A stretch of 64,000 nt of DNA. Origin: Indolivaga alginatilytica. Its GTDB lineage: Bacteria; Bacteroidota; Bacteroidia; Bacteroidales; Dysgonomonadaceae. Of the stretch, positions 1-64,000 are shown one piece after another. The stretch spans positions 79,265 to 143,264 of the forward strand of contig NZ_QICL01000008.1 of NCBI RefSeq assembly GCF_003201355.1. The letters run 5' to 3'. Each line of letters starts with the position of its first letter. The first letter of the stretch is position 1. The notes below the pieces were generated by a model, which was not told where the DNA came from, did not search any database, and saw only the letters and a program-made list of their open reading frames with translations. A program made the position numbers and the translations under genes.

Positions 1-1
1 A

Positions 2-997
2 ACTACAATGTTTCAGAGACAAGATATTCTATTGGCAGGAGATGTGAAGAAATGGCAGAAATATGCAAATTCAATACGATTAAGACTTTTAATCCATATA
101 TCTTATGTTAATGAGGATTATGCTAAAAGTGAGATTCTGAAAATGCTCAATGATCCGGCTAAGTATCCTTTAGTGGATGGAGATAATGTTGCTAATTATA
201 ATCCTGCTACAACAGATATACTGAATACTCCTCTTAAGGATTATACGAATTCGTTAGTTATGGCTTTGAGTGATGGATTATCATATGTTGCTCCTGATTT
301 TATGCTGAATAAATTGATGGTTCCGACTGAGGACATCAGATTGGATGTTATGTTCGATAAAAATGCTAAAAATAAGGTGCAAAATATAGGTTATTCAGGG
401 GCGCCAATTACTTTAACAAACGAACAGCTAACTCAGTATAGTAATACTTTCTCATGTTGGGATTCTACAACAATTTGGCAAAATAGTAATATTCCGGGGA
501 TCAGAATTACAGCTTCTGAGGTCAACTTTATTAAAGCTGAAGCTCAACAACGTTGGGGTGATGCGGCTAAAGCTAAATCTGCTTATGAAACAGCTGTAAA
601 ACAATCTGTGTCATTCTATTATTATTTAAATAGTATAGCAAGTAGTACTTCTGGTGGCGGATTCAGACTAGAAGTTAAACCTTCCGATGCTCTTATAGAT
701 AAATTTGTCACAGAACGCATTGCGTATGCAGGAACTGCAGACAAGAAATTAGAATTGATAGGAACTCAAAAATGGTTACACTTTGGATTTTTACAAGGTA
801 TCGAATGTTGGACTGAATATAGACGAACTAAATATCCGGTATTATTACCTTTCCCCTCAGATGGTATGACTAATGGTTTTGAAACACCGCCTACCCGCAT
901 TGTTTATCCTTCGGATGAAACAAATTACAATCCTAATTATGCGGATGTACAAGCAAAAAATACTCGTACTACTAAGATATTCTGGGATGTGAAATAA
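2..997 (+). CDS. SusD-like outer-membrane nutrient-binding lipoprotein (3' part)
   Basis: The frame is open through the left edge of the window, so the first methionine in view (position 8) is internal and the lipoprotein signal is missing. About 330 C-terminal residues remain. The text resembles the SusD/RagB family branch called SusD-like 2: a helical TPR-like section around 'ASEVNFIKAEAQQRWGDAAKA', a tail with 'GIECWTEYRRTKYP', 'PTRIVYPSDETNYN' and an ending close to 'TKIFWDVK'. Proteins of this family sit on the outer face of the outer membrane and deliver oligosaccharides or peptides to a SusC-type TonB-dependent channel, whose gene normally lies just upstream and is outside this window. 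The substrate cannot be told. The gene ends in front of a strong bidirectional terminator. Confidence 0.9.
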   Translation, partial: TTMFQRQDILLAGDVKKWQKYANSIRLRLLIHISYVNEDYAKSEILKMLNDPAKYPLVDGDNVANYNPATTDILNTPLKDYTNSLVMALSDGLSYVAPDFMLNKLMVPTEDIRLDVMFDKNAKNKVQNIGYSGAPITLTNEQLTQYSNTFSCWDSTTIWQNSNIPGIRITASEVNFIKAEAQQRWGDAAKAKSAYETAVKQSVSFYYYLNSIASSTSGGGFRLEVKPSDALIDKFVTERIAYAGTADKKLELIGTQKWLHFGFLQGIECWTEYRRTKYPVLLPFPSDGMTNGFETPPTRIVYPSDETNYNPNYADVQAKNTRTTKIFWDVK

Positions 998-1022
998 TAT
1001 TCCGTAAGGTAAACTATTTAGA

Positions 1023-1055
1023 AAAAGGAGCTATTCTTTACGAATAGCTCCTTTT
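1023..1055. terminator. Bidirectional intrinsic terminator
   Basis: Perfect 14-bp stem (1023-1036 with 1042-1055), 5-nt loop, T-run on either side. It separates the convergent susD-like gene and the FISUMP-type lipoprotein gene and can serve both. Confidence 0.85.
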
Positions 1056-1061
1056 AGTTTA

Positions 1062-2090
1062 TTATCTTAAGTACTTAGCCATTTCTACAATCTGAGATAC
1101 TGTTTTCAATGGATTGGGATTGTCTAAAATAAATTGCACATAAAAACCTCTGATATAGCCATTAGGTAGTTCTGTATACCCTTGAGGAGCCGATTCTGTA
1201 AGAATTATCTTTTTTATCTCTGTCTGTTCCTGATTGATATATAGTCTATAGCCAAGTTCTGCAGTTGTGAGTTTACGGCACCAACGTACAGGCATCCAAT
1301 GCCATGTTTTCTGTGAAATTCCTTCCGGGTAATCATGTATAGCAACTCTTCCATCCCATGTTTGAAACAAGGTAGCTTCAATAAAACCATAAAAATCACC
1401 GGTTAATGCATTAAAAGATTCAGTATCGGTACCCTCATGATTGTGTTTTAGCTCAAATACTTGAGGCCCATTGAAACGTGCTCCTCCGGGCATTAGATTG
1501 AATCCGTATTTATTGGTATTATTAGGTCCGAACCAATAAGTTAATCCGGGAATAGCAACAGGGTTATCTCCTGCCTGAACCGTTAGAGAATGCCTCACAT
1601 CTTGTTCTGTACCATTTCCACACATTGCGAATAATTGACGGAAATCATTAGTTGATGCTGCACTCCATCCACTAGTTAGTACTTTCTCTTTTCCTTCGTA
1701 AATAACACACTTGCCTCTATCTTCCAGATATTCGAAACGATTCCTATCATAATAAGGACCACAATACTTCTCAATATCGGCAATACTCACATTTTTGAGT
1801 GATTGTGGATCAAGTCTGTATCTTGTAAGCACAAGTTCTATGTCGGCTTTGGTAAAAGGCTGACCGGCGTAATGATTTATATTGCTATTCATCCATAAGT
1901 ATTCCCCAATCCTTACAGCCTTGTAGTCTACAGACTTATTGATAAAGTTATCGAAGAAAACAAGAGGGATAGTGGGTACTTTTTCGACTGTTGGCGGGGT
2001 TGGTTCCGTTGGTGTTACTGGTTCTAAATTGTCATCATCACTACAGGACATAAAAACGAATAGGATGAGTAAGAGCTTTCCAAATTTCAT
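1062..2090 (-). CDS. FISUMP-domain-like lipoprotein
   Basis: A 342-residue exported lipoprotein: hydrophobic signal followed by lipobox Cys16 ('FVFMSC') and an acidic, then Pro/Thr-rich linker (about residues 17-36). The body contains 'GEYLWMNSNIN', 'SGWSAASTNDFRQLFAMCG', 'GFNLMPGGARFNG' and 'WHWMPVRWCRKL'. This pattern resembles the Fibrobacter succinogenes major paralogous domain (FISUMP) found in many Bacteroidetes surface proteins; its biochemical role is not established. It is a single gene with its own promoter box at 2131-2138 and shares a terminator with the convergent susD-like gene. The domain call rests on motif resemblance only. Confidence 0.65.
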   Translation of the reverse strand: MKFGKLLLILFVFMSCSDDDNLEPVTPTEPTPPTVEKVPTIPLVFFDNFINKSVDYKAVRIGEYLWMNSNINHYAGQPFTKADIELVLTRYRLDPQSLKNVSIADIEKYCGPYYDRNRFEYLEDRGKCVIYEGKEKVLTSGWSAASTNDFRQLFAMCGNGTEQDVRHSLTVQAGDNPVAIPGLTYWFGPNNTNKYGFNLMPGGARFNGPQVFELKHNHEGTDTESFNALTGDFYGFIEATLFQTWDGRVAIHDYPEGISQKTWHWMPVRWCRKLTTAELGYRLYINQEQTEIKKIILTESAPQGYTELPNGYIRGFYVQFILDNPNPLKTVSQIVEMAKYLR

Positions 2091-2130
2091 TATAATATTG
2101 TTATTAGTATTAGCTTTTGGTATGTATTTA

Positions 2131-2138
2131 CAAAGATA
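2131..2138 (-). promoter_or_regulatory. Bacteroidetes -7 box for the FISUMP lipoprotein
   Basis: TATCTTTG on the minus strand matches TAnnTTTG and places a start of transcription about 35 nt before the gene. The -33 element is weak. Confidence 0.5.
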
Positions 2139-2275
2139 AGGAATCTTTACAGAATCTAAAATGTTAGGTTAAATAATGACTATTTTAATGCTAAATAAAA
2201 ATCTTATGTTGAAAAATGTAGCTTTATAGATGATAACCTATCTATATGGTTAAGTGTTAATAATTAGTATAATAA

Positions 2276-2307
2276 AATCGGATGAAATCTTGTAGTTCCA
2301 TCCGATT
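2276..2307 (-). terminator. Intrinsic terminator of mscL
   Basis: A 9-bp stem (AATCGGATG with CATCCGATT) lies just after the mscL stop and is followed on the minus strand by TTTTATTATA. Confidence 0.7.
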
Positions 2308-2332
2308 CATATCAGTATTAAATCCTGAATCT

Positions 2333-2752
2333 TTATTTTTTTTCTTTGAGAAGATCTCTGATCTCAGCCAGTAAAACTTCTTCTTTGGAAGGAGCAGGAG
2401 GCGCTGCAGGAACTTCATCTTTCTTATTTTGAAGACTATTCATTCCTCTAATAACAAAAAATATGGCAGTCGATATAATTATAAAGTTGATTACCATCTG
2501 TATAAAGTTGCCATAATTGAGACTAACGGCAGGTATTACTGTTCCGGCTGCATCTACGGATGCTTCTTTAATGACCAGCTTTAAATCTGTAAAGTTAACA
2601 CCGTTAAGAAGTACTCCGATTGGAGGCATAATAACATCATTCACAAGTGAGTTTACTATTTGCCCGAATGCTCCACCGACTATAACCCCTACGGCCATAT
2701 CGACTACATTGCCCCTCATCATGAATGCTTTTAGCTCTTTTACAATTGCCAT
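2333..2752 (-). CDS. mscL: Large-conductance mechanosensitive channel MscL
   Basis: A 139-residue protein of normal MscL length. The N-terminal amphipathic helix and first membrane segment read '[46 protein letters not shown]', the family's hallmark; a second membrane segment spans roughly residues 85-105 and the tail is a charged cytoplasmic helix ending in '[10 protein letters not shown]'. MscL forms a homopentameric inner-membrane pore that opens under membrane tension during hypo-osmotic shock. It follows the membrane-anchored gene at 2819-4144 by 66 nt on the same strand and may be co-transcribed with it. A terminator follows. Confidence 0.97.
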
Positions 2753-2818
2753 ATCTATATATTTTATTAGTTATACTTTCTTCTTTATAAGTGTCGATTC
2801 TATAACGCTGGCCGGTAA

Positions 2819-4144
2819 TTAATTGTTTAATACTATTTCGATTTTCTTTTCTCCGTTTTCTATATAGGTCTTGAAATACGCTTGGTCTTTGCCCATCTTT
2901 TTGATCAGATAATAATTATTCAAATAGTCAGGATGAAATTTTTGAATATTGTTACTGAAAAACAGAGATACTGTTTGTATACTTATACTTATAGGATCCA
3001 GAGGTACATTGGGTTTATAATTACCATTGCTCTTTAGATATTGTAGCATAATATCCCTGTCGGCACTAACCAGAAGATAGTCTTTATAAAATGCAAGATA
3101 GACAGATGAATCGTGATGAAAAATATCCCTGCCCATTTGCTCGGATGTCATGTAGATATGCTGATTTCCTAAGACTCTGTCTCTGGTACTGAATCTTCTT
3201 TGTATGTAATTTACTTCAAGTTTATTGAGATGATTATATATGTCGAAACGATCGTCTTTATGTTTGAGTGCGTAAATAGGGGATGCTTGATCTTCATTTA
3301 AAATAAATCCATATGACGGTGCGTCAAATAGGCAAATAAGCGAGCTTGAAATACTTGCTGCATTGGTGTCTACCTGATAAGATATTAAAGAATCGGGGAA
3401 TATTGAATAGTCGATGGCTATACTATCGTTATCGGTAATTGCTTGATTAGGCCAGTTATTCGAAAAAGGAATACTGGTAAAGCCTTCAAGTTCGATGAGA
3501 TTATGTTCAAGATCAATATTGAACGAGGTGAAGAACGTCTTATTATTGAAATAAAGGTTTGCCGGATAACTTGTCTTTATTTGTTTCGCTATTTCGGTCG
3601 CAGATTTATTACTGAATATATTATTAGACGAATCGGTATCAACAAAATGCTCTAGAAGTGTGTAGTTATATCCTCCGATAAAAAATCCCTGATAAAACAT
3701 ACACGAAAAAAAACGGTTATTATCAGCAGGATAGAAAAATAGTTTAGCATCCTTATATGTTCTGGTTTTAGGAGCAAAAGCAGGATATAAATTAATATTC
3801 AGTAAGGTTTTTATTCTTGATTCTTGTTCGCTGGTAATTTTGCTTATTATATAGATGTCTTCTTTCTGCTCGGCTATTAATATTGGATAGGTAAGAGAAC
3901 TTTCGATTGTTTGAATTACATTTTCAAGTTCAGGAAAGAAGGGCGTGAATACTTTAGTGTTTTTCTCTTTATTGATTTGCAGTATGCCTGTAACCTCTGC
4001 CGGGATATGTGTATATAGATCTGTCTCAAATACTCCTTTATCGTGGCTGAGCTTCTGAAACATAATTATCCCTGTCGTTATAATTACAACAACCAACAAA
4101 GATAAAAGACCTATTTTTACACCGGATTTTATATGCATATGCAA
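2819..4144 (-). CDS. Membrane-anchored protein of unknown function
   Basis: A 441-residue protein with one N-terminal membrane segment (about residues 10-29, 'IGLLSLLVVVIITTGIIMF') and a large soluble part that should be periplasmic. No catalytic motif was recognised. The extended, repeated beta-rich text ('LFFYPADNNRFFSCMFYQGFFIGG', 'VYLAFYKDYLLVSADRDIMLQYLKS') recalls DUF3352-type envelope proteins, but that is weak. Two starts are possible (Met1 or Met3). It is transcribed leftward from a promoter box at 4220-4227, divergent from the gldFG gene, and precedes mscL by 66 nt. Confidence 0.6.
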   Translation of the reverse strand: MHMHIKSGVKIGLLSLLVVVIITTGIIMFQKLSHDKGVFETDLYTHIPAEVTGILQINKEKNTKVFTPFFPELENVIQTIESSLTYPILIAEQKEDIYIISKITSEQESRIKTLLNINLYPAFAPKTRTYKDAKLFFYPADNNRFFSCMFYQGFFIGGYNYTLLEHFVDTDSSNNIFSNKSATEIAKQIKTSYPANLYFNNKTFFTSFNIDLEHNLIELEGFTSIPFSNNWPNQAITDNDSIAIDYSIFPDSLISYQVDTNAASISSSLICLFDAPSYGFILNEDQASPIYALKHKDDRFDIYNHLNKLEVNYIQRRFSTRDRVLGNQHIYMTSEQMGRDIFHHDSSVYLAFYKDYLLVSADRDIMLQYLKSNGNYKPNVPLDPISISIQTVSLFFSNNIQKFHPDYLNNYYLIKKMGKDQAYFKTYIENGEKKIEIVLNN

Positions 4145-4219
4145 AATAAAGTATCAGACTTATTTGTTACTTAAATTAAGTAGTCAATAATTATTTTATT
4201 GTACTTAATCAGCTAGTTA

Positions 4220-4227
4220 CAAAGATA
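4220..4227 (-). promoter_or_regulatory. -7 box for the 2819-4144 gene
   Basis: TATCTTTG on the minus strand matches TAnnTTTG; transcription would start about 70 nt before the gene. No clear -33 element. Confidence 0.45.
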
Positions 4228-4296
4228 TAGTAATATTTCTTTAAATTTAACACCTATAGATAACAAAAAGGTACTTAAAATAGTTTCGCGATTACA

Positions 4297-4304
4297 TATC
4301 TTTG
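4297..4304 (+). promoter_or_regulatory. -7 box for the gldFG fusion
   Basis: TATCTTTG matches TAnnTTTG. It implies a leader of roughly 140 nt. The -33 element is poor, so the match alone supports it. Confidence 0.4.
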
Positions 4305-4451
4305 TTGGTCTAAGGTTACAAATCTATTACTATCATTGTAGCATATCTATAGTAAAGGGTATATTGTTGCCTCTGAATGATAATCTTTTATGTTATTTTG
4401 CCTTACGTGAGAGGCAAAAAGGTTTAAAGCTTATAAATGAACTAAATTAAG

Positions 4452-6860
4452 ATGGGTATTTTGATACGGAAAGAGCTGCTTTCGATATTATGTTCGGGTA
4501 TAGGATTGTTTTTTGCACTGATATTTTTAGTTGCAAGTGGAAGTATGCTGTGGTTTTTTGAGGGAAATTTCAATATAATGGATACAGGCTATGCTACTTT
4601 AGAGAAATTTTTTAGTCTTTCGTCTATTCTCTTTGTTCTGCTAATTCCTGCATTGACCATGCGCCTTATTGCTGAAGAGAAACGTAATCGAACGCTTGAT
4701 ATGCTTCGTTCCCGTCCCATTAGTATATCTGCTATTATTGGTAGTAAATGGCTTGCTTCCTTACTATTTGTAGTATTAGTTCTACTTCCGACTTTTATAT
4801 ATGTTTATACTCTGTATGTTTTGGGCAGTCCCGTCGGAAATCTAGACTTAGTAGTTATAATGATTTCTTATTTGTCGCTAATTGGTTTAGGAGGCGTTTT
4901 TATAGCTGTCGGGATATTTGCTTCATCACTTTCTCAGAATCAGATCATAGCATTTGTAGTAGCCTTATTTATCAATTTTGTGATTTATTTTGGCTTCGAT
5001 CTATTAAGTGCTCTTTTTGATGCAGGAGCTACCAGAGTTTTTGTTGCGTCCTGCGGTTTGTCATATCATTTGTCAGAGGTGCAACGCGGCGTTATCAGCA
5101 TGAATAATGTGTTGGCATTCTTCAATTATATATTTATCATCTATTTGACGACTCTGTGCGTATTGAGCCTGAAAAACAAAAAGACAAATAAAAGATTGAT
5201 TGTATATGGGTTCGGTATTTTAGTTTTGAATGTTGTGATGCTGTTTTTACCAAATTCCCGGTTTGATTTTACAGCAGATAAAAGATATACAATCAGCGAT
5301 TATTCGAAGGCATTAGTCGGTTCTCTTGCTGAGAGTGAATCTTCGCAGGTAAAAATCAATGTGTATTTAGAGGGTAATCTTAACTTTGGTTTTCAGCGTT
5401 TGAGAAATGCTACTAATCAGTTTCTCGGCGATTTGAATAGGTATGCAGGTTATAAAATGGAAATCTCATTTATAAACCCTGCTACATTGAATGTATCGAG
5501 AGAAGAATTGCCTGATTATATGGCGCATCGTGAAATGCCACCGATTATGCTCAATGAAGTTGATCGTGATGGAAAAGTCAGCAAGCAGTTGATTTATCCG
5601 TATGCAGAGGTGATTGTGGATGGCGATACATTGCAAGTCTCTTTGTTGAAGAATATAAAAGGCAATACGGCAGAAGAAAATTTGACAGCTTCAATTGTGA
5701 ATCTCGAATTTCAGTTTGTCGATGCTTTACGTCTTTTAATGAGAAACGAACCTCAGGCTATTGCTTTTATAGAAGGGCATGGAGAATTACCGAGAGCTTA
5801 TGTCTATGATGCCGAGGAAGCTTTAGCTAAATACTTTTTTGTAAACAGAGGCGAAATAGGTGTTGATCCCTCTATTCTTGATAACTTCAGAGTCGTAATT
5901 ATTGCAGGGCCTACCAAAAGATATTCCGAAGCGGAGAAGTACATTCTCGATCAGTATTTAATGAAAGGCGGACGCATTCTCTGGTTGATAGATGGTGCAT
6001 ATGTGTCTTTAGAAGATTTGGCCAATAAAGGGCAATCGGCAAGTATGAGGAATGAAACGGGATTAGATGATTTGTTGTTTACTTACGGTGTGCGGATTGA
6101 ATCTAATTTCGTTCAGGATGCTCAGTCTACTCAAATATTGGTTCAGAACGATTCAGAGGCACAACCTGTAACTATTCCCTGGTATTATTCGCCGTTGTTA
6201 CTTCCTTCTTTAGATAATATAATTACAAAAGATATAACAGAGGTAAAGGCTGCCTTTGTGAGCAGTGTTGATGTATTGAATAAATCGAAGTCAGTTTCAA
6301 AGAATATTCTTCTTACCACATCACAACATAGTCGTATTGTTCCTGTTCCCGAGATGATAACCTTCGATGTGGAACATATTCAATCCGATGTGCATTATTT
6401 TAATGAATCTTTTCTGTCTGTTGGAGTCTCATTGAAAGGTACTTTTCAATCGGCTTTTAATAACAGGCTTGTTCCCGATAGTGTAAGCCTGCAAGGATAT
6501 AAAACCCGTTTAGAGAGTGCTGATGCTAAAATGATAGTCGTAGGCTCATCAGACATCATAAGGAATGAAGTAATAGGGCAGGGCGATAATACAGAGGTTT
6601 TGCCGATGGGGTATGATCGTATTTCGGGACGTAGATATGGGAATAAAGATTTTATAGTAAATGCAGTCAATTGGCTTGCTAATGATGATGGCTGGATGGA
6701 GCTTCGTTCGAAGACTCAGGTACTAAATTTGTTGGATAAGAAACTTATTTATGAGCATAGAAACAAATATGCTGTATTAAACATTCTTTTTCCTGTGTGT
6801 TTTATTGGATTGCTTATTGGCGGTGTGATCCTGCGCCGTCGTTATAAATATATCCGTTAA
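4452..6860 (+). CDS. GldF-GldG fusion, ABC transporter permease/auxiliary protein
   Basis: An 802-residue fusion. Residues about 1-240 are a six-helix ABC-2 type permease like GldF ('MGILIRKELLSI', 'LIPALTMRLIAEEKRNRTLDMLRSRP'). After another membrane segment (about 250-270), residues about 275-770 form the periplasmic ABC_transp_aux domain of GldG ('FIEGHGELPRAYVYDAEEAL', 'ILWLIDGAYVSL'), and a C-terminal membrane helix (about 775-795) ends in a positive tail. In Flavobacterium GldA (ATPase), GldF and GldG form a transporter linked to gliding motility; Bacteroidales that do not glide often keep a fused homologue of unknown task. No GldA-type ATPase gene is present in this window. The gene stands alone and is followed by a terminator. 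Confidence 0.85.
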   Translation: MGILIRKELLSILCSGIGLFFALIFLVASGSMLWFFEGNFNIMDTGYATLEKFFSLSSILFVLLIPALTMRLIAEEKRNRTLDMLRSRPISISAIIGSKWLASLLFVVLVLLPTFIYVYTLYVLGSPVGNLDLVVIMISYLSLIGLGGVFIAVGIFASSLSQNQIIAFVVALFINFVIYFGFDLLSALFDAGATRVFVASCGLSYHLSEVQRGVISMNNVLAFFNYIFIIYLTTLCVLSLKNKKTNKRLIVYGFGILVLNVVMLFLPNSRFDFTADKRYTISDYSKALVGSLAESESSQVKINVYLEGNLNFGFQRLRNATNQFLGDLNRYAGYKMEISFINPATLNVSREELPDYMAHREMPPIMLNEVDRDGKVSKQLIYPYAEVIVDGDTLQVSLLKNIKGNTAEENLTASIVNLEFQFVDALRLLMRNEPQAIAFIEGHGELPRAYVYDAEEALAKYFFVNRGEIGVDPSILDNFRVVIIAGPTKRYSEAEKYILDQYLMKGGRILWLIDGAYVSLEDLANKGQSASMRNETGLDDLLFTYGVRIESNFVQDAQSTQILVQNDSEAQPVTIPWYYSPLLLPSLDNIITKDITEVKAAFVSSVDVLNKSKSVSKNILLTTSQHSRIVPVPEMITFDVEHIQSDVHYFNESFLSVGVSLKGTFQSAFNNRLVPDSVSLQGYKTRLESADAKMIVVGSSDIIRNEVIGQGDNTEVLPMGYDRISGRRYGNKDFIVNAVNWLANDDGWMELRSKTQVLNLLDKKLIYEHRNKYAVLNILFPVCFIGLLIGGVILRRRYKYIR

Positions 6861-6872
6861 ATATGATAATAA

Positions 6873-6904
6873 AGAAGAGGCAGAATCTTGATGCTGCCTC
6901 TTCT
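6873..6904. terminator. Bidirectional terminator
   Basis: 11-bp perfect stem AGAAGAGGCAG / CTGCCTCTTCT between the convergent gldFG and nitroreductase genes. Confidence 0.75.
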
Positions 6905-6925
6905 AAAATATATAGATAAGTAACC

Positions 6926-7528
6926 TTATTTAAATACTAATACACGTTTATCCAGCGGCGAAAATTCTTTTTCTCCCGGTTCTGCTGTTGGTGTACCAAA
7001 AGGCATTTGAGAAACAAGCTTCCAATTAGGATCAAGCTTCCATGTTTTGGCAACCTCTGCATCTATCAATGGATTGTAGTGTTGTAGTGATGCTCCAAAT
7101 CCTGCATCTTCCAACATGTTCCATATTGTAAATTGGTGCATAGCCGATGTGTGTTCTGACCACTTAGGGAAGTTTTCACTGTATGAAGGGAATGCTTTTT
7201 GTAAACCTTCCACTACAGCTTGGTCTTCGAAGTATAACACTGTACCATATCCGGCAGCAAAACAATTGTCTATTTTGTCTTCTGTGGCTTTAAAATTATT
7301 TTCCGGTACTATTTTTCTCAATGTTTCTTTTACGATGCTCCATAATTTACGATGGTTGTCACCTAGTAAGAGAACTACTCTTGTCGATTGAGAATTAAAA
7401 GATGATGGTACATGGAGTACCGCATATTCTACAATTTCTTGTATTTCTTTGTCTGAAATTGGAGATACATTACTTATTGAATAATAAGTTCTACGATGTT
7501 TAATTGTTTCTTTAAAATTACGAGCCAT
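6926..7528 (-). CDS. Nitroreductase-family flavoprotein
   Basis: A 200-residue member of the nitroreductase superfamily, close in form to the HBN1/YdgI-like branch. The N-terminal FMN-phosphate motif is 'IKHRRTYYSIS', followed by 'VPSSFNSQSTRVVLL' and the C-terminal 'NMLEDAGFGASLQHYNPL' and 'QMPFGTPTAEPGEKEF' that shape the FMN site. Such enzymes use FMN and NAD(P)H to reduce nitro compounds, quinones or similar acceptors in the cytosol; the natural substrate is unknown. It is a monocistronic unit facing the gldFG gene and sharing its terminator. In anaerobic Bacteroidales, enzymes of this kind can influence nitroimidazole sensitivity, but nothing in the sequence shows that here. Confidence 0.9.
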   Translation of the reverse strand: MARNFKETIKHRRTYYSISNVSPISDKEIQEIVEYAVLHVPSSFNSQSTRVVLLLGDNHRKLWSIVKETLRKIVPENNFKATEDKIDNCFAAGYGTVLYFEDQAVVEGLQKAFPSYSENFPKWSEHTSAMHQFTIWNMLEDAGFGASLQHYNPLIDAEVAKTWKLDPNWKLVSQMPFGTPTAEPGEKEFSPLDKRVLVFK

Positions 7529-7769
7529 AATTCTTTATAATTTAGTTCATGTAAAATAACAGTTTGTCACTCTGGTTTGTTGTTGTGATAGTTTTTTTTA
7601 AGAAACTCCTAATAGGTATTTCTATATATTCACAGAATAATTATCTGTGAAAATGCGTATCTGTAAATGTAGCGAAAATATATGTAATGTTAAGTGAATG
7701 AAAGTACTTAATAATACATATATTTTTAAAGTAAATAAGAAAATGTAAACAGATTTATACCTGCCTGAA

Positions 7770-7794
7770 GCAACAAAAAGGTTTGAGATCTTAA
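7770..7794 (+). repeat. Dispersed intergenic hairpin, copy 1
   Basis: GCAACAAAAAGG followed by TTTGAGATCTTAA. The core AAGGTTTGAGATCTT is a slightly imperfect palindrome, and the AAGCAAnAAAAAGG lead is shared with the copy before korC. Confidence 0.6.
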
Positions 7795-7826
7795 TGTTGA
7801 AAAACCGATTTTAAATAGGAACTAAA

Positions 7827-7859
7827 AAAATAAGAGCCCCTTCTAGAGGCTCTTATTTT
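7827..7859 (-). terminator. Terminator of the flavin-reductase-like lipoprotein gene
   Basis: 12-bp perfect stem AAAATAAGAGCC / GGCTCTTATTTT with a 9-nt loop, followed by a T-run on the minus strand, 30 nt beyond the stop. Confidence 0.8.
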
Positions 7860-7888
7860 ATATGGTAAAGTGAAGTTTAATAAATTAG

Positions 7889-8560
7889 TTATTTTTTCAC
7901 CCAAACCTTAGTAATATCACCTACTAATAATTGGTGATAGTTTTTGGCACTTTTATAAGCTTTGTTCAGAAATTCTTTATCCTCTGGCTCTATAACATCA
8001 GCAGGGTTAATAGTTGTTTGTTGAAGTACTTTACATTCTATTACCAAGAAAGCTTCTTTATAGGTTATATTGCCCGATGGGGTATCTACTTTGGTCAGCT
8101 TAAGCTCTTTCATCTTGTCTGAGTCTCTGCCTGTTTTACTACCCAAGAAAAGTACTTGATCTTTATACGTTTCGTCAAAAAACGAGAATGTATAGGTTCC
8201 GTTCTTTTTTATCAGTTCCAATGTATAGCGACTTGCATTAAGTGTACACCATGCAACTTGTTTTTCATACAATCTGCCCCATCCGCCCCAACTGGCTGTC
8301 ATAGAATTATACAGGCTGTCTTTTCCGGCAGTAATCACAGAGTAATTCACCTCCAATAATTTGAATATATTCTGATCAATCTCTTTAGCATCTATTGATT
8401 TGAATAATTCATCGAAACTTTTACCCGATACATCTGCTGCAGGTGTAGTAGCTACTGTGGTGCTATCGTTGATTTGTTTATCTGTAGTTTGTTCCTTTGT
8501 TGCGTTGTTACATGATGATAACAGGGCAACGCTTACTAATAATAAAAAGATCTTTTTCAT
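7889..8560 (-). CDS. Lipoprotein with flavin-reductase-like (FMN-binding split-barrel) domain
   Basis: The open frame extends to 8587, but the signal peptide begins at the internal Met (8558-8560): 'MKKIFLLLVSVALLSSCNN', with lipobox Cys at residue 17 of this form. A Thr/Ser/Asp-rich linker follows. The body ('FKLLEVNYSVITAGKDSLYNSMTASWGGWGRL', 'RYTLELIKKNGTYTFSFF', 'LGSKTGRDSDKM') matches the flavin reductase-like split-barrel family, which normally is cytosolic and binds FMN. Here it should be attached to the outside of a membrane, which is unusual. It lies 34 nt downstream of the asmA-like gene on the same strand and is probably in its operon; a terminator follows. The cofactor and substrate are inferred, not shown. 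Confidence 0.75.
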   Translation of the reverse strand: MKKIFLLLVSVALLSSCNNATKEQTTDKQINDSTTVATTPAADVSGKSFDELFKSIDAKEIDQNIFKLLEVNYSVITAGKDSLYNSMTASWGGWGRLYEKQVAWCTLNASRYTLELIKKNGTYTFSFFDETYKDQVLFLGSKTGRDSDKMKELKLTKVDTPSGNITYKEAFLVIECKVLQQTTINPADVIEPEDKEFLNKAYKSAKNYHQLLVGDITKVWVKK

Positions 8561-8594
8561 ATGTTGTTTATTTGTATATAAGTTCATCGAAACC

Positions 8595-11318
8595 TTATTG
8601 AGCCTCCAGCTTCTTAATTTGTACTTCGGCTTCCTCGGTTAGTTTTTTTGCATTCTTTTTAGCTTCGGAGACTAATTTATCTGCTGCGGTTTGGGCTGCA
8701 AGTTTAGCAATAGCTCCTTTGGGCTCGGCTGCCGATACTAGTTGCTGGCCTCTTTTCTGAGATTCCTCTACAAGTTTGTCTCCCGCAGTTTTAGCTTCTT
8801 CACGAAGTTTTTGAATTTGTTTTGTTTTCTCTTCTCCCACTTTTGCTGTTACCTCTTCTTGTTTGTCATTGGCGCTTCCTCCTAGTAATTTGCCTACAGC
8901 ATCACCGCCGAGCAAATTGCCTATGAGGCTTTTAGCATCTACACCGATTTTAGGATCTGAAAATGTCCCGCCGATTGTTATAGGGATATTACTCAGGTAG
9001 GCATTAGCCATCGATTTGGGTAAGGTGATCGAACCTTTATAGTTGATCGTTTGATCCAGTCCTGTTGTTCCTTCCAGATTGAGTTTTCCTCCATCGCCTA
9101 TGCCTACAGTGAATGGTTTGGTATTTATTTTACCTTCATTTATCGTAAACGGAATACTTACATCTTTGGCTGAGAACGATTTGAGTGCATCTGTCTTTAA
9201 GCTCGAAGATAATTTATTCAGAGCTTCAACGCCTTCTACTTGCACATCATTGGCTTGTAGTACTCCACTGGCAGTAAGCCCGCTTAGCATTTTCAGTAGG
9301 TTGTCTCCCATAGATGCATTCATGTTCATATTCATCGAATAGTTTCCTAATACTTTATCAAATACGGGAGCAAATTTCTGAATAGTTTCTACTGATTTAA
9401 ATGTTTCAGCAAAAGAAGCTTTGCTGATATTGGCATTAAGTGTAACCTTTGGATTTTTCGGATCGCCGGCTGTGCTGTACGAACCTGTAACTTTAGCTGT
9501 TCCTCCTAAAGCATTTGCTGTAACATCTTGCATGGTTATAGTCCCATCCTTTACAGCGATAGATCCTTTGAGATTGGTAATATTTACCTTCTCGTAAACC
9601 ACTTGCTTCATATCTGCATTAAGAGCAAAATTGAGATTGGTAGGCACTACAAAGTTATCAGATGATTGACTTGCAGCCGATGGCGTTGTTTCTGAAGTAC
9701 TTGTACTTTCTGTTGTGGCAGCAGTTGAACTTTCACCCATAAAATCGTTCAGGTTGAAATAGTTCGATTTCAAGTTTAGTTGACCTTTTAAGGTTTGGTT
9801 CTTCAAGGCATAAGCAATAAAGTTTTCCAGACGACCTGTTGCCGAAATATCATTCTTACCGATTTTCACATCTAATGACGATAAGTTTACATATTGTGGT
9901 GTGAATCCTAATTCTGCATTATTTATAACTACGTCTTGCATATCGCCTGACCTATAGGTCATATTGTTCAACTTTAGCGATCCACTGGCATCTACATTTT
10001 GGTATTGCTCTTTTTCTATTGCCGACATACGTGTTGCAATATTGAGATCAGCAGTCAATTTTCCGTTTAGTTCTATTCCTTTGTCTAAAGGATAGACTTC
10101 TTTAATCATTGCTAAATCAATTATACCTTTCAAATGAGCTTTAAGACTGGCATCACTCATCGGTGTCTGGATATTCAGACTTGCTGAAAATGGATTGCCT
10201 GCCATCGAAAAATTAAATTTACTAATGTCGATAACCGTATTATCAAATGAACCACCCTTATTGCTGATACGCATATCTACATTGATATTATCAACTGATT
10301 TAGGTAACGATGGATATTGAAACATGGCATTATTAATCAATAGCTTAAAGTCAAAGGCAGGATATTGTTCTCCTTGCATTAACCCTTTTACAAATCCGTC
10401 AAGAGAGGCTCTCCCCGATGTTTTAATGTCCTTGAAGTCTTCGGTGTACATTGCAGGGAGAATAGACAATATATCCTTAAATTGCGTATCAGGAGCCTTT
10501 AGTTTGAGGTCAAAATCCTTGCCGTCTTCACCTACCATAGCTACCGATCCGTCAATTGAAGCTTTTACATCATTTAATTGTATATCACTTTCAACGAATG
10601 TAAACTTAACCTTATCCATATCAGCATCAATAGTTGCATTGGCTGTTCCTTTAATTTTAGACAAGTAAGGTATGCCATCCATTATGAAGGATACTTCTCC
10701 GATGTTTGATTTTGTTTTCAGTGTAGTTTTTTCCGCACTAAAATCGCCGGATACTTCACCGCTCCAATTGGTCAGGATGACTTTCATGTTGGATTGCTGA
10801 TCGTCGTAGGTTACCTGACAATTATCGAGAGATACTTTTTGCAACTTCAATTTGAAAGAGGAACCGCTTCCTGTTTCAGTATCGCTTGTTATTGGAACTA
10901 CTTCTGCCGAATCTACTTTTACAATATCCCAGTTGGTACGCCCATCGGTGAGAACCTTGGCATAAACTGTAGCACCATTCATATTAATTTTCGAAACTTC
11001 ATAATTGCCTTTCAATACCTGAATGATATTTAAAGTAACGTCTGCCGATTTGGCTTTTAATAAAGTGTCTCCGGCAAAATCGCCAACTCCACTTATCGAC
11101 ATATCTTCGAGAGACAGTGTTATATTGGGGAAATTAGAGAAAATACTGACTCCAAAATCATTAATATGAAGTTCTGCATTCAGGCTACTACTTGCTGCAT
11201 TAATTACCGCATCTTTGATCTTATCTTTAATTAAAAATGGGATTGAAATTAGTATAGCCAAGAGGACTATAAAAACTCCACCTCCTATTATGAGACCTTT
11301 TTTTACACCTTTTTTCAT
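8595..11318 (-). CDS. AsmA-family envelope protein
   Basis: A 907-residue protein with one N-terminal membrane helix (about residues 8-28), then the AsmA N-terminal pattern 'INAASSSLNAELHINDFGVSIFSNFPNITLSLEDMSISG'. The long middle is repetitive beta-strand text typical of AsmA/TamB-like lipid-conduit proteins, including 'GTAKVTGSYSTAGDPKNPKVTLNANI'. The last ~90 residues are Ala/Lys/Glu-rich and probably a coiled coil. Family members sit in the inner membrane and reach into the periplasm, where they are linked to lipid transport and outer-membrane integrity. The exact partner is unknown. A small lipoprotein gene follows within 34 nt. A second member of the same superfamily, tamB, is at 55.2-59.7 kb. 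Confidence 0.88.
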   Translation of the reverse strand: MKKGVKKGLIIGGGVFIVLLAILISIPFLIKDKIKDAVINAASSSLNAELHINDFGVSIFSNFPNITLSLEDMSISGVGDFAGDTLLKAKSADVTLNIIQVLKGNYEVSKINMNGATVYAKVLTDGRTNWDIVKVDSAEVVPITSDTETGSGSSFKLKLQKVSLDNCQVTYDDQQSNMKVILTNWSGEVSGDFSAEKTTLKTKSNIGEVSFIMDGIPYLSKIKGTANATIDADMDKVKFTFVESDIQLNDVKASIDGSVAMVGEDGKDFDLKLKAPDTQFKDILSILPAMYTEDFKDIKTSGRASLDGFVKGLMQGEQYPAFDFKLLINNAMFQYPSLPKSVDNINVDMRISNKGGSFDNTVIDISKFNFSMAGNPFSASLNIQTPMSDASLKAHLKGIIDLAMIKEVYPLDKGIELNGKLTADLNIATRMSAIEKEQYQNVDASGSLKLNNMTYRSGDMQDVVINNAELGFTPQYVNLSSLDVKIGKNDISATGRLENFIAYALKNQTLKGQLNLKSNYFNLNDFMGESSTAATTESTSTSETTPSAASQSSDNFVVPTNLNFALNADMKQVVYEKVNITNLKGSIAVKDGTITMQDVTANALGGTAKVTGSYSTAGDPKNPKVTLNANISKASFAETFKSVETIQKFAPVFDKVLGNYSMNMNMNASMGDNLLKMLSGLTASGVLQANDVQVEGVEALNKLSSSLKTDALKSFSAKDVSIPFTINEGKINTKPFTVGIGDGGKLNLEGTTGLDQTINYKGSITLPKSMANAYLSNIPITIGGTFSDPKIGVDAKSLIGNLLGGDAVGKLLGGSANDKQEEVTAKVGEEKTKQIQKLREEAKTAGDKLVEESQKRGQQLVSAAEPKGAIAKLAAQTAADKLVSEAKKNAKKLTEEAEVQIKKLEAQ

Positions 11319-11521
11319 TTGTCTTTGCTAGTTTAATGCTTTAAATTAAGTAATTCTGTTTAAATTTCCAGATATAATATAAAATATGGGTTTCCTTACT
11401 TTAATATTCGGTGCTAAAGTTAAATCTTTAGTCTGCCATAACAGTAAGGATAACTGTTAATGTATATAAATGCTTATAGAAATAACATTTTTAGTTTATT
11501 TAGAGATGGGTGGATTTTTGT

Positions 11522-11529
11522 TAAATTTG
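11522..11529 (+). promoter_or_regulatory. -7 box for the tail-fibre-like gene
   Basis: TAAATTTG matches TAnnTTTG, 33 nt before the start codon; no good -33 partner. Confidence 0.45.
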
Positions 11530-11561
11530 TTCACGTATTTTTAATAACAATGATTTAATTT

Positions 11562-12674
11562 ATGAAAACAAAACTGCTCTTCTTTCTTTTCTTCTTTCTC
11601 GGAGGTATTTACGCTTTTGGCCAAAACTATCCTAATATAGTGAATCACAGCTTCAATGGAATTCCGGCTTATGGCGTTAAAATTAGAACTAATCTGCCTT
11701 TTCAAAATTCTTCTCAAATGCCTACAATAAAAATTGAAGGGTATAATTATGCAGCTAATACTTCAGCAGTTTCAACAATTAATCTAAATATTGCATGGTA
11801 TATTTATAATAATGAATTTTATGTTCCTACGGCATCTAGCTTTGGTGGTACCGCACCAAATGTCTGGCTTAGTAACGAAAATGGTAAGGTTGTTATTTTT
11901 TTAGGTCAGAAGATTTATTATCAGAGATTTACGGTGAGTGCTTTTGCTCAAGGTATGGGCGAAAAGGCTGAGTATTTTCAAGGGTGGACAGTTACTGACG
12001 CCGCCTTAAGTGGTACTAGTCAAAAGCAAGTTCCTTATAAAAATGTATTTGCAGGTAAAGTCGGTATTGGAACTGAAACACCACAATCGGAACTAGATGT
12101 AAATGGAGGTATCAAAGCAGGGCAAATAAATCTGGATAATGAAATGGTAATAGGGAAACAAATGCCGGATAGAAAAAATACTAACAGATTATCATTAGTT
12201 CCAGTTAATCATACGGGTGGAACATGGTTGTTTTCTTCAAGAGATACTCCCACGAATGCTTTTTTAGATATCTCATATGGTGCTAATAAGCTTATTACAT
12301 TGCAACATAATTTTAAAGTTGGAATTCTTACAGATAATCCGCAGTATCCTTTAGATGTTGCAGGAACTATTCGTGCTACAGAAGTTAGAGTGGAAATTAC
12401 TCAAGGCTCTGATTTTGTTTTCGAAGAAGATTATAATTTAAAACCACTCTCTGAAGTAGAAGCTTTTGTAAAAGAAAACAAGCATTTACCCGAAATTCCA
12501 TCTGAAAAGCAAATGCAAAAAGACGGGCTTAATATGAATGAGTTTCAAATAAAACTTTTACAAAAAATAGAGGAGTTGACTTTGTATACAATAAATCAAG
12601 AGAAGCGGTTGAATGAACAACAATCCCTGATAGAACTCCAAAATAAAAGAATAGAGCACTTGGAGAATAGGTAA
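11562..12674 (+). CDS. Exported tail-fibre/endosialidase-chaperone-like protein
   Basis: A 370-residue protein with a signal peptide (about residues 1-20, 'LLFFLFFFLGGIYAFGQ'). After a unique N-terminal half come repeated 'VGIGTETPQSELDVNGGIKAGQI' and 'VGILTDNPQYPLDVAGTIRATEV' motifs, each like a beta-prism step of trimeric fibre proteins. The C-terminal part ('DFVFEEDYNLKPLSEVEAFVKENKHLPEIPSEKQM') followed by a helical coiled coil (about residues 325-370) is common in Bacteroidetes secreted proteins and resembles S74/endosialidase-type tails. It is not within a prophage: no phage genes lie nearby. A surface or extracellular structural role is likely; no enzymatic motif is visible. It is monocistronic. 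Confidence 0.7.
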   Translation: MKTKLLFFLFFFLGGIYAFGQNYPNIVNHSFNGIPAYGVKIRTNLPFQNSSQMPTIKIEGYNYAANTSAVSTINLNIAWYIYNNEFYVPTASSFGGTAPNVWLSNENGKVVIFLGQKIYYQRFTVSAFAQGMGEKAEYFQGWTVTDAALSGTSQKQVPYKNVFAGKVGIGTETPQSELDVNGGIKAGQINLDNEMVIGKQMPDRKNTNRLSLVPVNHTGGTWLFSSRDTPTNAFLDISYGANKLITLQHNFKVGILTDNPQYPLDVAGTIRATEVRVEITQGSDFVFEEDYNLKPLSEVEAFVKENKHLPEIPSEKQMQKDGLNMNEFQIKLLQKIEELTLYTINQEKRLNEQQSLIELQNKRIEHLENR

Positions 12675-12687
12675 ATAACTGTCTATA

Positions 12688-12725
12688 TAACAAAAAGAGA
12701 GATCAACTGATCTCTCTTTTTGTTA
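12688..12725. terminator. Bidirectional terminator overlapping the ABC-F stop codon
   Basis: 17-bp perfect stem (12688-12704 with 12709-12725), 4-nt loop. Its right arm contains the TAA stop (12723-12725) of the leftward ABC-F gene; it also ends the rightward fibre-like gene. Confidence 0.85.
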
Positions 12726-14693
12726 TGCTCTGGTTTTCATTTCTTCGAGTTCCATTGTGATAAGTTCCCATGTACTCATCTCATTCTCTATGTCTTTTGT
12801 CATTTTCCCGTGTTTTTCAAATAGTGCAGGATCGCTTGATCCTTCGGGAGTGGCGAGAGTTTCTTCCAAAGAAGCTTTCTCCAGTTCCATCCGTTCTATT
12901 TTTTGCTCAATATCCGATATTTGCCTTTCAAGACGTTTGATGAGACGGTTCAGTTCCTTCCGTTCTTCATAAGAAAGCTTATTTTCTGATGGGGTAGGAG
13001 TTGTCGTTGTCGTAGTTGCCTCAACAGCTTTGGCGGCAGATGCTTCAACCTTAGCAGCCGAAACTGCTTCGAGTTCTTGTAGAGTATCCATTTTTTTCTT
13101 TTGAAGAAATTCGTAAATACCGTACAAATGTTCTTTTACCTGTTGGTTTCCGAATTCGTATACCTTGTCTACAAGCCCATCTAAAAATTCACGGTCGTGC
13201 GATACAACTATAACCGTACCGTCAAATTCCTTGATGGCATCTTTCAGGACATCTTTCGACCGCATATCCAAGTGATTGGTCGGCTCATCCAGAATCAGAA
13301 GATTAACAGGTTCTAATAATAGGCGGATCATTGCTAAACGGCTTCGTTCACCTCCCGAAAGTACTTTTACTTTTTTGTCGGATGCTTCTCCTCCAAACAT
13401 GAACGCTCCCAGTATATCACGTATTCTGGTGCGTATATCGCCTGTTGCTACATAATCGATAGTTTCAAATACAGTACGGCTTTCGTCGAGTAATGAAGCC
13501 TGATTTTGTGCGAAATATCCTATTTTTACATTATGCCCTAATTCTAATTTTCCTTTGAAATCGGTCTCGCCCATGATACATTTTACCAAGGTCGATTTAC
13601 CTTCTCCGTTCTTTCCTACAAAGGCTACTTTATCGCCTCGGTTGATGGTGAAAGTGGCATCTTTAAAAATCAGATGATCTCCATAGCTTTTTTCTAAGCC
13701 ATCAGCAATAACGGGATATGAACCTGATCGTGGCGCAGGGGGGAATTTTAAGCGAAGACTCGAATTGTCTTCTTCGTCCACTTCCAAACGGTCGATCTTA
13801 TCTAATTGCTTGATTCTCGATTGCACTTGTACTGCTTTGGTTGCTTTATATCGGAATCGCTCTATAAAGTCTTCTGTTTCCTGTATTTGTTTTTGTTGAT
13901 TTTCGTAGGCTCTGATCTGTTGTTCGCGGCGCTCTTTTCTCAACTCTACATATTTGGTATAATGAACTTTATAATCGTGTATTTTCCCTAACGAAATTTC
14001 TATGGTACGTGTAGTTACTGCGTCCAGAAAAGCCCTGTCGTGAGAAACCAGAATAACTGCATTGGCATGTGTGGAAAGAAAATTCTCCAGCCACTGTATA
14101 GATTCTATATCGAGGTGGTTGGTTGGCTCATCGAGTAACAATACATCAGGACGACGAAGCAATAGCTTGGTTAATTCGATGCGCATACGCCAGCCTCCAC
14201 TGAATTCGTTGGTAGGGCGTTCGAAATCCGTACGTTTAAAACCCAATCCAATCAGTGTTTTTTCTACTTCTGCAAGGAAATTGCCACCTCCCGACATTAA
14301 GAATTGTTCGTTAAGGTAAGAAGACCTGTCTATCAGATTATGATATTCTTTAGATTCATAATCAGTACGAGTGGCAAGTTGTTCATTAACTTCTTCTAAT
14401 TCAATCTCTAATTGCTGAATATGATCGAAAGCCAAAGACGCTTCCTCCAGAACTGTATTTCCATCGTTCAGTTGCATATGCTGTGGCAAATAGCCAATGG
14501 TAAGTTCCTTAGGATATGAAACGTTTCCTTGTGTGGGTTGTTGTAATCCCGCAAATATTTTGAGCATAGTCGATTTACCGGCTCCATTTTTGCCGACAAG
14601 TGCTATTCTGTCTTTTTTGTTTACTACAAACGATATATTATCGAAAAGAGGACGGCCTCCAAATTCTACTGTTAGTCCTTCTATTGAAATCAC
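12723..14693 (-). CDS. ABC-F family ATPase (Uup/EttA-like)
   Basis: A 656-residue soluble protein with two ABC domains and no membrane segments. Domain 1 has Walker A 'GKNGAGKST', signature 'FSGGWRMR' and Walker B 'LLLDEPTNHLD'; domain 2 has 'GKNGEGKST', 'LSGGERSR' and 'LLILDEPTNHLD'. A charged linker (about residues 240-320) joins them, and a C-terminal coiled coil (about 560-656) follows an Ala/Thr-rich spacer. ABC-F proteins bind the ribosome and assist translation or resolve stalls; some give antibiotic protection, but this one looks like the housekeeping type. The start is GTG (14691-14693), the only initiator near the conserved 'ISIEGLTVEFGGRPLF' beginning, with a -7 box 20 nt upstream. 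Confidence 0.92.
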   Translation of the reverse strand: MISIEGLTVEFGGRPLFDNISFVVNKKDRIALVGKNGAGKSTMLKIFAGLQQPTQGNVSYPKELTIGYLPQHMQLNDGNTVLEEASLAFDHIQQLEIELEEVNEQLATRTDYESKEYHNLIDRSSYLNEQFLMSGGGNFLAEVEKTLIGLGFKRTDFERPTNEFSGGWRMRIELTKLLLRRPDVLLLDEPTNHLDIESIQWLENFLSTHANAVILVSHDRAFLDAVTTRTIEISLGKIHDYKVHYTKYVELRKERREQQIRAYENQQKQIQETEDFIERFRYKATKAVQVQSRIKQLDKIDRLEVDEEDNSSLRLKFPPAPRSGSYPVIADGLEKSYGDHLIFKDATFTINRGDKVAFVGKNGEGKSTLVKCIMGETDFKGKLELGHNVKIGYFAQNQASLLDESRTVFETIDYVATGDIRTRIRDILGAFMFGGEASDKKVKVLSGGERSRLAMIRLLLEPVNLLILDEPTNHLDMRSKDVLKDAIKEFDGTVIVVSHDREFLDGLVDKVYEFGNQQVKEHLYGIYEFLQKKKMDTLQELEAVSAAKVEASAAKAVEATTTTTTPTPSENKLSYEERKELNRLIKRLERQISDIEQKIERMELEKASLEETLATPEGSSDPALFEKHGKMTKDIENEMSTWELITMELEEMKTRA

Positions 14694-14712
14694 TTTTTCT
14701 AAATTTTATTTG

Positions 14713-14720
14713 CAAAAGTA
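14713..14720 (-). promoter_or_regulatory. -7 box for the ABC-F gene
   Basis: TACTTTTG on the minus strand, about 20 nt before the GTG start, so the leader would be only about 12 nt. The dispersed hairpin lies just upstream, across the expected -33 region. Confidence 0.5.
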
Positions 14721-14726
14721 CAAATT

Positions 14727-14743
14727 TTAAGGTCGCAGACCTA
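14727..14743 (-). repeat. Dispersed intergenic hairpin, copy 2
   Basis: Minus strand reads TAGGTCTGCGACCTTAAAA, preceded by GCAACAAA. It contains the TAG stop (14741-14743) of the homocysteine methyltransferase gene and lies upstream of the ABC-F -7 box. Confidence 0.7.
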
Positions 14744-15697
14744 TTTGTTGCTTTTTTTCTCAAAAATCATCTGTTTATTTGAGATTCTTTTTGCAATTTG
14801 TTCTATATGTGTATTGTCTGTGCCACAGCACCCTCCTACAATATTAAGGTTAATGAACTCATTTAATTTAATAATTTCGTTGGCAAGCTCAATACTATCG
14901 GAACATTTTAAGTCGGCGGAGTTATCTAATTCCTCAGGCGAAAGGGGAGATGTATTTGCCTGTATTCCACCGAAGCGTTCTTTTACGAGTGGGGTTTGAT
15001 TAAATTCTTTTTCTAATGCCGAATATAAAATCTTAGGATGTACACAATTAGCCATATAACAAACGGGCTTTTGTTGTGTTGATTTATCTATTAGCATAAT
15101 AGCATCGTGGATGGAAGTCCCGTCTATTAAACACCCGTTTTCTAGAATCATAAAACTTATAATATATGGTAAATGGGTTTCCTCTAAAGCTTTTGCCATT
15201 CCGATAGCTTCGGATAGTGCCGGCATAATGGCTGCAAACAAAAAATCGACTTTCGATTCATGGAATAAGTTGGCTTGCCACGAATGAAATTTCTTGGCTT
15301 TTTCAATAGATAGCATATCTTTAGCTTGATAGGCATCTCCTTTGCATCCCATAAGTCCTCCTGTAAACATGGTTGTTGAGCTACTTGCTTTAATCGATCT
15401 TAAGAAGGAAACATTTTCGGAGATGATATCTTCGCTGTATTTCGACTGATTAACACGTTCTTTATTAGCTCGTCGGGTAGGTGTGGTAGCAATAAAAGGG
15501 AGATTATGTTTTTCAGCAATAGCTATGTACTCATTCCATAGATACGTTAAAGCTTGACGACCTTCGTTGGTATAAATGAGGCTTGCCATCGCTACATCAG
15601 CATCAAAAGATAGATTATATTCGCGTTTCAATCGTTCTCCCAATGCACCTTCCATTAAAAGAGGAGATTTATTTGTATAGCATGTTAAGAAATCCAT
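14741..15697 (-). CDS. Homocysteine S-methyltransferase-family protein
   Basis: A 318-residue single-domain enzyme of the S-methyl_trans (Pfam) family. The zinc ligands are visible as Cys in 'MANCVHP' and the C-terminal pair in 'IVGGCCGTDNTHI', the signature of BHMT/MmuM and the N-terminal domain of MetH. The N-terminal 'LLMEGALGERLKREY' and 'GGLMGCKGDAY' match the barrel. Such proteins move a methyl group from a donor (S-methylmethionine, betaine or other) to homocysteine in the cytosol; the donor here is unknown. No other methionine gene is near. It is followed without a gap by a dispersed hairpin that starts in the stop codon, then the ABC-F promoter. Confidence 0.85.
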   Translation of the reverse strand: MDFLTCYTNKSPLLMEGALGERLKREYNLSFDADVAMASLIYTNEGRQALTYLWNEYIAIAEKHNLPFIATTPTRRANKERVNQSKYSEDIISENVSFLRSIKASSSTTMFTGGLMGCKGDAYQAKDMLSIEKAKKFHSWQANLFHESKVDFLFAAIMPALSEAIGMAKALEETHLPYIISFMILENGCLIDGTSIHDAIMLIDKSTQQKPVCYMANCVHPKILYSALEKEFNQTPLVKERFGGIQANTSPLSPEELDNSADLKCSDSIELANEIIKLNEFINLNIVGGCCGTDNTHIEQIAKRISNKQMIFEKKSNK

Positions 15698-15725
15698 ATG
15701 GCTGAAAAGTATTTATTATTATTTT

Positions 15726-15733
15726 TACATTTG
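15726..15733 (+). promoter_or_regulatory. -7 box for the small lipoprotein gene
   Basis: TACATTTG matches TAnnTTTG and is 32 nt before the start of the 42-residue gene. Confidence 0.45.
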
Positions 15734-15765
15734 CAGAAGTTCAATTTATATACTTATATTTCTTA

Positions 15766-15894
15766 ATGAAAAAAGTTTTAGTAATTCTTTTTATAGCAAG
15801 CTTGCTTATAAGCTGCAAATCATCATCTAAAGCGTGTGGTTGTCCTTATGGAAGTATCCATACACCATCAGCCGAATATTTGGCTCAGAAATAA
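15766..15894 (+). CDS. Small lipoprotein, 42 residues
   Basis: A short gene below usual length cut-offs. It encodes MKKVLVILFIASLLISC followed by KSSSKACGCPYGSIHTP and a short tail, ending in TAA. The N-terminus is a textbook lipoprotein signal with lipobox 'LLISC', leaving a mature peptide of only 26 residues with two further cysteines in 'ACGCPYG'. A good -7 box (15726-15733) lies upstream. Similar very short Cys-containing lipoproteins occur in Bacteroidetes, but I do not know a function. It is divergent from the homocysteine methyltransferase gene and convergent with the SMR efflux gene, 13 nt away, so it is unlikely to be part of either. Confidence 0.7.
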   Translation: MKKVLVILFIASLLISCKSSSKACGCPYGSIHTPSAEYLAQK

Positions 15895-15907
15895 TAGTTT
15901 TGAGGCT

Positions 15908-16240
15908 TTAATGTGCTGATGTTTTAGACCAAACATTTATAATAACTACTCCTGCTACAATAAGTGCCAATCCGATAATAGCCGGAAGGTCGGGTACTTG
16001 TTTAAAAGCGAAAATTCCTATTATGGTTATAAAAACAATACCTATCGCAGACCAAAGCGCATAGGCTATTCCTACGGGTAAAGTTCTAAGGGTTAAACTC
16101 AGAAAGTAAAATGCAGCAATGTAACATACTACGGTGACAACGCTGGGGATGAGCTTGGTAAATTGTTCGGACATTTTTAGTGAGGATGTTGCTACTATCT
16201 CAAATGCGATAGCCATTAATAGGAATATGTAATGCTTCAT
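15908..16240 (-). CDS. Small multidrug resistance (SMR) efflux protein
   Basis: The open frame reaches 16357, but the family-like protein begins at the internal Met (16238-16240), giving 110 residues, the usual SMR size: 'MKHYIFLLMAIAFEIVATSSLKMS'. The essential membrane-embedded Glu14 is in 'AFEIVATSSLK', and 'PVGIAYALWSAIG' is the second hallmark. Four membrane helices are evident. SMR proteins work as antiparallel dimers that exchange protons for quaternary ammonium, guanidinium or other cations. EmrE-type and Gdx-type cannot be separated with certainty here. The gene stands alone. Confidence 0.9.
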   Translation of the reverse strand: MKHYIFLLMAIAFEIVATSSLKMSEQFTKLIPSVVTVVCYIAAFYFLSLTLRTLPVGIAYALWSAIGIVFITIIGIFAFKQVPDLPAIIGLALIVAGVVIINVWSKTSAH

Positions 16241-16397
16241 TGTTATTAACTTTAGAGTGCAAAAATACTCGAAAAAGACGGTTTTGAGAAAATAAAGATT
16301 CAATTTCAATGTTTTTTTCTTGCAACCGGTTTGATAGATTTCTTCTGTTTTCCGCAAAATTGATAGATAATAACCGTTTTGTGTTTTTAATTATTAT

Positions 16398-16405
16398 TAC
16401 CTTTG
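16398..16405 (+). promoter_or_regulatory. -7 box for the transcarbamylase gene
   Basis: TACCTTTG with TTTG at 16378-16381 upstream (16-nt spacer, slightly short). Implies a leader of about 50 nt. Confidence 0.5.
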
Positions 16406-16462
16406 ATTTTTGAAAGTTTTTAGGGTGATTTTATAACATATATTATATATACATTTTGTTCT

Positions 16463-17416
16463 ATGAAAACGTACACAAATGTCAAAGATTTAGGGGATTT
16501 AAATGCTGCTATTCAGGAAGCATTAGAAGTTAAAAAAAACAGATTCGGATATAAACATCTGGGTGAAAATAAAACCCTTTTGATGGTTTTTTTCAACTCT
16601 AGCTTGCGTACACGTTTGAGTACACAAAAGGCTGGAATGAATCTTGGTATGAATACAATGGTACTGGATATAAATCAAGGAGCATGGAAGCTGGAAACCG
16701 AAAGAGGTGTTATAATGGATGGTGACAAGACCGAACATTTGTTGGAAGCAATTCCAGTGATGGGCTGTTATTGCGACATTATAGGAGTACGTGCTTTTGC
16801 TCAATTCGAGAACAAGCAGGACGATTATGAGGAAAAGATATTGAATCAGTTTATCAAATATTCGGGACGCCCTGTTTTCAGTATGGAAGCAGCCACAGGA
16901 CATCCTTTGCAGGCTTTTGCCGATTTGATAACTATTGAAGAATATAAAAAGACTGCACGTCCTAAAGTTGTATTGACTTGGGCACCTCACCCAAAAGCAT
17001 TACCACAGGCTGTACCCAATTCTTTTGCTGATTTTATGAATGAGGCTGATGTTGATTTTGTGATTACTCATCCCGAAGGATACGAATTAGACCCCAAGTT
17101 TGTGCGTGGTGCGAAAGTTGAGTATGATCAGGATAAAGCTTTGGCTGGCGCCGACTTTGTATATGCAAAGAACTGGGCTGCTTATACAGATCCTAACTAT
17201 GGACAGATATTAAGTAAAGACAGGGCATGGACAGTATCCACCGAGAAAATGGCTTTAACTAATAACGCCTACTTTATGCATTGTTTGCCTGTACGTCGTA
17301 ATATGATTGTTACTGATGATGTTATCGAAAGTCCACAATCAATAGTAGTTCAAGAAGCAGCCAATCGTGAAATCTCAGCGCAGACCGTTATTAAACGTAT
17401 GTTAGAAAGTTTATAA
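16463..17416 (+). CDS. argF': N-succinylornithine/N-acetylornithine carbamoyltransferase
   Basis: A 317-residue transcarbamylase of arginine biosynthesis. The carbamoyl-phosphate site is 'FFNSSLRTRLST' (about residues 43-54) and the ornithine-side motif is 'HCLPVRRNMIV' near the C-terminus. The overall text closely follows the Bacteroides fragilis enzyme that carbamoylates N-succinyl-L-ornithine instead of ornithine. Known from that family: residue 90 (Pro in the B. fragilis enzyme, Glu at the equivalent place in the Xanthomonas N-acetylornithine enzyme) sets acyl-group preference. Here residue 90 is Thr ('GDKTEHLLEA'), so the substrate is less certain. No other arg genes are in the window. 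The M13 peptidase gene follows after 36 nt. Confidence 0.9.
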   Translation: MKTYTNVKDLGDLNAAIQEALEVKKNRFGYKHLGENKTLLMVFFNSSLRTRLSTQKAGMNLGMNTMVLDINQGAWKLETERGVIMDGDKTEHLLEAIPVMGCYCDIIGVRAFAQFENKQDDYEEKILNQFIKYSGRPVFSMEAATGHPLQAFADLITIEEYKKTARPKVVLTWAPHPKALPQAVPNSFADFMNEADVDFVITHPEGYELDPKFVRGAKVEYDQDKALAGADFVYAKNWAAYTDPNYGQILSKDRAWTVSTEKMALTNNAYFMHCLPVRRNMIVTDDVIESPQSIVVQEAANREISAQTVIKRMLESL

Positions 17417-17452
17417 AGACTGTTTTAAGAATAAATATTAAATATAATAAAG

Positions 17453-19504
17453 ATGAATAGATTGTATTATTATTTACCGGTAGCTATTCTGGCCGCAGCA
17501 ACTACGGTTGGTTGTAAACAGAAAGCTAACGCAGAAGAGGTGGTGCTTATGGTAGAAGGATTAAAGATTGAGAATTTGGATACTACAGCTAATCCCGGTA
17601 GTAATTTCTATCGTTTCGCAACAGGCGGATGGTCTGATGCCAATCCTATACCCGACGAATACTCTCGTTATGGTTCGTTTGATCAGTTGAGAGAAAATAA
17701 TCAGAAGCAAATAAAAGATTTGATTATTGAACTGGGTAAAACTGAAAATAAGCAGGGATCTACCGCTCAAAAGATCGGAGATTTGTATAAGCTGGGTATG
17801 GATAGCGTGAAGTTGAATACCGATGGTGGAACTCCTGTTCTGGAGCAGTTAGCAACTATTAATGCAGCTTCTACGGTAGAAGATATTATTGTTCTTTCGG
17901 GCAAAATCAGACACTATACATCAGCTCCGTTCTTTGGCTTTTATGTGGGAGCCGATGATATGAATAGCTCGATGAACATAGCTCATATCTACCAAAGTGG
18001 TTTGGGATTGGGCGAACGTGAGTATTACTTGGCTACCGATCCAACATCGAAGTCTTTACGTGAAGGTTATATTAAACTGATGGAAACTCAGTTTAAACAT
18101 GCAGGTTATACAGAGGCTGATGCTAAGGCGGCCGCCACAGCTGTCATGAAAATAGAAACAGCATTGGCTAAATCTCATTTCGAGAAGGAAAAAACACGTG
18201 TTCCCGAACTTAACTATCATAAAATGCAGGTTAGTAGCCTTAATGATTCGATAGCTAAATTTAAATGGGATGAATTTTTTACAGCTGTAGGTGCAAAAGA
18301 TTTGAAGGAATTGAATGTTTCTCAAAAAGAGCCTATTATTGCGGCTGTAAAACTGATCCAATCTACACCTGTAAAAGATTCTAAAGCATATCTTTCGTGG
18401 TGTTTAATTAATGCTGCTTCTAAATATCTGGATGATGAGTTTGTAAATGCGAATTTTGAATTCTATGGTAAAGAAATGAGCGGAAGTAAAGTAATACAAC
18501 CCCGTTGGAAAAGAACTGTAAATACAATAAACGAATCTCTTGGAGAAGAAGTAGGGCAATTGTATGTTGAAAAATATTTTCCTCCAAAGGCTAAAGAACG
18601 TATGCTCGATCTTGTGAAGAACCTTAAAGAATCGTTGAGCGAACGTATCAACAATTTGGAATGGATGAGTAAAGAAACTAAAGCTAAGGCTCAGGAAAAA
18701 CTGGGAACGTTTATCGTGAAGATTGGTTACCCTGACAAATGGAGAGATGTTTCGGCTTTAGATATTAAAGATGATAACTACTGGGCAAATATAGTCCGTG
18801 CATCTAATTTCGAGTTCGATTTTATGTTAAGTAAGTTAGGTAAACCTGTTGACCGTTCAGAGTGGTTAATGTCGCCTCAAACAGTGAATGCTTATTATAA
18901 TCCTACTACGAACGAAATTTGTTTCCCTGCAGGTATCTTACAACCTCCATTCTTTTATATGGATGCTGATGATGCTGTTAACTATGGTGCGATTGGTGTG
19001 GTTATTGGTCACGAAATGACTCATGGTTTTGATGATCAGGGTCGTAAATATGATAAGAACGGTAATATGACCGACTGGTGGACTCCCGAAGATGCCAAGA
19101 AATTTGAGGAGAGAGCCAAAGTCTTGGCAGATCATTTCAGTAATATTGTAGTGTTAGACGATTTACATGCTAATGGACAGTTTACTTTAGGTGAAAATAT
19201 TGCCGATCAAGGAGGCATACAAGTTTCTTATTATGCCTTTATGAAAACCAAACAAGGGCAGTCAGGCGAAAAGATTGACGGATTTACTCCTCAACAACGT
19301 TTCTTCCTAGCCTATGCCAATCTATGGGCGGGTAATATCAGAGATGCTGAAATCAGACGCTTAACTAAAATAGACCCTCATGCTTTAGGTAAATGGCGTG
19401 TAGATGGTGCTTTGCCTCATGTGGAAGCTTGGTATAAAGCGTTTAATATTACAGATAAAGATTCTCTTTATTTGCCTCTTGAAAAGCGTTCTTCTATTTG
19501 GTAA
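17453..19504 (+). CDS. M13-family (neprilysin/PepO-like) zinc metallopeptidase, lipoprotein
   Basis: A 683-residue peptidase with a lipoprotein signal (Cys21 in 'ATTVGC'). The zinc site is H520-E-M-T-H524 ('VVIGHEMTHGFDDQGR'), the third ligand Glu581 is in 'LGENIADQGG', and 'NAYYNPTTNEICFPAGILQPPFF' binds substrate. The N-terminal M13 domain (about 40-430) and the catalytic domain (about 470-683) are full length, ending in the expected 'RSSIW'. The enzyme should cleave oligopeptides in the periplasm or at the cell surface. It lies 36 nt after the transcarbamylase gene and may share its promoter, though the functions do not obviously connect. A strong terminator follows. Confidence 0.95.
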   Translation: MNRLYYYLPVAILAAATTVGCKQKANAEEVVLMVEGLKIENLDTTANPGSNFYRFATGGWSDANPIPDEYSRYGSFDQLRENNQKQIKDLIIELGKTENKQGSTAQKIGDLYKLGMDSVKLNTDGGTPVLEQLATINAASTVEDIIVLSGKIRHYTSAPFFGFYVGADDMNSSMNIAHIYQSGLGLGEREYYLATDPTSKSLREGYIKLMETQFKHAGYTEADAKAAATAVMKIETALAKSHFEKEKTRVPELNYHKMQVSSLNDSIAKFKWDEFFTAVGAKDLKELNVSQKEPIIAAVKLIQSTPVKDSKAYLSWCLINAASKYLDDEFVNANFEFYGKEMSGSKVIQPRWKRTVNTINESLGEEVGQLYVEKYFPPKAKERMLDLVKNLKESLSERINNLEWMSKETKAKAQEKLGTFIVKIGYPDKWRDVSALDIKDDNYWANIVRASNFEFDFMLSKLGKPVDRSEWLMSPQTVNAYYNPTTNEICFPAGILQPPFFYMDADDAVNYGAIGVVIGHEMTHGFDDQGRKYDKNGNMTDWWTPEDAKKFEERAKVLADHFSNIVVLDDLHANGQFTLGENIADQGGIQVSYYAFMKTKQGQSGEKIDGFTPQQRFFLAYANLWAGNIRDAEIRRLTKIDPHALGKWRVDGALPHVEAWYKAFNITDKDSLYLPLEKRSSIW

Positions 19505-19530
19505 TAGTATAATTTATTCAATATATAAGT

Positions 19531-19567
19531 ATCTCCCATGAGTTAATTTTCATGGGAGATTTTTTTT
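19531..19567 (+). terminator. Intrinsic terminator of the M13 peptidase gene
   Basis: 11-bp perfect stem ATCTCCCATGA / TCATGGGAGAT followed at once by seven T. Confidence 0.9.
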
Positions 19568-19640
19568 GCTCTTAATAACTCAAATAGACTCATTTCTGAA
19601 AAAATAACATTTTTTTTGCTAGAAATTCAATAAGTATTTT

Positions 19641-19648
19641 TAGATTTG
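19641..19648 (+). promoter_or_regulatory. -7 box (with -33 TTTG) for the small coiled-coil gene
   Basis: TAGATTTG with TTTG at 19615-19618, spacer 22 nt. Implies a leader of about 65 nt. Confidence 0.5.
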
Positions 19649-19719
19649 TAGGCTATGTTTTTGGAAATATATAGCGTCAGTACACACTAATTGATTAATA
19701 ATAACCATTTTATATATTT

Positions 19720-20046
19720 ATGAAGAAATTGCTATTTTCAATGTTTTTAATCGGTATGTTGGGGCTTCAAGTATCTTATGCTCAGAATAAAAATTCTGCA
19801 GATCCTACAATTCAGTCCAAGATAGAAAAGTTAAAAGCACAGGAAGCTAAGGAGATTGAGAAATCAAAAACAAAAGCTTTAAAAAATTCGGAAAAGGCAC
19901 ATAGAGATGCAGATAAGCGAGCTCAGAAAGAAGCCGACAGAATAAGAAAAGAAGGTGAGAAAAGAGCTGCAAAATATCATGATGATTCAGAAAAAGAGAT
20001 AGCTAGCCTAAGAAGAAAAACGGCAAGTAAAATAGCTGCTTTGTGA
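19720..20046 (+). CDS. Small exported charged coiled-coil protein
   Basis: A 108-residue protein with a clear signal peptide (cleavage expected after 'LQVSYA', about residue 21). The mature part is almost entirely Lys/Glu/Ala/Arg and should form one long helix or coiled coil ('AHRDADKRAQKEADRIRKEGEKRA'). No known domain was recognised. It is monocistronic, with its own promoter box and a strong terminator, so it is probably well expressed. A periplasmic structural or stress role is possible but not supported by any motif. Confidence 0.65.
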   Translation: MKKLLFSMFLIGMLGLQVSYAQNKNSADPTIQSKIEKLKAQEAKEIEKSKTKALKNSEKAHRDADKRAQKEADRIRKEGEKRAAKYHDDSEKEIASLRRKTASKIAAL

Positions 20047-20090
20047 CCATCGGATTAACTTCCTATTAGTGAAGTTTAAAACAATATATA

Positions 20091-20123
20091 AAAGGATTGA
20101 CTATTTTAGTCAATCCTTTTTTT
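20091..20123 (+). terminator. Intrinsic terminator
   Basis: 13-bp perfect stem AAAGGATTGACTA / TAGTCAATCCTTT, 3-nt loop, T-run at the end. Confidence 0.85.
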
Positions 20124-20172
20124 GTAGACTGAAGTTTCTAGTGATTGACTTTCAGTTCTCGAAAAAAAAAAT

Positions 20173-20180
20173 TATATTTG
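20173..20180 (+). promoter_or_regulatory. -7 box, probable nqr operon promoter
   Basis: TATATTTG, with TTTC at 20150-20153 about 19 nt upstream as a weak -33 element. The nqrA start is about 180 nt downstream. Confidence 0.45.
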
Positions 20181-20359
20181 TAATAATAGCTTTCCTTATT
20201 ATATAGATAAAATATATTGTATTTCTTAAAAGAATACTATATAAAGGGCAGTCACCTATTTATTGTCGCATTTCGAATAAAGGCATCAGGCTTGATATCG
20301 TTTATGTAATATTAATAAATAACGAGATATCTTACAAAACCGTTTGACATAAGTATTAT

Positions 20360-21730
20360 ATGCCAAAATATATTAAAATAAAGAAAGGTCTGAATATTCC
20401 GATAGAAGGTAGTGCACCTGAAGTTTTTATGGGTCATATAAAGCCATCTATCCTCCGAATTATACCTGAAGATTTTCCCGGTCTTATTCCTAAAGTAGAT
20501 GTTAAAGTTGGAGATCACGTGAAGGCAGGTACACCTTTAATGCACGATAAAAGGAATGATCAATTAGTATTTGTATCCCCTGTGAGTGGTATCGTGGTAT
20601 CGATCACACGAGGCGAAAAACGAAAACTTCTGGATATCACTATAGAAGCAGATAAAGAGATTCAACAGGAAGTTTTGGATACTGCTCTGATAGAGGATAA
20701 TACAGCAGATGGAATAAGAACGAAACTATTGAAAGCCGGACTTTGGCCTTTTATCAAGCAACGTCCCTATGATATAATTGCAGACCCCAATGTCTCTCCC
20801 CGTGATATATTTATTACCGGATTTTCTTCTGCCCCCTTGGCTCCTTCATATGATTTTATAATAGAAAACGAACTTCAGGCTTTCCAAAAAGGTATTGAAG
20901 CTTTGTCTGAACTGACTTCCGGAACAATGTATATGGGAATTAGTCCCGGTACTAAATCGGTAGCTTTACTTGATGCGAAGAATGTTGAGATTTGTGAATT
21001 TGAAGGACCTCATCCTGCCGGAAATACCGGAGTCCAAATCAATGCAATAAAACCTGTAAATAAAGGTGAAACAGTCTGGACTATTACCGCACCCGATGTG
21101 TTGATAATTGGTCGTTTTCTACTAAAGGGATATGTTGATTTTACTCGTCTTGTGGCATACACAGGTTCGGAAACTGTAAAGAAAGGATATTATTCTGTAG
21201 TAATTGGTTCCAAACTCGATCGGCTATTTGAAGCTAATGTTACAAGAGGTGATAACTTGCGTTATATATCGGGTAATGTGTTAACAGGTACGCAGATTGA
21301 TAAGGAGGGATCGCTTCGTTTTTATGATTCACAAATTACAGTGATTCCCGAGGGGGATGATAAGCACGATTTTGTGGGTTGGGCTTCTGTCGGATTAAAT
21401 AAAAAATACAGTGCAGGAGGTACTTACTTATCTAAGTTAGTGAGTTTATTGAAGCCTGATAAGAAATATCGTTTAGATGCCCGTTTGATGGGCGGTCGTC
21501 GTGCCATAATTATGTCTAATGAGTATGATAAAGTATTCCCGATGGATATTCTTCCGGAGCAACTGATAAAGGCTACAATAACATACAATGTAGATAAGAT
21601 GGAACAACTTGGTATATATGAAGTTGCTCCCGAAGATTTTGCATTGTGCGAATTTGTTGATACTTCAAAACTCGAAATCCAGAAGGAGATTAGAGAAGGA
21701 CTTCTCAAATTGAAGAAAGAAATGGAATGA
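20360..21730 (+). CDS. nqrA: Na+-translocating NADH:quinone reductase subunit A
   Basis: A 456-residue NqrA, first gene of the nqr operon. The protein begins 'MPKYIKIKKGLNIPIEGSAP' and contains 'SPVSGIVVSITRGEKRKLLDI', the biotinyl-lipoyl-like fold, 'GPHPAGNTGVQINAIKP' and 'GNVLTGTQIDKEG', all typical of the family. NqrA is the soluble cytoplasmic subunit and is linked to the quinone site of the six-subunit Na+ pump. The operon continues with nqrB after an unusually long 340-nt gap that holds a foldback element and a dispersed hairpin, so subunit stoichiometry may depend on reading or processing through this gap. Confidence 0.96.
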   Translation: MPKYIKIKKGLNIPIEGSAPEVFMGHIKPSILRIIPEDFPGLIPKVDVKVGDHVKAGTPLMHDKRNDQLVFVSPVSGIVVSITRGEKRKLLDITIEADKEIQQEVLDTALIEDNTADGIRTKLLKAGLWPFIKQRPYDIIADPNVSPRDIFITGFSSAPLAPSYDFIIENELQAFQKGIEALSELTSGTMYMGISPGTKSVALLDAKNVEICEFEGPHPAGNTGVQINAIKPVNKGETVWTITAPDVLIIGRFLLKGYVDFTRLVAYTGSETVKKGYYSVVIGSKLDRLFEANVTRGDNLRYISGNVLTGTQIDKEGSLRFYDSQITVIPEGDDKHDFVGWASVGLNKKYSAGGTYLSKLVSLLKPDKKYRLDARLMGGRRAIIMSNEYDKVFPMDILPEQLIKATITYNVDKMEQLGIYEVAPEDFALCEFVDTSKLEIQKEIREGLLKLKKEME

Positions 21731-21750
21731 AGTTTTTATGTTTCATATTA

Positions 21751-21947
21751 AGAGTCTATTTAAATTTTACCGAACTATTTTTATTATGGAATGCTGTCAT
21801 TGTTCTTTGCTACTTTTTTAAGCTCTTTTGAGCCTCTTTTTCACTTATTCCTCTTGATTCAGCCCGCTGAATCTGCTAGTAATAAGTGAAAAATAGATCT
21901 CAAAATAAGTCTTGAAAAAAGAAAGCAATAAAATTTAAACAGACTCT
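21751..21947. repeat. 197-bp foldback (MITE-like or structured-RNA) element
   Basis: Ends are 19-bp inverted repeats with one mismatch: AGAGTCTATTTAAATTTTA (21751-21769) and its complement (21929-21947). Inside, 21837-21849 (TTTTTCACTTATT) pairs perfectly with 21881-21893, and the tip is GATTCAG / CTGAATC (21856-21862 with 21867-21873). TTGCT-rich and AAGCAA-rich arms between also pair, with gaps. The whole element can fold as one long imperfect hairpin. No open frame lies inside and no clear target-site duplication was found. Confidence 0.8.
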
Positions 21948-22010
21948 AAGTAATTCGAACTATTTAATGCGATGATTTATCAGCACAACTATCTCCGGTT
22001 ATTATGTTTG

Positions 22011-22039
22011 CCAAAGGAATAAAAAGGTCTGCGACCTTA
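22011..22039 (+). repeat. Dispersed intergenic hairpin, copy 3
   Basis: CCAAAGGAATAAAAAGG then TCTGCGACCTTA. The core AAGGTCTGCGACCTTA (22024-22039) has 6-bp arms. The lead sequence is nearly the same as that of the copy before the korC gene. Confidence 0.8.
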
Positions 22040-22070
22040 GTTGAAAGTTTTATAAAAAATAGATATAACA

Positions 22071-23306
22071 TTGAAGTCACTAAGAAATCAACTGGATAAT
22101 AGAATAAAACCTCATTTCGAAAAAGGTGGTAAGTTCGAAAAATTGCATTCATTATATGATGCAGTAGATACATTTTTGTATGTACCGAATACTACCTCTA
22201 AAAGTGGAGTGCATATACATGATGCCTCTGATACGAAGCGAACCATGTCATTGGTTATTCTGGCTTTAATTCCTGCGTTATTGTTCGGAATGTATAATGT
22301 CGGTTACCAACATTATCAGGCAATAGGCGAAGTTCCTGTTTTCTGGAACTGTTTTCTGTTCGGTTTATTGGCAATTCTACCTAAAATAGTTGTGTCATAT
22401 GTGGTAGGATTGGGTATTGAGATTATTATAGCACAGATTAAAGGACACGAAGTACAGGAGGGGTTTCTGGTGTCGGGTATGTTGATTCCTATGATCGTAC
22501 CTGTTGATCTTCCTCTATGGATGCTTGCCGTTGCTACAGCTTTTGCCGTTGTATTTGCTAAAGAAGTTTTTGGAGGAACAGGTTATAATATATTTAATGT
22601 AGCCTTGGTAGCAAGGGCATTTTTGTTTTTTGCATACCCATCTAAAATGACAGGAGAACATGTATTCGTTCGTGCTGAAAATAGCTTTGGAGTGGGAGAT
22701 GCAAATATGGTGGATGGTATTACACAAACGGTAGACGCTTTTTCGGGAGCTACTCCCTTATCACAAATAGAAACTGCCACAGGAAACAGTGTCACATTGG
22801 TTGACGTTACGGGGCATGTACTTACTTATTGGGATATGTTTTTGGGGCTTATTCCCGGATCGATAGGTGAAACATCCAAATTAGCCATTCTGATAGGCGC
22901 AATTATTATGATCTTATTTGGCGTTGCCAGCTGGAAAACAATGGTGTCAGTTTTTATTGGAGGAATGGCAACAGCTCTTCTTATTAATCAGTTTGCTGTA
23001 AATGCGGTGATGCAGATAACTCCTTTGGAACATATTCTGTTGGGAGGCTTTGCTTTTGGTGCTGTTTTTATGGCTACCGATCCTGTTACGTCTGCTCGCA
23101 CCGAATCAGGAAAATGGGTCTATGGATTCCTTATCGGAGTGATAGCTGTTTTGATCCGTGTCTTTAATCCCGGTTATCCGGAAGGGATGATGTTGGCTAT
23201 ACTATTTATGAATGCTTTTGCTCCTCTGATCGATTATGTGGTAGTCGGGAAAAATATTAAACGCAGAATGAGGCGGGCAACTCAAAAAAATGATAAAAGT
23301 GTATGA
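22071..23306 (+). CDS. nqrB: Na+-translocating NADH:quinone reductase subunit B
   Basis: A 411-residue integral membrane subunit with about ten helices. The covalent FMN motif S225-G-A-T228 is in 'VDAFSGATPLSQ', with the flavin expected on Thr228. The N-terminus 'KSLRNQLDNRIKPHFEKGGKFEKLHS' matches family starts exactly, which fixes initiation at the TTG codon 22071-22073; an in-frame stop lies 18 nt upstream and no ATG or GTG is available. NqrB carries electrons through FMN and riboflavin and forms the main Na+ path. It overlaps nqrC by 4 nt (ATGA), so the two are translationally coupled. Confidence 0.95.
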   Translation: MKSLRNQLDNRIKPHFEKGGKFEKLHSLYDAVDTFLYVPNTTSKSGVHIHDASDTKRTMSLVILALIPALLFGMYNVGYQHYQAIGEVPVFWNCFLFGLLAILPKIVVSYVVGLGIEIIIAQIKGHEVQEGFLVSGMLIPMIVPVDLPLWMLAVATAFAVVFAKEVFGGTGYNIFNVALVARAFLFFAYPSKMTGEHVFVRAENSFGVGDANMVDGITQTVDAFSGATPLSQIETATGNSVTLVDVTGHVLTYWDMFLGLIPGSIGETSKLAILIGAIIMILFGVASWKTMVSVFIGGMATALLINQFAVNAVMQITPLEHILLGGFAFGAVFMATDPVTSARTESGKWVYGFLIGVIAVLIRVFNPGYPEGMMLAILFMNAFAPLIDYVVVGKNIKRRMRRATQKNDKSV

Positions 23307-24010
23307 ATAGAGACAGTAATAAATATACGATACTATTTGCAAGCGTGATGGTTATTCTTGTAGCTGTTGTTCTTTCGATAGTTCACGTATCATTAAAAGG
23401 TATTCAGCAGAAGAATGCCGATGTTGATAAAATGTCGCAAATATTACGTTCTATTAATATAAATACAAAAGGAACCGAATCTGAACGAAAGTTCAAAGAA
23501 CTGATTCCGGATATGTATATGATTGATTTGGATGGAAATATTATCCCGGATTCTCAGCAAGATGCATTTAATGCCGATTTGAAAGTTGAGATGGACAAGC
23601 CTCGAAATGAACGCAGGTATCCTGTATATGTGGCAAGCTTAGATGGTAAAATCTTATACATATTGGCTTTAAGAGGTTCAGGATTGTGGGGTGCTATGTG
23701 GGGATATATTGCCGTACATGAAGATGGTAATACAGTGTATGGTGCCGACTTCGATCATGAATCTGAGACTCCCGGATTGGGGGCTGAAGTTGCTCACGAC
23801 TGGTTTAGTGACGAATTTGTAGGTAAAGAGCTTTATAAAGGCGGTGTATTTAAATCAATAGCAATTGTAAAACCCGGTAAAAGTGTTTCGGACAGAGATT
23901 ATGTCGATGGTATATCAGGTGGAACAATTACCAGTCATGGTATAGATAATATGCTCTATAATACATTGGAAGGTTATAGTAAGTTTTTGGAAAATTTAAA
24001 GAAGAACTAG
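23303..24010 (+). CDS. nqrC: Na+-translocating NADH:quinone reductase subunit C
   Basis: A 235-residue subunit with one N-terminal membrane helix (about residues 9-30) and a periplasmic FMN-binding domain. The flavinylation motif is S205-G-G-T208-I-T ('VDGISGGTITSHGIDN'), with Thr208 the expected FMN-phosphoester site; most relatives have SGAT, so Ala to Gly is a mild change. 'GLWGAMWGYIAV' and 'ETPGLGAEVA' are conserved around the flavin. FMN transfer would need an ApbE-type flavin transferase, not seen in this window. The ATG lies within the nqrB stop. Confidence 0.95.
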   Translation: MNRDSNKYTILFASVMVILVAVVLSIVHVSLKGIQQKNADVDKMSQILRSININTKGTESERKFKELIPDMYMIDLDGNIIPDSQQDAFNADLKVEMDKPRNERRYPVYVASLDGKILYILALRGSGLWGAMWGYIAVHEDGNTVYGADFDHESETPGLGAEVAHDWFSDEFVGKELYKGGVFKSIAIVKPGKSVSDRDYVDGISGGTITSHGIDNMLYNTLEGYSKFLENLKKN

Positions 24011-24011
24011 A

Positions 24012-24644
24012 ATGAGTCAGCTATTATCAGATAAAACAAGGGCTATATTATTAGGCCCTTTAAATAAGAAAAATCCAATTCTGGTACAGGTATTAGGAGT
24101 TTGCTCTACATTGGCTGTGACTACCAAGCTGGAGGCTTCGATAATGATGGGTGTTTGTGTAACTATTGTGGTTGCTTTTGCTAATTTATTCTTGTCCCTA
24201 TTACGTAACCTTATTCCCGATAAGATTCGCATAATAGTGCAAATGGTTATAGCAGCAGCTTTGGTGACATTAGTGAGTGAATTGCTTAAAGCGTATGCAT
24301 TTGACGTAAATAAACAATTATCGGTATTTATAAGCCTTATTCTTACCAATTGTATTTTGATGGGGCGTTTAGAAGCTTTTGCTTTAGGTAACGGACCTGT
24401 TGCTTCATTTTTAGATGGTATTGGTAATGGTTTAGGGTATGCCGTAGTATTGTTTATAGTTGGATTTATCCGGGAATTATTAGGATCGGGAACGTTGCTG
24501 GGATTCGAGATTATACCTCAATCATTCTATAATATAGGCTATATGGATAATGGGTTTATGATATTACCTCCTATGGCTTTAATAGTTGTTGCTGTATTGA
24601 TCTGGATACAACGATCTCGCAATAAAGATTTACAGGAAGGCTAA
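24012..24644 (+). CDS. nqrD: Na+-translocating NADH:quinone reductase subunit D
   Basis: A 210-residue membrane subunit with about six helices, starting one nucleotide after nqrC. 'GPLNKKNPILVQVLGVCSTLAVTTKLEASIMMG' contains the Cys that, with one in NqrE, helps bind the membrane Fe-S centre; 'VFISLILTNCILMGRLEAFA' holds the second conserved Cys half-motif. NqrD and NqrE are homologous and pack with inverted topology. A 70-nt gap with a dispersed hairpin (24665-24680) follows before nqrE. Confidence 0.95.
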   Translation: MSQLLSDKTRAILLGPLNKKNPILVQVLGVCSTLAVTTKLEASIMMGVCVTIVVAFANLFLSLLRNLIPDKIRIIVQMVIAAALVTLVSELLKAYAFDVNKQLSVFISLILTNCILMGRLEAFALGNGPVASFLDGIGNGLGYAVVLFIVGFIRELLGSGTLLGFEIIPQSFYNIGYMDNGFMILPPMALIVVAVLIWIQRSRNKDLQEG

Positions 24645-24664
24645 ACTAGATACAGTCTGAATAG

Positions 24665-24680
24665 AAGGTTTGAAACCTTA
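24665..24680 (+). repeat. Dispersed intergenic hairpin, copy 4
   Basis: AAGGTTTGAAACCTTA, 20 nt after the nqrD stop. Arms AAGGTTT/AAACCTT show a paired change (C:G to T:A) relative to the GGTC/GACC copies, so the stem is preserved. Confidence 0.75.
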
Positions 24681-24714
24681 AATATGATTATCAGAAAAAA
24701 AGAACTGAACGATT

Positions 24715-25332
24715 ATGCAAGAGGCTATTAATATATTTATTCGATCTATTTTTATTGAGAATATGATATTCGCATACTTTTTAGGTATGTGTACATTTCT
24801 CGCTATCTCAAAGAATGTAAAAACAGCTATAGGACTTGGTATTGCAGTAATATTTCTACTGACAATAACTGTTCCCATTAATTATTTGTTGGAAAATTAT
24901 TTACTGAAACCGGGTGCTTTGCAATGGTTGGGTGATAGTTTCAAAGATGTTGACTTGAGTATGTTGACATTACTGGTCTTTATTGCAGTATTGGCATCGG
25001 TTACACAAATATTAGCTCTGCTTATCGAGAAATATAGTCCGTCCTTATACGCAACTTTAGGAATATTTCTACCTCTGTTGGCTGTAAATTGTGCCATATT
25101 TGGAGGATCTCTATTTATGCAGCAGAAAGAATTTCCCAATATCGGTTATGCTACCGTATACGGTTTAGGATCGGGTGTCGGTTGGTTTTTGGCTATCGTA
25201 GGCTTAGCTGCTATACGGGAAAGGCTCGAATATTCGGATATTCCGAAACCTTTGAGGGGTTTAGGAATCACTTTCATTATAACAGCACTGATGGGAATAG
25301 CTTTTATGAGTTTCTCGGGTATCAAACTTTAA
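24715..25332 (+). CDS. nqrE: Na+-translocating NADH:quinone reductase subunit E
   Basis: A 205-residue membrane subunit with about six helices, homologous to NqrD/RnfA. 'FIENMIFAYFLGMCTFLAISKNVKTAIGLG' holds the first conserved Cys and 'LPLLAVNCAIFGGSLFMQQKEF' the second; together with NqrD these are known to hold an Fe-S centre inside the membrane. 'GLGSGVGWFLAIVGLAAIRERL' is the usual C-terminal motif. The next operon gene is not nqrF but a small unknown gene 33 nt downstream. Confidence 0.95.
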   Translation: MQEAINIFIRSIFIENMIFAYFLGMCTFLAISKNVKTAIGLGIAVIFLLTITVPINYLLENYLLKPGALQWLGDSFKDVDLSMLTLLVFIAVLASVTQILALLIEKYSPSLYATLGIFLPLLAVNCAIFGGSLFMQQKEFPNIGYATVYGLGSGVGWFLAIVGLAAIRERLEYSDIPKPLRGLGITFIITALMGIAFMSFSGIKL

Positions 25333-25365
25333 GTTCTTAGACTTTTACATAATTTACTTAACGAT

Positions 25366-25800
25366 ATGAAACTAATTAAATACAATGACGGGATAGTTTC
25401 TTTTAAATTGCCAGCCAATTGGAAAGAAGAATATTACGATGACGGAAATGCTGCTTTTTACAGAGAAGATTCCGATTCGGGAACATTAAGGTTGAGTGTT
25501 CTGTCTACTGAATTAAAAGAGGAGTATAACGAAAGTGTAAAACTGTCGTCCGACTCGGGTATGTACGTCGAGGAAGGTTTTCCATTGGAAGAAGATGTTA
25601 AACTGACAAATGAAGGGGGCGATGATATTCTGGTTTATTCTTGGGAGGTAATAGTCCCAGTAGATTCAAAAGGGCGAAGAATTATTTTGTTCTCATATAC
25701 CATACCTGCTTTTAAAGAGGGAGATCCGGAAACTAGTCTGGAGTTAAATTTTATACGAAATACAATTCTTGAAGCTAGTTATTCAAAAGAAGGAAATTGA
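25366..25800 (+). CDS. Unknown soluble protein inserted in the nqr operon
   Basis: A 144-residue acidic protein without signal peptide or membrane helix. It begins 'MKLIKYNDGIVSFKLPANWKEEYYDDGNAAFY', a beginning like proteins of the DcrB/PsbP-like (Mog1) fold, which often open with 'FSFKLPxxW', and continues as alternating strands with 'RNTILEASY' at the end. It lies between nqrE (33 nt) and nqrF (45 nt), same strand, so it is almost surely transcribed with the pump. NQR operons usually run nqrABCDEF without a gene here. A role in assembly or regulation of NQR is a guess from position only; the fold call is also tentative. Confidence 0.6.
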   Translation: MKLIKYNDGIVSFKLPANWKEEYYDDGNAAFYREDSDSGTLRLSVLSTELKEEYNESVKLSSDSGMYVEEGFPLEEDVKLTNEGGDDILVYSWEVIVPVDSKGRRIILFSYTIPAFKEGDPETSLELNFIRNTILEASYSKEGN

Positions 25801-25810
25801 ATAATAAATG

Positions 25811-25825
25811 AGGTATCAGACCTTA
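25811..25825 (+). repeat. Dispersed intergenic hairpin, copy 5
   Basis: AGGTATCAGACCTTAAAA, 10 nt after the stop of the inserted gene and 20 nt before nqrF. One arm is diverged (GGTa/GACC). Confidence 0.55.
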
Positions 25826-25845
25826 AAAGATAAAAGTGAAAATTT

Positions 25846-27108
25846 ATGATGTTTTTGATGTCTTCAAGTATGTTGACAGTAATCTCTAGTGTAGTTGCAT
25901 TTTTGATTCTGACTTTACTTTTTGTTATTGCCATTCTTTATTCTAAGGCGAAGTTACTTCCTTCGGGAAATGTCAGTGTATTGGTAAACGGAGAGAAAGA
26001 GTTTAAGAGTCCAATCGGTACATCAGTACTTAGTGCTTTGCAATCGCAGCAAATTTATTTGTCTTCGGCTTGCGGAGGTGGAGGTACATGTGGTGAATGC
26101 CGATGTAGAGTGATAGAGGGTGGAGGAGAAATACTCCCTACCGAGGTGGGCTTTTTTTCTCGGAAACAGCAAAAAGAGCATTGGCGATTAGGTTGCCAAA
26201 CAAAGATAAAAGCTGATATGCAAGTTGAAATACCTGCTGAAGTTTTCGGAGTGAAAGAGTGGGAGTGTGAGGTAGTATCTAATAATAATGTAGCCTCTTT
26301 CATCAAAGAATTTGTAGTAAGATTGCCTGAAGGCGAACATCTTGATTTTAAACCGGGTTCATATATTCAAATTAATATACCTAAGTATAAGTTTAGTTTT
26401 ACTGAATTTATTATTGAAGATCGCTTTAAATCTGAATGGGATAAATTTAAGATGTGGGATTTGGGAATAGTCAATACCGAAGAGACCATGCGGGCTTATT
26501 CGATGGCTAACTATCCGGCAGAAGGTGATATTGTAATGCTTAATATTCGTATAGCCACTCCGCCTTTCGATCGGTCTATAGGTGGCTGGAAACAAGGAAT
26601 AAAACCGGGTATAGGATCTTCCTATATTTTCGGACTTAAACCGGGTGATAAAGTGAGTGTATCGGGGCCTTATGGCGATTTTCATATTCTGGATACTAAA
26701 AACGAGATGCTGTATATAGGTGGAGGTGCGGGTATGGCACCACTTCGTTCGCAGTTGCTACATTTATTTAATACACTCAAAACTACTGATAGGCAAATAT
26801 CGTATTGGTATGGTGCCCGTTCAAAGAATGAGATTTTCTATGAAGAAGATTTCCGTCAAATAGAAAAAGAATACCCAAACTTTACTTTCAATATAGCTCT
26901 TTCCGAACCTTTACCTGAAGATAACTGGACAGGCTACATAGGATTTATACATCAGGTAATATACGATAACTATCTGAAAGACCATGATGCTCCGGAGGAT
27001 ATCGAATACTACATGTGTGGACCGGGACCAATGGCTAATTCGGTCAAGAAGATGTTAGACGATTTGGGTGTTCCTCCTGAGATGTTGTTGTTTGATGACT
27101 TCGGTTGA
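25846..27108 (+). CDS. nqrF: Na+-translocating NADH:quinone reductase subunit F
   Basis: A 420-residue subunit: N-terminal membrane helix (about residues 10-33), 2Fe-2S ferredoxin domain with ligands C76, C82, C85 and C117 ('SACGGGGTCGECRCRV', 'RLGCQ'), then an FAD-binding domain with 'RAYSMANYP' and an NADH-binding domain with 'LYIGGGAGMAPLRSQLLH' and C-terminal 'YYMCGPGPMANSVKKML' and 'FDDFG'. It takes hydride from NADH in the cytoplasm and passes electrons into the complex. This is the last operon gene; a terminator follows within 30 nt. Confidence 0.96.
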   Translation: MMFLMSSSMLTVISSVVAFLILTLLFVIAILYSKAKLLPSGNVSVLVNGEKEFKSPIGTSVLSALQSQQIYLSSACGGGGTCGECRCRVIEGGGEILPTEVGFFSRKQQKEHWRLGCQTKIKADMQVEIPAEVFGVKEWECEVVSNNNVASFIKEFVVRLPEGEHLDFKPGSYIQINIPKYKFSFTEFIIEDRFKSEWDKFKMWDLGIVNTEETMRAYSMANYPAEGDIVMLNIRIATPPFDRSIGGWKQGIKPGIGSSYIFGLKPGDKVSVSGPYGDFHILDTKNEMLYIGGGAGMAPLRSQLLHLFNTLKTTDRQISYWYGARSKNEIFYEEDFRQIEKEYPNFTFNIALSEPLPEDNWTGYIGFIHQVIYDNYLKDHDAPEDIEYYMCGPGPMANSVKKMLDDLGVPPEMLLFDDFG

Positions 27109-27133
27109 AAAATATATATATATTCTATTTTAT

Positions 27134-27176
27134 CAAAAAGATCGCAGATGTCATTATGATATCTGTGATCTTTTTG
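27134..27176 (+). terminator. Terminator of the nqr operon
   Basis: 16-bp stem with one G:U pair (27134-27149 with 27161-27176), loop 11 nt, T-rich 3' side. Confidence 0.8.
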
Positions 27177-27248
27177 TTTACAAACATGTTTAATAGCATG
27201 TTTACTAATATTTGTATCATAATGATATTTTTAGTCCGAAATATTGCT

Positions 27249-27256
27249 TAAATTTG
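27249..27256 (+). promoter_or_regulatory. -7 box for the DUF3836-like gene
   Basis: TAAATTTG matches TAnnTTTG, implying a leader of about 40 nt; no clear -33 element. Confidence 0.45.
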
Positions 27257-27303
27257 AATTATGATAATGAAATAAACAATTAATCATTAAAAAAAATATC
27301 ATT

Positions 27304-27711
27304 ATGAAAGTAAATGTTTTTACTTCAGTTGTTGTTGCTCTGCTTTTGTTTGCAACTAATTCTAGCGTGGTAAAGGCAGATTCGGATGCAGTATTGTATC
27401 ATAATGTTGAAAAAACAGAAAATGTAGTTTCAACTACTTATTTTAAAGGAGATGTCAAGAACAATAATCTTGTACCTTTCAAAAAGAAAGTAAACACATT
27501 AAATGAACAAGGGGCATTCGTGTCTAAGATTACTTATATATGGAATGAATCGAGTAAGAATTGGACTCCTTCCAATATGATGGTTTACACATACGATGGT
27601 ACTAAGGTAATGAGTGTAGCTCGTTATGCTTGGAACGAAAGTGCTAAAGCATGGGGTAATCCTGAAAAGGCATCTTATAGCTATAATGAAGATGGAACTT
27701 CAGTACAATAA
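27304..27711 (+). CDS. Small exported DUF3836-like protein
   Basis: A 135-residue protein with a signal peptide (cleavage expected near 'SSVVKA', about residue 25). The mature part has two tandem 'W-N-E-S' units: 'KITYIWNESSKNWTPSNMMVYTYDG' and 'VARYAWNESAKAWGNPEKASYSYNEDG', a repeat typical of the small Bacteroidales DUF3836 family. Function is unknown; the protein should be periplasmic or secreted. It is monocistronic with its own promoter box and is convergent with recQ, with which it shares a terminator. Confidence 0.75.
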   Translation: MKVNVFTSVVVALLLFATNSSVVKADSDAVLYHNVEKTENVVSTTYFKGDVKNNNLVPFKKKVNTLNEQGAFVSKITYIWNESSKNWTPSNMMVYTYDGTKVMSVARYAWNESAKAWGNPEKASYSYNEDGTSVQ

Positions 27712-27753
27712 GCGATCTTTTCACAAATTCCAGATACATAAGTAGTAATGTTG

Positions 27754-27787
27754 AAAGAGTAAATGTCTTTACAGATATTTACTCTTT
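27754..27787. terminator. Bidirectional terminator overlapping the recQ stop codon
   Basis: 15-bp stem with one G:U pair (27754-27768 with 27773-27787), 4-nt loop. The right arm includes the recQ TAA (27779-27781). Confidence 0.8.
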
Positions 27788-29689
27788 CTTTTTATTGATC
27801 TTAATATAATCATTCTGTATTAAAAAAGATTCCTGATCGAGGTGGAAACGAATAACATGGATGATGTCTTCTTCTTTATATTCTGATATTTCGCTTGTCA
27901 GATCATCAATAGAATAATCTTTTTCACAGATGAGTTTTTTTATCTTATCAGAAATATCATTGAATTTATAATTACTGATTCCTGTATCGGATTTTGCGAG
28001 ACATACGTCACAGTGTCCGCAATCGGAGCTCTTTTTTTCTCCAAAATATGTTAGTAGCATCCTGCTACGGCATATATCGTTTCTTTCAGCATAATCGGTT
28101 ATGGCTATAATTCGTTTTTCGAATCTCTTTCTCCTTACTTCGTAGACACTTTGGGGAATTACAAAATATTTTATGGAAATCCTGGGCTGTTTATAAATTA
28201 TGAAAGGAGTTTTCTTGAAAGGTATATATTCTATTATCCGTTTTTTAGCCAGTATTTTTAGCATGTGGTATACTTCGGTTCTGCTCTTTTGAAGATGGAA
28301 GGCTATTGTTGCTTCATTTATAGTAACATAGTCTGCGAATATGCCGGTATACAGTCTTAATACTATGCTTATAAGATGCTCGTATTCTTTAGTGAATTCG
28401 TATTTATATAGTTCGTCTCTATAAATGGTGAAAATTATTCTCGACTGGTTGTCTGTATCATCAGTATATTCGATATATCCTGATAATTCGATAATCTTCA
28501 GCGCATTGTGTGTGGGTATAAGAGGGTACTTGTATGTAGAGCAGAATTTTTGTAAGCTGAAATCATAAGTCGAATTATGTCCGAAACCTTCAGCTATCTG
28601 AAAGAAATAGGCTAATGACTCATATACTGCAATGACGAAGTCACGTTCGGGGAATTCATCGCTAATACGTTTCTTTAATTTAGTACTGTCTGTTTTTGAA
28701 TATAGGATAACTGCATAGGCCTTTTTTTCGTCTCTGCCTGCCCGCCCTGCTTCCTGATAATATTCTTCTATTGAATTAGGTAAGTCTGTATGAACCACTA
28801 CTCGCACATCAGGCTTGTCAATCCCCATTCCGAAAGCATTTGTAGATACAATAATTCGACATTCGTTATCTTTCCATGCATTTTGCTTGCGTGTTTTATC
28901 ATCGCTGCTTAATCCTGCATGATAAAAATCGGCTGAAAGCCCGTGCTGTATCAATTCGGTTGCAATTTCCTTTGTCTTTAATCGACTGCGCACATATACT
29001 ATAGCGCTACCTTGAATCTTTGACAAGATCCTGACTAAAGATTCGGTTTTATTATCACTTTCCCGAACGATGTAGGAGAGATTTTTTCTTTCGAAACTTT
29101 TTCTGAAGACATTTTTTTCTTTAAATCCCAGAATGTTTTGAATATCATCTGTCACCTCAAGAGTAGCGGTTGCGGTAAGTGCCAGTACGGGGACATTGGG
29201 GAGCTCCTTCCTTATATCGGCGATATTCATGTAAGAAGGACGGAAGTCGTACCCCCATTGCGATATACAATGAGATTCGTCAATAGCCAGAAGGCACACA
29301 TTCATACTTCGAAGCTTAGCCTGAAATAATTGTGTACCGAGGCGTTCGGGTGAAATGTAGAGAAATTTGTAATCTCCCAAGATGGCATTATCCAGAGTAA
29401 TCAATATCTCATTGTGAGACATTCCTGAGTAAATAGACAATGCTCTTATGCCTTTTTCTTTCAGATTGTCAACCTGATCTTTCATCAGGGCAATAAGGGG
29501 GGTGATTACAAGGCAGATACCGTCCATAGCCAAAGCCGGAACCTGAAAAGTGATAGACTTTCCGCCTCCGGTAGGCATTAGACCTAGAGTGTCTTTCCCT
29601 GAAAAGACAGATTTGATAATATCTTCCTGTAAAGGTCTGAATTCTGAATATCTCCAGTATTCATGAAGTATTTTATGAAAAATATTCAA
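27779..29689 (-). CDS. recQ: RecQ-family ATP-dependent DNA helicase
   Basis: A 636-residue superfamily 2 helicase. Motif I is 'LGLMPTGGGKSITFQVP', motif II 'LAIDESHCISQWGYDFRP', motif III 'LALTATAT', and motifs V-VI 'VSTNAFGMGIDKPDVRVVVH' and 'QEAGRAGRD'. The RecQ zinc site follows near residue 535-560 ('CRSRMLLTYFGEKKSSDCGHC'). After it there is a winged-helix-like tail; an HRDC domain is not evident. RecQ unwinds DNA 3'-5' in recombination repair and replication fork rescue. It lies 18 nt after the metallo-hydrolase gene on the same strand, and recJ is further upstream in the same direction. Bacteroidetes may carry more than one RecQ, so this could be a paralogue. Confidence 0.92.
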   Translation of the reverse strand: MNIFHKILHEYWRYSEFRPLQEDIIKSVFSGKDTLGLMPTGGGKSITFQVPALAMDGICLVITPLIALMKDQVDNLKEKGIRALSIYSGMSHNEILITLDNAILGDYKFLYISPERLGTQLFQAKLRSMNVCLLAIDESHCISQWGYDFRPSYMNIADIRKELPNVPVLALTATATLEVTDDIQNILGFKEKNVFRKSFERKNLSYIVRESDNKTESLVRILSKIQGSAIVYVRSRLKTKEIATELIQHGLSADFYHAGLSSDDKTRKQNAWKDNECRIIVSTNAFGMGIDKPDVRVVVHTDLPNSIEEYYQEAGRAGRDEKKAYAVILYSKTDSTKLKKRISDEFPERDFVIAVYESLAYFFQIAEGFGHNSTYDFSLQKFCSTYKYPLIPTHNALKIIELSGYIEYTDDTDNQSRIIFTIYRDELYKYEFTKEYEHLISIVLRLYTGIFADYVTINEATIAFHLQKSRTEVYHMLKILAKKRIIEYIPFKKTPFIIYKQPRISIKYFVIPQSVYEVRRKRFEKRIIAITDYAERNDICRSRMLLTYFGEKKSSDCGHCDVCLAKSDTGISNYKFNDISDKIKKLICEKDYSIDDLTSEISEYKEEDIIHVIRFHLDQESFLIQNDYIKINKKKE

Positions 29690-29707
29690 TTCTGTTTTCA
29701 GAATATT

Positions 29708-30523
29708 TTAGAGGTTCGACATTGAACGCACTAATAACTTTGCTTTATTGTTTTCCTTTTCTAAAGCCTTAATGATTTTTTTGTCATTAAACTCTGAAAA
29801 GTGATAAGGGTAAAGGTATACAGGCGATACTTTTTGAGCAGCATCTATAAACATATCGTCGGTCATTGTATAAGGCGTATTTTTAGGAAGGAAAGCGATG
29901 TACGCACCTTTCAGTTGTTCCATCTCCGGAATGTTTTCTGTATCTCCTGCTATATATACTTTTTCGCTTCCTAAAGTTAATACATAACCATTGCCTCTTC
30001 CTTTTGGATGATAATATTCGCCATTATCTTTTTTATTTTCAATATTATATGCGGGAACGGCTTGGATATCAATTTTTTCGAAAATTGTTTTATCTCCATT
30101 GTTAAGAACTTCACCATAACCGATTGAGTCTGCACATACTTTTGATACTATAAAACGGGTTTTAGCTTGTCTTATCTGCTCAATAGCTCCTAAATCCAAA
30201 TGGTCGGAATGTTCGTGAGTCAATAGAATTAAATCAGCTTTAGGTAACTTCGAATAATCTGCAACTTTTGAATATGGATCTACGTGTATTATTTTTCCAT
30301 TAATTTCAAGCATGAGAGATGCATGTCCCACTAAAGTAACATTCAGTTCTCCCAATTTGGTGATGTAACTATCGGATGTCAACGGTTGTGATGGGGATTC
30401 TTTCATATCACTATTATCGCTGGAAGCGCTATTGTTAATAACCTCTACTTTTCTATCACTATTGCAAGCAGTTCCGATAGATAGTAGAGCTGCTGCCGTA
30501 AAAAACACAATTAAACCTCTCAT
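29708..30523 (-). CDS. Exported MBL-fold metallo-hydrolase, lipoprotein
   Basis: A 271-residue lipoprotein (Cys20 in 'LSIGTACNS') with a metallo-beta-lactamase fold of the UlaG-like branch. The metal motif is 'LLTHEHSDHLD', later ligands are in 'VYIAGDTENIPEM' and 'YLYPYHFSEFND'. A Ser/Asn-rich linker separates the lipid anchor from the enzyme. UlaG-type proteins are lactonases or phosphodiesterases/nucleases and are usually cytosolic; this one should be outside the inner membrane, so its substrate is unknown. It sits between recJ and recQ on the same strand, with the recJ-side gap of 110 nt carrying a perfect hairpin. Confidence 0.82.
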   Translation of the reverse strand: MRGLIVFFTAAALLSIGTACNSDRKVEVINNSASSDNSDMKESPSQPLTSDSYITKLGELNVTLVGHASLMLEINGKIIHVDPYSKVADYSKLPKADLILLTHEHSDHLDLGAIEQIRQAKTRFIVSKVCADSIGYGEVLNNGDKTIFEKIDIQAVPAYNIENKKDNGEYYHPKGRGNGYVLTLGSEKVYIAGDTENIPEMEQLKGAYIAFLPKNTPYTMTDDMFIDAAQKVSPVYLYPYHFSEFNDKKIIKALEKENNKAKLLVRSMSNL

Positions 30524-30613
30524 ATATTGACTATCATTTTTGTAAATAAGTAATATTAAATATGTATTACTTTAGATTATAATTAAAACTATCTCTTGTT
30601 TTTATTCCTAAAT

Positions 30614-30642
30614 CAATTTTAAGGTCTTAGACCTTAAAATTG
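30614..30642 (-). repeat. Dispersed intergenic hairpin, copy 6 (overlaps recJ stop)
   Basis: A perfect palindrome with 13-bp arms CAATTTTAAGGTC / GACCTTAAAATTG and a 3-nt loop. The core AAGGTCTTAGACCTTA (30621-30636) contains the recJ TAA (30634-30636), and the last recJ codons lie in one arm. Confidence 0.8.
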
Positions 30643-32355
30643 TCCTTTATCAATATCCTTTATGTATAATTGAGTGTTAGTTTTTCCGTTATGAATGTTT
30701 TCTTCCAATGTATAGCAAATGTCATAGAGACCTTTTTTGATCATACTAAAACTATTGCTTTGCCTGAAAGCGATGCCATGCATGGGAGTGTTGAGTGACG
30801 AATCTACCATGTCTAATTTGATATGGAGAGAATCTTTACCTACTAATTTGCTGTTTCCATAATCAGCAACGTCTTTTGAGACAAAGATCGGATTAAGATT
30901 TTCCGGGCCGAACGGTGCAAATTTATCCAAATCGGAAACAAATTTATTATTGATATCGATAAAATTTAATTCAGCATTAATATCAATCTGAGGACGCATC
31001 ATTTCAGGAGCAATAAGTTCTACAGACATTGCTTCGAAACGGCGTCTGAATTCAGATAAATTTTCTTCCTTCAACGAAAGCCCTGCTGCATAGGTATGCC
31101 CTCCAAAGTTTTCGAGTATATCTTTACATGCCTCAATGGCTTTATATACATCAAAGCCCATAACTGATCTGGCAGAGCCTGTAACTAAGTTGTTCGATTT
31201 AGTCAGAACAACTGCCGGGCGGTAATATTTCTCGGTAAGCCTCGATGCTACGATTCCTATTACACCTTTGTGCCAATCTTTATTGAATATAACTATGCTG
31301 TTAATCTTAGTTATATCAAGTTCCGATTCTATAAAGTTGATCGCTTCTTCTGTAATACGCTTATCCAGTTCGCGGCGATTTGCATTATAATGGTCTATAT
31401 TTTCACTCTTTAGTTTTGCATCGAGTGCTGTATTCGATAAAAGCAGATCAACCGCTTCCTTTCCGTTCATCATGCGCCCCGAGGCATTAATACGAGGACC
31501 TATTTTAAATACAATATCACTTACGGTGATCGATTTGTCATTTAGTCCGCAAATATCGATGATGCCTTGTAATCCCATACTGGGACTGGAGTTGAGTTGC
31601 TTTAATCCGTAATAAGTCAGGATTCGGTTTTCACCTGTAAGGGGTACAATATCAGATGCTACGCTTACAGCAACTAAATCGAGAAGGTCGAGTAACTCCG
31701 AAAAGTCAATTTTGTTATTCTGAGCTAAAGCTTGTGCCAACTTAAAACCGACTCCACAGCCTGATAAATGTTCGTAAGGGTAGATCGAGTCTACTCGTTT
31801 TGCATCTACAACAGCTACAGCATCGGGCAATGTTTCATCAGGCATGTGATGGTCACAGATGATGAAATCAATCCCTTTACTTTTTGCATATTTTACTTTT
31901 TCGATGGCTTTTATACCACAATCAAGAGCAATAATCAGTTTTACATCTGTTTCGGCTGCATAATCTATTCCCTGCTCCGATATTCCGTATCCTTCATCAT
32001 ATCTGTCGGGGATATAATAATCGAGATTGGTTGTAAACTTTCTTAAGAACTTGTAGACTAATGCCACTGCTGTGGTTCCGTCTACATCATAATCACCGTA
32101 TACCAAAATGCGTTCTTTCTGTCCTAAAGCATTCTCGATTCTATCGATAGCTTTATCCATATCGGGCAAGAGAAAAGGATCGTGAAGATCTTTTAAACTT
32201 GGATGGAAGAATTTTTGAGCTTGCTCAACGGAGTTGATCCCGCGTTGAATAAGTAGTTGACACAGAGCCGGATGCATACCCAACTGAGTTGATAGCTCAT
32301 CTCTTATTTCTGTCTCTTTTGGTGTAAGTGGTTTGTAATTCCATTTGTAAATCAT
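30634..32355 (-). CDS. recJ: Single-stranded-DNA-specific exonuclease RecJ
   Basis: A 573-residue RecJ of usual length. DHH-family motifs are clear: 'ILVYGDYDVDGTTAVAL' (motif I), 'LIIALDCGIKA' (II), 'DFIICDHHMPDE' (III, the DHH) and 'GPRINASGRM' and the DHHA1 'NFGGHTYAAGLSLKEENL'. RecJ digests 5' ended single strands with Mn2+/Mg2+ and acts with RecQ in the RecF pathway and in mismatch and base-excision repair. Here recJ, the metallo-hydrolase and recQ follow in one direction, which fits a shared repair role for the two nucleic-acid enzymes. The stop codon lies within a dispersed hairpin. Confidence 0.95.
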   Translation of the reverse strand: MIYKWNYKPLTPKETEIRDELSTQLGMHPALCQLLIQRGINSVEQAQKFFHPSLKDLHDPFLLPDMDKAIDRIENALGQKERILVYGDYDVDGTTAVALVYKFLRKFTTNLDYYIPDRYDEGYGISEQGIDYAAETDVKLIIALDCGIKAIEKVKYAKSKGIDFIICDHHMPDETLPDAVAVVDAKRVDSIYPYEHLSGCGVGFKLAQALAQNNKIDFSELLDLLDLVAVSVASDIVPLTGENRILTYYGLKQLNSSPSMGLQGIIDICGLNDKSITVSDIVFKIGPRINASGRMMNGKEAVDLLLSNTALDAKLKSENIDHYNANRRELDKRITEEAINFIESELDITKINSIVIFNKDWHKGVIGIVASRLTEKYYRPAVVLTKSNNLVTGSARSVMGFDVYKAIEACKDILENFGGHTYAAGLSLKEENLSEFRRRFEAMSVELIAPEMMRPQIDINAELNFIDINNKFVSDLDKFAPFGPENLNPIFVSKDVADYGNSKLVGKDSLHIKLDMVDSSLNTPMHGIAFRQSNSFSMIKKGLYDICYTLEENIHNGKTNTQLYIKDIDKGQF

Positions 32356-32671
32356 TATATATTGTTTTTTTCTTTTCTCTGTCGGGGTAGAAGCTTTGTT
32401 ATGCCTCTAATGCTCTTTGTATCAGTGATTATTTATATATAATATTATAGCTGACACATTTAGGTATATCTCGTAAAGATACTATTTATATATAACACTG
32501 AATAGTGATTTTGTGTTTTTGTTGTTGAAAAAAAAATGAGAATTCCAAGATTTATTGATTAATAATTCTTTATAAGGCTGCAAACCTTATTGTAATTTTG
32601 CGGGCTGAAAAAACAGAGATAGCTCTAATTATAGTCTAAGGTAATAACCTACGTAAGGTTACCTGTACGGA
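32356..32671. other. Intergenic region between recJ and the TonB receptor gene
   Basis: No gene seen. It contains one dispersed hairpin (32572-32590), a rightward TAATTTTG box just after it (32593-32600) pointing against the TonB receptor gene, and a small imperfect inverted repeat (32640-32663) next to the receptor's 3' end. Confidence 0.55.
32572..32590 (-). repeat. Dispersed intergenic hairpin, copy 7
   Basis: Plus strand ATAAGGCTGCAAACCTTAT: 5-6-bp arms TAAGG/CCTTA with a 7-nt middle. A rightward TAnnTTTG box starts 3 nt after it. Confidence 0.6.
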
Positions 32672-35083
32672 TCAGAAATCAGCTACAATTTTAAAATTTA
32701 GTTGGCGTCCCGTTAAGTAATTGGGTACTGCAAATTGCTGGTTAAATACATTGGTAATCCAGTAGTATGAATTTGTATTGCTTATTGCAAAGAGGTTAAA
32801 TATATCAGCACCAAACCAAATGTTTTTGAATGATCCTAAAAATGTGTTGTTGTTTCTTATTTTAAAATCCTCCCCTAAGGCTTGCCATGCAAAGCCGATA
32901 TCGACTCTGCGATAGGCCGGAGTTCGGAAGAATCCTTTTTCGAAAAATTCGGCATTAGGCGATGCTTGTGGTAGTCCTTGAGATAAGTGACCTCTGAGGT
33001 TCATTGTCAGGCGTTCTATTCCGGGGAAATAGTCTTGAAAAAACAAGGATATATTATAACCCTGATCGGTAGGCAGTGGTGCTTTTATACCGTTTACGGT
33101 TTGTTGGGTTTTCATTAAAGAGAAGCTTATCCAACTATCCGAGCCTTTTACAAACTCGCCGAATAGTTTCATGTCCCATCCCATTGCATATCCTGTTCCC
33201 GAGTTTTCTCCCGAATATCTGATCTTGACGTTATCAACGGTATATGGAACCAAGTCGGATAATTTCTTATAATACACTTCGCTTGTAAATTTAAAAGGGC
33301 GATCCATTGTTTTGAATTTATAATCGCCTCCTACTATGAAGTGTATTGATTTCTGAGATTTTATGTCTTTATTGAGAACAACCACTGAGTTTTGCCCTGT
33401 GGTTACTATCTTCTGATATTCGCGATAGAAAGGTGCCTGATAATAAATACCTGTCGCAAAACGTAAAGTAATATCTCTCTTGGTGTCGGGTATCAGTGCT
33501 ATGGATGCACGGGGACTAATAATAGTTTCGTCATTAAACGTCCAATGGCTGGCTCTTATACCTGCATTGATATATATAATATTATCTCCCGAAGTGAATT
33601 GATAGGTATCCTGTAAAAATCCGGCATATCGGTTGCTGTTTATTATATTATCCGATCTCAGATTGGAATATACACTTACTTTGTCTCCAAGGTTGGGTAG
33701 GGAGTGACCTGCCGAATCGCGAACACTCCATTCTTTTATCTGATCGTCTATTTTTTCTTGTTGAATAGTTATTCCCCAACGTAGAGCGTGTTTTCCAAAT
33801 TTAAATGAGCCAAGATGGCGGATATTCGATACATCTATATTCAGATTGTTGCGTGCATGTTCCAAATACGAACCGACACCTAATAGGTTACCGTTTTCAC
33901 CTTCCATTCCGTTGGACGAAAGACCAAGATCAGTTAGTCTATATTCTCCGCTTATATCATAACGTTCGTATTCTCTTGAAGCGAAAGCCGATCCCATAAA
34001 TTCTATTTCGAGATTATCGGTTAGCTTACCTTTCATACTCAATGCCCCGAAGTAAGTCAGGAATTTATCATTCTCCTGACCATCAAAATAAACAGTGAAG
34101 TTTTTTGCATTGGCAGCCGAGCCAAATCGTGTCTGACGGCTTTGAGGTATAAATTTATAGACGTTGCTGGATACATTGCCTAAAAAGCTGACTTCCCATT
34201 TCGGAGATAATCCGAGAGTCATATAAGTTTGTGCATCTACAAATGTGGGATCGTATTCTGCGCTTGTATCTAAAGTGCCGAGTAAGGCCCGTGTTGTTTT
34301 GTATCTGAATCCGGTTATCTGGGTAAAGCGTCCGCTGGAACTTCCGACATAAGCATTTGCACCCAATAAACTCCCTGCAACAGAAGCTTCGAAGGTTTGT
34401 GGTCTTTTGTATGTAATATCAAGGGCAGAAGCCATCCTGTCACCATAGGCAGCTTCGAAACCTCCTGTTGAGAATTTTACTTCTTTAGCCATGTTCGGAT
34501 TTATGAAACTAAGTCCTTCCTGTTGCCCCGAACGGATCAGGAGCGGTCTGTAGATTTCTATTCCGTTTACATATACAATATTTTCATCATAATTACCCCC
34601 GCGAACCGAGTACTGAGAACTCATCTCATTTGTATTGCTTACGCCCGGTCCTAAAGCGAGTATAGACTCGATACTTCCTCCTGTGGGATCGGCCAATAGA
34701 TTAGTCTTTCCTATTTCTATTTTTCCCATAGTAGTTGTTTGGCCTTTTTCTCCAAGGATAGTTACCTCTTCTAATACGGTTTCCCGCATCATCATATTGA
34801 GAGTCATGTTTCCGATGACTTTAGCAATCTGTTTTTTCGATGTTTGATAGCCTACCCTCGAAAATACAATGATAATGGAGTCTCCCATCGGTACGGATAT
34901 CTGGTACTTCCCCTGATTGTTAGTGAAAACACCCAATGAAGAGCCTTGCAGCGATACACTGACAAAATCTACAGGGCTATTGTCGAAATTGGTAACAGTA
35001 CCACTTATCTTAGCCTGCTGAGCTGATAGATTGAAAGTGAATAGAAGAAAAGCTAAGATTGTGTATATCGGATGTTTAATCAT
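32672..35083 (-). CDS. TonB-dependent outer-membrane receptor
   Basis: The open frame starts at 35131, but the signal peptide begins at the internal Met (35081-35083), 'MIKHPIYTILAFLLFTFNLSA', giving 803 residues. Domains: carboxypeptidase regulatory-like fold (about 20-110, 'KISGTVTNFDNSPVDFVSVSLQG'), plug with 'VSNTNEMSSQYSVRGGNYDENIVYVNGIEIY' (about 150-250), and a 22-strand barrel ending in 'LNFKIVADF' with a C-terminal aromatic. The protein imports a ligand across the outer membrane with TonB-ExbBD energy. It is not accompanied by a susD gene, so a siderophore, cobalamin, or peptide ligand is as likely as a glycan. It has a good promoter. Confidence 0.93.
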   Translation of the reverse strand: MIKHPIYTILAFLLFTFNLSAQQAKISGTVTNFDNSPVDFVSVSLQGSSLGVFTNNQGKYQISVPMGDSIIIVFSRVGYQTSKKQIAKVIGNMTLNMMMRETVLEEVTILGEKGQTTTMGKIEIGKTNLLADPTGGSIESILALGPGVSNTNEMSSQYSVRGGNYDENIVYVNGIEIYRPLLIRSGQQEGLSFINPNMAKEVKFSTGGFEAAYGDRMASALDITYKRPQTFEASVAGSLLGANAYVGSSSGRFTQITGFRYKTTRALLGTLDTSAEYDPTFVDAQTYMTLGLSPKWEVSFLGNVSSNVYKFIPQSRQTRFGSAANAKNFTVYFDGQENDKFLTYFGALSMKGKLTDNLEIEFMGSAFASREYERYDISGEYRLTDLGLSSNGMEGENGNLLGVGSYLEHARNNLNIDVSNIRHLGSFKFGKHALRWGITIQQEKIDDQIKEWSVRDSAGHSLPNLGDKVSVYSNLRSDNIINSNRYAGFLQDTYQFTSGDNIIYINAGIRASHWTFNDETIISPRASIALIPDTKRDITLRFATGIYYQAPFYREYQKIVTTGQNSVVVLNKDIKSQKSIHFIVGGDYKFKTMDRPFKFTSEVYYKKLSDLVPYTVDNVKIRYSGENSGTGYAMGWDMKLFGEFVKGSDSWISFSLMKTQQTVNGIKAPLPTDQGYNISLFFQDYFPGIERLTMNLRGHLSQGLPQASPNAEFFEKGFFRTPAYRRVDIGFAWQALGEDFKIRNNNTFLGSFKNIWFGADIFNLFAISNTNSYYWITNVFNQQFAVPNYLTGRQLNFKIVADF

Positions 35084-35138
35084 ATTCTGCTTGGAATGAA
35101 TTTCTGGAAATCTCTGTGAAAATAGATTCAATAATGCT

Positions 35139-35170
35139 CAAAGTTAATTTATATTTTAGAATTTATACAA
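35139..35170 (-). promoter_or_regulatory. Promoter of the TonB receptor gene
   Basis: Minus strand TTG (35168-35170), spacer 21 nt, TAACTTTG (35139-35146); leader about 50 nt. Confidence 0.6.
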
Positions 35171-35352
35171 GGACGAAGGAGCAGATTACCTGTTGTGGAT
35201 GAAAAAGTTTATTTTATTAATACTTTCTTATCAAAATTATCTATTGGCAATATGCTTGTGTATCTTGTTTTTAAGTGTAATCGGATAATGCCTTCTTAAC
35301 ATTCTGTTGACAATTTTATGGATAAAAAAGAATGGAATGTGATAATAAGCTA

Positions 35353-35360
35353 TAACTTTG
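35353..35360 (+). promoter_or_regulatory. -7 box of the 2-oxoacid oxidoreductase operon
   Basis: TAACTTTG matches TAnnTTTG; leader of about 65 nt to the ferredoxin gene. -33 element unclear. Confidence 0.55.
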
Positions 35361-35432
35361 TATCCATTCAACTGACCGGAAAACGAAATGTGGAATTATC
35401 AAAAGTAAATTGACAACTATCTATAATAAGAT

Positions 35433-35660
35433 ATGGCAAAAGTAAAAGGAACAGTAGTGGTCGACGTCGAACGATGTAAAGGCTGCGATCTCTGTGTTGT
35501 ATCCTGTCCTTGTGACGTGCTTGAATTGCAGGCTCGCGAGGTAAACGAAAAAGGATATCATTACGTATTTATGAAAAATGAGGATGCATGCATCGGATGT
35601 GCCAATTGTGGCTATGTTTGTCCTGATGGATGTTTAACCGTATATAGACAAAAAGGCTAA
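35433..35660 (+). CDS. korD: 2-oxoacid:ferredoxin oxidoreductase, ferredoxin (delta) subunit
   Basis: A 75-residue 2x[4Fe-4S] ferredoxin. The first cluster motif is 'CKGCDLCVVSCPCDVL', the second 'CIGCANCGYVCPDGC', so all eight ligands are present with an extra Cys (in 'CPCDVL'). It is the first gene of a four-gene operon whose products form a thiamine-dependent oxidoreductase; this subunit passes electrons from the TPP site to free ferredoxin. The alpha gene follows after 54 nt. Subunit naming (Kor for 2-oxoglutarate, Vor for branched-chain 2-oxoacids) cannot be settled from sequence alone. Confidence 0.88.
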   Translation: MAKVKGTVVVDVERCKGCDLCVVSCPCDVLELQAREVNEKGYHYVFMKNEDACIGCANCGYVCPDGCLTVYRQKG

Positions 35661-35714
35661 TTTCTTAGGAATATTAGTCTTTTGTAGTATATTAACTTAC
35701 TCCAATTAAAAGTT

Positions 35715-36797
35715 ATGTCAGAAGAAATATATTTGATGAAGGGCAACGAGGCAATCGCCCATGCTGCAATTCGCATAGGAGTTGATGGCTACTTCGGCTA
35801 TCCTATTACTCCCCAATCGGAAATTATAGAAACATTGATGGCCGAAGCTCCCTGGACAACAACCGGTATGGTTGTAATGCAGGCTGAGAGCGAAACCGCC
35901 TCTATCAATATGGTATATGGAGGTGCAGGCTGCGGTAAAATGGTGATGACATCATCGTCAAGTACAGGTATGAGCCTTATGCAGGAAGGTGTTTCTTTCC
36001 TTGCAGGAGGTAATTTGCCTTGCCTGCTTATTAATGTAATGCGTGGTGGTCCCGGTCTGGGAACTATTCAACCATCTCAATCTGATTATTTTCAGACTGT
36101 AAAGGGTGGGGGACATGGCGATTATAAAATGATAACTCTTGCTCCGGCATCGGTTCAGGAAATGGCCGATTTTGTAGATCTGGGGTTTGAACTTGCGTTT
36201 AAATATTCGACACCTGCTACCATACTTGCAGATGGTGTAATCGGACAAATGATGGAAAAAGTAAAACTTCCAGAATTTAGAAGAAGACGTACAGAGAAAG
36301 AAATACGCGAACAATGTCCTTGGGCAACGTTGGGCAAACCTGCCGATCGTAAACCCAATGTTATTACGACCCTTCAGTTGGATTCTGCCGTGATGGAAAA
36401 ATGTAATTTAGATTTGCAGGCAAAATATAAAGAAATTGAAGCCAATGAAATAAGATATCAGGAGATAGATTGTGAGGATATAGATTATCTTATAGTAGCC
36501 TTTGGGTCGGCTGCCCGTATCAGTCAAAAAGCGATTGAACTGGCTAGAGCAGAAGGTATAAAGGTGGGAGTATTAAGACCGATAACACTGTGGCCTTTCC
36601 CAACGAAGATTATTAAGGAATATGCTTCGAAGGTAAAAGGGATATTGACTGTAGAAATGAATGCCGGACAAATGGTTGAAGATGTACGTTTATCTGTAAA
36701 CGGGCAAGTTCCGGTTGAACACTTCGGACGTTTGGGGGGAATTATTCCTACACCTAATGAAGTAGTTGTTGCTTTAAAAGAAAAAATGGGTTGTTAG
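35715..36797 (+). CDS. korA: 2-oxoacid:ferredoxin oxidoreductase alpha subunit (KorA/VorB type)
   Basis: A 360-residue alpha subunit. The pyrimidine-binding N-domain starts 'YLMKGNEAIAHAAIRIGVDGYFGYPITPQSEI', with 'QAESETASINMVYGGAGCGKMVMTSSSSTGMSLM' following, and the C-terminal part holds 'VGVLRPITLWPFP' and 'VEMNAGQMVEDVRL'. The family oxidatively decarboxylates a 2-oxoacid with CoA to acyl-CoA, CO2 and reduced ferredoxin; the same reaction in reverse is used in reductive carboxylation. Annotators often call this subtype 3-methyl-2-oxobutanoate dehydrogenase VorB, so branched-chain oxoacids are a strong alternative to 2-oxoglutarate. Confidence 0.9.
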   Translation: MSEEIYLMKGNEAIAHAAIRIGVDGYFGYPITPQSEIIETLMAEAPWTTTGMVVMQAESETASINMVYGGAGCGKMVMTSSSSTGMSLMQEGVSFLAGGNLPCLLINVMRGGPGLGTIQPSQSDYFQTVKGGGHGDYKMITLAPASVQEMADFVDLGFELAFKYSTPATILADGVIGQMMEKVKLPEFRRRRTEKEIREQCPWATLGKPADRKPNVITTLQLDSAVMEKCNLDLQAKYKEIEANEIRYQEIDCEDIDYLIVAFGSAARISQKAIELARAEGIKVGVLRPITLWPFPTKIIKEYASKVKGILTVEMNAGQMVEDVRLSVNGQVPVEHFGRLGGIIPTPNEVVVALKEKMGC

Positions 36798-36843
36798 TTT
36801 TAAATCGCAACCCCTTATTAATGTACTTAAGGATATAAATAGA

Positions 36844-37602
36844 ATGAGCACCAGTATAATAGATCCAAAGAATTTGGTATATGCCAAACCCGTATTGATG
36901 AACGAAACCCAGATGCATTATTGCCCGGGTTGTTCGCATGGTGTTGTCCATAAATTGGTTGCAGAAGTAATCGATGAAATGGGCTTGAAAGAAATAACTA
37001 TAGGTATAGCTCCTGTGGGCTGTGCTGTATTTGCATATGATTATTTAGATATCGACTGGCAGGAGGCTGCACATGGTAGGGCTCCGGCTTTGGCTACTGC
37101 GGTAAAACGCTTAAATCCTGATAAGATGGTATTTACATATCAAGGCGATGGAGACTTAGCTGCCATTGGTACTGCCGAAACTATTCATGCTGCCAACCGT
37201 GGCGAAAATATTGCTATTATTTTTATAAATAATGGTATATATGGTATGACCGGCGGACAAATGGCTCCGACTACTTTGATGAATATGAAAACTTCGACTA
37301 CGCCCAATGGTCGTGATACCCATGAAAATGGATATCCATTGAAGATTACCGATTTATTGGCTCAATTGCCGGGTGTTTGTCTGGCTACACGACACAGTGT
37401 ACATACAGCTGGTGCCGTGAAAAAAGCGAAAAGAATGATTGCTAAAGCTTTCCAGAATTCGTTGGACGGCAAAGGTACTTCTATTGTAGAAATAGTTTCT
37501 ACTTGCAGTGCCGGTTGGAAAATGAGTCCTGCAGGAGCAAATGACTGGATGGTAGAAAATATGTTTCCTGTATATCCTATGGGTGACATAAAAAATATCT
37601 GA
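36844..37602 (+). CDS. korB: 2-oxoacid:ferredoxin oxidoreductase beta subunit (TPP-binding)
   Basis: A 252-residue beta subunit that binds the diphosphate of thiamine diphosphate. 'HYCPGCSHGVVHKL' has the conserved Cys pair, 'YQGDGDLAAIGTAETIHAANRGENIAIIFINN' is the TPP/Mg motif (GDGD-x-NN type), and 'NGIYGMTGGQMAPTT' follows. It acts with the alpha subunit to form the active site. The stop codon lies in a degenerate copy of the dispersed hairpin, and a complete copy comes 80 nt later before the gamma subunit gene; this gap of 122 nt is the longest in the operon. Confidence 0.93.
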   Translation: MSTSIIDPKNLVYAKPVLMNETQMHYCPGCSHGVVHKLVAEVIDEMGLKEITIGIAPVGCAVFAYDYLDIDWQEAAHGRAPALATAVKRLNPDKMVFTYQGDGDLAAIGTAETIHAANRGENIAIIFINNGIYGMTGGQMAPTTLMNMKTSTTPNGRDTHENGYPLKITDLLAQLPGVCLATRHSVHTAGAVKKAKRMIAKAFQNSLDGKGTSIVEIVSTCSAGWKMSPAGANDWMVENMFPVYPMGDIKNI

Positions 37603-37616
37603 TCTGAGACCTTGAA
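37602..37616 (+). repeat. Degenerate dispersed hairpin, copy 8
   Basis: TCTGAGACCTTGAAT at the korB stop keeps the right half of the core (CTGAGACCTT) but lacks the left arm AAGGT. Confidence 0.35.
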
Positions 37617-37680
37617 TAAGTAACTGAAAGTATTTAATGACCTGTTTTATAAATATAACTAGCTTTGGCTTTTATACTTA

Positions 37681-37709
37681 CCAAAGCAATAAAAAGGTCT
37701 GAGACCTTA
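37681..37709 (+). repeat. Dispersed intergenic hairpin, copy 9
   Basis: CCAAAGCAATAAAAAGG then TCTGAGACCTTA. Core AAGGTCTGAGACCTTA at 37694-37709; 15 nt before the korC start. The first 23 of 29 positions match the copy before nqrB almost completely. Confidence 0.85.
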
Positions 37710-37724
37710 AGAAGAAAATAAATA

Positions 37725-38282
37725 ATGGTAAACGAAATTATTATAGCCGGATTCGGTGGACAAGGCGTATTATCGATGGGTAAGATTTTAGCTTACTCAG
37801 GTTTAATGGAAGGAAAAGAGGTTTCGTGGTTTCCGTCATATGGTCCCGAACAACGTGGAGGAACAGCAAATGTAACTGTCATATTGAGTGACAATACTAT
37901 CAGTTCGCCTATTGTTAGTGAATATGATATTGCAATAATATTGAACCAGCCATCACTCGATAAATTCGAATCTCAGGTTAAGCCGGGAGGTATTTTGCTT
38001 TATGATCCCGAAGGTATTCCACGTGCGCCCAAAAGAACCGATATCTCGGTCTATAAAATAGAAGCTATGGCTACGGCCTCCGAGCTTAAAAATCAGAAAG
38101 CATTCAATATGTTTGTTTTGGGTGGATTGCTTAAAGTGTGTCCTATAGTTACATTAGAGCATGTAATGATGGGCTTAAAAAAATCTCTTCCCGAAAGGCA
38201 CCACAGCATGCTACCCATGAACGAACAAGCTATTTTGAAGGGAATGGAAATTGTAGAAGAAATGAATAAATCTGCTTCATAA
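37725..38282 (+). CDS. korC: 2-oxoacid:ferredoxin oxidoreductase gamma subunit
   Basis: A 185-residue gamma subunit. It begins 'EIIIAGFGGQGVLSMGKILAYSG' (the glycine-rich loop of the family), then 'SWFPSYGPEQRGGTANVTVILSD' and 'AIILNQPSLDKFESQVKPGG', all diagnostic. The gamma domain helps bind CoA and closes the oxidoreductase complex. It is the last of the four subunit genes, starts 15 nt after a dispersed hairpin, and is followed by a terminator. Confidence 0.93.
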   Translation: MVNEIIIAGFGGQGVLSMGKILAYSGLMEGKEVSWFPSYGPEQRGGTANVTVILSDNTISSPIVSEYDIAIILNQPSLDKFESQVKPGGILLYDPEGIPRAPKRTDISVYKIEAMATASELKNQKAFNMFVLGGLLKVCPIVTLEHVMMGLKKSLPERHHSMLPMNEQAILKGMEIVEEMNKSAS

Positions 38283-38318
38283 TATCAAAATCAATAAAGC
38301 GGCTCATTTGAAATAAAA

Positions 38319-38361
38319 AAATACCCGGGTTGTATGTTGCAAACATATTACTTGGGTATTT
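38319..38361 (+). terminator. Terminator of the oxidoreductase operon
   Basis: Two-part stem: AAATACCC (38319-38326) with GGGTATTT (38354-38361), plus an inner TATGTT / AACATA hairpin. The downstream T-run is modest. Confidence 0.6.
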
Positions 38362-38378
38362 AATTTGAAAAATATTGT

Positions 38379-38386
38379 TAATTTTG
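38379..38386 (+). promoter_or_regulatory. -7 box for the flavoprotein gene
   Basis: TAATTTTG, leader about 37 nt. No well-spaced -33 element. Confidence 0.4.
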
Positions 38387-38429
38387 TCGATAACAAAAAT
38401 AGTAATTCTACCTTATCAAAACTGGATAT

Positions 38430-39461
38430 ATGGAAATAAAGCATTTTAATACGATTATTATAGGAGGTGGTCCGGCAGGCATTACGTGTGGCTATATATT
38501 GACAAAAAATAGCAAGGAATGCCTCATCATTGATAGAGCAGAATTTCCACGTGAAAAATTGTGCGGGGGAGGACTTACGCCTAAAGCCCATAAGATAGTT
38601 AAATCTATTTTTGGAGAAATAACGTACGATTATCATGCGGTTAATAATTTTGAGGTATATTCGGATAATAAGTATTTGTGTACTTACCGCTTATATACCG
38701 AAACAAGAACAGTAAGCAGAAAAGAATTTGATTATGTATTATACAAAGAATATATTAATATTGGAGGTAAAATACAGCAGGGAAAACCAACCGTAATAGA
38801 GGAGAAAGAGGGTAAGGTATACATTACTCTTGCCGATGGGCAGCTTTTTTCGTGCGACTATCTTGTTGGTGCAGACGGAGCCAATAGTTTTGTACGTAAC
38901 TATTTACACCCTAATCGATCGAAAGGAATTATATGTTTAGAAACAGCTACTGATGATAAATCTATCGAAAACATACAAGTTTTTTTTCCAAAAGAGTTTG
39001 TAGGAGGATTTGCCTATATTTTCCCAAATAAAGATGGGTGTGTAGTCGGATGCGGATATGAAAATCTGGATGTAAATGTATTTCGAAAATATTTGAAAGA
39101 TAATAATATAGTAAGCAATCAGCGAATTAGGGGAGCGTATATTCCGATGTTCGATAAAATAGATTACCCTTTCAAAGATAATATAATACTGATAGGAGAT
39201 GCCGGAGGCTATGCCGATTCTATATCGGGAGAAGGTCTATATTATGCCTTCAAAACAGGCGAAAATGCGGCTATATCTATAATCAATAACAGTTCTTTTG
39301 AGATTCAGAATAGAGACGTGATCAAAAAAATACTCAAGACAACGAAATGCTCAAATCTGTTTTATAACAAATTAGTAAACAGCTTATTCTTATTTCTCTT
39401 TAAGAAAGGGTTTCAACATCGTAGAATCGAAAAATTGTTGAATCGCTATCTCGGTTTTTAA
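38430..39461 (+). CDS. FAD-dependent oxidoreductase, geranylgeranyl-reductase-like
   Basis: A 343-residue flavoprotein of the GGR/FixC-like group. The FAD dinucleotide motif is 'NTIIIGGGPAGITCGYIL' at the N-terminus, 'REKLCGGGLTPKA' follows (typical of GGR and CbrA), 'YLVGADGANSFVRNYL' is the DG-type second motif and 'ILIGDAGGYADSISGEGLYYAFKTGENAA' the GD motif near the flavin. The C-terminus 'LFLFLFKKGFQHRRIEKLL' is hydrophobic and basic and may sit at the membrane. Family members reduce isoprenoid or lipid double bonds or oxidise related substrates; which one is unknown. It stands between the oxidoreductase operon and der. Confidence 0.8.
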   Translation: MEIKHFNTIIIGGGPAGITCGYILTKNSKECLIIDRAEFPREKLCGGGLTPKAHKIVKSIFGEITYDYHAVNNFEVYSDNKYLCTYRLYTETRTVSRKEFDYVLYKEYINIGGKIQQGKPTVIEEKEGKVYITLADGQLFSCDYLVGADGANSFVRNYLHPNRSKGIICLETATDDKSIENIQVFFPKEFVGGFAYIFPNKDGCVVGCGYENLDVNVFRKYLKDNNIVSNQRIRGAYIPMFDKIDYPFKDNIILIGDAGGYADSISGEGLYYAFKTGENAAISIINNSSFEIQNRDVIKKILKTTKCSNLFYNKLVNSLFLFLFKKGFQHRRIEKLLNRYLGF

Positions 39462-39505
39462 CTTTACGGAGAAGAAGCTTTTATTCGGGCAAAAAAACAT
39501 TAAAT

Positions 39506-39520
39506 AGGTCGGGGACTTTA
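39506..39520 (+). repeat. Dispersed intergenic hairpin, copy 10
   Basis: AGGTCGGGGACTTTAAAA after a CAAAAAAACAT lead, 17 nt upstream of the der -7 box, so it lies across the -33 region. Confidence 0.5.
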
Positions 39521-39537
39521 AAACGATAAAAAATAAG

Positions 39538-39545
39538 TATCTTTG
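39538..39545 (+). promoter_or_regulatory. -7 box for der
   Basis: TATCTTTG followed by CACC; leader of about 22 nt. Confidence 0.6.
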
Positions 39546-39573
39546 CACCAAATAAGATAGATCTTAATAATTT

Positions 39574-40899
39574 ATGGGAAATTTAGTAGCGATTGTTGGA
39601 CGTCCAAATGTAGGAAAATCAACACTTTTCAATCGTCTGATACAAACTCGTCAGGCTATTGTTGATGAGACTTCGGGGACAACTCGCGACAGACAATACG
39701 GTAAAACAGAGTGGGGAGGACTAGAGTTCTCTGTGGTTGATACCGGTGGATGGGTTGTAAACTCGGATGATATTTTTGAGGAAGAAATCAATAAGCAAGT
39801 GAAAATTGCGATACAAGAAGCAGATGTAATTCTGTTTGTAGTAGATGTAATGAATGGTGTTACTGATCTGGATTTGGGCGTGGCTCATATCTTGCGTAGA
39901 GCAAAAGGTAAACCTGTTATTTTAGTAACAAATAAGGCTGACAATTTTAATGTTCACCCGCTTTCTGCTGAGTTTTACTCATTAGGATTGGGTGATCCAA
40001 TAAATATTTCGGCAATAAACGGCGCCGGAACTGGTGATCTGCTTGATTTAGTTATCAGTAAGTTTACGAAGAAAGACGATCAGGTATTCGATACTTATGA
40101 GGATACTATACCTCGTATTGCAGTAGTAGGTCGCCCTAATGCCGGAAAATCATCGTTCGTAAATGCTTTGATTGACGAAGAGCGTAATATTGTAACCGAT
40201 ATTGCCGGTACAACACGTGATTCGGTATATACTCGTTTCGATAAGTTCAATATGGACTTTTATCTGGTTGATACAGCAGGTATTCGCAAGAAAGGAAAAG
40301 TTACGGAAGACTTGGAGTATTATTCGGTAATCCGTTCTATTAAAGCAATCGAAAATTCGGATGTTTGCGTTTTGATGCTTGATGCTACACAAGGTATCGA
40401 AAGTCAGGACTTGAATATATTCTCTATTATTCAAAAGAATAGGAAGGGATTAGTTGTATGTGTGAATAAATGGGATTTAGTAGAAAATAAAGAGCAGATT
40501 GTTGTTAAGACATTCGAAAATACAATTCGTGAAAGATTAGCTCCTTTTACTGATTTTCCTATTGTATTTGCTTCCGCATCAACAAAACAGCGTATTCTTA
40601 AGGTTTTAGAAATGGCTAAAGAGGTTTATACTCATAAAAAAGTTAGAATACCTACTCATAAGCTGAATGAGGTGATGTTGCCTATCATAGAGCGTACACC
40701 GCCTCCCTCAAATAAAGGGAAATATGTTAAGATTAAATACATTACCCAATTACCCAATACGCAGGTTCCTACGTTTGTGTTCTTCTGTAATTTACCTCAG
40801 TGGATTAAAGACCCATATAAACGCTTCTTGGAGAATCGTATTCGAGAGCATTGGAATTTGTCAGGTACACAAATCAATATTATTATTAGAGAGAAATAA
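39574..40899 (+). CDS. der: Ribosome assembly GTPase Der (EngA)
   Basis: A 441-residue tandem GTPase. G1 motifs '[12 protein letters not shown]' (residues about 8-19) and '[12 protein letters not shown]', switch motifs 'DTGGW' and 'DTAGI', and G4 motifs 'TNKAD' and 'NKWD' are all present in both domains, followed by the C-terminal KH-like domain ('[31 protein letters not shown]'). Der acts in maturation of the 50S subunit and is essential in most bacteria. It is monocistronic with its own promoter and a 20-bp terminator stem downstream. Confidence 0.98.
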
Positions 40900-40935
40900 G
40901 GGTTATACTCTCTCTCTTTCTGATATTTAATAGAA

Positions 40936-40978
40936 TATAAAAGGAAAACCGATCTGTAAGATCGGTTTTCCTTTTATA
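40936..40978. terminator. Bidirectional terminator, der / aminotransferase
   Basis: 20-bp perfect stem (40936-40955 with 40959-40978), 3-nt loop, between convergent genes. Confidence 0.9.
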
Positions 40979-41004
40979 TATGATATGCTACTGATGATTT
41001 CCTC

Positions 41005-42204
41005 TTATTTTTCAAGAGTGTTATATGCTTCCAATGCTTTTTCCAGAACTGTTAAGGCATTACCTAAATCTTCTTTATTTAGAACATAAGCCATTCTGAC
41101 TTCATTTTTACCTAATCCGGGTGTTGTATAAAAGCCCGAAGCAGGAGCCATAAAAATAGTTTGACCTTCGTATTCGAAATCGGATAGGCACCATTCACAG
41201 AACTTATCGGCATCATCTACAGGTAGTTTTACCACTGTATAGAAAGCCCCCATAGGTATCGGAGAATAAACTCCGGGAATCATGTTTAATCTGTCAATTA
41301 AGAATTTGCGGCGTTCGACATATTCCTCGTACGTATCACGTAAATAATCGGGATCTGCATCCAAAGAAGCTTCTGCAACTATTTGTCCGATAAGTGGTGG
41401 ACTTAAACGTGCTTGGCAGAATTTCATTACTGCCTTTAGAAGTTCCTTGTTTTTGCTTATAAGGGCACCTATACGTATGCCGCACTCGCTATATCGTTTC
41501 GACACAGAGTCGATAAGCACTACATTCTCTTCAATACCTACCAAGTGACAAGCCGAAACATAGGGAGACCCTGTATATATGAATTCGCGATAAACCTCGT
41601 CCGAAAACAAATATAAATCATATTTTTGGATAAGTTTCTTTATCTGGTTCATCTCAGCTCTCGAATATAAGTAGCCGGTTGGATTATTAGGATTGCATAT
41701 CATAATCCCTTTAGTTCGCTCATTGATAAGTTCCTCAAATTTTTCAATTGGAGGTAGAGCGAAACCTTCTTCAATAGTTGAAGATACAGGTCTTATTATG
41801 GCGCCTGCAGAGACCGCAAAAGCCATGTAATTGGCATAGGCGGGTTCAGGTACAATAATCTCATCACCGGGATTTAAACAGGCTAGGAAGGCGAAGAGAA
41901 CGGCTTCTGATCCTCCGGTAGTTATAATAATCTCGTCAGCCGATACATTTATATTGTATTTGGCATAGTAGCCCACTAATTTCTCGCGATAAGAGCGGTA
42001 ACCATCACTAGGACTATATTCGAGAATGGTTCTGTCAATATTCTTTAGTGCGTCTAAACCTGCTTGAGGTGTAGGTAAATCGGGTTGACCGATATTAAGA
42101 TGATAAACTTTCAGCCCTCTTGCTTTAGCTGAGTCTGATAAGGGTGCCAACTTCCTGATAGGGGAGCTGGGCATTTGTATTCCACGTTCCGAAATTTTAG
42201 GCAT
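41005..42204 (-). CDS. PLP-dependent aminotransferase, class I/II
   Basis: A 399-residue fold-type I aminotransferase, aspartate-aminotransferase-like. The PLP lysine is in 'LIDSVSKRYSECGIRIGALIS', 'NPNNPTGYLYSR' holds the pyridine-binding Asn and 'MAYVLNKEDL' the carboxylate-binding Arg nearby. N-terminal 'ISERGIQMPSSPIRKLAPLSDSAKARG' and 'LNIGQPDLPTP' match Bacteroidetes enzymes often labelled AspC. It interconverts an amino acid and 2-oxoacid in the cytosol; aspartate, aromatic, or alanine specificity cannot be chosen. It lies 74 nt after the acyltransferase gene on the same strand and is convergent with der. Confidence 0.93.
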   Translation of the reverse strand: MPKISERGIQMPSSPIRKLAPLSDSAKARGLKVYHLNIGQPDLPTPQAGLDALKNIDRTILEYSPSDGYRSYREKLVGYYAKYNINVSADEIIITTGGSEAVLFAFLACLNPGDEIIVPEPAYANYMAFAVSAGAIIRPVSSTIEEGFALPPIEKFEELINERTKGIMICNPNNPTGYLYSRAEMNQIKKLIQKYDLYLFSDEVYREFIYTGSPYVSACHLVGIEENVVLIDSVSKRYSECGIRIGALISKNKELLKAVMKFCQARLSPPLIGQIVAEASLDADPDYLRDTYEEYVERRKFLIDRLNMIPGVYSPIPMGAFYTVVKLPVDDADKFCEWCLSDFEYEGQTIFMAPASGFYTTPGLGKNEVRMAYVLNKEDLGNALTVLEKALEAYNTLEK

Positions 42205-42278
42205 ATTGTCTTAAAATGATTCGATGAAGATAGTAAATATTTGTTATATTATAATTCATTAGATTTAGAAAATGGTAT

Positions 42279-43286
42279 TTAATTATAGATTTTGATCCTA
42301 CTATATTTATTGGTCAAAAATGTAATTATGTTTGAGGTAATATATGCTGCTACAATAGTAACAGCTATGGCTAAAATATTTAGAATTAATCCATTCATTT
42401 TCGTATGATATGTAAGTAAAAACAAAATCTTTTCATGGTATAGATAAATAGTGAGGCTATATGTTCCCCAGAATGTAAGTATGGAGGAAAAGATATATGT
42501 TGGAAGTATATCGAAAACTTTGGTTAGTAATAAACACAAAGGAAGTGTTGTTAGTATTAGTGGATACCAAATAAATCCATATGCCGTATATTTGAAATAA
42601 TCTCCCACATTATGTAATTGGCAAATAATGAATATTATTCCTACTAATAAAGATAGGTAAAGATAATAGACGGTGAGAGGGGATATTCTCTTCTTATTAA
42701 TAATTAGATATCCCACGCATAATCCCATCAAAAAAGATGGAATTCTTGCTGTAAATATTTGTAGATAGCTGAAATCTGTGTTAGTTATTAATATCGAAAT
42801 AATAATTGATATTAAACTTATTATGATTGAAGCTGTTATGATTCTCTTTTGAAAATATTTTAAAAAAACAGGAGTTAGGATATATAAAAAAACGATTGCA
42901 GATATAAACCAAGGAGACGTAAGAGTATCCCCCTTTCCTACCCAAAATCCTAGTGTAGTTATACTATAAAATAGATATGAGATCTCGTATTTATATAGAT
43001 ATATAGCAATTGAAGTAAAGATTATTGCTATTAATATGTGAGTTGGAAATATTCGTAATAATCTCTTTTTATAAAAAGAGATAGTCGAGGGGTTTTGTTG
43101 CCATGAAAAAAAAAGACCAATTCCGGAAACCATGAAAAAAATTTCAACACCCGCATACCCCAACCATTTAATTTCCGAAATAATAGGTATGTAGAAGACA
43201 AGTGACATATGATAAAAAGTAATCCATAATATAGCAAAGCCCATAAGCTGGGTTCTATATTTACTTAACACGGAGAGGTCGTACAT
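42279..43286 (-). CDS. Acyltransferase_3-family membrane protein
   Basis: A 335-residue integral membrane protein with about ten helices. N-terminal 'YRTQLMGFAILWITFYHM' holds the catalytic-type His of this family ('xxFYHxxxx'), and 'WLGYAGVEIFFMVSGIGLFFSW' and 'FYKKRLLRIFPTHIL' are the next two hallmarks. Such proteins move acetyl or other acyl groups to sugars of O-antigen, capsule, or peptidoglycan. No polysaccharide cluster surrounds it, so the acceptor is unknown. It is between the beta-lactamase gene (97 nt upstream) and the aminotransferase gene, all leftward. Its A/T richness is slightly greater than its neighbours, which fits recent gain but does not prove it. Confidence 0.85.
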   Translation of the reverse strand: MYDLSVLSKYRTQLMGFAILWITFYHMSLVFYIPIISEIKWLGYAGVEIFFMVSGIGLFFSWQQNPSTISFYKKRLLRIFPTHILIAIIFTSIAIYLYKYEISYLFYSITTLGFWVGKGDTLTSPWFISAIVFLYILTPVFLKYFQKRIITASIIISLISIIISILITNTDFSYLQIFTARIPSFLMGLCVGYLIINKKRISPLTVYYLYLSLLVGIIFIICQLHNVGDYFKYTAYGFIWYPLILTTLPLCLLLTKVFDILPTYIFSSILTFWGTYSLTIYLYHEKILFLLTYHTKMNGLILNILAIAVTIVAAYITSNIITFLTNKYSRIKIYN

Positions 43287-43383
43287 CTATATTTTATTTA
43301 AAATTTACTTCTAAGCTCATGTCTTTTTATTAGTGCAGCTAATAATTATAATTACACACTTTGAATTATATTGAGTTGTGTCT

Positions 43384-44277
43384 TTATTTGGCTTTATAAT
43401 AGTCGTAGGCAGCTTTAGATATTTGAGCTATTATTGTTGCATTTGTCTTATCATCTTCTATTGAATTTACGATAAAGACTGCGATTGAAAATTGTTTACC
43501 ATTGGGTAGTTCTATAAAACCTAAATCATTATCGGCAGCTTTAAGACCCTGTGCGTTGCGAAATGAAGTCCCTGTTTTGTGCCCTACTACAGTATTTGGA
43601 GGAAGCAAAGCTTTTATTTTATCCTGCCCCGTAGATGTATCAATAAGTGATTCCCATAAGAAGTTTTTATATTTCGGTGGGAACCAGTCGTCCTGTTGCC
43701 TAAATTTTTCGAGAAGCTCAACCGCAGAATAAGGAGTAGTCCAGTTGGCATATTGTTTACTATGATCATCATGCATTTCCTTTTCTGTTGCAGTAATCGC
43801 GATTTGCATAATGCCCAGGCTCTTTATATATTTTTCGACATAATCGGTACCTCCTAAAAAGCTAAATAATATATCGCAGGCATTATTATCACTTTGAGAT
43901 ACGCTATATTGTAGCAATTCTTTAATTGGCATGTAAAAGTTACCTTCGGGTCTTGCATCCCTTAGCGGACTATGGGTGTCAGGTTGTAATGCTGATTTAC
44001 TTATATATATTTGTTGATCTAAAGGTAAATTTCGTCTGTTCAGATTATCTAATACCGCTAGGGCTTGATGAAATTTGTATACACTCATTGTAGGGTAACG
44101 ATACTGATTATTTACAGTCAATGTATCTTTACCATTAAAGATGATAGCGACTCCAACAGTTGCATTCTTATTTTCGATAATTGATCCAATATTTTTTCTA
44201 AGCTCATAGCCTTGAGCACAGACCGAAAGTGTAGCCCAAAGGAAACATCCCAAAATGAGGAAACGATTCATTTTCAT
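43384..44277 (-). CDS. bla: Class A beta-lactamase, subclass A2 (CblA/CfxA-like)
   Basis: A 297-residue enzyme with signal peptide (cleavage near 'SVCAQ', about residue 21). Active-site elements are complete: S65-V-Y-K68 ('TMSVYKFH'), S129-D-N131 ('QSDNNA'), omega-loop Glu165 ('TATEKEMHDD') and K234-T-G236 ('VGHKTGTS'). The pattern follows Bacteroides CblA/CepA/CfxA, a group that often hydrolyses cephalosporins and is inhibited by clavulanate. It acts in the periplasm on beta-lactams. No IS element, integrase, or other resistance gene is near, so it looks like a resident chromosomal gene. A dispersed hairpin lies in its leader. Spectrum is inferred from family only. Confidence 0.92.
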   Translation of the reverse strand: MKMNRFLILGCFLWATLSVCAQGYELRKNIGSIIENKNATVGVAIIFNGKDTLTVNNQYRYPTMSVYKFHQALAVLDNLNRRNLPLDQQIYISKSALQPDTHSPLRDARPEGNFYMPIKELLQYSVSQSDNNACDILFSFLGGTDYVEKYIKSLGIMQIAITATEKEMHDDHSKQYANWTTPYSAVELLEKFRQQDDWFPPKYKNFLWESLIDTSTGQDKIKALLPPNTVVGHKTGTSFRNAQGLKAADNDLGFIELPNGKQFSIAVFIVNSIEDDKTNATIIAQISKAAYDYYKAK

Positions 44278-44321
44278 TAAAATTGATTTTAGTGTGAGAA
44301 TAGCTACTATCGCTAAGAGTT

Positions 44322-44336
44322 AGGTCTGCAACCTTA
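44322..44336 (-). repeat. Dispersed intergenic hairpin, copy 11
   Basis: Plus strand TAGGTCTGCAACCTTA. It starts at or within 2 nt of the expected transcription start of the beta-lactamase gene, so a transcript would begin with this hairpin. Confidence 0.6.
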
Positions 44337-44343
44337 TTATTTA

Positions 44344-44351
44344 CAAATATA
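44344..44351 (-). promoter_or_regulatory. -7 box for the beta-lactamase gene
   Basis: TATATTTG on the minus strand, leader about 60 nt; no clear -33 element. Confidence 0.5.
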
Positions 44352-44410
44352 ATAAATATACTGGTATTTCTATTTGTTTTCTAGCTTGTGTGTCCAGCAT
44401 TAAAACAGAA

Positions 44411-44434
44411 AAGGTGCAACTTTCGTTACACCTT
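44411..44434 (-). terminator. Terminator of rpsA
   Basis: Minus strand AAGGTGTAAC-GAAA-GTTGCACCTT: 10-bp stem with one G:U pair and a GAAA tetraloop, then TTTTCTGTTTT; 25 nt past the stop. Confidence 0.8.
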
Positions 44435-44459
44435 CTCGTATATAGAATTGTATAAATTC

Positions 44460-46262
44460 TTATTTGCCTTCGCCTGAAAGTTTATCTCTCAAAGCAGCAA
44501 GTTCTTCGATATCACCTAAAGTAGTTTTTTCAGCAGCAGTAGATGTCATTTGAGGAGCATCGTCTTTTTTAGCTGATTTTCTAGGAGCTCTTTTTTCAGA
44601 AGCTTCTCTATTTTCACCACCACCTTTTTCGTCTTCATAAACTTTGCTATGAGAAACGATGATTCTCTTAGAATCTTTATTGAATTCGATAACTTTGAAC
44701 TCTAGTTTGTCTTCAACCTGAGCTTGTGTTCCGTCTTCTTTCACTAAGTGTTTTGGAGTTGCAAAACCTTCAACACCGTAAGGAAGAGAGATAACAGCAC
44801 CTTTGTCAACAAGTTCAACAACTGTACCTTCGTGTACTGATCCTACTGTAAAGATAGTTTCGAATACATCCCAAGGATTTTCTTCCAATTGTTTGTGACC
44901 TAGGCTCAAACGACGGTTGTCTTTGTCTATTTCAAGTACTTGAACTTGGATATCAGCACCGATTTGAGTTATTTCGCTTGGGTGTTTGATTTTCTTAGTC
45001 CAAGAAAGATCTGAAATGTGGATTAGACCATCAACGCCTTCTTCTATTTCAGCAAATACTCCGAAGTTAGTGAAGTTACGTACTTTAGCAGTATGTTGGC
45101 TTCCAACCGGATATTTTTCTTCGATATTTTCCCATGGATCTGGTTTCAATTGTTTGATACCCAGAGACATTTTGCGTTCGTCACGATCAAGAGTAAGAAC
45201 AACGGCTTCTACTTCGTCACCCACTTTCATAAAGTCTTGAGCGCTGCGTAGGTGTTGTGTCCAGCTCATTTCTGATACGTGGATAAGACCTTCTACTCCT
45301 GTAGTGATTTCGATGAATGCACCATAGTCAGCCATAACAACAACTCTACCTTTCACTTTGTCACCAACTTTCAAGTCAGCGCTAAGAGCATCCCATGGAT
45401 GAGGAGTAAGTTGTTTTAGACCAAGAGCGATACGTTTTTTGTCATCATCGAAGTCAAGGATAACCACGTTGATTTTTTCATCCAATTTAACCACTTCTTC
45501 CGGATGTTGTACACGTCCCCAAGAAAGGTCAGTAATGTGGATAAGACCATCTACACCGCCAAGGTCGATAAATACACCATAAGAAGTGATGTTTTTAACA
45601 GTACCTTCTAGCACTTGTCCTTTTTCCAGTTTCGAGATGATGTCTTTCTTTTGTTGTTCAAGTTCAGCCTCGATAAGAGCTTTGTGAGATACAACAACGT
45701 TTTTGAATTCGTGGTTGATTTTAACCACTTTGAATTCCATAGTTTTATCTACGAATACATCATAGTCACGGATTGGCTTAACATCGATTTGAGATCCCGG
45801 AAGGAACGCCTCGATACCAAATACGTCTACAATCATACCGCCCTTAGTACGGCATTTGATGTATCCTTTGATAATTTCGTCTTTTTCAAGAGCTTCGTTA
45901 ACACGTTCCCAAGAGCGAGAAGCGCGTGCTTTTTTGTGAGAAAGGATAAGCTGTCCTTTTTTGTCTTCTTGGCTTTCGATGTATACTTCTACTTCGTCAC
46001 CCACTTTTAAATCGGGGTTGTAACGAAATTCGTTCATCGAAACAATACCGTCAGATTTGTAACCAATATTCACAACCACTTCGCGTTTGTTCATAGAGCT
46101 TACTTTACCCATAACCACTTCTTTATCATTGATTCTGCTCAACGACTGGTCATAAGTTTTTTCTAAATCTTCTTTGCTTCTTTCTGAGAAAGTTTCACCG
46201 ATCTCATAAGCATTCCAATCGAAATCTTCAATTGGACTTACATTTTTTAAGTTATCAGACAT
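44460..46262 (-). CDS. rpsA: 30S ribosomal protein S1
   Basis: A 600-residue S1 with six S1 domains, recognisable from repeated 'GVDGLIHITDLSWGRVQHPEEVVKLDEKINVVILDFDDDKKRIALGLKQL'-type text, each about 85 residues, from residue about 45 to 545. The C-terminal tail is charged and probably disordered. S1 binds mRNA leaders and helps the 30S subunit start on structured or weak ribosome-binding sites; Bacteroidetes often lack strong Shine-Dalgarno sequences. It is monocistronic with a textbook promoter (46332-46363), a hairpin (46275-46288) 12 nt before the start that may act in autoregulation, and a terminator. Confidence 0.97.
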   Translation of the reverse strand: MSDNLKNVSPIEDFDWNAYEIGETFSERSKEDLEKTYDQSLSRINDKEVVMGKVSSMNKREVVVNIGYKSDGIVSMNEFRYNPDLKVGDEVEVYIESQEDKKGQLILSHKKARASRSWERVNEALEKDEIIKGYIKCRTKGGMIVDVFGIEAFLPGSQIDVKPIRDYDVFVDKTMEFKVVKINHEFKNVVVSHKALIEAELEQQKKDIISKLEKGQVLEGTVKNITSYGVFIDLGGVDGLIHITDLSWGRVQHPEEVVKLDEKINVVILDFDDDKKRIALGLKQLTPHPWDALSADLKVGDKVKGRVVVMADYGAFIEITTGVEGLIHVSEMSWTQHLRSAQDFMKVGDEVEAVVLTLDRDERKMSLGIKQLKPDPWENIEEKYPVGSQHTAKVRNFTNFGVFAEIEEGVDGLIHISDLSWTKKIKHPSEITQIGADIQVQVLEIDKDNRRLSLGHKQLEENPWDVFETIFTVGSVHEGTVVELVDKGAVISLPYGVEGFATPKHLVKEDGTQAQVEDKLEFKVIEFNKDSKRIIVSHSKVYEDEKGGGENREASEKRAPRKSAKKDDAPQMTSTAAEKTTLGDIEELAALRDKLSGEGK

Positions 46263-46331
46263 TTGTTACTGTTCGATCCTTTAGGATCATTTTATTAATA
46301 AATTAGACATTATGTTGTTTAAAAAACGGTG

Positions 46332-46363
46332 CAAAGGTATTGTTTTTCAAAGAATAAATCAAA
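46332..46363 (-). promoter_or_regulatory. rpsA promoter
   Basis: Minus strand TTTG (46360-46363), 20-nt spacer, TACCTTTG (46332-46339): the best match to the Bacteroidetes sigma-ABfr consensus in the window. Leader about 60 nt. Confidence 0.75.
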
Positions 46364-46452
46364 TGTATTGCTTATTATTTTTTGAGAAATGTTGAGCTTA
46401 AGTGATTTAAGTCAGATCATATATTTATTTATGCTGATCTGTGATTGAAATA

Positions 46453-46597
46453 GTTACACAATAGGGTGACAATAGTTACAAAAAGTATTCAATAAAGTGA
46501 CAAAGGCGACTTCTGAGTGTTACTTTTTCGAAATAGTTAACGATCTATTAATCAGTGTTTAATGATTCAAAAGGTTACAAAAGTAACAAAAGTGACA
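46453..46597. repeat. Cluster of eight GTNAC motifs
   Basis: GTTACA at 46453, 46475 and 46574; GTGACA at 46466, 46497 and 46592; GTTACT at 46519; GTAACA at 46583. Most are followed by an A-run. Spacing is about 9 bp in the right group and 9-22 bp in the left group. Confidence 0.6.
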
Positions 46598-46735
46598 CTT
46601 TTTGATTGCTTTATTTTCTCTTGTTTGCTGTTTCTTAATTCGGTCTTAATTCGGGCAGACACATGCCAGTCTCTACTGCATCTGTTGATTGCCCACTGCC
46701 TTACTGATAGATAAAACGAATTGAATAACAGAATC

Positions 46736-48055
46736 TTATTGTACAACAATTTCGATAATTGAATCTATATCGTCAAACTGAACATTTAATAAATCGAAAG
46801 TAACATTTCCTGTTTTTTTATCCACCGTCCAATTTAATTTAGAATCTATATTAACCCATCGTGCTGATTTAATTTTTTGAGGGATATTTATTGTAAACTT
46901 ATTGCCGTCTTGTTCAAATAAGTGGATATAATGTGTTTTTCCTTTTTGGGTAGTTGCTCCCCACGATTGAGGTTTTATGACTCCTCCCTGCGTTCCGTAG
47001 ATAGTTTGACCAAACTTTTTAGTCCAGATACCTACCTCCTGTAAGCACTTTACCGATTCGGGTTGTATCTCTCCATTAGGCATGGGACCTACATTCAATA
47101 ATAGGTTGGCTCCATATCCGGCAGCTTTTACTAAGTAATGTATTATTGCGGTGGTCGATTTGAAGTTTGTATCTGTAATACTATATCCCCACGTGTTATT
47201 CATTGTCTCGCACGTTTCCATAGGGATATGTTTGGATGCTGTTTGCCCTTCGCTGAATCCTGTTTTGTTTTCTCCCGGTAAATCTTTTTCGAATGCCTGA
47301 TAGTCTTCCCCCTTTAAAGGCTCTTTGTGATGATTATTCGATATCATACAATTGGGTTGAAGTGTGTGGATCAGGTTGTAAATTTCAGGATAATGCCAAT
47401 CTACTTTGGATGTTGCATGTGTATGGCTGCCATTGGGGTGCTGATCCCAGTCTCCATCAAACCAGATACCTGCGATATCTCCATAATTTGTCAATAGTTC
47501 GGTTAACTGAGCTTTCATGAAGTTGATATACGAATTCCAGTCACCTCTTTCTGTGCGACCACAGCCTTGTCCTGTACCTCCTGTCCAATATTGATAATCG
47601 GTTCTTGACCAATCGATAAGTGAATAGTATAATACTAATTTAATTCCTTCTTTATGACATTCGTCAGCTAATTCTTTAACAATATCTCTGCCAAAATGAG
47701 GGGTATTCATTATATTCCAGTCCGATTGCTTTGTATTCCAATTGCTGAATCCGTCGTGATGGCGTGAAGTGAATGTTATGTATTTCATTCCTGCATCTTT
47801 AGCGATTTTTACCCAAGTTTTAGCATCAAAATCTTGTGGATTAAAGAATTTTTGAAGCTTTTTATATTCTTGTACTTTTATGGGGCGGTTTTGCATTACC
47901 CATTCGCCATCTCCTAATACACTATACGGACCAAAATGGACAAATAAACCAAATCGGGCTTCGTCTAGCCATGCATGGTTGGGGTTGGGAGTCTGGCTTT
48001 GCATTTTAGTAAAAGATAAAGTCATAATGAATACAAGTAAGATTGCTTTTTTCAT
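46736..48055 (-). CDS. Alpha-L-fucosidase, GH29 family
   Basis: The open frame extends to 48115; the signal peptide begins at the internal Met (48053-48055), 'MKKAILLVFIMTLSFTKMQS', giving 439 residues. 'HAWLDEARFGLFVHFGPYSVLG', 'YITFTSRHHDGFSNWNTKQSDWN' and 'GIWFDGDWDQHPNG' are GH29 hallmarks; the Asp in 'WFDGDW' is the expected nucleophile. The enzyme should release terminal fucose from host or plant glycans in the periplasm or outside. GH29-A and -B types were not separated. The cation efflux gene lies 41 nt upstream on the same strand, though the functions are unrelated. No SusC/D pair is adjacent, so this is not a typical utilization locus. Confidence 0.9.
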   Translation of the reverse strand: MKKAILLVFIMTLSFTKMQSQTPNPNHAWLDEARFGLFVHFGPYSVLGDGEWVMQNRPIKVQEYKKLQKFFNPQDFDAKTWVKIAKDAGMKYITFTSRHHDGFSNWNTKQSDWNIMNTPHFGRDIVKELADECHKEGIKLVLYYSLIDWSRTDYQYWTGGTGQGCGRTERGDWNSYINFMKAQLTELLTNYGDIAGIWFDGDWDQHPNGSHTHATSKVDWHYPEIYNLIHTLQPNCMISNNHHKEPLKGEDYQAFEKDLPGENKTGFSEGQTASKHIPMETCETMNNTWGYSITDTNFKSTTAIIHYLVKAAGYGANLLLNVGPMPNGEIQPESVKCLQEVGIWTKKFGQTIYGTQGGVIKPQSWGATTQKGKTHYIHLFEQDGNKFTINIPQKIKSARWVNIDSKLNWTVDKKTGNVTFDLLNVQFDDIDSIIEIVVQ

Positions 48056-48096
48056 AGTATTTTTTTTAAATATTGATTCTTCAATAATTTTTAGCC

Positions 48097-49017
48097 TTAA
48101 TATAATGTACAGCAAGGTTCTTCAACTTTTAGTTTACGTCCTTCAATTTGTATCGTTATATGTTTGATGCCTGTATGATCGGCTAAAGCTTCGAGTGCCT
48201 GCTCCAATATAAGATCTCTGTCTGAATCGTTTTTTACTCTAAGATGTACAGTTAGTGATGGGAATTCCTGAGTAATCATCCATATATGTAAATCGTGCAC
48301 GTCTTCTACATCGGGTATTGCAGATAAAATATCAACTACTTCATGCGTGTGGATATTCGAAGGTTTACTTTCCATCAAAATATTAACAGAATCTTTTAAA
48401 ATATGCCATCCACTGTAAAGAACAATAATTGAGACAATCATACTGGCGATAGGGTCGGCTATATTCCATCCGAAAAGTAGAATTAATAATGCTGCAATAA
48501 TCGCACCTACTGAACCTAGTAAATCACCCAAGACATGTAGAAATGCACTTCTTACGTTTAGGTTTTCTTTAGTTTCGCCTCTCGATAATATCCATGCGAC
48601 AACAATATTGATAAGTAGACCGATAATTGCTATAATCATCATGCCCTTTCCAATTACTTGGGGTGGGGAGGAGAGGCGTACTATGGCTTCATATAATATG
48701 TAAGCGGATAAAGCGACAAGAGCAATTCCATTAAGTAAGGCGGCTAGTATTTCGAAGCGTTTGTAACCATATGTTTTCTCTATCGTTGCTGCTTTCTGCC
48801 CGAATATGATCGCTGCCAGACTAAGCCCTAAGGCTACAGAATCGCTAAGCATATGACCTGCATCCGATAACAGTGCCAAACTATTGGTGAGGATGCCTCC
48901 GATGAATTCGACAAACATAAATCCTGCAATAAGCAGGAAACTAAAGGTAAGAGCTCTCTTGTTTGTGGTGTGACTGTGCGAATGAGAATGTCCACCATGA
49001 GCATGATTATGTGACAT
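48097..49017 (-). CDS. Cation diffusion facilitator (CzcD/ZitB-like)
   Basis: The open frame reaches 49059; the family-like start is the internal Met at 49015-49017, giving 306 residues beginning 'MSHNHAHGGHSHSHSHTTNKRA', a His-rich metal-binding leader. Six membrane helices follow; 'SLALLSDAGHMLSDSVAL' holds the DxxxD transport site of the second helix and the matching 'AFLHVLGDLLGSVGAI' the HxxxD of the fifth. The C-terminal cytosolic domain (about 205-306) is present. CDF pumps export Zn2+, Co2+, Cd2+ or similar ions against protons. Which metal is unknown. It probably shares a transcript with the fucosidase gene 41 nt downstream. Confidence 0.92.
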   Translation of the reverse strand: MSHNHAHGGHSHSHSHTTNKRALTFSFLLIAGFMFVEFIGGILTNSLALLSDAGHMLSDSVALGLSLAAIIFGQKAATIEKTYGYKRFEILAALLNGIALVALSAYILYEAIVRLSSPPQVIGKGMMIIAIIGLLINIVVAWILSRGETKENLNVRSAFLHVLGDLLGSVGAIIAALLILLFGWNIADPIASMIVSIIVLYSGWHILKDSVNILMESKPSNIHTHEVVDILSAIPDVEDVHDLHIWMITQEFPSLTVHLRVKNDSDRDLILEQALEALADHTGIKHITIQIEGRKLKVEEPCCTLY

Positions 49018-49130
49018 ATCTGATATAGATTTAGTAAAGTAAATATTTACTGCTTTCATTATTCAGCCTAGCATGAGTAAAGCCGAACTTTACAGTATTA
49101 CTAAGACCTATAATTGAATGATATACAAAG

Positions 49131-49169
49131 AAAGCAAGGATTGTTTTGATATCAAACAATCCTTGCTTT
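49131..49169 (-). terminator. Terminator of rho
   Basis: 16-bp perfect stem (49131-49146 with 49154-49169), 7-nt loop. A second, imperfect hairpin lies closer to the stop codon (49182-49212, TTAAG...CTTAA). Confidence 0.8.
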
Positions 49170-49223
49170 AATTTTTTGAGTTTAAGGTTAAAGACTGATG
49201 TCTTTATCTTAACTGTTTATTTC

Positions 49224-51068
49224 TTAGTCGTTCATTGAAATCAAGAACTCCTCATTGTTGATTGTTTTCTTCAATCTCTTATCAAGGAACTGCATTGCTT
49301 CCACCGAATTCATATCCGATAAGAAGTTGCGAAGTACCCACATACGGTTAAGTGTATCGGGATCAAGTAACAGATCGTCACGACGTGTACTTGATGAGAT
49401 AATGTCAACAGCAGGAAATACGCGTTTGTTAGATAATTTACGATCCAATTGAAGTTCCATGTTACCTGTACCTTTAAATTCTTCGAAGATAACATCATCC
49501 ATCTTAGAACCGGTTTCAGTAAGAGCCGTAGCAATTATGGTTAGAGAGCCACCGTTTTCGATGTTACGGGCTGCTCCGAAGAAACGTTTCGGTTTATGTA
49601 ATGCATTTGCGTCAACCCCACCTGTAAGTACTTTACCTGATGCCGGTTGAACTGTATTGTAAGCACGGGCCAAACGGGTGATAGAGTCTAATAAAATGAC
49701 TACATCATGACCGCATTCAACCATACGTTTTGCCTTGTTCAGTACAATTTCCGCAATTTTTACGTGGCGGTCTGCCGGCTCATCGAAAGTAGATGCAATA
49801 ACTTCAGCATTTACACTTCTTTCCATGTCGGTAACCTCCTCAGGACGTTCATCTATCAATAATACAATCATGTATACTTCAGGATGGTTGGTCGCTATGG
49901 CGTTTGCTATATCTTTAAGTAATGATGTTTTACCTGTTTTAGGCTGAGCAACAATAAGACCACGTTGTCCTTTACCTATTGGAGAGAATAAATCTACAAC
50001 ACGGCATGAGAAATTATCATTTCTGCCGGATGTTAATCTGAACTTTTCATCAGGGAAAAGAGGCTTAAGGTGATCGAATGGAACACGGTCTCTAACTTCG
50101 TCGGGACTGCGTCCGTTTATTTTATCCACTTTTACAAGAGGGAAAAATTTCTCACCTTCTTTTGGAGGGCGGATAGGGCCTTCTACAATATCTCCTGTTT
50201 TCAGACCGAATAGACGTATCTGGGATTGAGATATATAGATGTCATCGGGAGAAGACATATAGTTGTAATCAGAAGAACGTAAAAATCCGTAACCTTCCTG
50301 CATTATTTCTAATACACCTGTCGCAGATAAAATTCCTTCAAATTCGAAAGATTTTTCCTGTGCCTGATTATTGCTTGGTTTCTGATTTTGAATGTTGCTG
50401 CTATTTCCACTGTTACTTGCAACCGTTGAAGGTGCCGGAGCGGGCGTAGGGGCAGGAATTGTTACCGGAGCCATTTTAGGCGATTCTACAACAACGGGTG
50501 CTACATCCGTATCTACCTCAAGAGGTGATAGGGGAGCCATTGCCGGAACTTCTTCTTTGGATTCGGTACGTGGTTTGCTGGACTTAAATACTAATTGCGT
50601 TGGCCTTTGCGGGATTGTTTTAGTATTTGTAGGTTCGTTTGTATTATTACTGGAGGTTTCTGCACTTTTACGGTGAACTACTCTTTCTTTAGGTTTGGCT
50701 ACTGTAGCTTCTTCTGTAGGAGTATTTACCGGAGGTTGCTGATTGGTCGGAGTTTTCTCTGTTTCCTTTTCTTCTTTAACCTCTTCTATTTTAGCTTCAA
50801 CAGCGGCAGCTTTTGGGGCAGGAGCGGCTTTATTCGGTTTTGTTTTTGCCGGAGCTTCTGCATTTTTCTTTTCTGATTGTTTGCTTTCAGCTTTGTAGCT
50901 CTCCGAATTTTTGTTTTTTGCCTCAAGAATAGCTTGTTCGTCTAAAATTTTGTAGATTAATTCGTCCTTCTTATATGCATCAGGACGTTTTATACCTAGT
51001 TCTTTAGCTAAGGTTCTTAATTCAGTTGTGAGCTTTTCGTTTAGCTCAAGAATGTTGTATATACGCAT
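49224..51068 (-). CDS. rho: Transcription termination factor Rho
   Basis: A 614-residue Rho, about 200 longer than the E. coli protein. Rho_N lies at about 1-50 ('[28 protein letters not shown]'), then an insertion of roughly 180 residues, very rich in Pro, Ala, Lys, Glu, Ser, Thr (about 55-235) and surely disordered. The RNA-binding CSD follows ('[26 protein letters not shown]') and the ATPase has Walker A '[14 protein letters not shown]', Walker B '[16 protein letters not shown]', and the C-terminal '[12 protein letters not shown]'. Rho is a hexameric RNA-dependent ATPase that ends transcription. The insertion is seen in other Bacteroidetes. It is monocistronic with a promoter at 51226-51255. 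Confidence 0.97.
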
Positions 51069-51225
51069 GTATATTCTATGTTGTTTTGTTATTTAATATT
51101 CTGATTAGACAGCATGAGAGATAGTTGCTGATTCAATTTGATGTTGATGCAAAATAATAAGGATACAATCGAGTTTTTTTACTATGATTCAAATAAGAAA
51201 TCTGTAGTTTTTTCTTATCGTTCTA

Positions 51226-51255
51226 CAAAATTATATATATTTTTTAGAAAAACAA
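51226..51255 (-). promoter_or_regulatory. rho promoter
   Basis: Minus strand TTG (51253-51255), 19-nt spacer, TAATTTTG (51226-51233). Leader about 160 nt, long enough for autoregulation, but no structure was worked out. Confidence 0.6.
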
Positions 51256-51343
51256 TTTTTTGTCTGATTAAATATTTTTTTCTCGGTTTATTTTTAGTTT
51301 TTATTATTATTGTGTAGATTTACGAAAAAATAGTAATCTAATT

Positions 51344-52672
51344 ATGAGAACACTTAACTTCCTAATCATTTTATTTTTTGGATATTACACTGTATTGAAT
51401 GCGCAAGATAATTATCCGATTATTGATGAATACATTGCTGGTTATCAATTCGATAAAGCATTAGTTGCTATTGATAATGAAGAACAAACCAAAGAGCTTC
51501 AACAGAAGAAGGCTATTTGCTATAAGGGATTAGACAATTATTCGAAGGCGATTGAGGTATTATTCTCTCTGGCACAGGAATATCCCGACGATTTAAAAAT
51601 AAAATCGGAAATGGCTTTATGCTATCAGGCACTTTCGAATTGGAATGCGAGCTTAAAATGCTATGATGAATTAATAAAGCTCGATTCAATCAACGTATAT
51701 TATAAGATCAAGAGAGCGGATATGCTATTTCGTCTCGATAATTATAAAGCTGCATTGGCAGACTATAAGACATTATCAGATGGATATAAATTGAATAATA
51801 TGATTAAGCGTTCTGCTCAATGTTTCGAGAATATGAATCTTCCCGATAGTGCAATGGTTTATTACAGTAAGGCGTTGGAGGCAGATACTATGGATGTTTT
51901 TTCAATAGCCAGTTTGATAAATATAAATATTAAATTAAAAAACTTTGGAGCAGCAATAAAACTTTCCGATAGCTTTGTGAAAAAGGATAGTACCAATAAG
52001 CAAATCAATTTACTGAATGGCTTAAGTTATTATGGCGCTGATTTTTATGAAGATGCTGTGCCTCGATTCGAAAGGTGTTATTTGAATGGAGACAGTTCTC
52101 TGGTTGTCAATCGGAGTTTGGGCATCTCTTATTATTCATTGGGAGAAAACGAAAAAGCTTTGCCCTATTTAATAAAAGCCTATGCACAAGATTCTACTAA
52201 TGTAAGAGTATTATATTGTCTGGCTGTAATGTCGAATGAGATCAGAGAATATACCAATGCGGTTAATTATTTCGGTATTCTTCTTGATCGTACAATTCCT
52301 GCGGATATGTACCTCTATCTTTACTTCAGAGGCTTAGCCAAGGCACATGAGGGATTAGAAGAATATAAGGGAGCAGTTGAAAACTATGCGGAAGCTACAA
52401 AATATGGGACTAAAAACCAGAATATGTACCTCTATTTCTCTTTAGCAACCACATATGATTATGAATTACGGCAAGCGGATAAAGCTTTAGAATATTACCT
52501 TAAATATCAAGCTTCTTTAGGAGGTTATCTGGAGGAATTGAGAAAACAAGAGGATCAAGACGATGCACATAAGCTTGAAATGCTCAGTGTGGAGTCGAGC
52601 ATTAAAACTCTTAATTCGCAAATCGGACGCTTGGAAAAAGAACTTGCTAAAGCTACTTCTGATGTAAAGTAA
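51344..52672 (+). CDS. Exported tetratricopeptide-repeat protein
   Basis: A 442-residue protein with a signal peptide (cleavage near 'TVLNAQ', about residue 21). Most of the rest is TPR-like helix pairs: 'QKKAICYKGLDNYSKAIEVLFSLAQEYPDD', 'SEMALCYQALSNWNASLKCYDELIKLDS', 'RADMLFRLDNYKAALADYKTL' and later 'RSLGISYYSLGENEKALPYLIKAYAQDST' (at least eight repeats). The C-terminal 35 residues look coiled coil ('SSIKTLNSQIGRLEKELAKA'). TPR proteins are scaffolds for protein interactions; here in the periplasm or outer membrane. It overlaps the 3' end of convergent tilS by 20 bp, with no terminator between. Function beyond scaffolding is not known. Confidence 0.75.
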   Translation: MRTLNFLIILFFGYYTVLNAQDNYPIIDEYIAGYQFDKALVAIDNEEQTKELQQKKAICYKGLDNYSKAIEVLFSLAQEYPDDLKIKSEMALCYQALSNWNASLKCYDELIKLDSINVYYKIKRADMLFRLDNYKAALADYKTLSDGYKLNNMIKRSAQCFENMNLPDSAMVYYSKALEADTMDVFSIASLININIKLKNFGAAIKLSDSFVKKDSTNKQINLLNGLSYYGADFYEDAVPRFERCYLNGDSSLVVNRSLGISYYSLGENEKALPYLIKAYAQDSTNVRVLYCLAVMSNEIREYTNAVNYFGILLDRTIPADMYLYLYFRGLAKAHEGLEEYKGAVENYAEATKYGTKNQNMYLYFSLATTYDYELRQADKALEYYLKYQASLGGYLEELRKQEDQDDAHKLEMLSVESSIKTLNSQIGRLEKELAKATSDVK

Positions 52673-53984
52673 TCTTAAGAACTTCTATCGTTTTGCCGGT
52701 TATTTTGAATCGGTCATCAATACGTTCACCTACAATCCATGCAATATCATCGGCAGAACATAGAAGCCATGTATTGTTTTTGTCTACTAAACTGAATTTA
52801 CGATCGGTAAAATAATCGCTTACTTTTTTGTGACCTTTCATCCCAAAGGGAATAAATTTATCGCCGTGTTTCCATCTGCGGATAATAAGAGGATATATCA
52901 ACCGACCTTTATCTAAGTAGATAATATTGGGGTCTTGTTCTATTTTAAACGATGAAGTTTTGCGGAACGATTCAAGTGTCATCTCGAAGGGCTCAACAAT
53001 CTCTGTTTCGTGTTCAAAAAGAGTATAAATACTATCGGGTTGATTGTTAATGGGTTCAAGTAGAAATGCTTCCCTGTCTTTTATGAGTTGATAATCGGTA
53101 GCATAAAAGATTTTACCGGATTGACCGTTTATTGAGTCAAAAATATTGTCGACAGTAGAGGTGTTGAATCCATAGGAAAACAGAATTTCGAAAAGAATGG
53201 TCTTCGGTTCTTTCTGCTTCAATAAGGCATTTATATCAATCTTATTGTCTGAAAATACTTTGCGTTTTGCCTTCTCAACATACGCATTATATATACTTTC
53301 GGTACGAGATAAGTTTTCAGATGTTCTTTGTATAGCCTGTACAACAGACGGGTTGATCGACTTAAGAAGAGGTATTACATTCAAACGTATTTTGTTCCGT
53401 GTATAAATATCTTCTTTATTGGTACTGTCCTCTACAAAGCCAATATGTCCGGCTTTCAGGTATTCGAGAATATCATCTCTGAAAATGCAGAGTAGGGGGC
53501 GGATCACTTTTCCGTTGATAGGAGCTATACCACTCAGTCCTCGTATTCCTGTACCTCTAATGAGGTTAATCAAAACGGTTTCTACCGAATCGTCCTGATG
53601 GTGCGCTACGGCAATTTTTTCGGCTTTGTATTCTTTTCTGATTTTTTCGAACCACGCATAACGCAGTTCGCGAGCGGCCATCTCTAAGGAAATAGATTCC
53701 TCTTCAATATATTTCTTTGTATCGAAATTTGCCGATACATATTTGAATTTATATTTGGATGCAATCTTTTCTACAAAATATTCGTCCCGGTACGATTCCT
53801 GCCCTCGCAGATGAAAATTGCAGTGTGCTACAATACAATCATATCCCAGATGATGAAGTATATCCAATAGAGCCATCGAATCGGCACCACCGCTAACTCC
53901 GATAATAACTGTAGCCTTATCGGTAAGTAGCGCATTATCCTGAATATATTTCTTTACTTTGGAGATAGTTTGCATGGACAGCAT
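52653..53984 (-). CDS. tilS: tRNA(Ile)-lysidine synthetase TilS
   Basis: A 443-residue TilS. The PP-loop ATP motif is 'VIIGVSGGADSMALLDIL' (about residues 27-44), 'IVAHCNFHLRGQESYRDE' and 'AVAHHQDDSVETVLINLIRGTGIRGLSGI' are strongly diagnostic, and the C-terminal domain is full ('RRWKHGDKFIPFGMKGHKKVSDYFTDRKF'). TilS modifies the CAU anticodon of tRNA-Ile so that it reads AUA; it is essential in most bacteria. The start may be Met1 or Met4 (53975). It lies 31 nt after the methyltransferase gene and is the last gene of a tamB operon. Its function bears on the ATA codon issue at tamB only by coincidence. Confidence 0.96.
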   Translation of the reverse strand: MLSMQTISKVKKYIQDNALLTDKATVIIGVSGGADSMALLDILHHLGYDCIVAHCNFHLRGQESYRDEYFVEKIASKYKFKYVSANFDTKKYIEEESISLEMAARELRYAWFEKIRKEYKAEKIAVAHHQDDSVETVLINLIRGTGIRGLSGIAPINGKVIRPLLCIFRDDILEYLKAGHIGFVEDSTNKEDIYTRNKIRLNVIPLLKSINPSVVQAIQRTSENLSRTESIYNAYVEKAKRKVFSDNKIDINALLKQKEPKTILFEILFSYGFNTSTVDNIFDSINGQSGKIFYATDYQLIKDREAFLLEPINNQPDSIYTLFEHETEIVEPFEMTLESFRKTSSFKIEQDPNIIYLDKGRLIYPLIIRRWKHGDKFIPFGMKGHKKVSDYFTDRKFSLVDKNNTWLLCSADDIAWIVGERIDDRFKITGKTIEVLKITLHQK

Positions 53985-54002
53985 TGTATTTTTTATGATA
54001 AA

Positions 54003-54018
54003 AAAGTCTGTGACTTTA
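54003..54018 (-). repeat. Dispersed intergenic hairpin, copy 12 (overlaps methyltransferase stop)
   Basis: Plus strand AAAGTCTGTGACTTTA: arms AAAGTC/GACTTT, a paired change (G:C to A:T) versus AAGGTC/GACCTT. Contains the TAA (54016-54018) of the methyltransferase gene; 18 nt before the tilS start. Confidence 0.7.
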
Positions 54019-55206
54019 GTCGGGAACCTTTTGACACAAAATTAATACTTTTTTTTCATTAGCCAGAGTCGTAGCAAATATATAATCGGTTCCTCCCTCT
54101 TTGAGCTTGGTTTGCCTCCTTATATCGGCTACCGAAAAAGGGTAGTTTCTTGTTGCAATATTAGCTTGTCTTATATCTTTGAAATGTACTTTGATTTCTT
54201 TCTTATTGGGTGAAATTAGTTCTTTAATTTCAAATTTACGACCGGGAAAGTCACTCTCTAAGTTATCGGAAGTATACAGATGACTGTTAGGATGCAGCTT
54301 TTTAAGATTATATTTTAAAGCTACACTTCTATATGCTCCTGCCTTTAGTATAGAACTGTTCGGTTCGTATAAGTATTTTCCGGTAATATCTGTATGGGAA
54401 ATGCAGGATGAACTTTCCACGGCTTTGGTGAAAGTAAAAGACTCATTATCTCTATGAGTTAAAAGATTAACACAGATTAGTTGAGTTTCTTTCTGTGAAC
54501 TCTCTTTGATGAATAGAAGTTCCTTGCACTCATTGTTTACACTTATTATATGTACCTCGGTTACATTGCTGAGAGAACCAAGAGCAAGAGTAATATCGAG
54601 CATGGGTGATAACTTTATAACTATCCGCTTGGCTTTGCTGTTTAAAAGCTCGTCTATTTCGATCAGATTGGGAGTACAGTCTTCTATGAGAACCGTCTTT
54701 TTACCGGTGTCGTTTCTCCTTGCCGGGTCTATAAATATAGTATCAGCAATCTGATCAAATGAGTTGAGAAAAGAAACTGCGTCCTCTTTTCTGATTTCAG
54801 CATAATCTAACTTCAGTGTGTTAAAATTACGTTTTGACAGCTCTACCAATTCACTTTGAGTTTCTACGTAACAGGCTTGCTTACGATCTTTTGCCATGAA
54901 TGAAAAATCGACACCCAATCCGCCTGTAAGATCTACAAGCGTATCACCTTTACATAAAGAGGCTTTGTAAAGGGCTGTGATTTCAGACGAACACTGCTCC
55001 ATCGATAGATGTCGGGGATAAATAATATCTTCGTGCCGATACCAATAGGGAATTTTATATTTAGCAATTTGTCTTCCTGCAATTTGTTGAATAGCCATAG
55101 GCATATCAATCTCAGGATACGATTTCGCTTTTAAAGCAAGCTGCCGTATGTCATCCGATTCGTGTTGTGCTATAAATTGCTTTGTTTGCTGATCGATATG
55201 AATCAT
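54016..55206 (-). CDS. THUMP-like-domain SAM methyltransferase
   Basis: A 396-residue putative class I methyltransferase. The SAM motif I is 'DTLVDLTGGLGVDFSFMA' and 'DTIFIDPARRNDTGKK' is motif IV with a DPxR sequence. The N-terminal 90 residues are helical, and a C-terminal section ('FPFSVADIRRQTKLKEGG') matches the THUMP-like domain of this family, which suggests an RNA substrate. The target is not known. Its ATG overlaps the tamB stop by 1 nt (TAATG), so it is translationally coupled to tamB; tilS follows. A tRNA role would fit the neighbour tilS, but that is inference. Confidence 0.82.
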   Translation of the reverse strand: MIHIDQQTKQFIAQHESDDIRQLALKAKSYPEIDMPMAIQQIAGRQIAKYKIPYWYRHEDIIYPRHLSMEQCSSEITALYKASLCKGDTLVDLTGGLGVDFSFMAKDRKQACYVETQSELVELSKRNFNTLKLDYAEIRKEDAVSFLNSFDQIADTIFIDPARRNDTGKKTVLIEDCTPNLIEIDELLNSKAKRIVIKLSPMLDITLALGSLSNVTEVHIISVNNECKELLFIKESSQKETQLICVNLLTHRDNESFTFTKAVESSSCISHTDITGKYLYEPNSSILKAGAYRSVALKYNLKKLHPNSHLYTSDNLESDFPGRKFEIKELISPNKKEIKVHFKDIRQANIATRNYPFSVADIRRQTKLKEGGTDYIFATTLANEKKVLILCQKVPD

Positions 55207-58200
55207 TACTTCATTTTGACAATTTGGTTGATATGCTTAACCGTGTCCTGTCGCTTCGTGGAGTCGGTCTGTAAAGGACTATTTTTCTTCTTAGGTCGTG
55301 TAAATAGTTCTCTCAGATAATCGAAGTCTTTTTTATATAAAATACCTACACCTTGTGTTTGTACTCCATTGCCACTACCCCCGCTTCCGACGTAATAATA
55401 CTTTTCGTTATAATGGTTGTAAGCTTTAAGACGCCAGGTACCGATACGGTTAAGTAAAACTTCGATATCCACATCACCGATGAAAGCATCCTGTGTCATG
55501 GGATTATCACGATATCCGAAGTTACCATTAAATAGAACCCTGTCATTAAGCAACCTGCTTGAAAGGATAAGTTCTACTTCGGTACTGGAGAATCCTGTAT
55601 CACTTGTGCGGATATTTGTACCCACCTGCCAACGGTCATCCAATTGACTGAGTATATTACTCAGTTGAGTGGATAGGGTTGCTGATGCAACTGCCGCAAA
55701 ATCAGAAGTTTTCTGATCGGTGAGTGCATAATTGGGTGTATAGAATTTAGATAGCAATAACAAGTAAACAATCTGTCTGTTTATCATGTCTTCCGTGCTG
55801 ATCAAACTCTTTATTTGTCGTTGTACCTCGGGATCGGCAGAAGGTAAAGCAATATCCAGATTTACTTTCGGTTGGCGTAATGCCCCTGTGATATTCAATA
55901 TACAATTTACAGGTACACTGGCTTGTCCTGTGTTCTTTGCTATATTCTGGTCGAGATCGTTCAGATTGGCTATCACCCGGTATATGGCTGTAATATCAAT
56001 ATTAGCTTCGAACGGATCGCCTCTGAACTGGACGAAACTACCATCTTGTATTGTAAATTTACGCTCAAATATTTTTTGGAATGTAAAATTATAGGACCCT
56101 TTATTAATCATGTAAGTTCCATAAAGCATCGGTTCTTTATTGGTTCCCCATGTAAATTGTAAGGCTCCTGTGCCCGATCCTCTAAGTTTATCACCTCCCA
56201 CAGGATCCATCAATAATTCAACAGTAGCGTCAGGGGTAGCATCGATATAAAAGTTCATATTGATTTCAATTCCCGAGTCGGTTTTTAATCTGTTGAATTT
56301 GACCTTTTCATTTGAATTTTTTATAGAATCGGTTGCCTCTTCTTTGGTTTTATATCTGATAAAAGAATATTCGGAGGCTGTCTCTTCCATGAAATTCATG
56401 AAAATATTAGTGTTGCTGTTGGTCTGCATATTTACATTGATATCTACAGCTCTTTCGTCTCCTTTAATAACCCCCGAACCCGATCCGAAAACCGTTCCGT
56501 AGAACATAGGATTAAGTTTCTGAGTGGCATTGTAAAGCATGAAATTATCTCCGACAAGGTCTACATAATATAAGAAGTTCGAGAAATAATCGTGTACCAC
56601 TTTACCGCTAAGCATGGCGGTATTTCCTTTTTCATCATGAAATGCGATGTTATTAAAGTAAATAAGATCTTTTTTCATGAAGATAGTATCGGTAAATGTA
56701 TAATTGGTGTTTAAGAAGTTGATTCCCAATCCTCCGTTTTCTACAAATGCTTCACCTTCGACCGTAACATTAGAAAAATTACCGAACAGATGTACATTGC
56801 CGCTACCTTTACCCTTAATTCCATTAAATAAGCTTGCAACGTATTTATTAAGGAAAGCAACATCTATCTCTTTGGCATCAAAGTTAATGGATAGCTCTTG
56901 TGTAATCGGGTTGATAAAGCCATCTATATTGGTTAATTTATCTTCGGGATTTGTAATCGTTCCTTTCAGATTAACCTTTTTGGTTTCCGCATCGAGATCA
57001 CTGAATAGGCTTAAATCACCAAGTGTTGTGCTGTTGAAAGCAAAGTCATGCACTTTTAAATTAATATTGGCATAAGGCTGACCGTCTATAGAAGAGAGCA
57101 TCAAATCTCCACTGGCAGCACCTCCGAATTGCAAAGCACTTATCGCTAATGTATTAAATATATAATCGAGATCGATATTTCTTAAATTAACATGGAGTTT
57201 TTCATCAGGATCTTTAGCCGAAAAAGTACCGTCTATACTCAATTGCTGGTCTTTATTTTCGCTGGTTACCACGAAATCGTCGATGCTGACTTTATTTGGA
57301 ACAATGCGAATATTTGATTTTTTTATTTTCCAAAGTGTACTGTTCAATATTAATTCTCCTGCTTCAAATTTGATATCCGTTTGTAAGGTCTTTTTATTAG
57401 GTTTCGAAAATACAACTGAATTGGCAAACTCACCTTTTAGTCTGCCTTCCTCTTTGTTTAAGAATAGAGTATGTATATCAACTATATCGTTCTGAACACG
57501 AATATCTGTTGATAAGTTGTTCATAGTTCCATTCTTGGTGACGAACGTACCCGATATGGTCGATTTTATTTCTTCACTATTGTTCTCAACTAATAAATAA
57601 CCCGATTGAATTTTTGTTCCTGCCGCTTTTATAGATGGCAGATAAGTTTCGATTTTAAAGCGTTCAGTCTTATTATTATAAAATCCGATTATTTTAGTTG
57701 CACTGTATATCGTTACAGGTAGCTGAAATATATCGCTGGCTTTTTCTGTATTATTGATTGTGAAATCGAATGAGAGATCGTTTTCTTTTATTTTTGTACC
57801 CTTCTTGTCATTGAAATCGATTAATGCAGGAAGATAAGCGTTCAACGACCTTTTTACACTTTCGGCTATTGTCGTAAAGGAATATGCCCCTGTTACTTCA
57901 CCATTGATAATGTCCGATTTTATACTCAATTTCCGGCTATCATCTAATCCTGATGCTTCAATAATTAAACTGTCCAGCGTAAAGCTTTTATCGGGCTGTC
58001 TGAAACTAACCGAATCGGTTTTTATGTAGCCTTGTATATCGTCAATGTTCTTTCCCGAAAAATTGGCGTCAACAGAAACACTCAAGTATGATTCTTTATA
58101 TTTATTGCTTAGGTTTAATTTGTCGAGACGAACGTTCTTTAGACGAGCATCAAAGTTTAGTTTAGGCTCTTTATCCGATAAATCAAATAAACCGTGAAGA

Positions 58201-59708
58201 TCTAAAATTGCATTTTCATCATTAAAAGATAATCCCCCGTTAAGACGTAATCCATCATAAGTACCATTCAATTTAATATCATGGTAAGTATATTTTTTGA
58301 ATGTAAACTTCTCTACAAGTCCGTCTACCGAACCTCTTAGTTTGCCATAGGTCGGTTGATTGATATTAATATCCAGATTTAAAGATATATTCTCAAGCTC
58401 TTTGTTATTCAGTAAATTACCTAACTGAAATTCCTGAGTGCGGATATTTCCTTTAAAGAATGACTTTATATTCGCGTTGGGGTTAAATCCAAAATCGAGT
58501 TTTGCTGTAATCGTACCTAGTTCTGTATCCAGATAGCCGTCTGCTTGTAGTTGCTTCAGATATCCCGATATATTACCGTGAAACGACACTGTATTTATAT
58601 TATCGAATATGGGAGGTAGTTCTTTCTGGGTGCCCGATAAGTTATTAAGAAGTCCTCGAACCCCATCTTTCGTAACAGTCAGATTACTGACGCTACCTTC
58701 TAAATACATTTTTTCTTTGTCTCTTACATTGTTAACGTTTCCTTTTGCGGTAATGTGCATTTTCTCACCGTAGTCCAGAGCTAAATTCGAAACTCGTATA
58801 CTATCGAGGCTTCCGTTGATCTCGGTTCTGAATAATATCCGTTCTTCAAAATACTTAAATGCAGGTACGAAAGCTGCAATATCTTTTAAAGCAATATAGG
58901 AAGATGATGTTTTGACTGCAAAAATAGCCTTGTCGATCAGTTGTTTGGTTGAATCTGTTGAAGAGTAATCTATCTCACATTTTTCGAATTCAAGTAACGA
59001 TTTGGGTAATTCAAGTTTAAACCCTCTGACAAATAGGTGATTGTCTTGAGTGATAAGCCTTACTATGAGGTTGTTTATTTTGAATCCGCTTTTCTCTTGC
59101 AGTGTCAGTTTCTTGATCTGAATATTCAAAGAATCGGTTTCCAGTGACCGCAAAGAGAGGATAGCATTCAGATCGGTGACGTTGATGTGATTAGGATCGA
59201 ATTTCTCTTTTAAAAGTGGGCGATCATTAATATCGAATCGGAAACGACCGTCACTGATATTCAAAGAATGTATTTTGACTTCAAATTTGGCTCCTTTTTT
59301 ATCATCCTTCGGTTTGAAGGCATCAATTATAAACTGGATGTTCAGAGGGGAGCTTGTACTGTCTTTTGCCAGATTAACCTCAAAATCCGCAAGTTTAGAT
59401 ACAGTAATTATCAATTGATTATTGAGCAGAGGCAGTATTTCCAGGTCAGCATATACTTTCTTGGCGATCAGGATTGTACTGTCTTTCTGGTCGTTCAGAT
59501 ATACATCGTTCAATTGTATAACATTGAATGGTTTGATGTATAGAGATCCAATATTTAAATCGGTTTGCAACTTGTTCCGGAGTTCGAGAACAATTCGGTC
59601 TTTGATATAATTCTGTACATACGACATATTCAATAGGCCGTATAAAAGCAATATTAATCCTAAGATTATTCCTAATATGCTGAGAAATATATATTTAAAT
59701 CGTTTTAT
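55206..59708 (-). CDS. tamB: TamB, translocation and assembly module / AsmA-superfamily protein
   Basis: About 1500 residues. An N-terminal membrane helix, then long beta-strand repeats, and the C-terminal TamB (DUF490) domain with 'RGDPFEANIDITAIYRV', 'NLDIALPSADPEVQRQIKSLISTED' and 'LQTDSTKRQD' at the end. The first usable standard codon (TTG, 59651) lies in the middle of the membrane helix. Extending in frame gives '(I)KRFKYIFLSILGIILGLILLLYG', a classic start with two basic residues, whose first codon is ATA (59706-59708). I chose that start; only codons such as GTA, TCT and AAA precede it before an in-frame TAA. TamB sits in the inner membrane, spans the periplasm, and helps move lipids or assemble outer-membrane proteins. 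First gene of the tamB, methyltransferase, tilS operon. Confidence 0.85.
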   Translation of the reverse strand: MKRFKYIFLSILGIILGLILLLYGLLNMSYVQNYIKDRIVLELRNKLQTDLNIGSLYIKPFNVIQLNDVYLNDQKDSTILIAKKVYADLEILPLLNNQLIITVSKLADFEVNLAKDSTSSPLNIQFIIDAFKPKDDKKGAKFEVKIHSLNISDGRFRFDINDRPLLKEKFDPNHINVTDLNAILSLRSLETDSLNIQIKKLTLQEKSGFKINNLIVRLITQDNHLFVRGFKLELPKSLLEFEKCEIDYSSTDSTKQLIDKAIFAVKTSSSYIALKDIAAFVPAFKYFEERILFRTEINGSLDSIRVSNLALDYGEKMHITAKGNVNNVRDKEKMYLEGSVSNLTVTKDGVRGLLNNLSGTQKELPPIFDNINTVSFHGNISGYLKQLQADGYLDTELGTITAKLDFGFNPNANIKSFFKGNIRTQEFQLGNLLNNKELENISLNLDININQPTYGKLRGSVDGLVEKFTFKKYTYHDIKLNGTYDGLRLNGGLSFNDENAILDLHGLFDLSDKEPKLNFDARLKNVRLDKLNLSNKYKESYLSVSVDANFSGKNIDDIQGYIKTDSVSFRQPDKSFTLDSLIIEASGLDDSRKLSIKSDIINGEVTGAYSFTTIAESVKRSLNAYLPALIDFNDKKGTKIKENDLSFDFTINNTEKASDIFQLPVTIYSATKIIGFYNNKTERFKIETYLPSIKAAGTKIQSGYLLVENNSEEIKSTISGTFVTKNGTMNNLSTDIRVQNDIVDIHTLFLNKEEGRLKGEFANSVVFSKPNKKTLQTDIKFEAGELILNSTLWKIKKSNIRIVPNKVSIDDFVVTSENKDQQLSIDGTFSAKDPDEKLHVNLRNIDLDYIFNTLAISALQFGGAASGDLMLSSIDGQPYANINLKVHDFAFNSTTLGDLSLFSDLDAETKKVNLKGTITNPEDKLTNIDGFINPITQELSINFDAKEIDVAFLNKYVASLFNGIKGKGSGNVHLFGNFSNVTVEGEAFVENGGLGINFLNTNYTFTDTIFMKKDLIYFNNIAFHDEKGNTAMLSGKVVHDYFSNFLYYVDLVGDNFMLYNATQKLNPMFYGTVFGSGSGVIKGDERAVDINVNMQTNSNTNIFMNFMEETASEYSFIRYKTKEEATDSIKNSNEKVKFNRLKTDSGIEINMNFYIDATPDATVELLMDPVGGDKLRGSGTGALQFTWGTNKEPMLYGTYMINKGSYNFTFQKIFERKFTIQDGSFVQFRGDPFEANIDITAIYRVIANLNDLDQNIAKNTGQASVPVNCILNITGALRQPKVNLDIALPSADPEVQRQIKSLISTEDMINRQIVYLLLLSKFYTPNYALTDQKTSDFAAVASATLSTQLSNILSQLDDRWQVGTNIRTSDTGFSSTEVELILSSRLLNDRVLFNGNFGYRDNPMTQDAFIGDVDIEVLLNRIGTWRLKAYNHYNEKYYYVGSGGSGNGVQTQGVGILYKKDFDYLRELFTRPKKKNSPLQTDSTKRQDTVKHINQIVKMK

Positions 59709-59730
59709 AGAGTATCTTTCTTTAGATACA

Positions 59731-59738
59731 CAAAATTA
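59731..59738 (-). promoter_or_regulatory. -7 box for tamB
   Basis: TAATTTTG on the minus strand. Transcription would start about 16 nt before the proposed ATA start codon, well upstream of the TTG at 59651; the leader TAAAGAAAGATACTCT is A-rich. Confidence 0.5.
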
Positions 59739-59802
59739 TAAAAAGCAAGTCGTATTTCGCTCAATTTTTGTGATTATTAATAATAAAATCGAAAACGGGT
59801 GA

Positions 59803-61077
59803 TTACCTGATATAAAATAGTATCAATTGTTCCAATGCCCGTTGGCAAACAGGACAAAACTCTTTATAGGTATTTGTCTTCATACGGCAATCGACTGTAG
59901 GTCGGTATATGCCCTTTGCCGAATAGCCTGCACCTTCAAATACTCCGATTTTATATTTTGTACTATCACTCAAATTTGTCGGAACAGGAGTTTGGGGAGT
60001 CAGCATATCTTTCCATTTCGAATCAAAGTTTACCAAGGTCGTAATATTTTGCTCCCAAGGTTCTATATTATGCTCATACGTATTATCGAGTACATCACTT
60101 TCGTAGAAGTACTCGTCAGCCAGACCAGCAAAACTGTGCCCGAATTCGTGTACTACTACAGGTTTAAAATCTTTGTGCCCGGTAGTAGTTAATGTATACG
60201 AATTAAAAATGCCTCCACCTCCATATACATCGGTGTTGGCAAGTATTATAATATGTTCGTAGGGTATGCCTGCTAACGCATCATGAAGGTCTTTTATACG
60301 ACTGGTGGTAAGGTATCGTTGTGAGTAAAATGTATCGAAATGGGAATTGAAAGCTGTATTTTTCCAAATTCCATTGCGGGGAACACTTAATCCGCTTTCT
60401 TTAGATGCACTTTCTACTATATAGAAATTGAAGTTGTCTTTATATTTATCAAAAGGAGTATACGAGAGTATTTGTTGTACGGTTTCTTCTGCATATTTTT
60501 TGAAACTGCCCATTTCCTCCGCTTTGTATCCTTCGGCTACTATTGCTACATTGATAGACTTCACATTATCTTTCCCTTTATGAATAATAGAGTAGGGTGT
60601 TACATTTTTGTATCCTTTTTTATGAATCAGTATATCGGAGGGCGTTACAATGTGGCTGATTTTGGTTATGTATTCTCCACTTTTGTTTCGCAATGAAATT
60701 TCAACTTTAACTTTTTCTTTTGGGAAGGGGAGCAGAAACACATTTTCGAAACTTTTGGTTATAGTTTTAGCTTCGTCTGTGGTGACCCATTCCTGAAACA
60801 ATGTTGAAAATGTATTTTTATATATGCACTCTCCCGATTGAAGGTTGTACATTGTTATTTGTCCGTTTCCATCCAACAAGCTGCTGGATAAATTATGATT
60901 ACGTCCTGCCCATTGAGGGAGTTCATTTAATTGATCTACTGCGATAGTCTGAGTTTCTGAGTTTCCCGAAAATATGTAATCAACTCGTAAAGTTTTATCT
61001 GCAAAATAGGTGTCAAATTCCTGACTTTGGCAAAGGAGTGATAAAAAGAAGCATGTAATAAAAAGTAAGTTACGCAT
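59803..61077 (-). CDS. M64-family zinc metallopeptidase
   Basis: A 424-residue peptidase with a signal peptide (cleavage near 'LLCQSQ', about residue 18). The Peptidase_M64 N-terminal beta domain (about 20-150) precedes the catalytic domain with 'VNVAIVAEGYKAEEM' and the zinc site 'VVVHEFGHSFAGLADEY' (HExxH...E/D). Near the C-terminus 'PTVDCRMKTNTYKEFCPVCQRALEQL' has conserved Cys. The prototype cleaves IgA in Clostridium ramosum; gut Bacteroidetes carry several with unknown targets. It stands alone between tamB and putA. A TATCTTTA near-box (61112-61119) may be its promoter. Confidence 0.92.
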   Translation of the reverse strand: MRNLLFITCFFLSLLCQSQEFDTYFADKTLRVDYIFSGNSETQTIAVDQLNELPQWAGRNHNLSSSLLDGNGQITMYNLQSGECIYKNTFSTLFQEWVTTDEAKTITKSFENVFLLPFPKEKVKVEISLRNKSGEYITKISHIVTPSDILIHKKGYKNVTPYSIIHKGKDNVKSINVAIVAEGYKAEEMGSFKKYAEETVQQILSYTPFDKYKDNFNFYIVESASKESGLSVPRNGIWKNTAFNSHFDTFYSQRYLTTSRIKDLHDALAGIPYEHIIILANTDVYGGGGIFNSYTLTTTGHKDFKPVVVHEFGHSFAGLADEYFYESDVLDNTYEHNIEPWEQNITTLVNFDSKWKDMLTPQTPVPTNLSDSTKYKIGVFEGAGYSAKGIYRPTVDCRMKTNTYKEFCPVCQRALEQLILFYIR

Positions 61078-61398
61078 AGTGACCAGATTTGAGTCTATAA
61101 ATAAGAGAATCTAAAGATACATATTTGCCTTGATATATACATTCTGATTGCATTGAGTAATTGGATTCTATATTTTCAATTATTGTATCCGGTAGATTCT
61201 GTATTTGAAATTTATTTAGCCTTTCGATGTCCTAATAAATTATTTTGAGAAAATAGATTATTTCGTAACTTGCAAAAGAAATTATTGCTAAAATTACACA
61301 TTCATTTACTTGCTCTGACGTTGATCGAATTAGATATTTATTTACCTGAAAAGATGTAGAGCTGCAAATAATAATACTATCTTAATTTTTTTGAATAA
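61078..61398. other. Divergent intergenic region, M64 peptidase and putA
   Basis: No gene seen in 321 bp. A weak leftward box (61112-61119) is the only promoter-like signal; no TAnnTTTG match was found for putA. Confidence 0.5.
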
Positions 61399-64000
61399 AT
61401 GGAAAACATAAGGACTTCTGATGTATTGGATTGGGCAAAACAATTCCTTGCTAAGGCTGAAAGTGAATTAACTCCGGAAGAAATAAAAGAACAGCAAAAG
61501 TTTGCTTCACTGGTACAAACTCCCGCCAATAAGATTTTATTATCGAAGATGTTGGACGAATCATCTCAGATCCGTAACAACAAAAAACTGGCAAAACGTA
61601 TGAAACTGCTTATCGAGGAATATGGTGTTCCCGATTTTTTTGGGCCGGTCGATCAGATGATGCTAAAACTATTTACAAGTGTCGGTTATTTGTTTAATGG
61701 AATTTCCATTCCTATTTTCAAAGAACGACTTCGTCAGGAGACTAACAAAATTATTATAGGGGAAGAACGTCCCGAACTTACCAAACACTTAGGACATAGG
61801 TGGGAAAGTCACATTGGTCAGAATGTCAATCTATTGGGTGAAGTTGTTTTAGGTGATGGTGAAGCCAAACATCGCTATGAGCATTATCTGGAAGCTTTGA
61901 AAGAACCCGATGTAAATTATATCTCAATAAAACTGTCGGGAATTTATGCTCAGATCAAGCCATTAAGTTACGAGCAGAATAAGAGAGAACTTTGCGAACG
62001 TGTTGCAGCTATATATCAACAGGCTATAGATTACCCTTATACTACTCAGGAAGGAGTTCAAAGAGCTAAGTTTGTGAATCTGGATATGGAGGAATATAAA
62101 GATGCGGAACTTACACTCGATGTGTTTGAAACTGTACTTAATATGCCTCAGTTTAAGAATTACATGGCAGGGATAGTCGTGCAGGCTTACTTGCCTGATG
62201 CTGCATTGTTTCAGCAACGATTATTGAAAATAGCTAAACAGCGTGTTGCCGAAGGAGGAGCACCCCTTAAAATGAGATTGGTGAAGGGGGCTAATCTTCA
62301 AATGGAAAGCATTATATCTTCAATGAAGGGATGGGCTAATCCTGTTCTGCCGACCAAGGTTGATGTAGATGCAAATTACCTGCATATTCTGGATGTAGCT
62401 TTACTGCCGGAGAATGCTAAGGTATTACATGTTGGTGTGGCATCACATAATTTCTTCACTATCGGGTATGCATATCTGTTGAGCGAAAAGAATGATGTAA
62501 AAGATTATATTACATTCGAAATGCTCGAAGGGATGGCAAACCATTTGCCCCGTGTTATGAGAAGTTTGGGAAAGCAAATTATATTGTATACGCCGGTGGT
62601 AAAGAAGGAGCATTTCCTGAATGCTGTCTCTTATTTGGTTAGACGTTTGGATGAAAATACAGGCAAGGATAATTTCTTAAGTTATTCGTTTAACTTGAAA
62701 TTGGATAGTCCTCATTGGGATTTTCTGGCAAATCAGTTTCTTGAAGCATATGATAGAAAAGATACAATGAAAGGACAAGCTTTCAGAAAACAAAACAGAA
62801 CAGAAAGTCTTCTTCCCGTAAAAGATATCAATGTATTCCATAATGAACCTGATACCGATTTAGACTTGCCTGTTAATCGAAAATGGGCATTGGATAAATT
62901 AAAGAAATGGGGCACTGAGGTAAATGAAAATAATTACAAAATACCCGTTCAGATAGGAGATAAGGAAGTAACTACCGAAAGTAAAAAGAAATATTACGAT
63001 AGGAGTCGTAATGATGAAGTTTGTTTCTGCGAGGCTAGTTTATCATCATTAGATCAGGTAAAAGAAATTATTGCAATTGCTGAATCCGACACATCGGGTT
63101 GGAGAAAAACGAAACTTGAAAAACGAAACGAAATTTTGCATGCAGTAGCCGATAATTTATCAGCGAAACGAGGCGATCTGATAGGATGCATGTCGGCAAT
63201 TACGGGCAAGACATTTATGGAAGGCGATGTAGAAGTTTCGGAAGCGATTGATTTTTGTCGATTCTATCCGATAACAATGAAGTCTTTCGAAAACTTGGAT
63301 ACTTTGTCATATACTCCGAAGGGTATAATATTGGTAATTCCGCCTTGGAATTTCCCGTTAGCTATTCCCGTTGGAGGTGTTGCTGCAGCATTGGCAGGAG
63401 GTAATACGGTAATCTTAAAGCCCGCAACAGTAGCTTTACCTGTTGCTTGGGAGTTTGCGCAATGTTTCTGGGATGCAGGTGTACCCAAAGATGCGTTGCA
63501 GGTAGTGTGCACCGATGGAAGGGAGCCTCTAAATTACCTGACTGCCCATTCGTCTATAAAACATGTTATTCTTACGGGAGGCACCGATACTGCATTCCGT
63601 TTATTAGAAAATAGTCCACGTACACCGCTTTCTGCTGAAACAGGGGGTAAGAATGCAATTATACTTACGGGTAATGGAGATCAGGATCATGCTATTTTAA
63701 ATGTAGTTTCATCGGCATTCAGTAATGCAGGGCAAAAATGCTCGGCATGTTCTCTATTGTTGGTAGATAAAGATATTTATAATGATGAGAGTTTTAAATC
63801 TAAGCTAAAAGATGCTGTAAAGAGTCTTCACACAGGAAGTGTTTGGAATCCGGATAATATAGTAGGTCCAATGATTGCTAATGACAATGATAAGTTGTTG
63901 CACGCAATTGATAATCTTGAGCCGGGCGAATCGTGGTTAGTAGCTCCCGAATTTGTGGACGAGAAGAGATACATTCTAAAACCTACTGTAAAGTGGGGGG
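61399..64000 (+). CDS. putA: Bifunctional proline dehydrogenase / delta-1-pyrroline-5-carboxylate dehydrogenase (5' part)
   Basis: Starts at ATG 61399 ('MENIRTSDVLDWAKQFLAKAES') and stays open to the right edge, about 867 residues of an expected 1100 or so. The proline dehydrogenase barrel (about residues 75-470) shows 'LGEVVLGDGEAKHRYEHY', 'YISIKLSGIYAQI' and 'PLKMRLVKGANLQME'. The aldehyde dehydrogenase domain begins near 535; 'IPPWNFPLAIPVGG' binds NAD+, 'SAETGGKNAIIL' has the general-base Glu and 'SNAGQKCSACS' the catalytic Cys. Proline is oxidised by FAD then NAD+ to glutamate. The N-terminus lacks a ribbon-helix-helix repressor domain, so this is the non-regulatory type of PutA. The 3' end is out of view. 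Confidence 0.93.
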   Translation, partial: MENIRTSDVLDWAKQFLAKAESELTPEEIKEQQKFASLVQTPANKILLSKMLDESSQIRNNKKLAKRMKLLIEEYGVPDFFGPVDQMMLKLFTSVGYLFNGISIPIFKERLRQETNKIIIGEERPELTKHLGHRWESHIGQNVNLLGEVVLGDGEAKHRYEHYLEALKEPDVNYISIKLSGIYAQIKPLSYEQNKRELCERVAAIYQQAIDYPYTTQEGVQRAKFVNLDMEEYKDAELTLDVFETVLNMPQFKNYMAGIVVQAYLPDAALFQQRLLKIAKQRVAEGGAPLKMRLVKGANLQMESIISSMKGWANPVLPTKVDVDANYLHILDVALLPENAKVLHVGVASHNFFTIGYAYLLSEKNDVKDYITFEMLEGMANHLPRVMRSLGKQIILYTPVVKKEHFLNAVSYLVRRLDENTGKDNFLSYSFNLKLDSPHWDFLANQFLEAYDRKDTMKGQAFRKQNRTESLLPVKDINVFHNEPDTDLDLPVNRKWALDKLKKWGTEVNENNYKIPVQIGDKEVTTESKKKYYDRSRNDEVCFCEASLSSLDQVKEIIAIAESDTSGWRKTKLEKRNEILHAVADNLSAKRGDLIGCMSAITGKTFMEGDVEVSEAIDFCRFYPITMKSFENLDTLSYTPKGIILVIPPWNFPLAIPVGGVAAALAGGNTVILKPATVALPVAWEFAQCFWDAGVPKDALQVVCTDGREPLNYLTAHSSIKHVILTGGTDTAFRLLENSPRTPLSAETGGKNAIILTGNGDQDHAILNVVSSAFSNAGQKCSACSLLLVDKDIYNDESFKSKLKDAVKSLHTGSVWNPDNIVGPMIANDNDKLLHAIDNLEPGESWLVAPEFVDEKRYILKPTVKWG

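Follow-up and report, generated by a model that had tools for sequence, protein, structure and literature searches.

A probable family of MITE-like mobile DNA elements in Dysgonomonas and some related genera, with a hairpin at the right end

Introduction

The closest described systems are short repeats of other bacteria. The passages on ERIC (IRU, RU-1) in PMC2229807 and PMC2759123 describe a short, intergenic element of 127 bp in enterobacteria, with TA termini and a TA target duplication. The passages of PMC2229807 also give for RUP of Streptococcus pneumoniae a length of 107 bp, a TA target and some hundred or more copies between genes, and for Correia/NEMIS of Neisseria, a small TA-flanked repeat, lengths of 107 and 155 bp. 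On repeats of S. pneumoniae, passages of PMC3049150 report that 36 copies of BOX supply the stop codon of a gene, the evidence for truncation being not strong, and that SPRITE is terminator-like and lies near gene 3' ends. A tag, GTAG or CGTC, is named in the title of PMC3733652.

Here we describe hairpins found in a window of 64 kb (the whole stretch of DNA that was analysed), most of which probably belong to a family of short, non-autonomous, MITE-like mobile DNA elements of the ERIC/RUP/BOX kind, with an AT-rich body of about 89 nt, distributed in Dysgonomonas and some related genera. The family itself is new, while this kind of tiny mobile element is already known. Like ERIC, the Dysgonomonas element is short, intergenic and TA-ended, but it differs in sequence, length (about 93 nt) and hosts, and forms a perfect hairpin at just one of its ends. 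It resembles RUP in size, TA target and many intergenic copies; however, the ends of RUP are common to IS630-Spn1, whereas IS630-type DDE_3 has no match at E<=0.001 in six genomes of the genus. As with BOX, gene stop codons are supplied by the repeat, but BOX is modular and the Dysgonomonas element docks exactly, nearly always on TAA, and by one end. The terminal inverted repeats of Correia/NEMIS are 24 bp long and those of the Dysgonomonas element are weak, and the many intergenic palindromes recall REP/BIME, whose RAYT association is not found here. The features shared with TA-flanked bacterial MITEs are a length below 200 bp, the non-coding body, many copies, TA at both ends and empty sites. 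Ends common to a transposase-carrying IS are established for only some of those MITEs.

Results

Occurrence of the hairpins

Hairpins are present as described at all 13 coordinates of the original prediction, with a strength that varies by site. Five of them (7778, 22024, 30621, 32572 on the minus strand, and 37694) are right ends of long copies. The sites are as follows (bits and E values are those of the covariance model unless stated otherwise).

4418-4433, plus strand: degenerate candidate with two mismatches, indistinguishable from chance, without a match up to E 10
7691-7793, plus strand: diverged full element, palindrome at 7778-7793 (34.6 bits, E 0.0015, weak)
14728-14754, minus strand: right end with partial lead (26.7 bits, E 0.037, model positions 76-102); the TAG with which minus-strand ORF 14741-15697 stops lies at the start of the first arm
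21947-22039, plus strand: full element, left TA 21947-21948, body 21949-22037, right TA 22038-22039, right end being the hairpin predicted at 22024-22039 (model R1, 97.5 bits, E 1.4e-14)
24664-24680, plus strand: stand-alone palindrome, 3' of an Rnf gene
25809-25825, plus strand: stand-alone palindrome
30547-30636, plus strand: full element (65.6 bits, E 5.5e-9), its final TTA (30634-30636) being the TAA on which recJ (30634-32355, minus) ends
32573-32667, minus strand: diverged full element, palindrome 32573-32589, left TA 32666-32667 (35.4 bits, E 0.0011, weak)
37601-37616, plus strand: degenerate older palindrome adjoining the 37617 element, also present in HGC4 (right-end profile 7.9 bits)
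37617-37709, plus strand: best full element of the window (108 bits, E 2e-16), between two POR-type oxidoreductase genes (Pfam), its end 15 nt upstream of the next ORF
39504-39520, plus strand: weak imperfect palindrome (14 bits, E 6)
44320-44336, plus strand: stand-alone palindrome (right-end profile 9.4 bits)
54002-54018, plus strand: weak right end AAAGTCTGTGACTTTA (17.6 bits, E 1.4), its final TTA serving minus-strand ORF 54016-55206 as stop codon

The prediction had been staked on a genome-wide frequency above chance, and AAGGTYTNNRACCTTA gave 310 strand-matches in the genome versus 0 for the reversed control. Allowing up to one mismatch, TAAGGT-N3..8-ACCTTA is found nine times in the window, versus 0-1 in each of five first-order shuffles; seven are predicted sites and two, at 8579 and 9021, are additional. 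At up to two mismatches the same pattern gives 27 matches versus 18-25 in shuffles. With a right-end profile derived from 34 copies, three of them from the window, six window matches of at least 12 bits were obtained at five places; 20 shuffles gave an average of 0.0 per 64 kb. Moreover, the own genome is the only one among 395 sampled from the phylum with a palindrome count above five. Chance palindromes in AT-rich gaps would account for weak single sites such as 4418, which lie within the chance range, but as the source of the family they are refuted by the 310 matches and the phylum sample, and their probability is practically nil.

The claim that none of the hairpins lies wholly within a gene is true for the predicted ORFs, where only end overlaps occur: at 14727, 30621 and 54003 they are confined to the stop codon, the final 3 nt of the ORF, and at 37602 to one nucleotide. 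Genome-wide, 131 of 136 right ends are not mainly genic and five are mainly inside a called gene. The absence of a known RNA family is likewise borne out, as Rfam gives no match at the gathering threshold in the window; four loci searched at E<=0.5 gave three chance-like microRNA matches only, all outside the element.

Structure and ends of the element

The family is genome-wide and almost purely intergenic, as proposed, but its unit is mostly a TA-flanked, probably mobile element rather than a short hairpin, the hairpin being its right end. Similarly, the common lead of several hairpins is real, but it is the body of the longer element. This element is non-coding, with a body of about 89 nt and a length of about 93 nt including the TA on both sides. 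Imperfect inverted repeats mark its two ends (AGTAAYNNNAAATATTTAWTGC on the left; AGGTCNNAGACCTTTTTATTGC, in reverse, on the right). The outer portion of the right-hand repeat forms the near-perfect palindrome seen as the hairpin. The end-to-end repeat is best at offset 0 (8.7/20 versus 4.3-7.1 at 12 other offsets) and is weak, agreeing at 12 of 24 consensus positions. No left part is recognised for about half of the right ends.

The preferred flank context is T-TA-A. On the left, a T stands two bases before the body in 61 of 63 copies and the base preceding that T is free; on the right, TTA is found in 105 of 136. A 3-bp duplication of TTA was rejected and TA preferred, since the first base is free on the left while the T is fixed on the right. 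The TA on both sides could be a target duplication, or target plus element end.

Empty sites and distribution

Empty sites are found in relatives: in HGC4 for the window copies 21947 (inside a longer length difference), 30547 (recJ stops at the same TAA there), 32573 (94 bases in the window versus 3) and 37617 (HGC4 is without TA at the inferred target), and in G005 and/or G001 for several C1 copies. Just two sites, C1 168507 and C1 171264, both in G005, show clear closure at exactly one TA; the junction at C1 168507 is TTA in G005 versus TCA in the second relative, G001. Most empty-site pairs have additional base differences at the junction. Near-identical bodies occur at seven places with at most three mismatches to the 89-nt pattern (four ambiguous positions), five of them with none. 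The empty sites and near-identical bodies show that copying occurred, and the original opposition of selection to recent copying was a false contrast, although the compensatory changes behind it are real.

The family occurs in Dysgonomonas, where it occupies hundreds of intergenic gaps, and in some related genera. Each of four Dysgonomonas genomes has at least 150 covariance-model matches (all of the 150 candidates scored match); matches are fewer in three other genomes of the family Dysgonomonadaceae, and the counts beyond the first four genomes are 70, 23, 10, 5 and 1, with five genomes at 0. In G052, from another family of the order, 23 exact palindromes with different leads occur without a model match.

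Search for the mover

Within 857 kb of the 5.12 Mb genome, no gene-bearing copy with the ends of the element was found. These ends read TA-AGTAAY...AAGGTCTNNGACCT-TA. The best-scoring long pair (C2, left end 44247, right end 45561) was rejected, being two separate elements around an ORF which we take, from its sequence, to encode a porin; in the other six long pairs the left end scores 9-13 bits.

A REP/BIME-like family, as originally suggested, would be moved by a RAYT (Y1) transposase, and high-copy intergenic palindromes and one RAYT gene (NF047646, 3.8e-32) do occur in the genome. However, this gene, the only Y1 transposase found there, has different palindromes on its flanks (GGGATTTGCAATCCC, GGATTTCAAATCC), the 3.2-kb loci of the three Y1 genes (L060, L181, L182) are without an exact AAGGTC-type palindrome, and G004 and G005 have no PF01797 match at E<=0.001 despite 134 and 101 exact palindromes, respectively. 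The RAYT was rejected as mover on the flanking palindromes and the copy-rich relatives that give no Y1 match at this threshold, and the REP/BIME identity is very improbable. In REP/BIME the GTAG or CGTC tag adjoins the hairpin; beside the present hairpin neither tag was found, and the conserved lead before the palindrome is GCAATAAA.

Single-stranded mobility of the IS200/IS605 type, with terminal hairpins recognised by shape, would explain both covariation and weak inverted repeats. It is in line with the right-end hairpin, a further candidate hairpin towards the left end, in which 73.7% of cells pair, and a flanking TA readable as target plus right-end cleavage sequence. But that family has a fixed target of 4-5 nt, whereas here it is just TA in AT context, the ends match each other at offset 0, and the two copy-rich genomes lack a Y1 match, so that we consider this mode unlikely.

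Paired base changes in the stem

Paired arm changes among the sites are present as claimed, while the arms are imperfect at 7778, 32572 and 39506. Covariation is concentrated in one stem pair (112-127: GC 118, UA 10 and CG 6 among 150 copies). RNAalifold predicts the terminal stem as the sole structure. Hairpins in the body were rejected as conserved RNA: 74-76% of cells pair, but none of the pairs in these helices ranks in the first 45 column pairs when corrected mutual information is used. The paired changes are real, yet alone are no proof of selection. They might instead stem from templated correction of quasi-palindromes at replication, a process to which short, closely spaced palindromes are classically prone; several bases changed symmetrically together between species at 24665, but arm pairing of 5.4-5.6 of 6 in all copy classes is equally expected from selection. 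This origin, compatible with a mobile element, is somewhat doubtful.

Position at gene edges

Copies cluster at gene edges, either 13-34 nt before starts (35/65 versus 12% expected) or precisely at the stop codon of an opposing gene (28 of 136 right ends versus 4.2% expected, binomial p 3e-12), the random-TA control over-weighting long gaps. Twenty-six of the 28 stops are TAA, formed by the TA and the element's own first base A; only 1 of 62 left ends lies on a stop codon.

A possible reading, though not the favoured one, makes the family a host-maintained RNA hairpin, a terminator or mRNA-end protector, with the repeat secondary: reversed, it reads stop TAA, hairpin and T-run, resembling a small intrinsic terminator (TAAGGTCTCAGACCTTTTTATT; a short stem of 6 pairs, about 5.1-5.8 T of 9), and before starts it would be a 5' UTR hairpin. 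Exact docking on stops is specific to the right end. Stand-alone palindromes are more often than full copies at a stop (25/44 versus 9/27) or with the right end placed 13-34 nt upstream of a start (21/35 versus 12/30), and are more often matched in relatives (15/26 versus 6/19 comparisons, a rough count). Symmetric changes are seen at orthologous sites: the 24664 hairpin is retained in the HGC4 ortholog with altered arms (GGTTT/AAACC versus GGCTTT/AAAGCC), and AGGT/ACCT at 25809 is AAGT/ACTT there. On the other hand, the T-run is kept no better at stops than elsewhere (stand-alone 5.47 versus 5.57 T of 9, full 5.11 versus 5.75), a right-end preference near starts is unsupported since both ends of full copies lie near genes (the right end is nearer in 27 copies, the left in 30), and most covariation is in one pair. 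Intrinsic terminators have a GC-rich stem and, in the direction of the gene, a T-run after it; terminator-like matches in 21500-41000 number 20, including three palindromes, and shuffles average 11.1.

Discussion

We favour an element that targets TA, is tolerated where genes begin or end, and has a terminal palindrome that outlasts its other parts, perhaps as a hairpin at transcript ends. The element would be moved by a transposase acting in trans, and copies at gene edges would survive because promoter, ribosome site and coding sequence are spared. At old sites the palindrome may persist because it forms a hairpin in the RNA, close to the 5' or 3' end of an mRNA, or through renewal of its symmetry by templated correction. 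Later use of the hairpin and a mobile element do not exclude each other. More speculatively, the right end could be tuned to dock on stop codons: it would target antisense TTA, restore TAA with its own first base and install hairpin and T-run right where the gene ends. Spread would in this way supply ready-made 3' ends, and the hairpin would then be selected for shape while the rest decays; we consider this rather unlikely.

The element accounts for a conspicuous repeat of Dysgonomonas genomes, whose ends, target and distribution are given here, and it is a warning that gene ends and 5' regions in Dysgonomonas are often element-made. If the stop docking is functional, the family would clearly exemplify a mobile element that provides genes with 3' ends and leaves the proteins unaltered.

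Distribution and extent of the repeat

All 13 short hairpin sites of the original prediction hold sequence as described there, and the hairpin motif exceeds chance within the window. Across the own genome (5,120,703 bases, 73 contigs), exact-pattern search with AAGGTYTNNRACCTTA gave 145 forward and 165 reverse matches, a perfect palindrome being countable on both strands, and none with the reversed pattern. Among the 60 relatives searched, the five same-genus genomes held 120, 0, 35, 134 and 101 palindrome matches (the one with 0 is only 62% complete), G019, G023 and G052 held 13, 6 and 23, and the remaining 52 held 0–2. Of 395 genomes sampled from the phylum, 43 including the own one had at least one match, and no other genome had more than five. 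RecJ places the genome in Dysgonomonas: among the matches listed, its closest named relative comes from Dysgonomonas sp. HGC4, at 97% identity.

Flank comparison revealed an upstream stretch (the lead) common to exact palindrome copies, and alignment of 34 copies defined a repeat some 93 nt long, TTAAGTAAYNNNAAATATTTAATGCTATATTTTA...TATAACTANCTNTNGTTGTTATRCTTGCCAAAGCAATAAAAAGGTCTGAGACCTTA, with the hairpin as its right end. The covariance-model search that had been proposed, built on this alignment, scored in 9 of the 14 genomes selected, with these match counts: at least 150 each in the own genome and in G001, G004 and G005 of the same genus, 70 in G003, 23 in G019, 10 in G023, 5 in G010 and 1 in G002; the other five, G052 among them, had 0. 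In the window it matched five long copies, of which two scored weakly (E 0.0011 and 0.0015), plus a further right end (E 0.037). In G052, which belongs to another Bacteroidales family, 12 of the 23 exact palindromes are AAGGTCTTCGACCTTA, and at 2 of the 12 loci read (L252-L274, even numbers) the lead resembles GCGTAAGCAAC..AAAAAGG; palindromes with such a lead are perhaps a distant cousin.

Ends, target and mobility

Of 81 left ends examined, the analysis retained the 63 with an A[AG]GTA[AG] anchor. Two bases before the body, 61 of these 63 have T; one position further out the base is T in 37, A in 13, C in 11 and G in 2. Since the last three letters are TTA at 105 of 136 right ends as well, TA is the common flank and T-TA-A is favoured. 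The end-to-end match is best at offset 0 (8.7 of 20, versus 4.3–7.1 at 12 other offsets), and the two ends agree at 12 of 24 consensus positions. These alignments indicate that the ends form an imperfect inverted repeat, with the palindrome as the outer part of the right one.

Comparison of orthologous sites indicates that the small element moves. Copies at window 21947, 30547, 32573 and 37617 are absent from HGC4, which carries its own copy between two POR-type genes, and for several further copies on own contig C1 the site is empty in G005 and/or G001. The cleanest cases are C1 168507, and C1 171264 in G005. At C1 168507 the occupied site reads GGCTATTA-AGTAACAG...AAGACCT-TAAATAAG and the empty one in G005 GATGCTATTAAATAAG; G001 is likewise empty, yet reads TCA there. 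Other occupied/empty pairs also differ by additional bases where the copy joins its flanks, and at sites such as 180902 and 228267 a relative keeps a palindrome or shortened copy. Moreover, an 89-nt pattern with 4 ambiguous positions allowed matched 7 places at ≤3 mismatches, 5 of them at 0, and the flanks differ among the three places compared.

A search of 857 kb of own sequence found no copy that carries a gene. PF01797 had one match in the own genome, a REP-associated tyrosine transposase (NF047646, L060:1450-1986), which is flanked by other palindromes, GGGATTTGCAATCCC upstream and GGATTTCAAATCC and CGGGATTATAAATCCCG downstream. At E ≤ 0.001 there was one match each in G001 and G003 and none in G002, G004 and G005; the IS630-type DDE_3 domain occurred in none of the six genomes. 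The mover may lie in the genome outside the 857 kb, may have been lost, or may belong to another family.

Other repeats and intergenic differences were also seen:

C1 252824-252909, 254780-255010, 310300-310560, 197000-197260 and 199500-199720: a different repeat, which forms a long hairpin (GTAGGGGCAGACC...GGTCTGCCCCTAC or similar) and replaces or interrupts the middle of several small-element copies; at C1 252824, G001 has an orthologous copy without it
C1 248958, 365533, 382705, 429870 and 516907, and C2 76948: repeat of about 480–530 bp, 90–94% identical, inverted ends AATCAGTAGTTGAAT / ATTCAACTACTGATT; 3 of 6 copies touch a small-element copy or palindrome
C1 323546-323978 and 326449-326881: two copies of a roughly 430-bp repeat at 93% identity, which also matches in part at other places on C1 and in relatives
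Window 27113-27186: 74 bases, versus 327 in HGC4, another large intergenic difference

Covariation of the terminal stem

In the best 150 of 167 matches, terminal-stem pair 112-127 stands out, with a corrected mutual information of 0.50 and 95% standard pairs; the next-ranked column pair has 0.20 and 6%. Its types are GC 118, UA 10, CG 6, GU 5, UG 1, unpaired 7 and gap 3. Paired cells amount to 89.0% in this stem, 73.7% and 76.4% in two candidate inner helices, and 74.7% for end-to-end pairing. For the three helices jointly, none of 500 shuffles equalled or exceeded the observed percentage of paired cells or the covariation score, but 46 did so for the number of pairs altered on both sides and 121 for the number of pair types. 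This alignment favours the stem because it was fitted to five stem pairs; the same G-C, C-G and T-A types appear in a lead-only search ignoring the stem (94 copies kept of 184 hits), and symmetric changes occur at orthologous solo sites, including window 24665 and 25811. The paired arm changes of the original prediction are present in the stem; by themselves they do not single out selection for shape, as templated correction of quasi-palindromes is also compatible with them.

Placement relative to genes

Against ORF-based calls (680 genes, 857 kb), 5 of 136 right ends lie mainly within a gene, and 28 sit exactly on an opposing gene's stop codon (26 TAA, 1 TAG, 1 TGA). Stops of this sort make up 495 of the 11,763 eligible TTA sites (4.2%), giving p = 3e-12 for the docking. 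A control on the same strand gave 0, and 1 of 62 left ends falls on a same-strand stop. It is the right end that docks exactly on stop codons. In three compared cases (window recJ, C1 213773, C1 253949) a relative that is empty or diverged there has its stop at the corresponding position, so these genes were not truncated by the element. Compared with random intergenic TA, a control that favours long gaps, 35 of 65 start-facing right ends lie 5–34 nt before the start (12% of the control) and 34 of 71 stop-facing ones within −4 to 4 nt (2.8%). Near-start placement characterises the element as a whole, since among 57 full copies the end nearer its own gene is the right in 27 and the left in 30.

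Two places in the window are listed separately:

14728-14754: right end containing the TAG stop of ORF 14741-15697 (minus strand), both being oriented alike; the lead may therefore code for the C-terminal residues of the protein
43384-44277, minus strand: beta-lactamase-family gene (PF13354), with a stand-alone palindrome (44320-44336) 42 nt upstream of its start

Solo palindromes and comparison with known elements

The left part was not recognised for 79 of 136 right ends, which include diverged full copies such as window 30547. A palindrome match in a relative was found in 15 of 26 comparisons for those without a left part versus 6 of 19 for full copies, a few matches probably being chance and a few real ones missed. 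The best reading of these sites is that the palindrome would outlive the element body. Read in reverse, the right end presents a stop, a hairpin and a T-run, as a terminator might; the T-run is conserved no better at stops than elsewhere, and a simple terminator scan of 21500-41000 gave 20 hits, three of them these palindromes, where shuffles average 11.1.

Among the matches listed from the open-licence literature (titles and abstract beginnings), none describes the family in Dysgonomonas. In the extracts available, bacterial MITEs such as ERIC, RUP and Correia are below 200 bp, AT-rich and mostly TA-flanked (PMC2229807, PMC2759123); 36 copies of BOX supply a stop codon, strong evidence of truncation being absent, and SPRITE is terminator-like (PMC3049150). 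The small element has weak inverted repeats, and no partner IS was found in the 857 kb; as far as those extracts go, it works similarly to ERIC, RUP, Correia, BOX and SPRITE and fits the kind.
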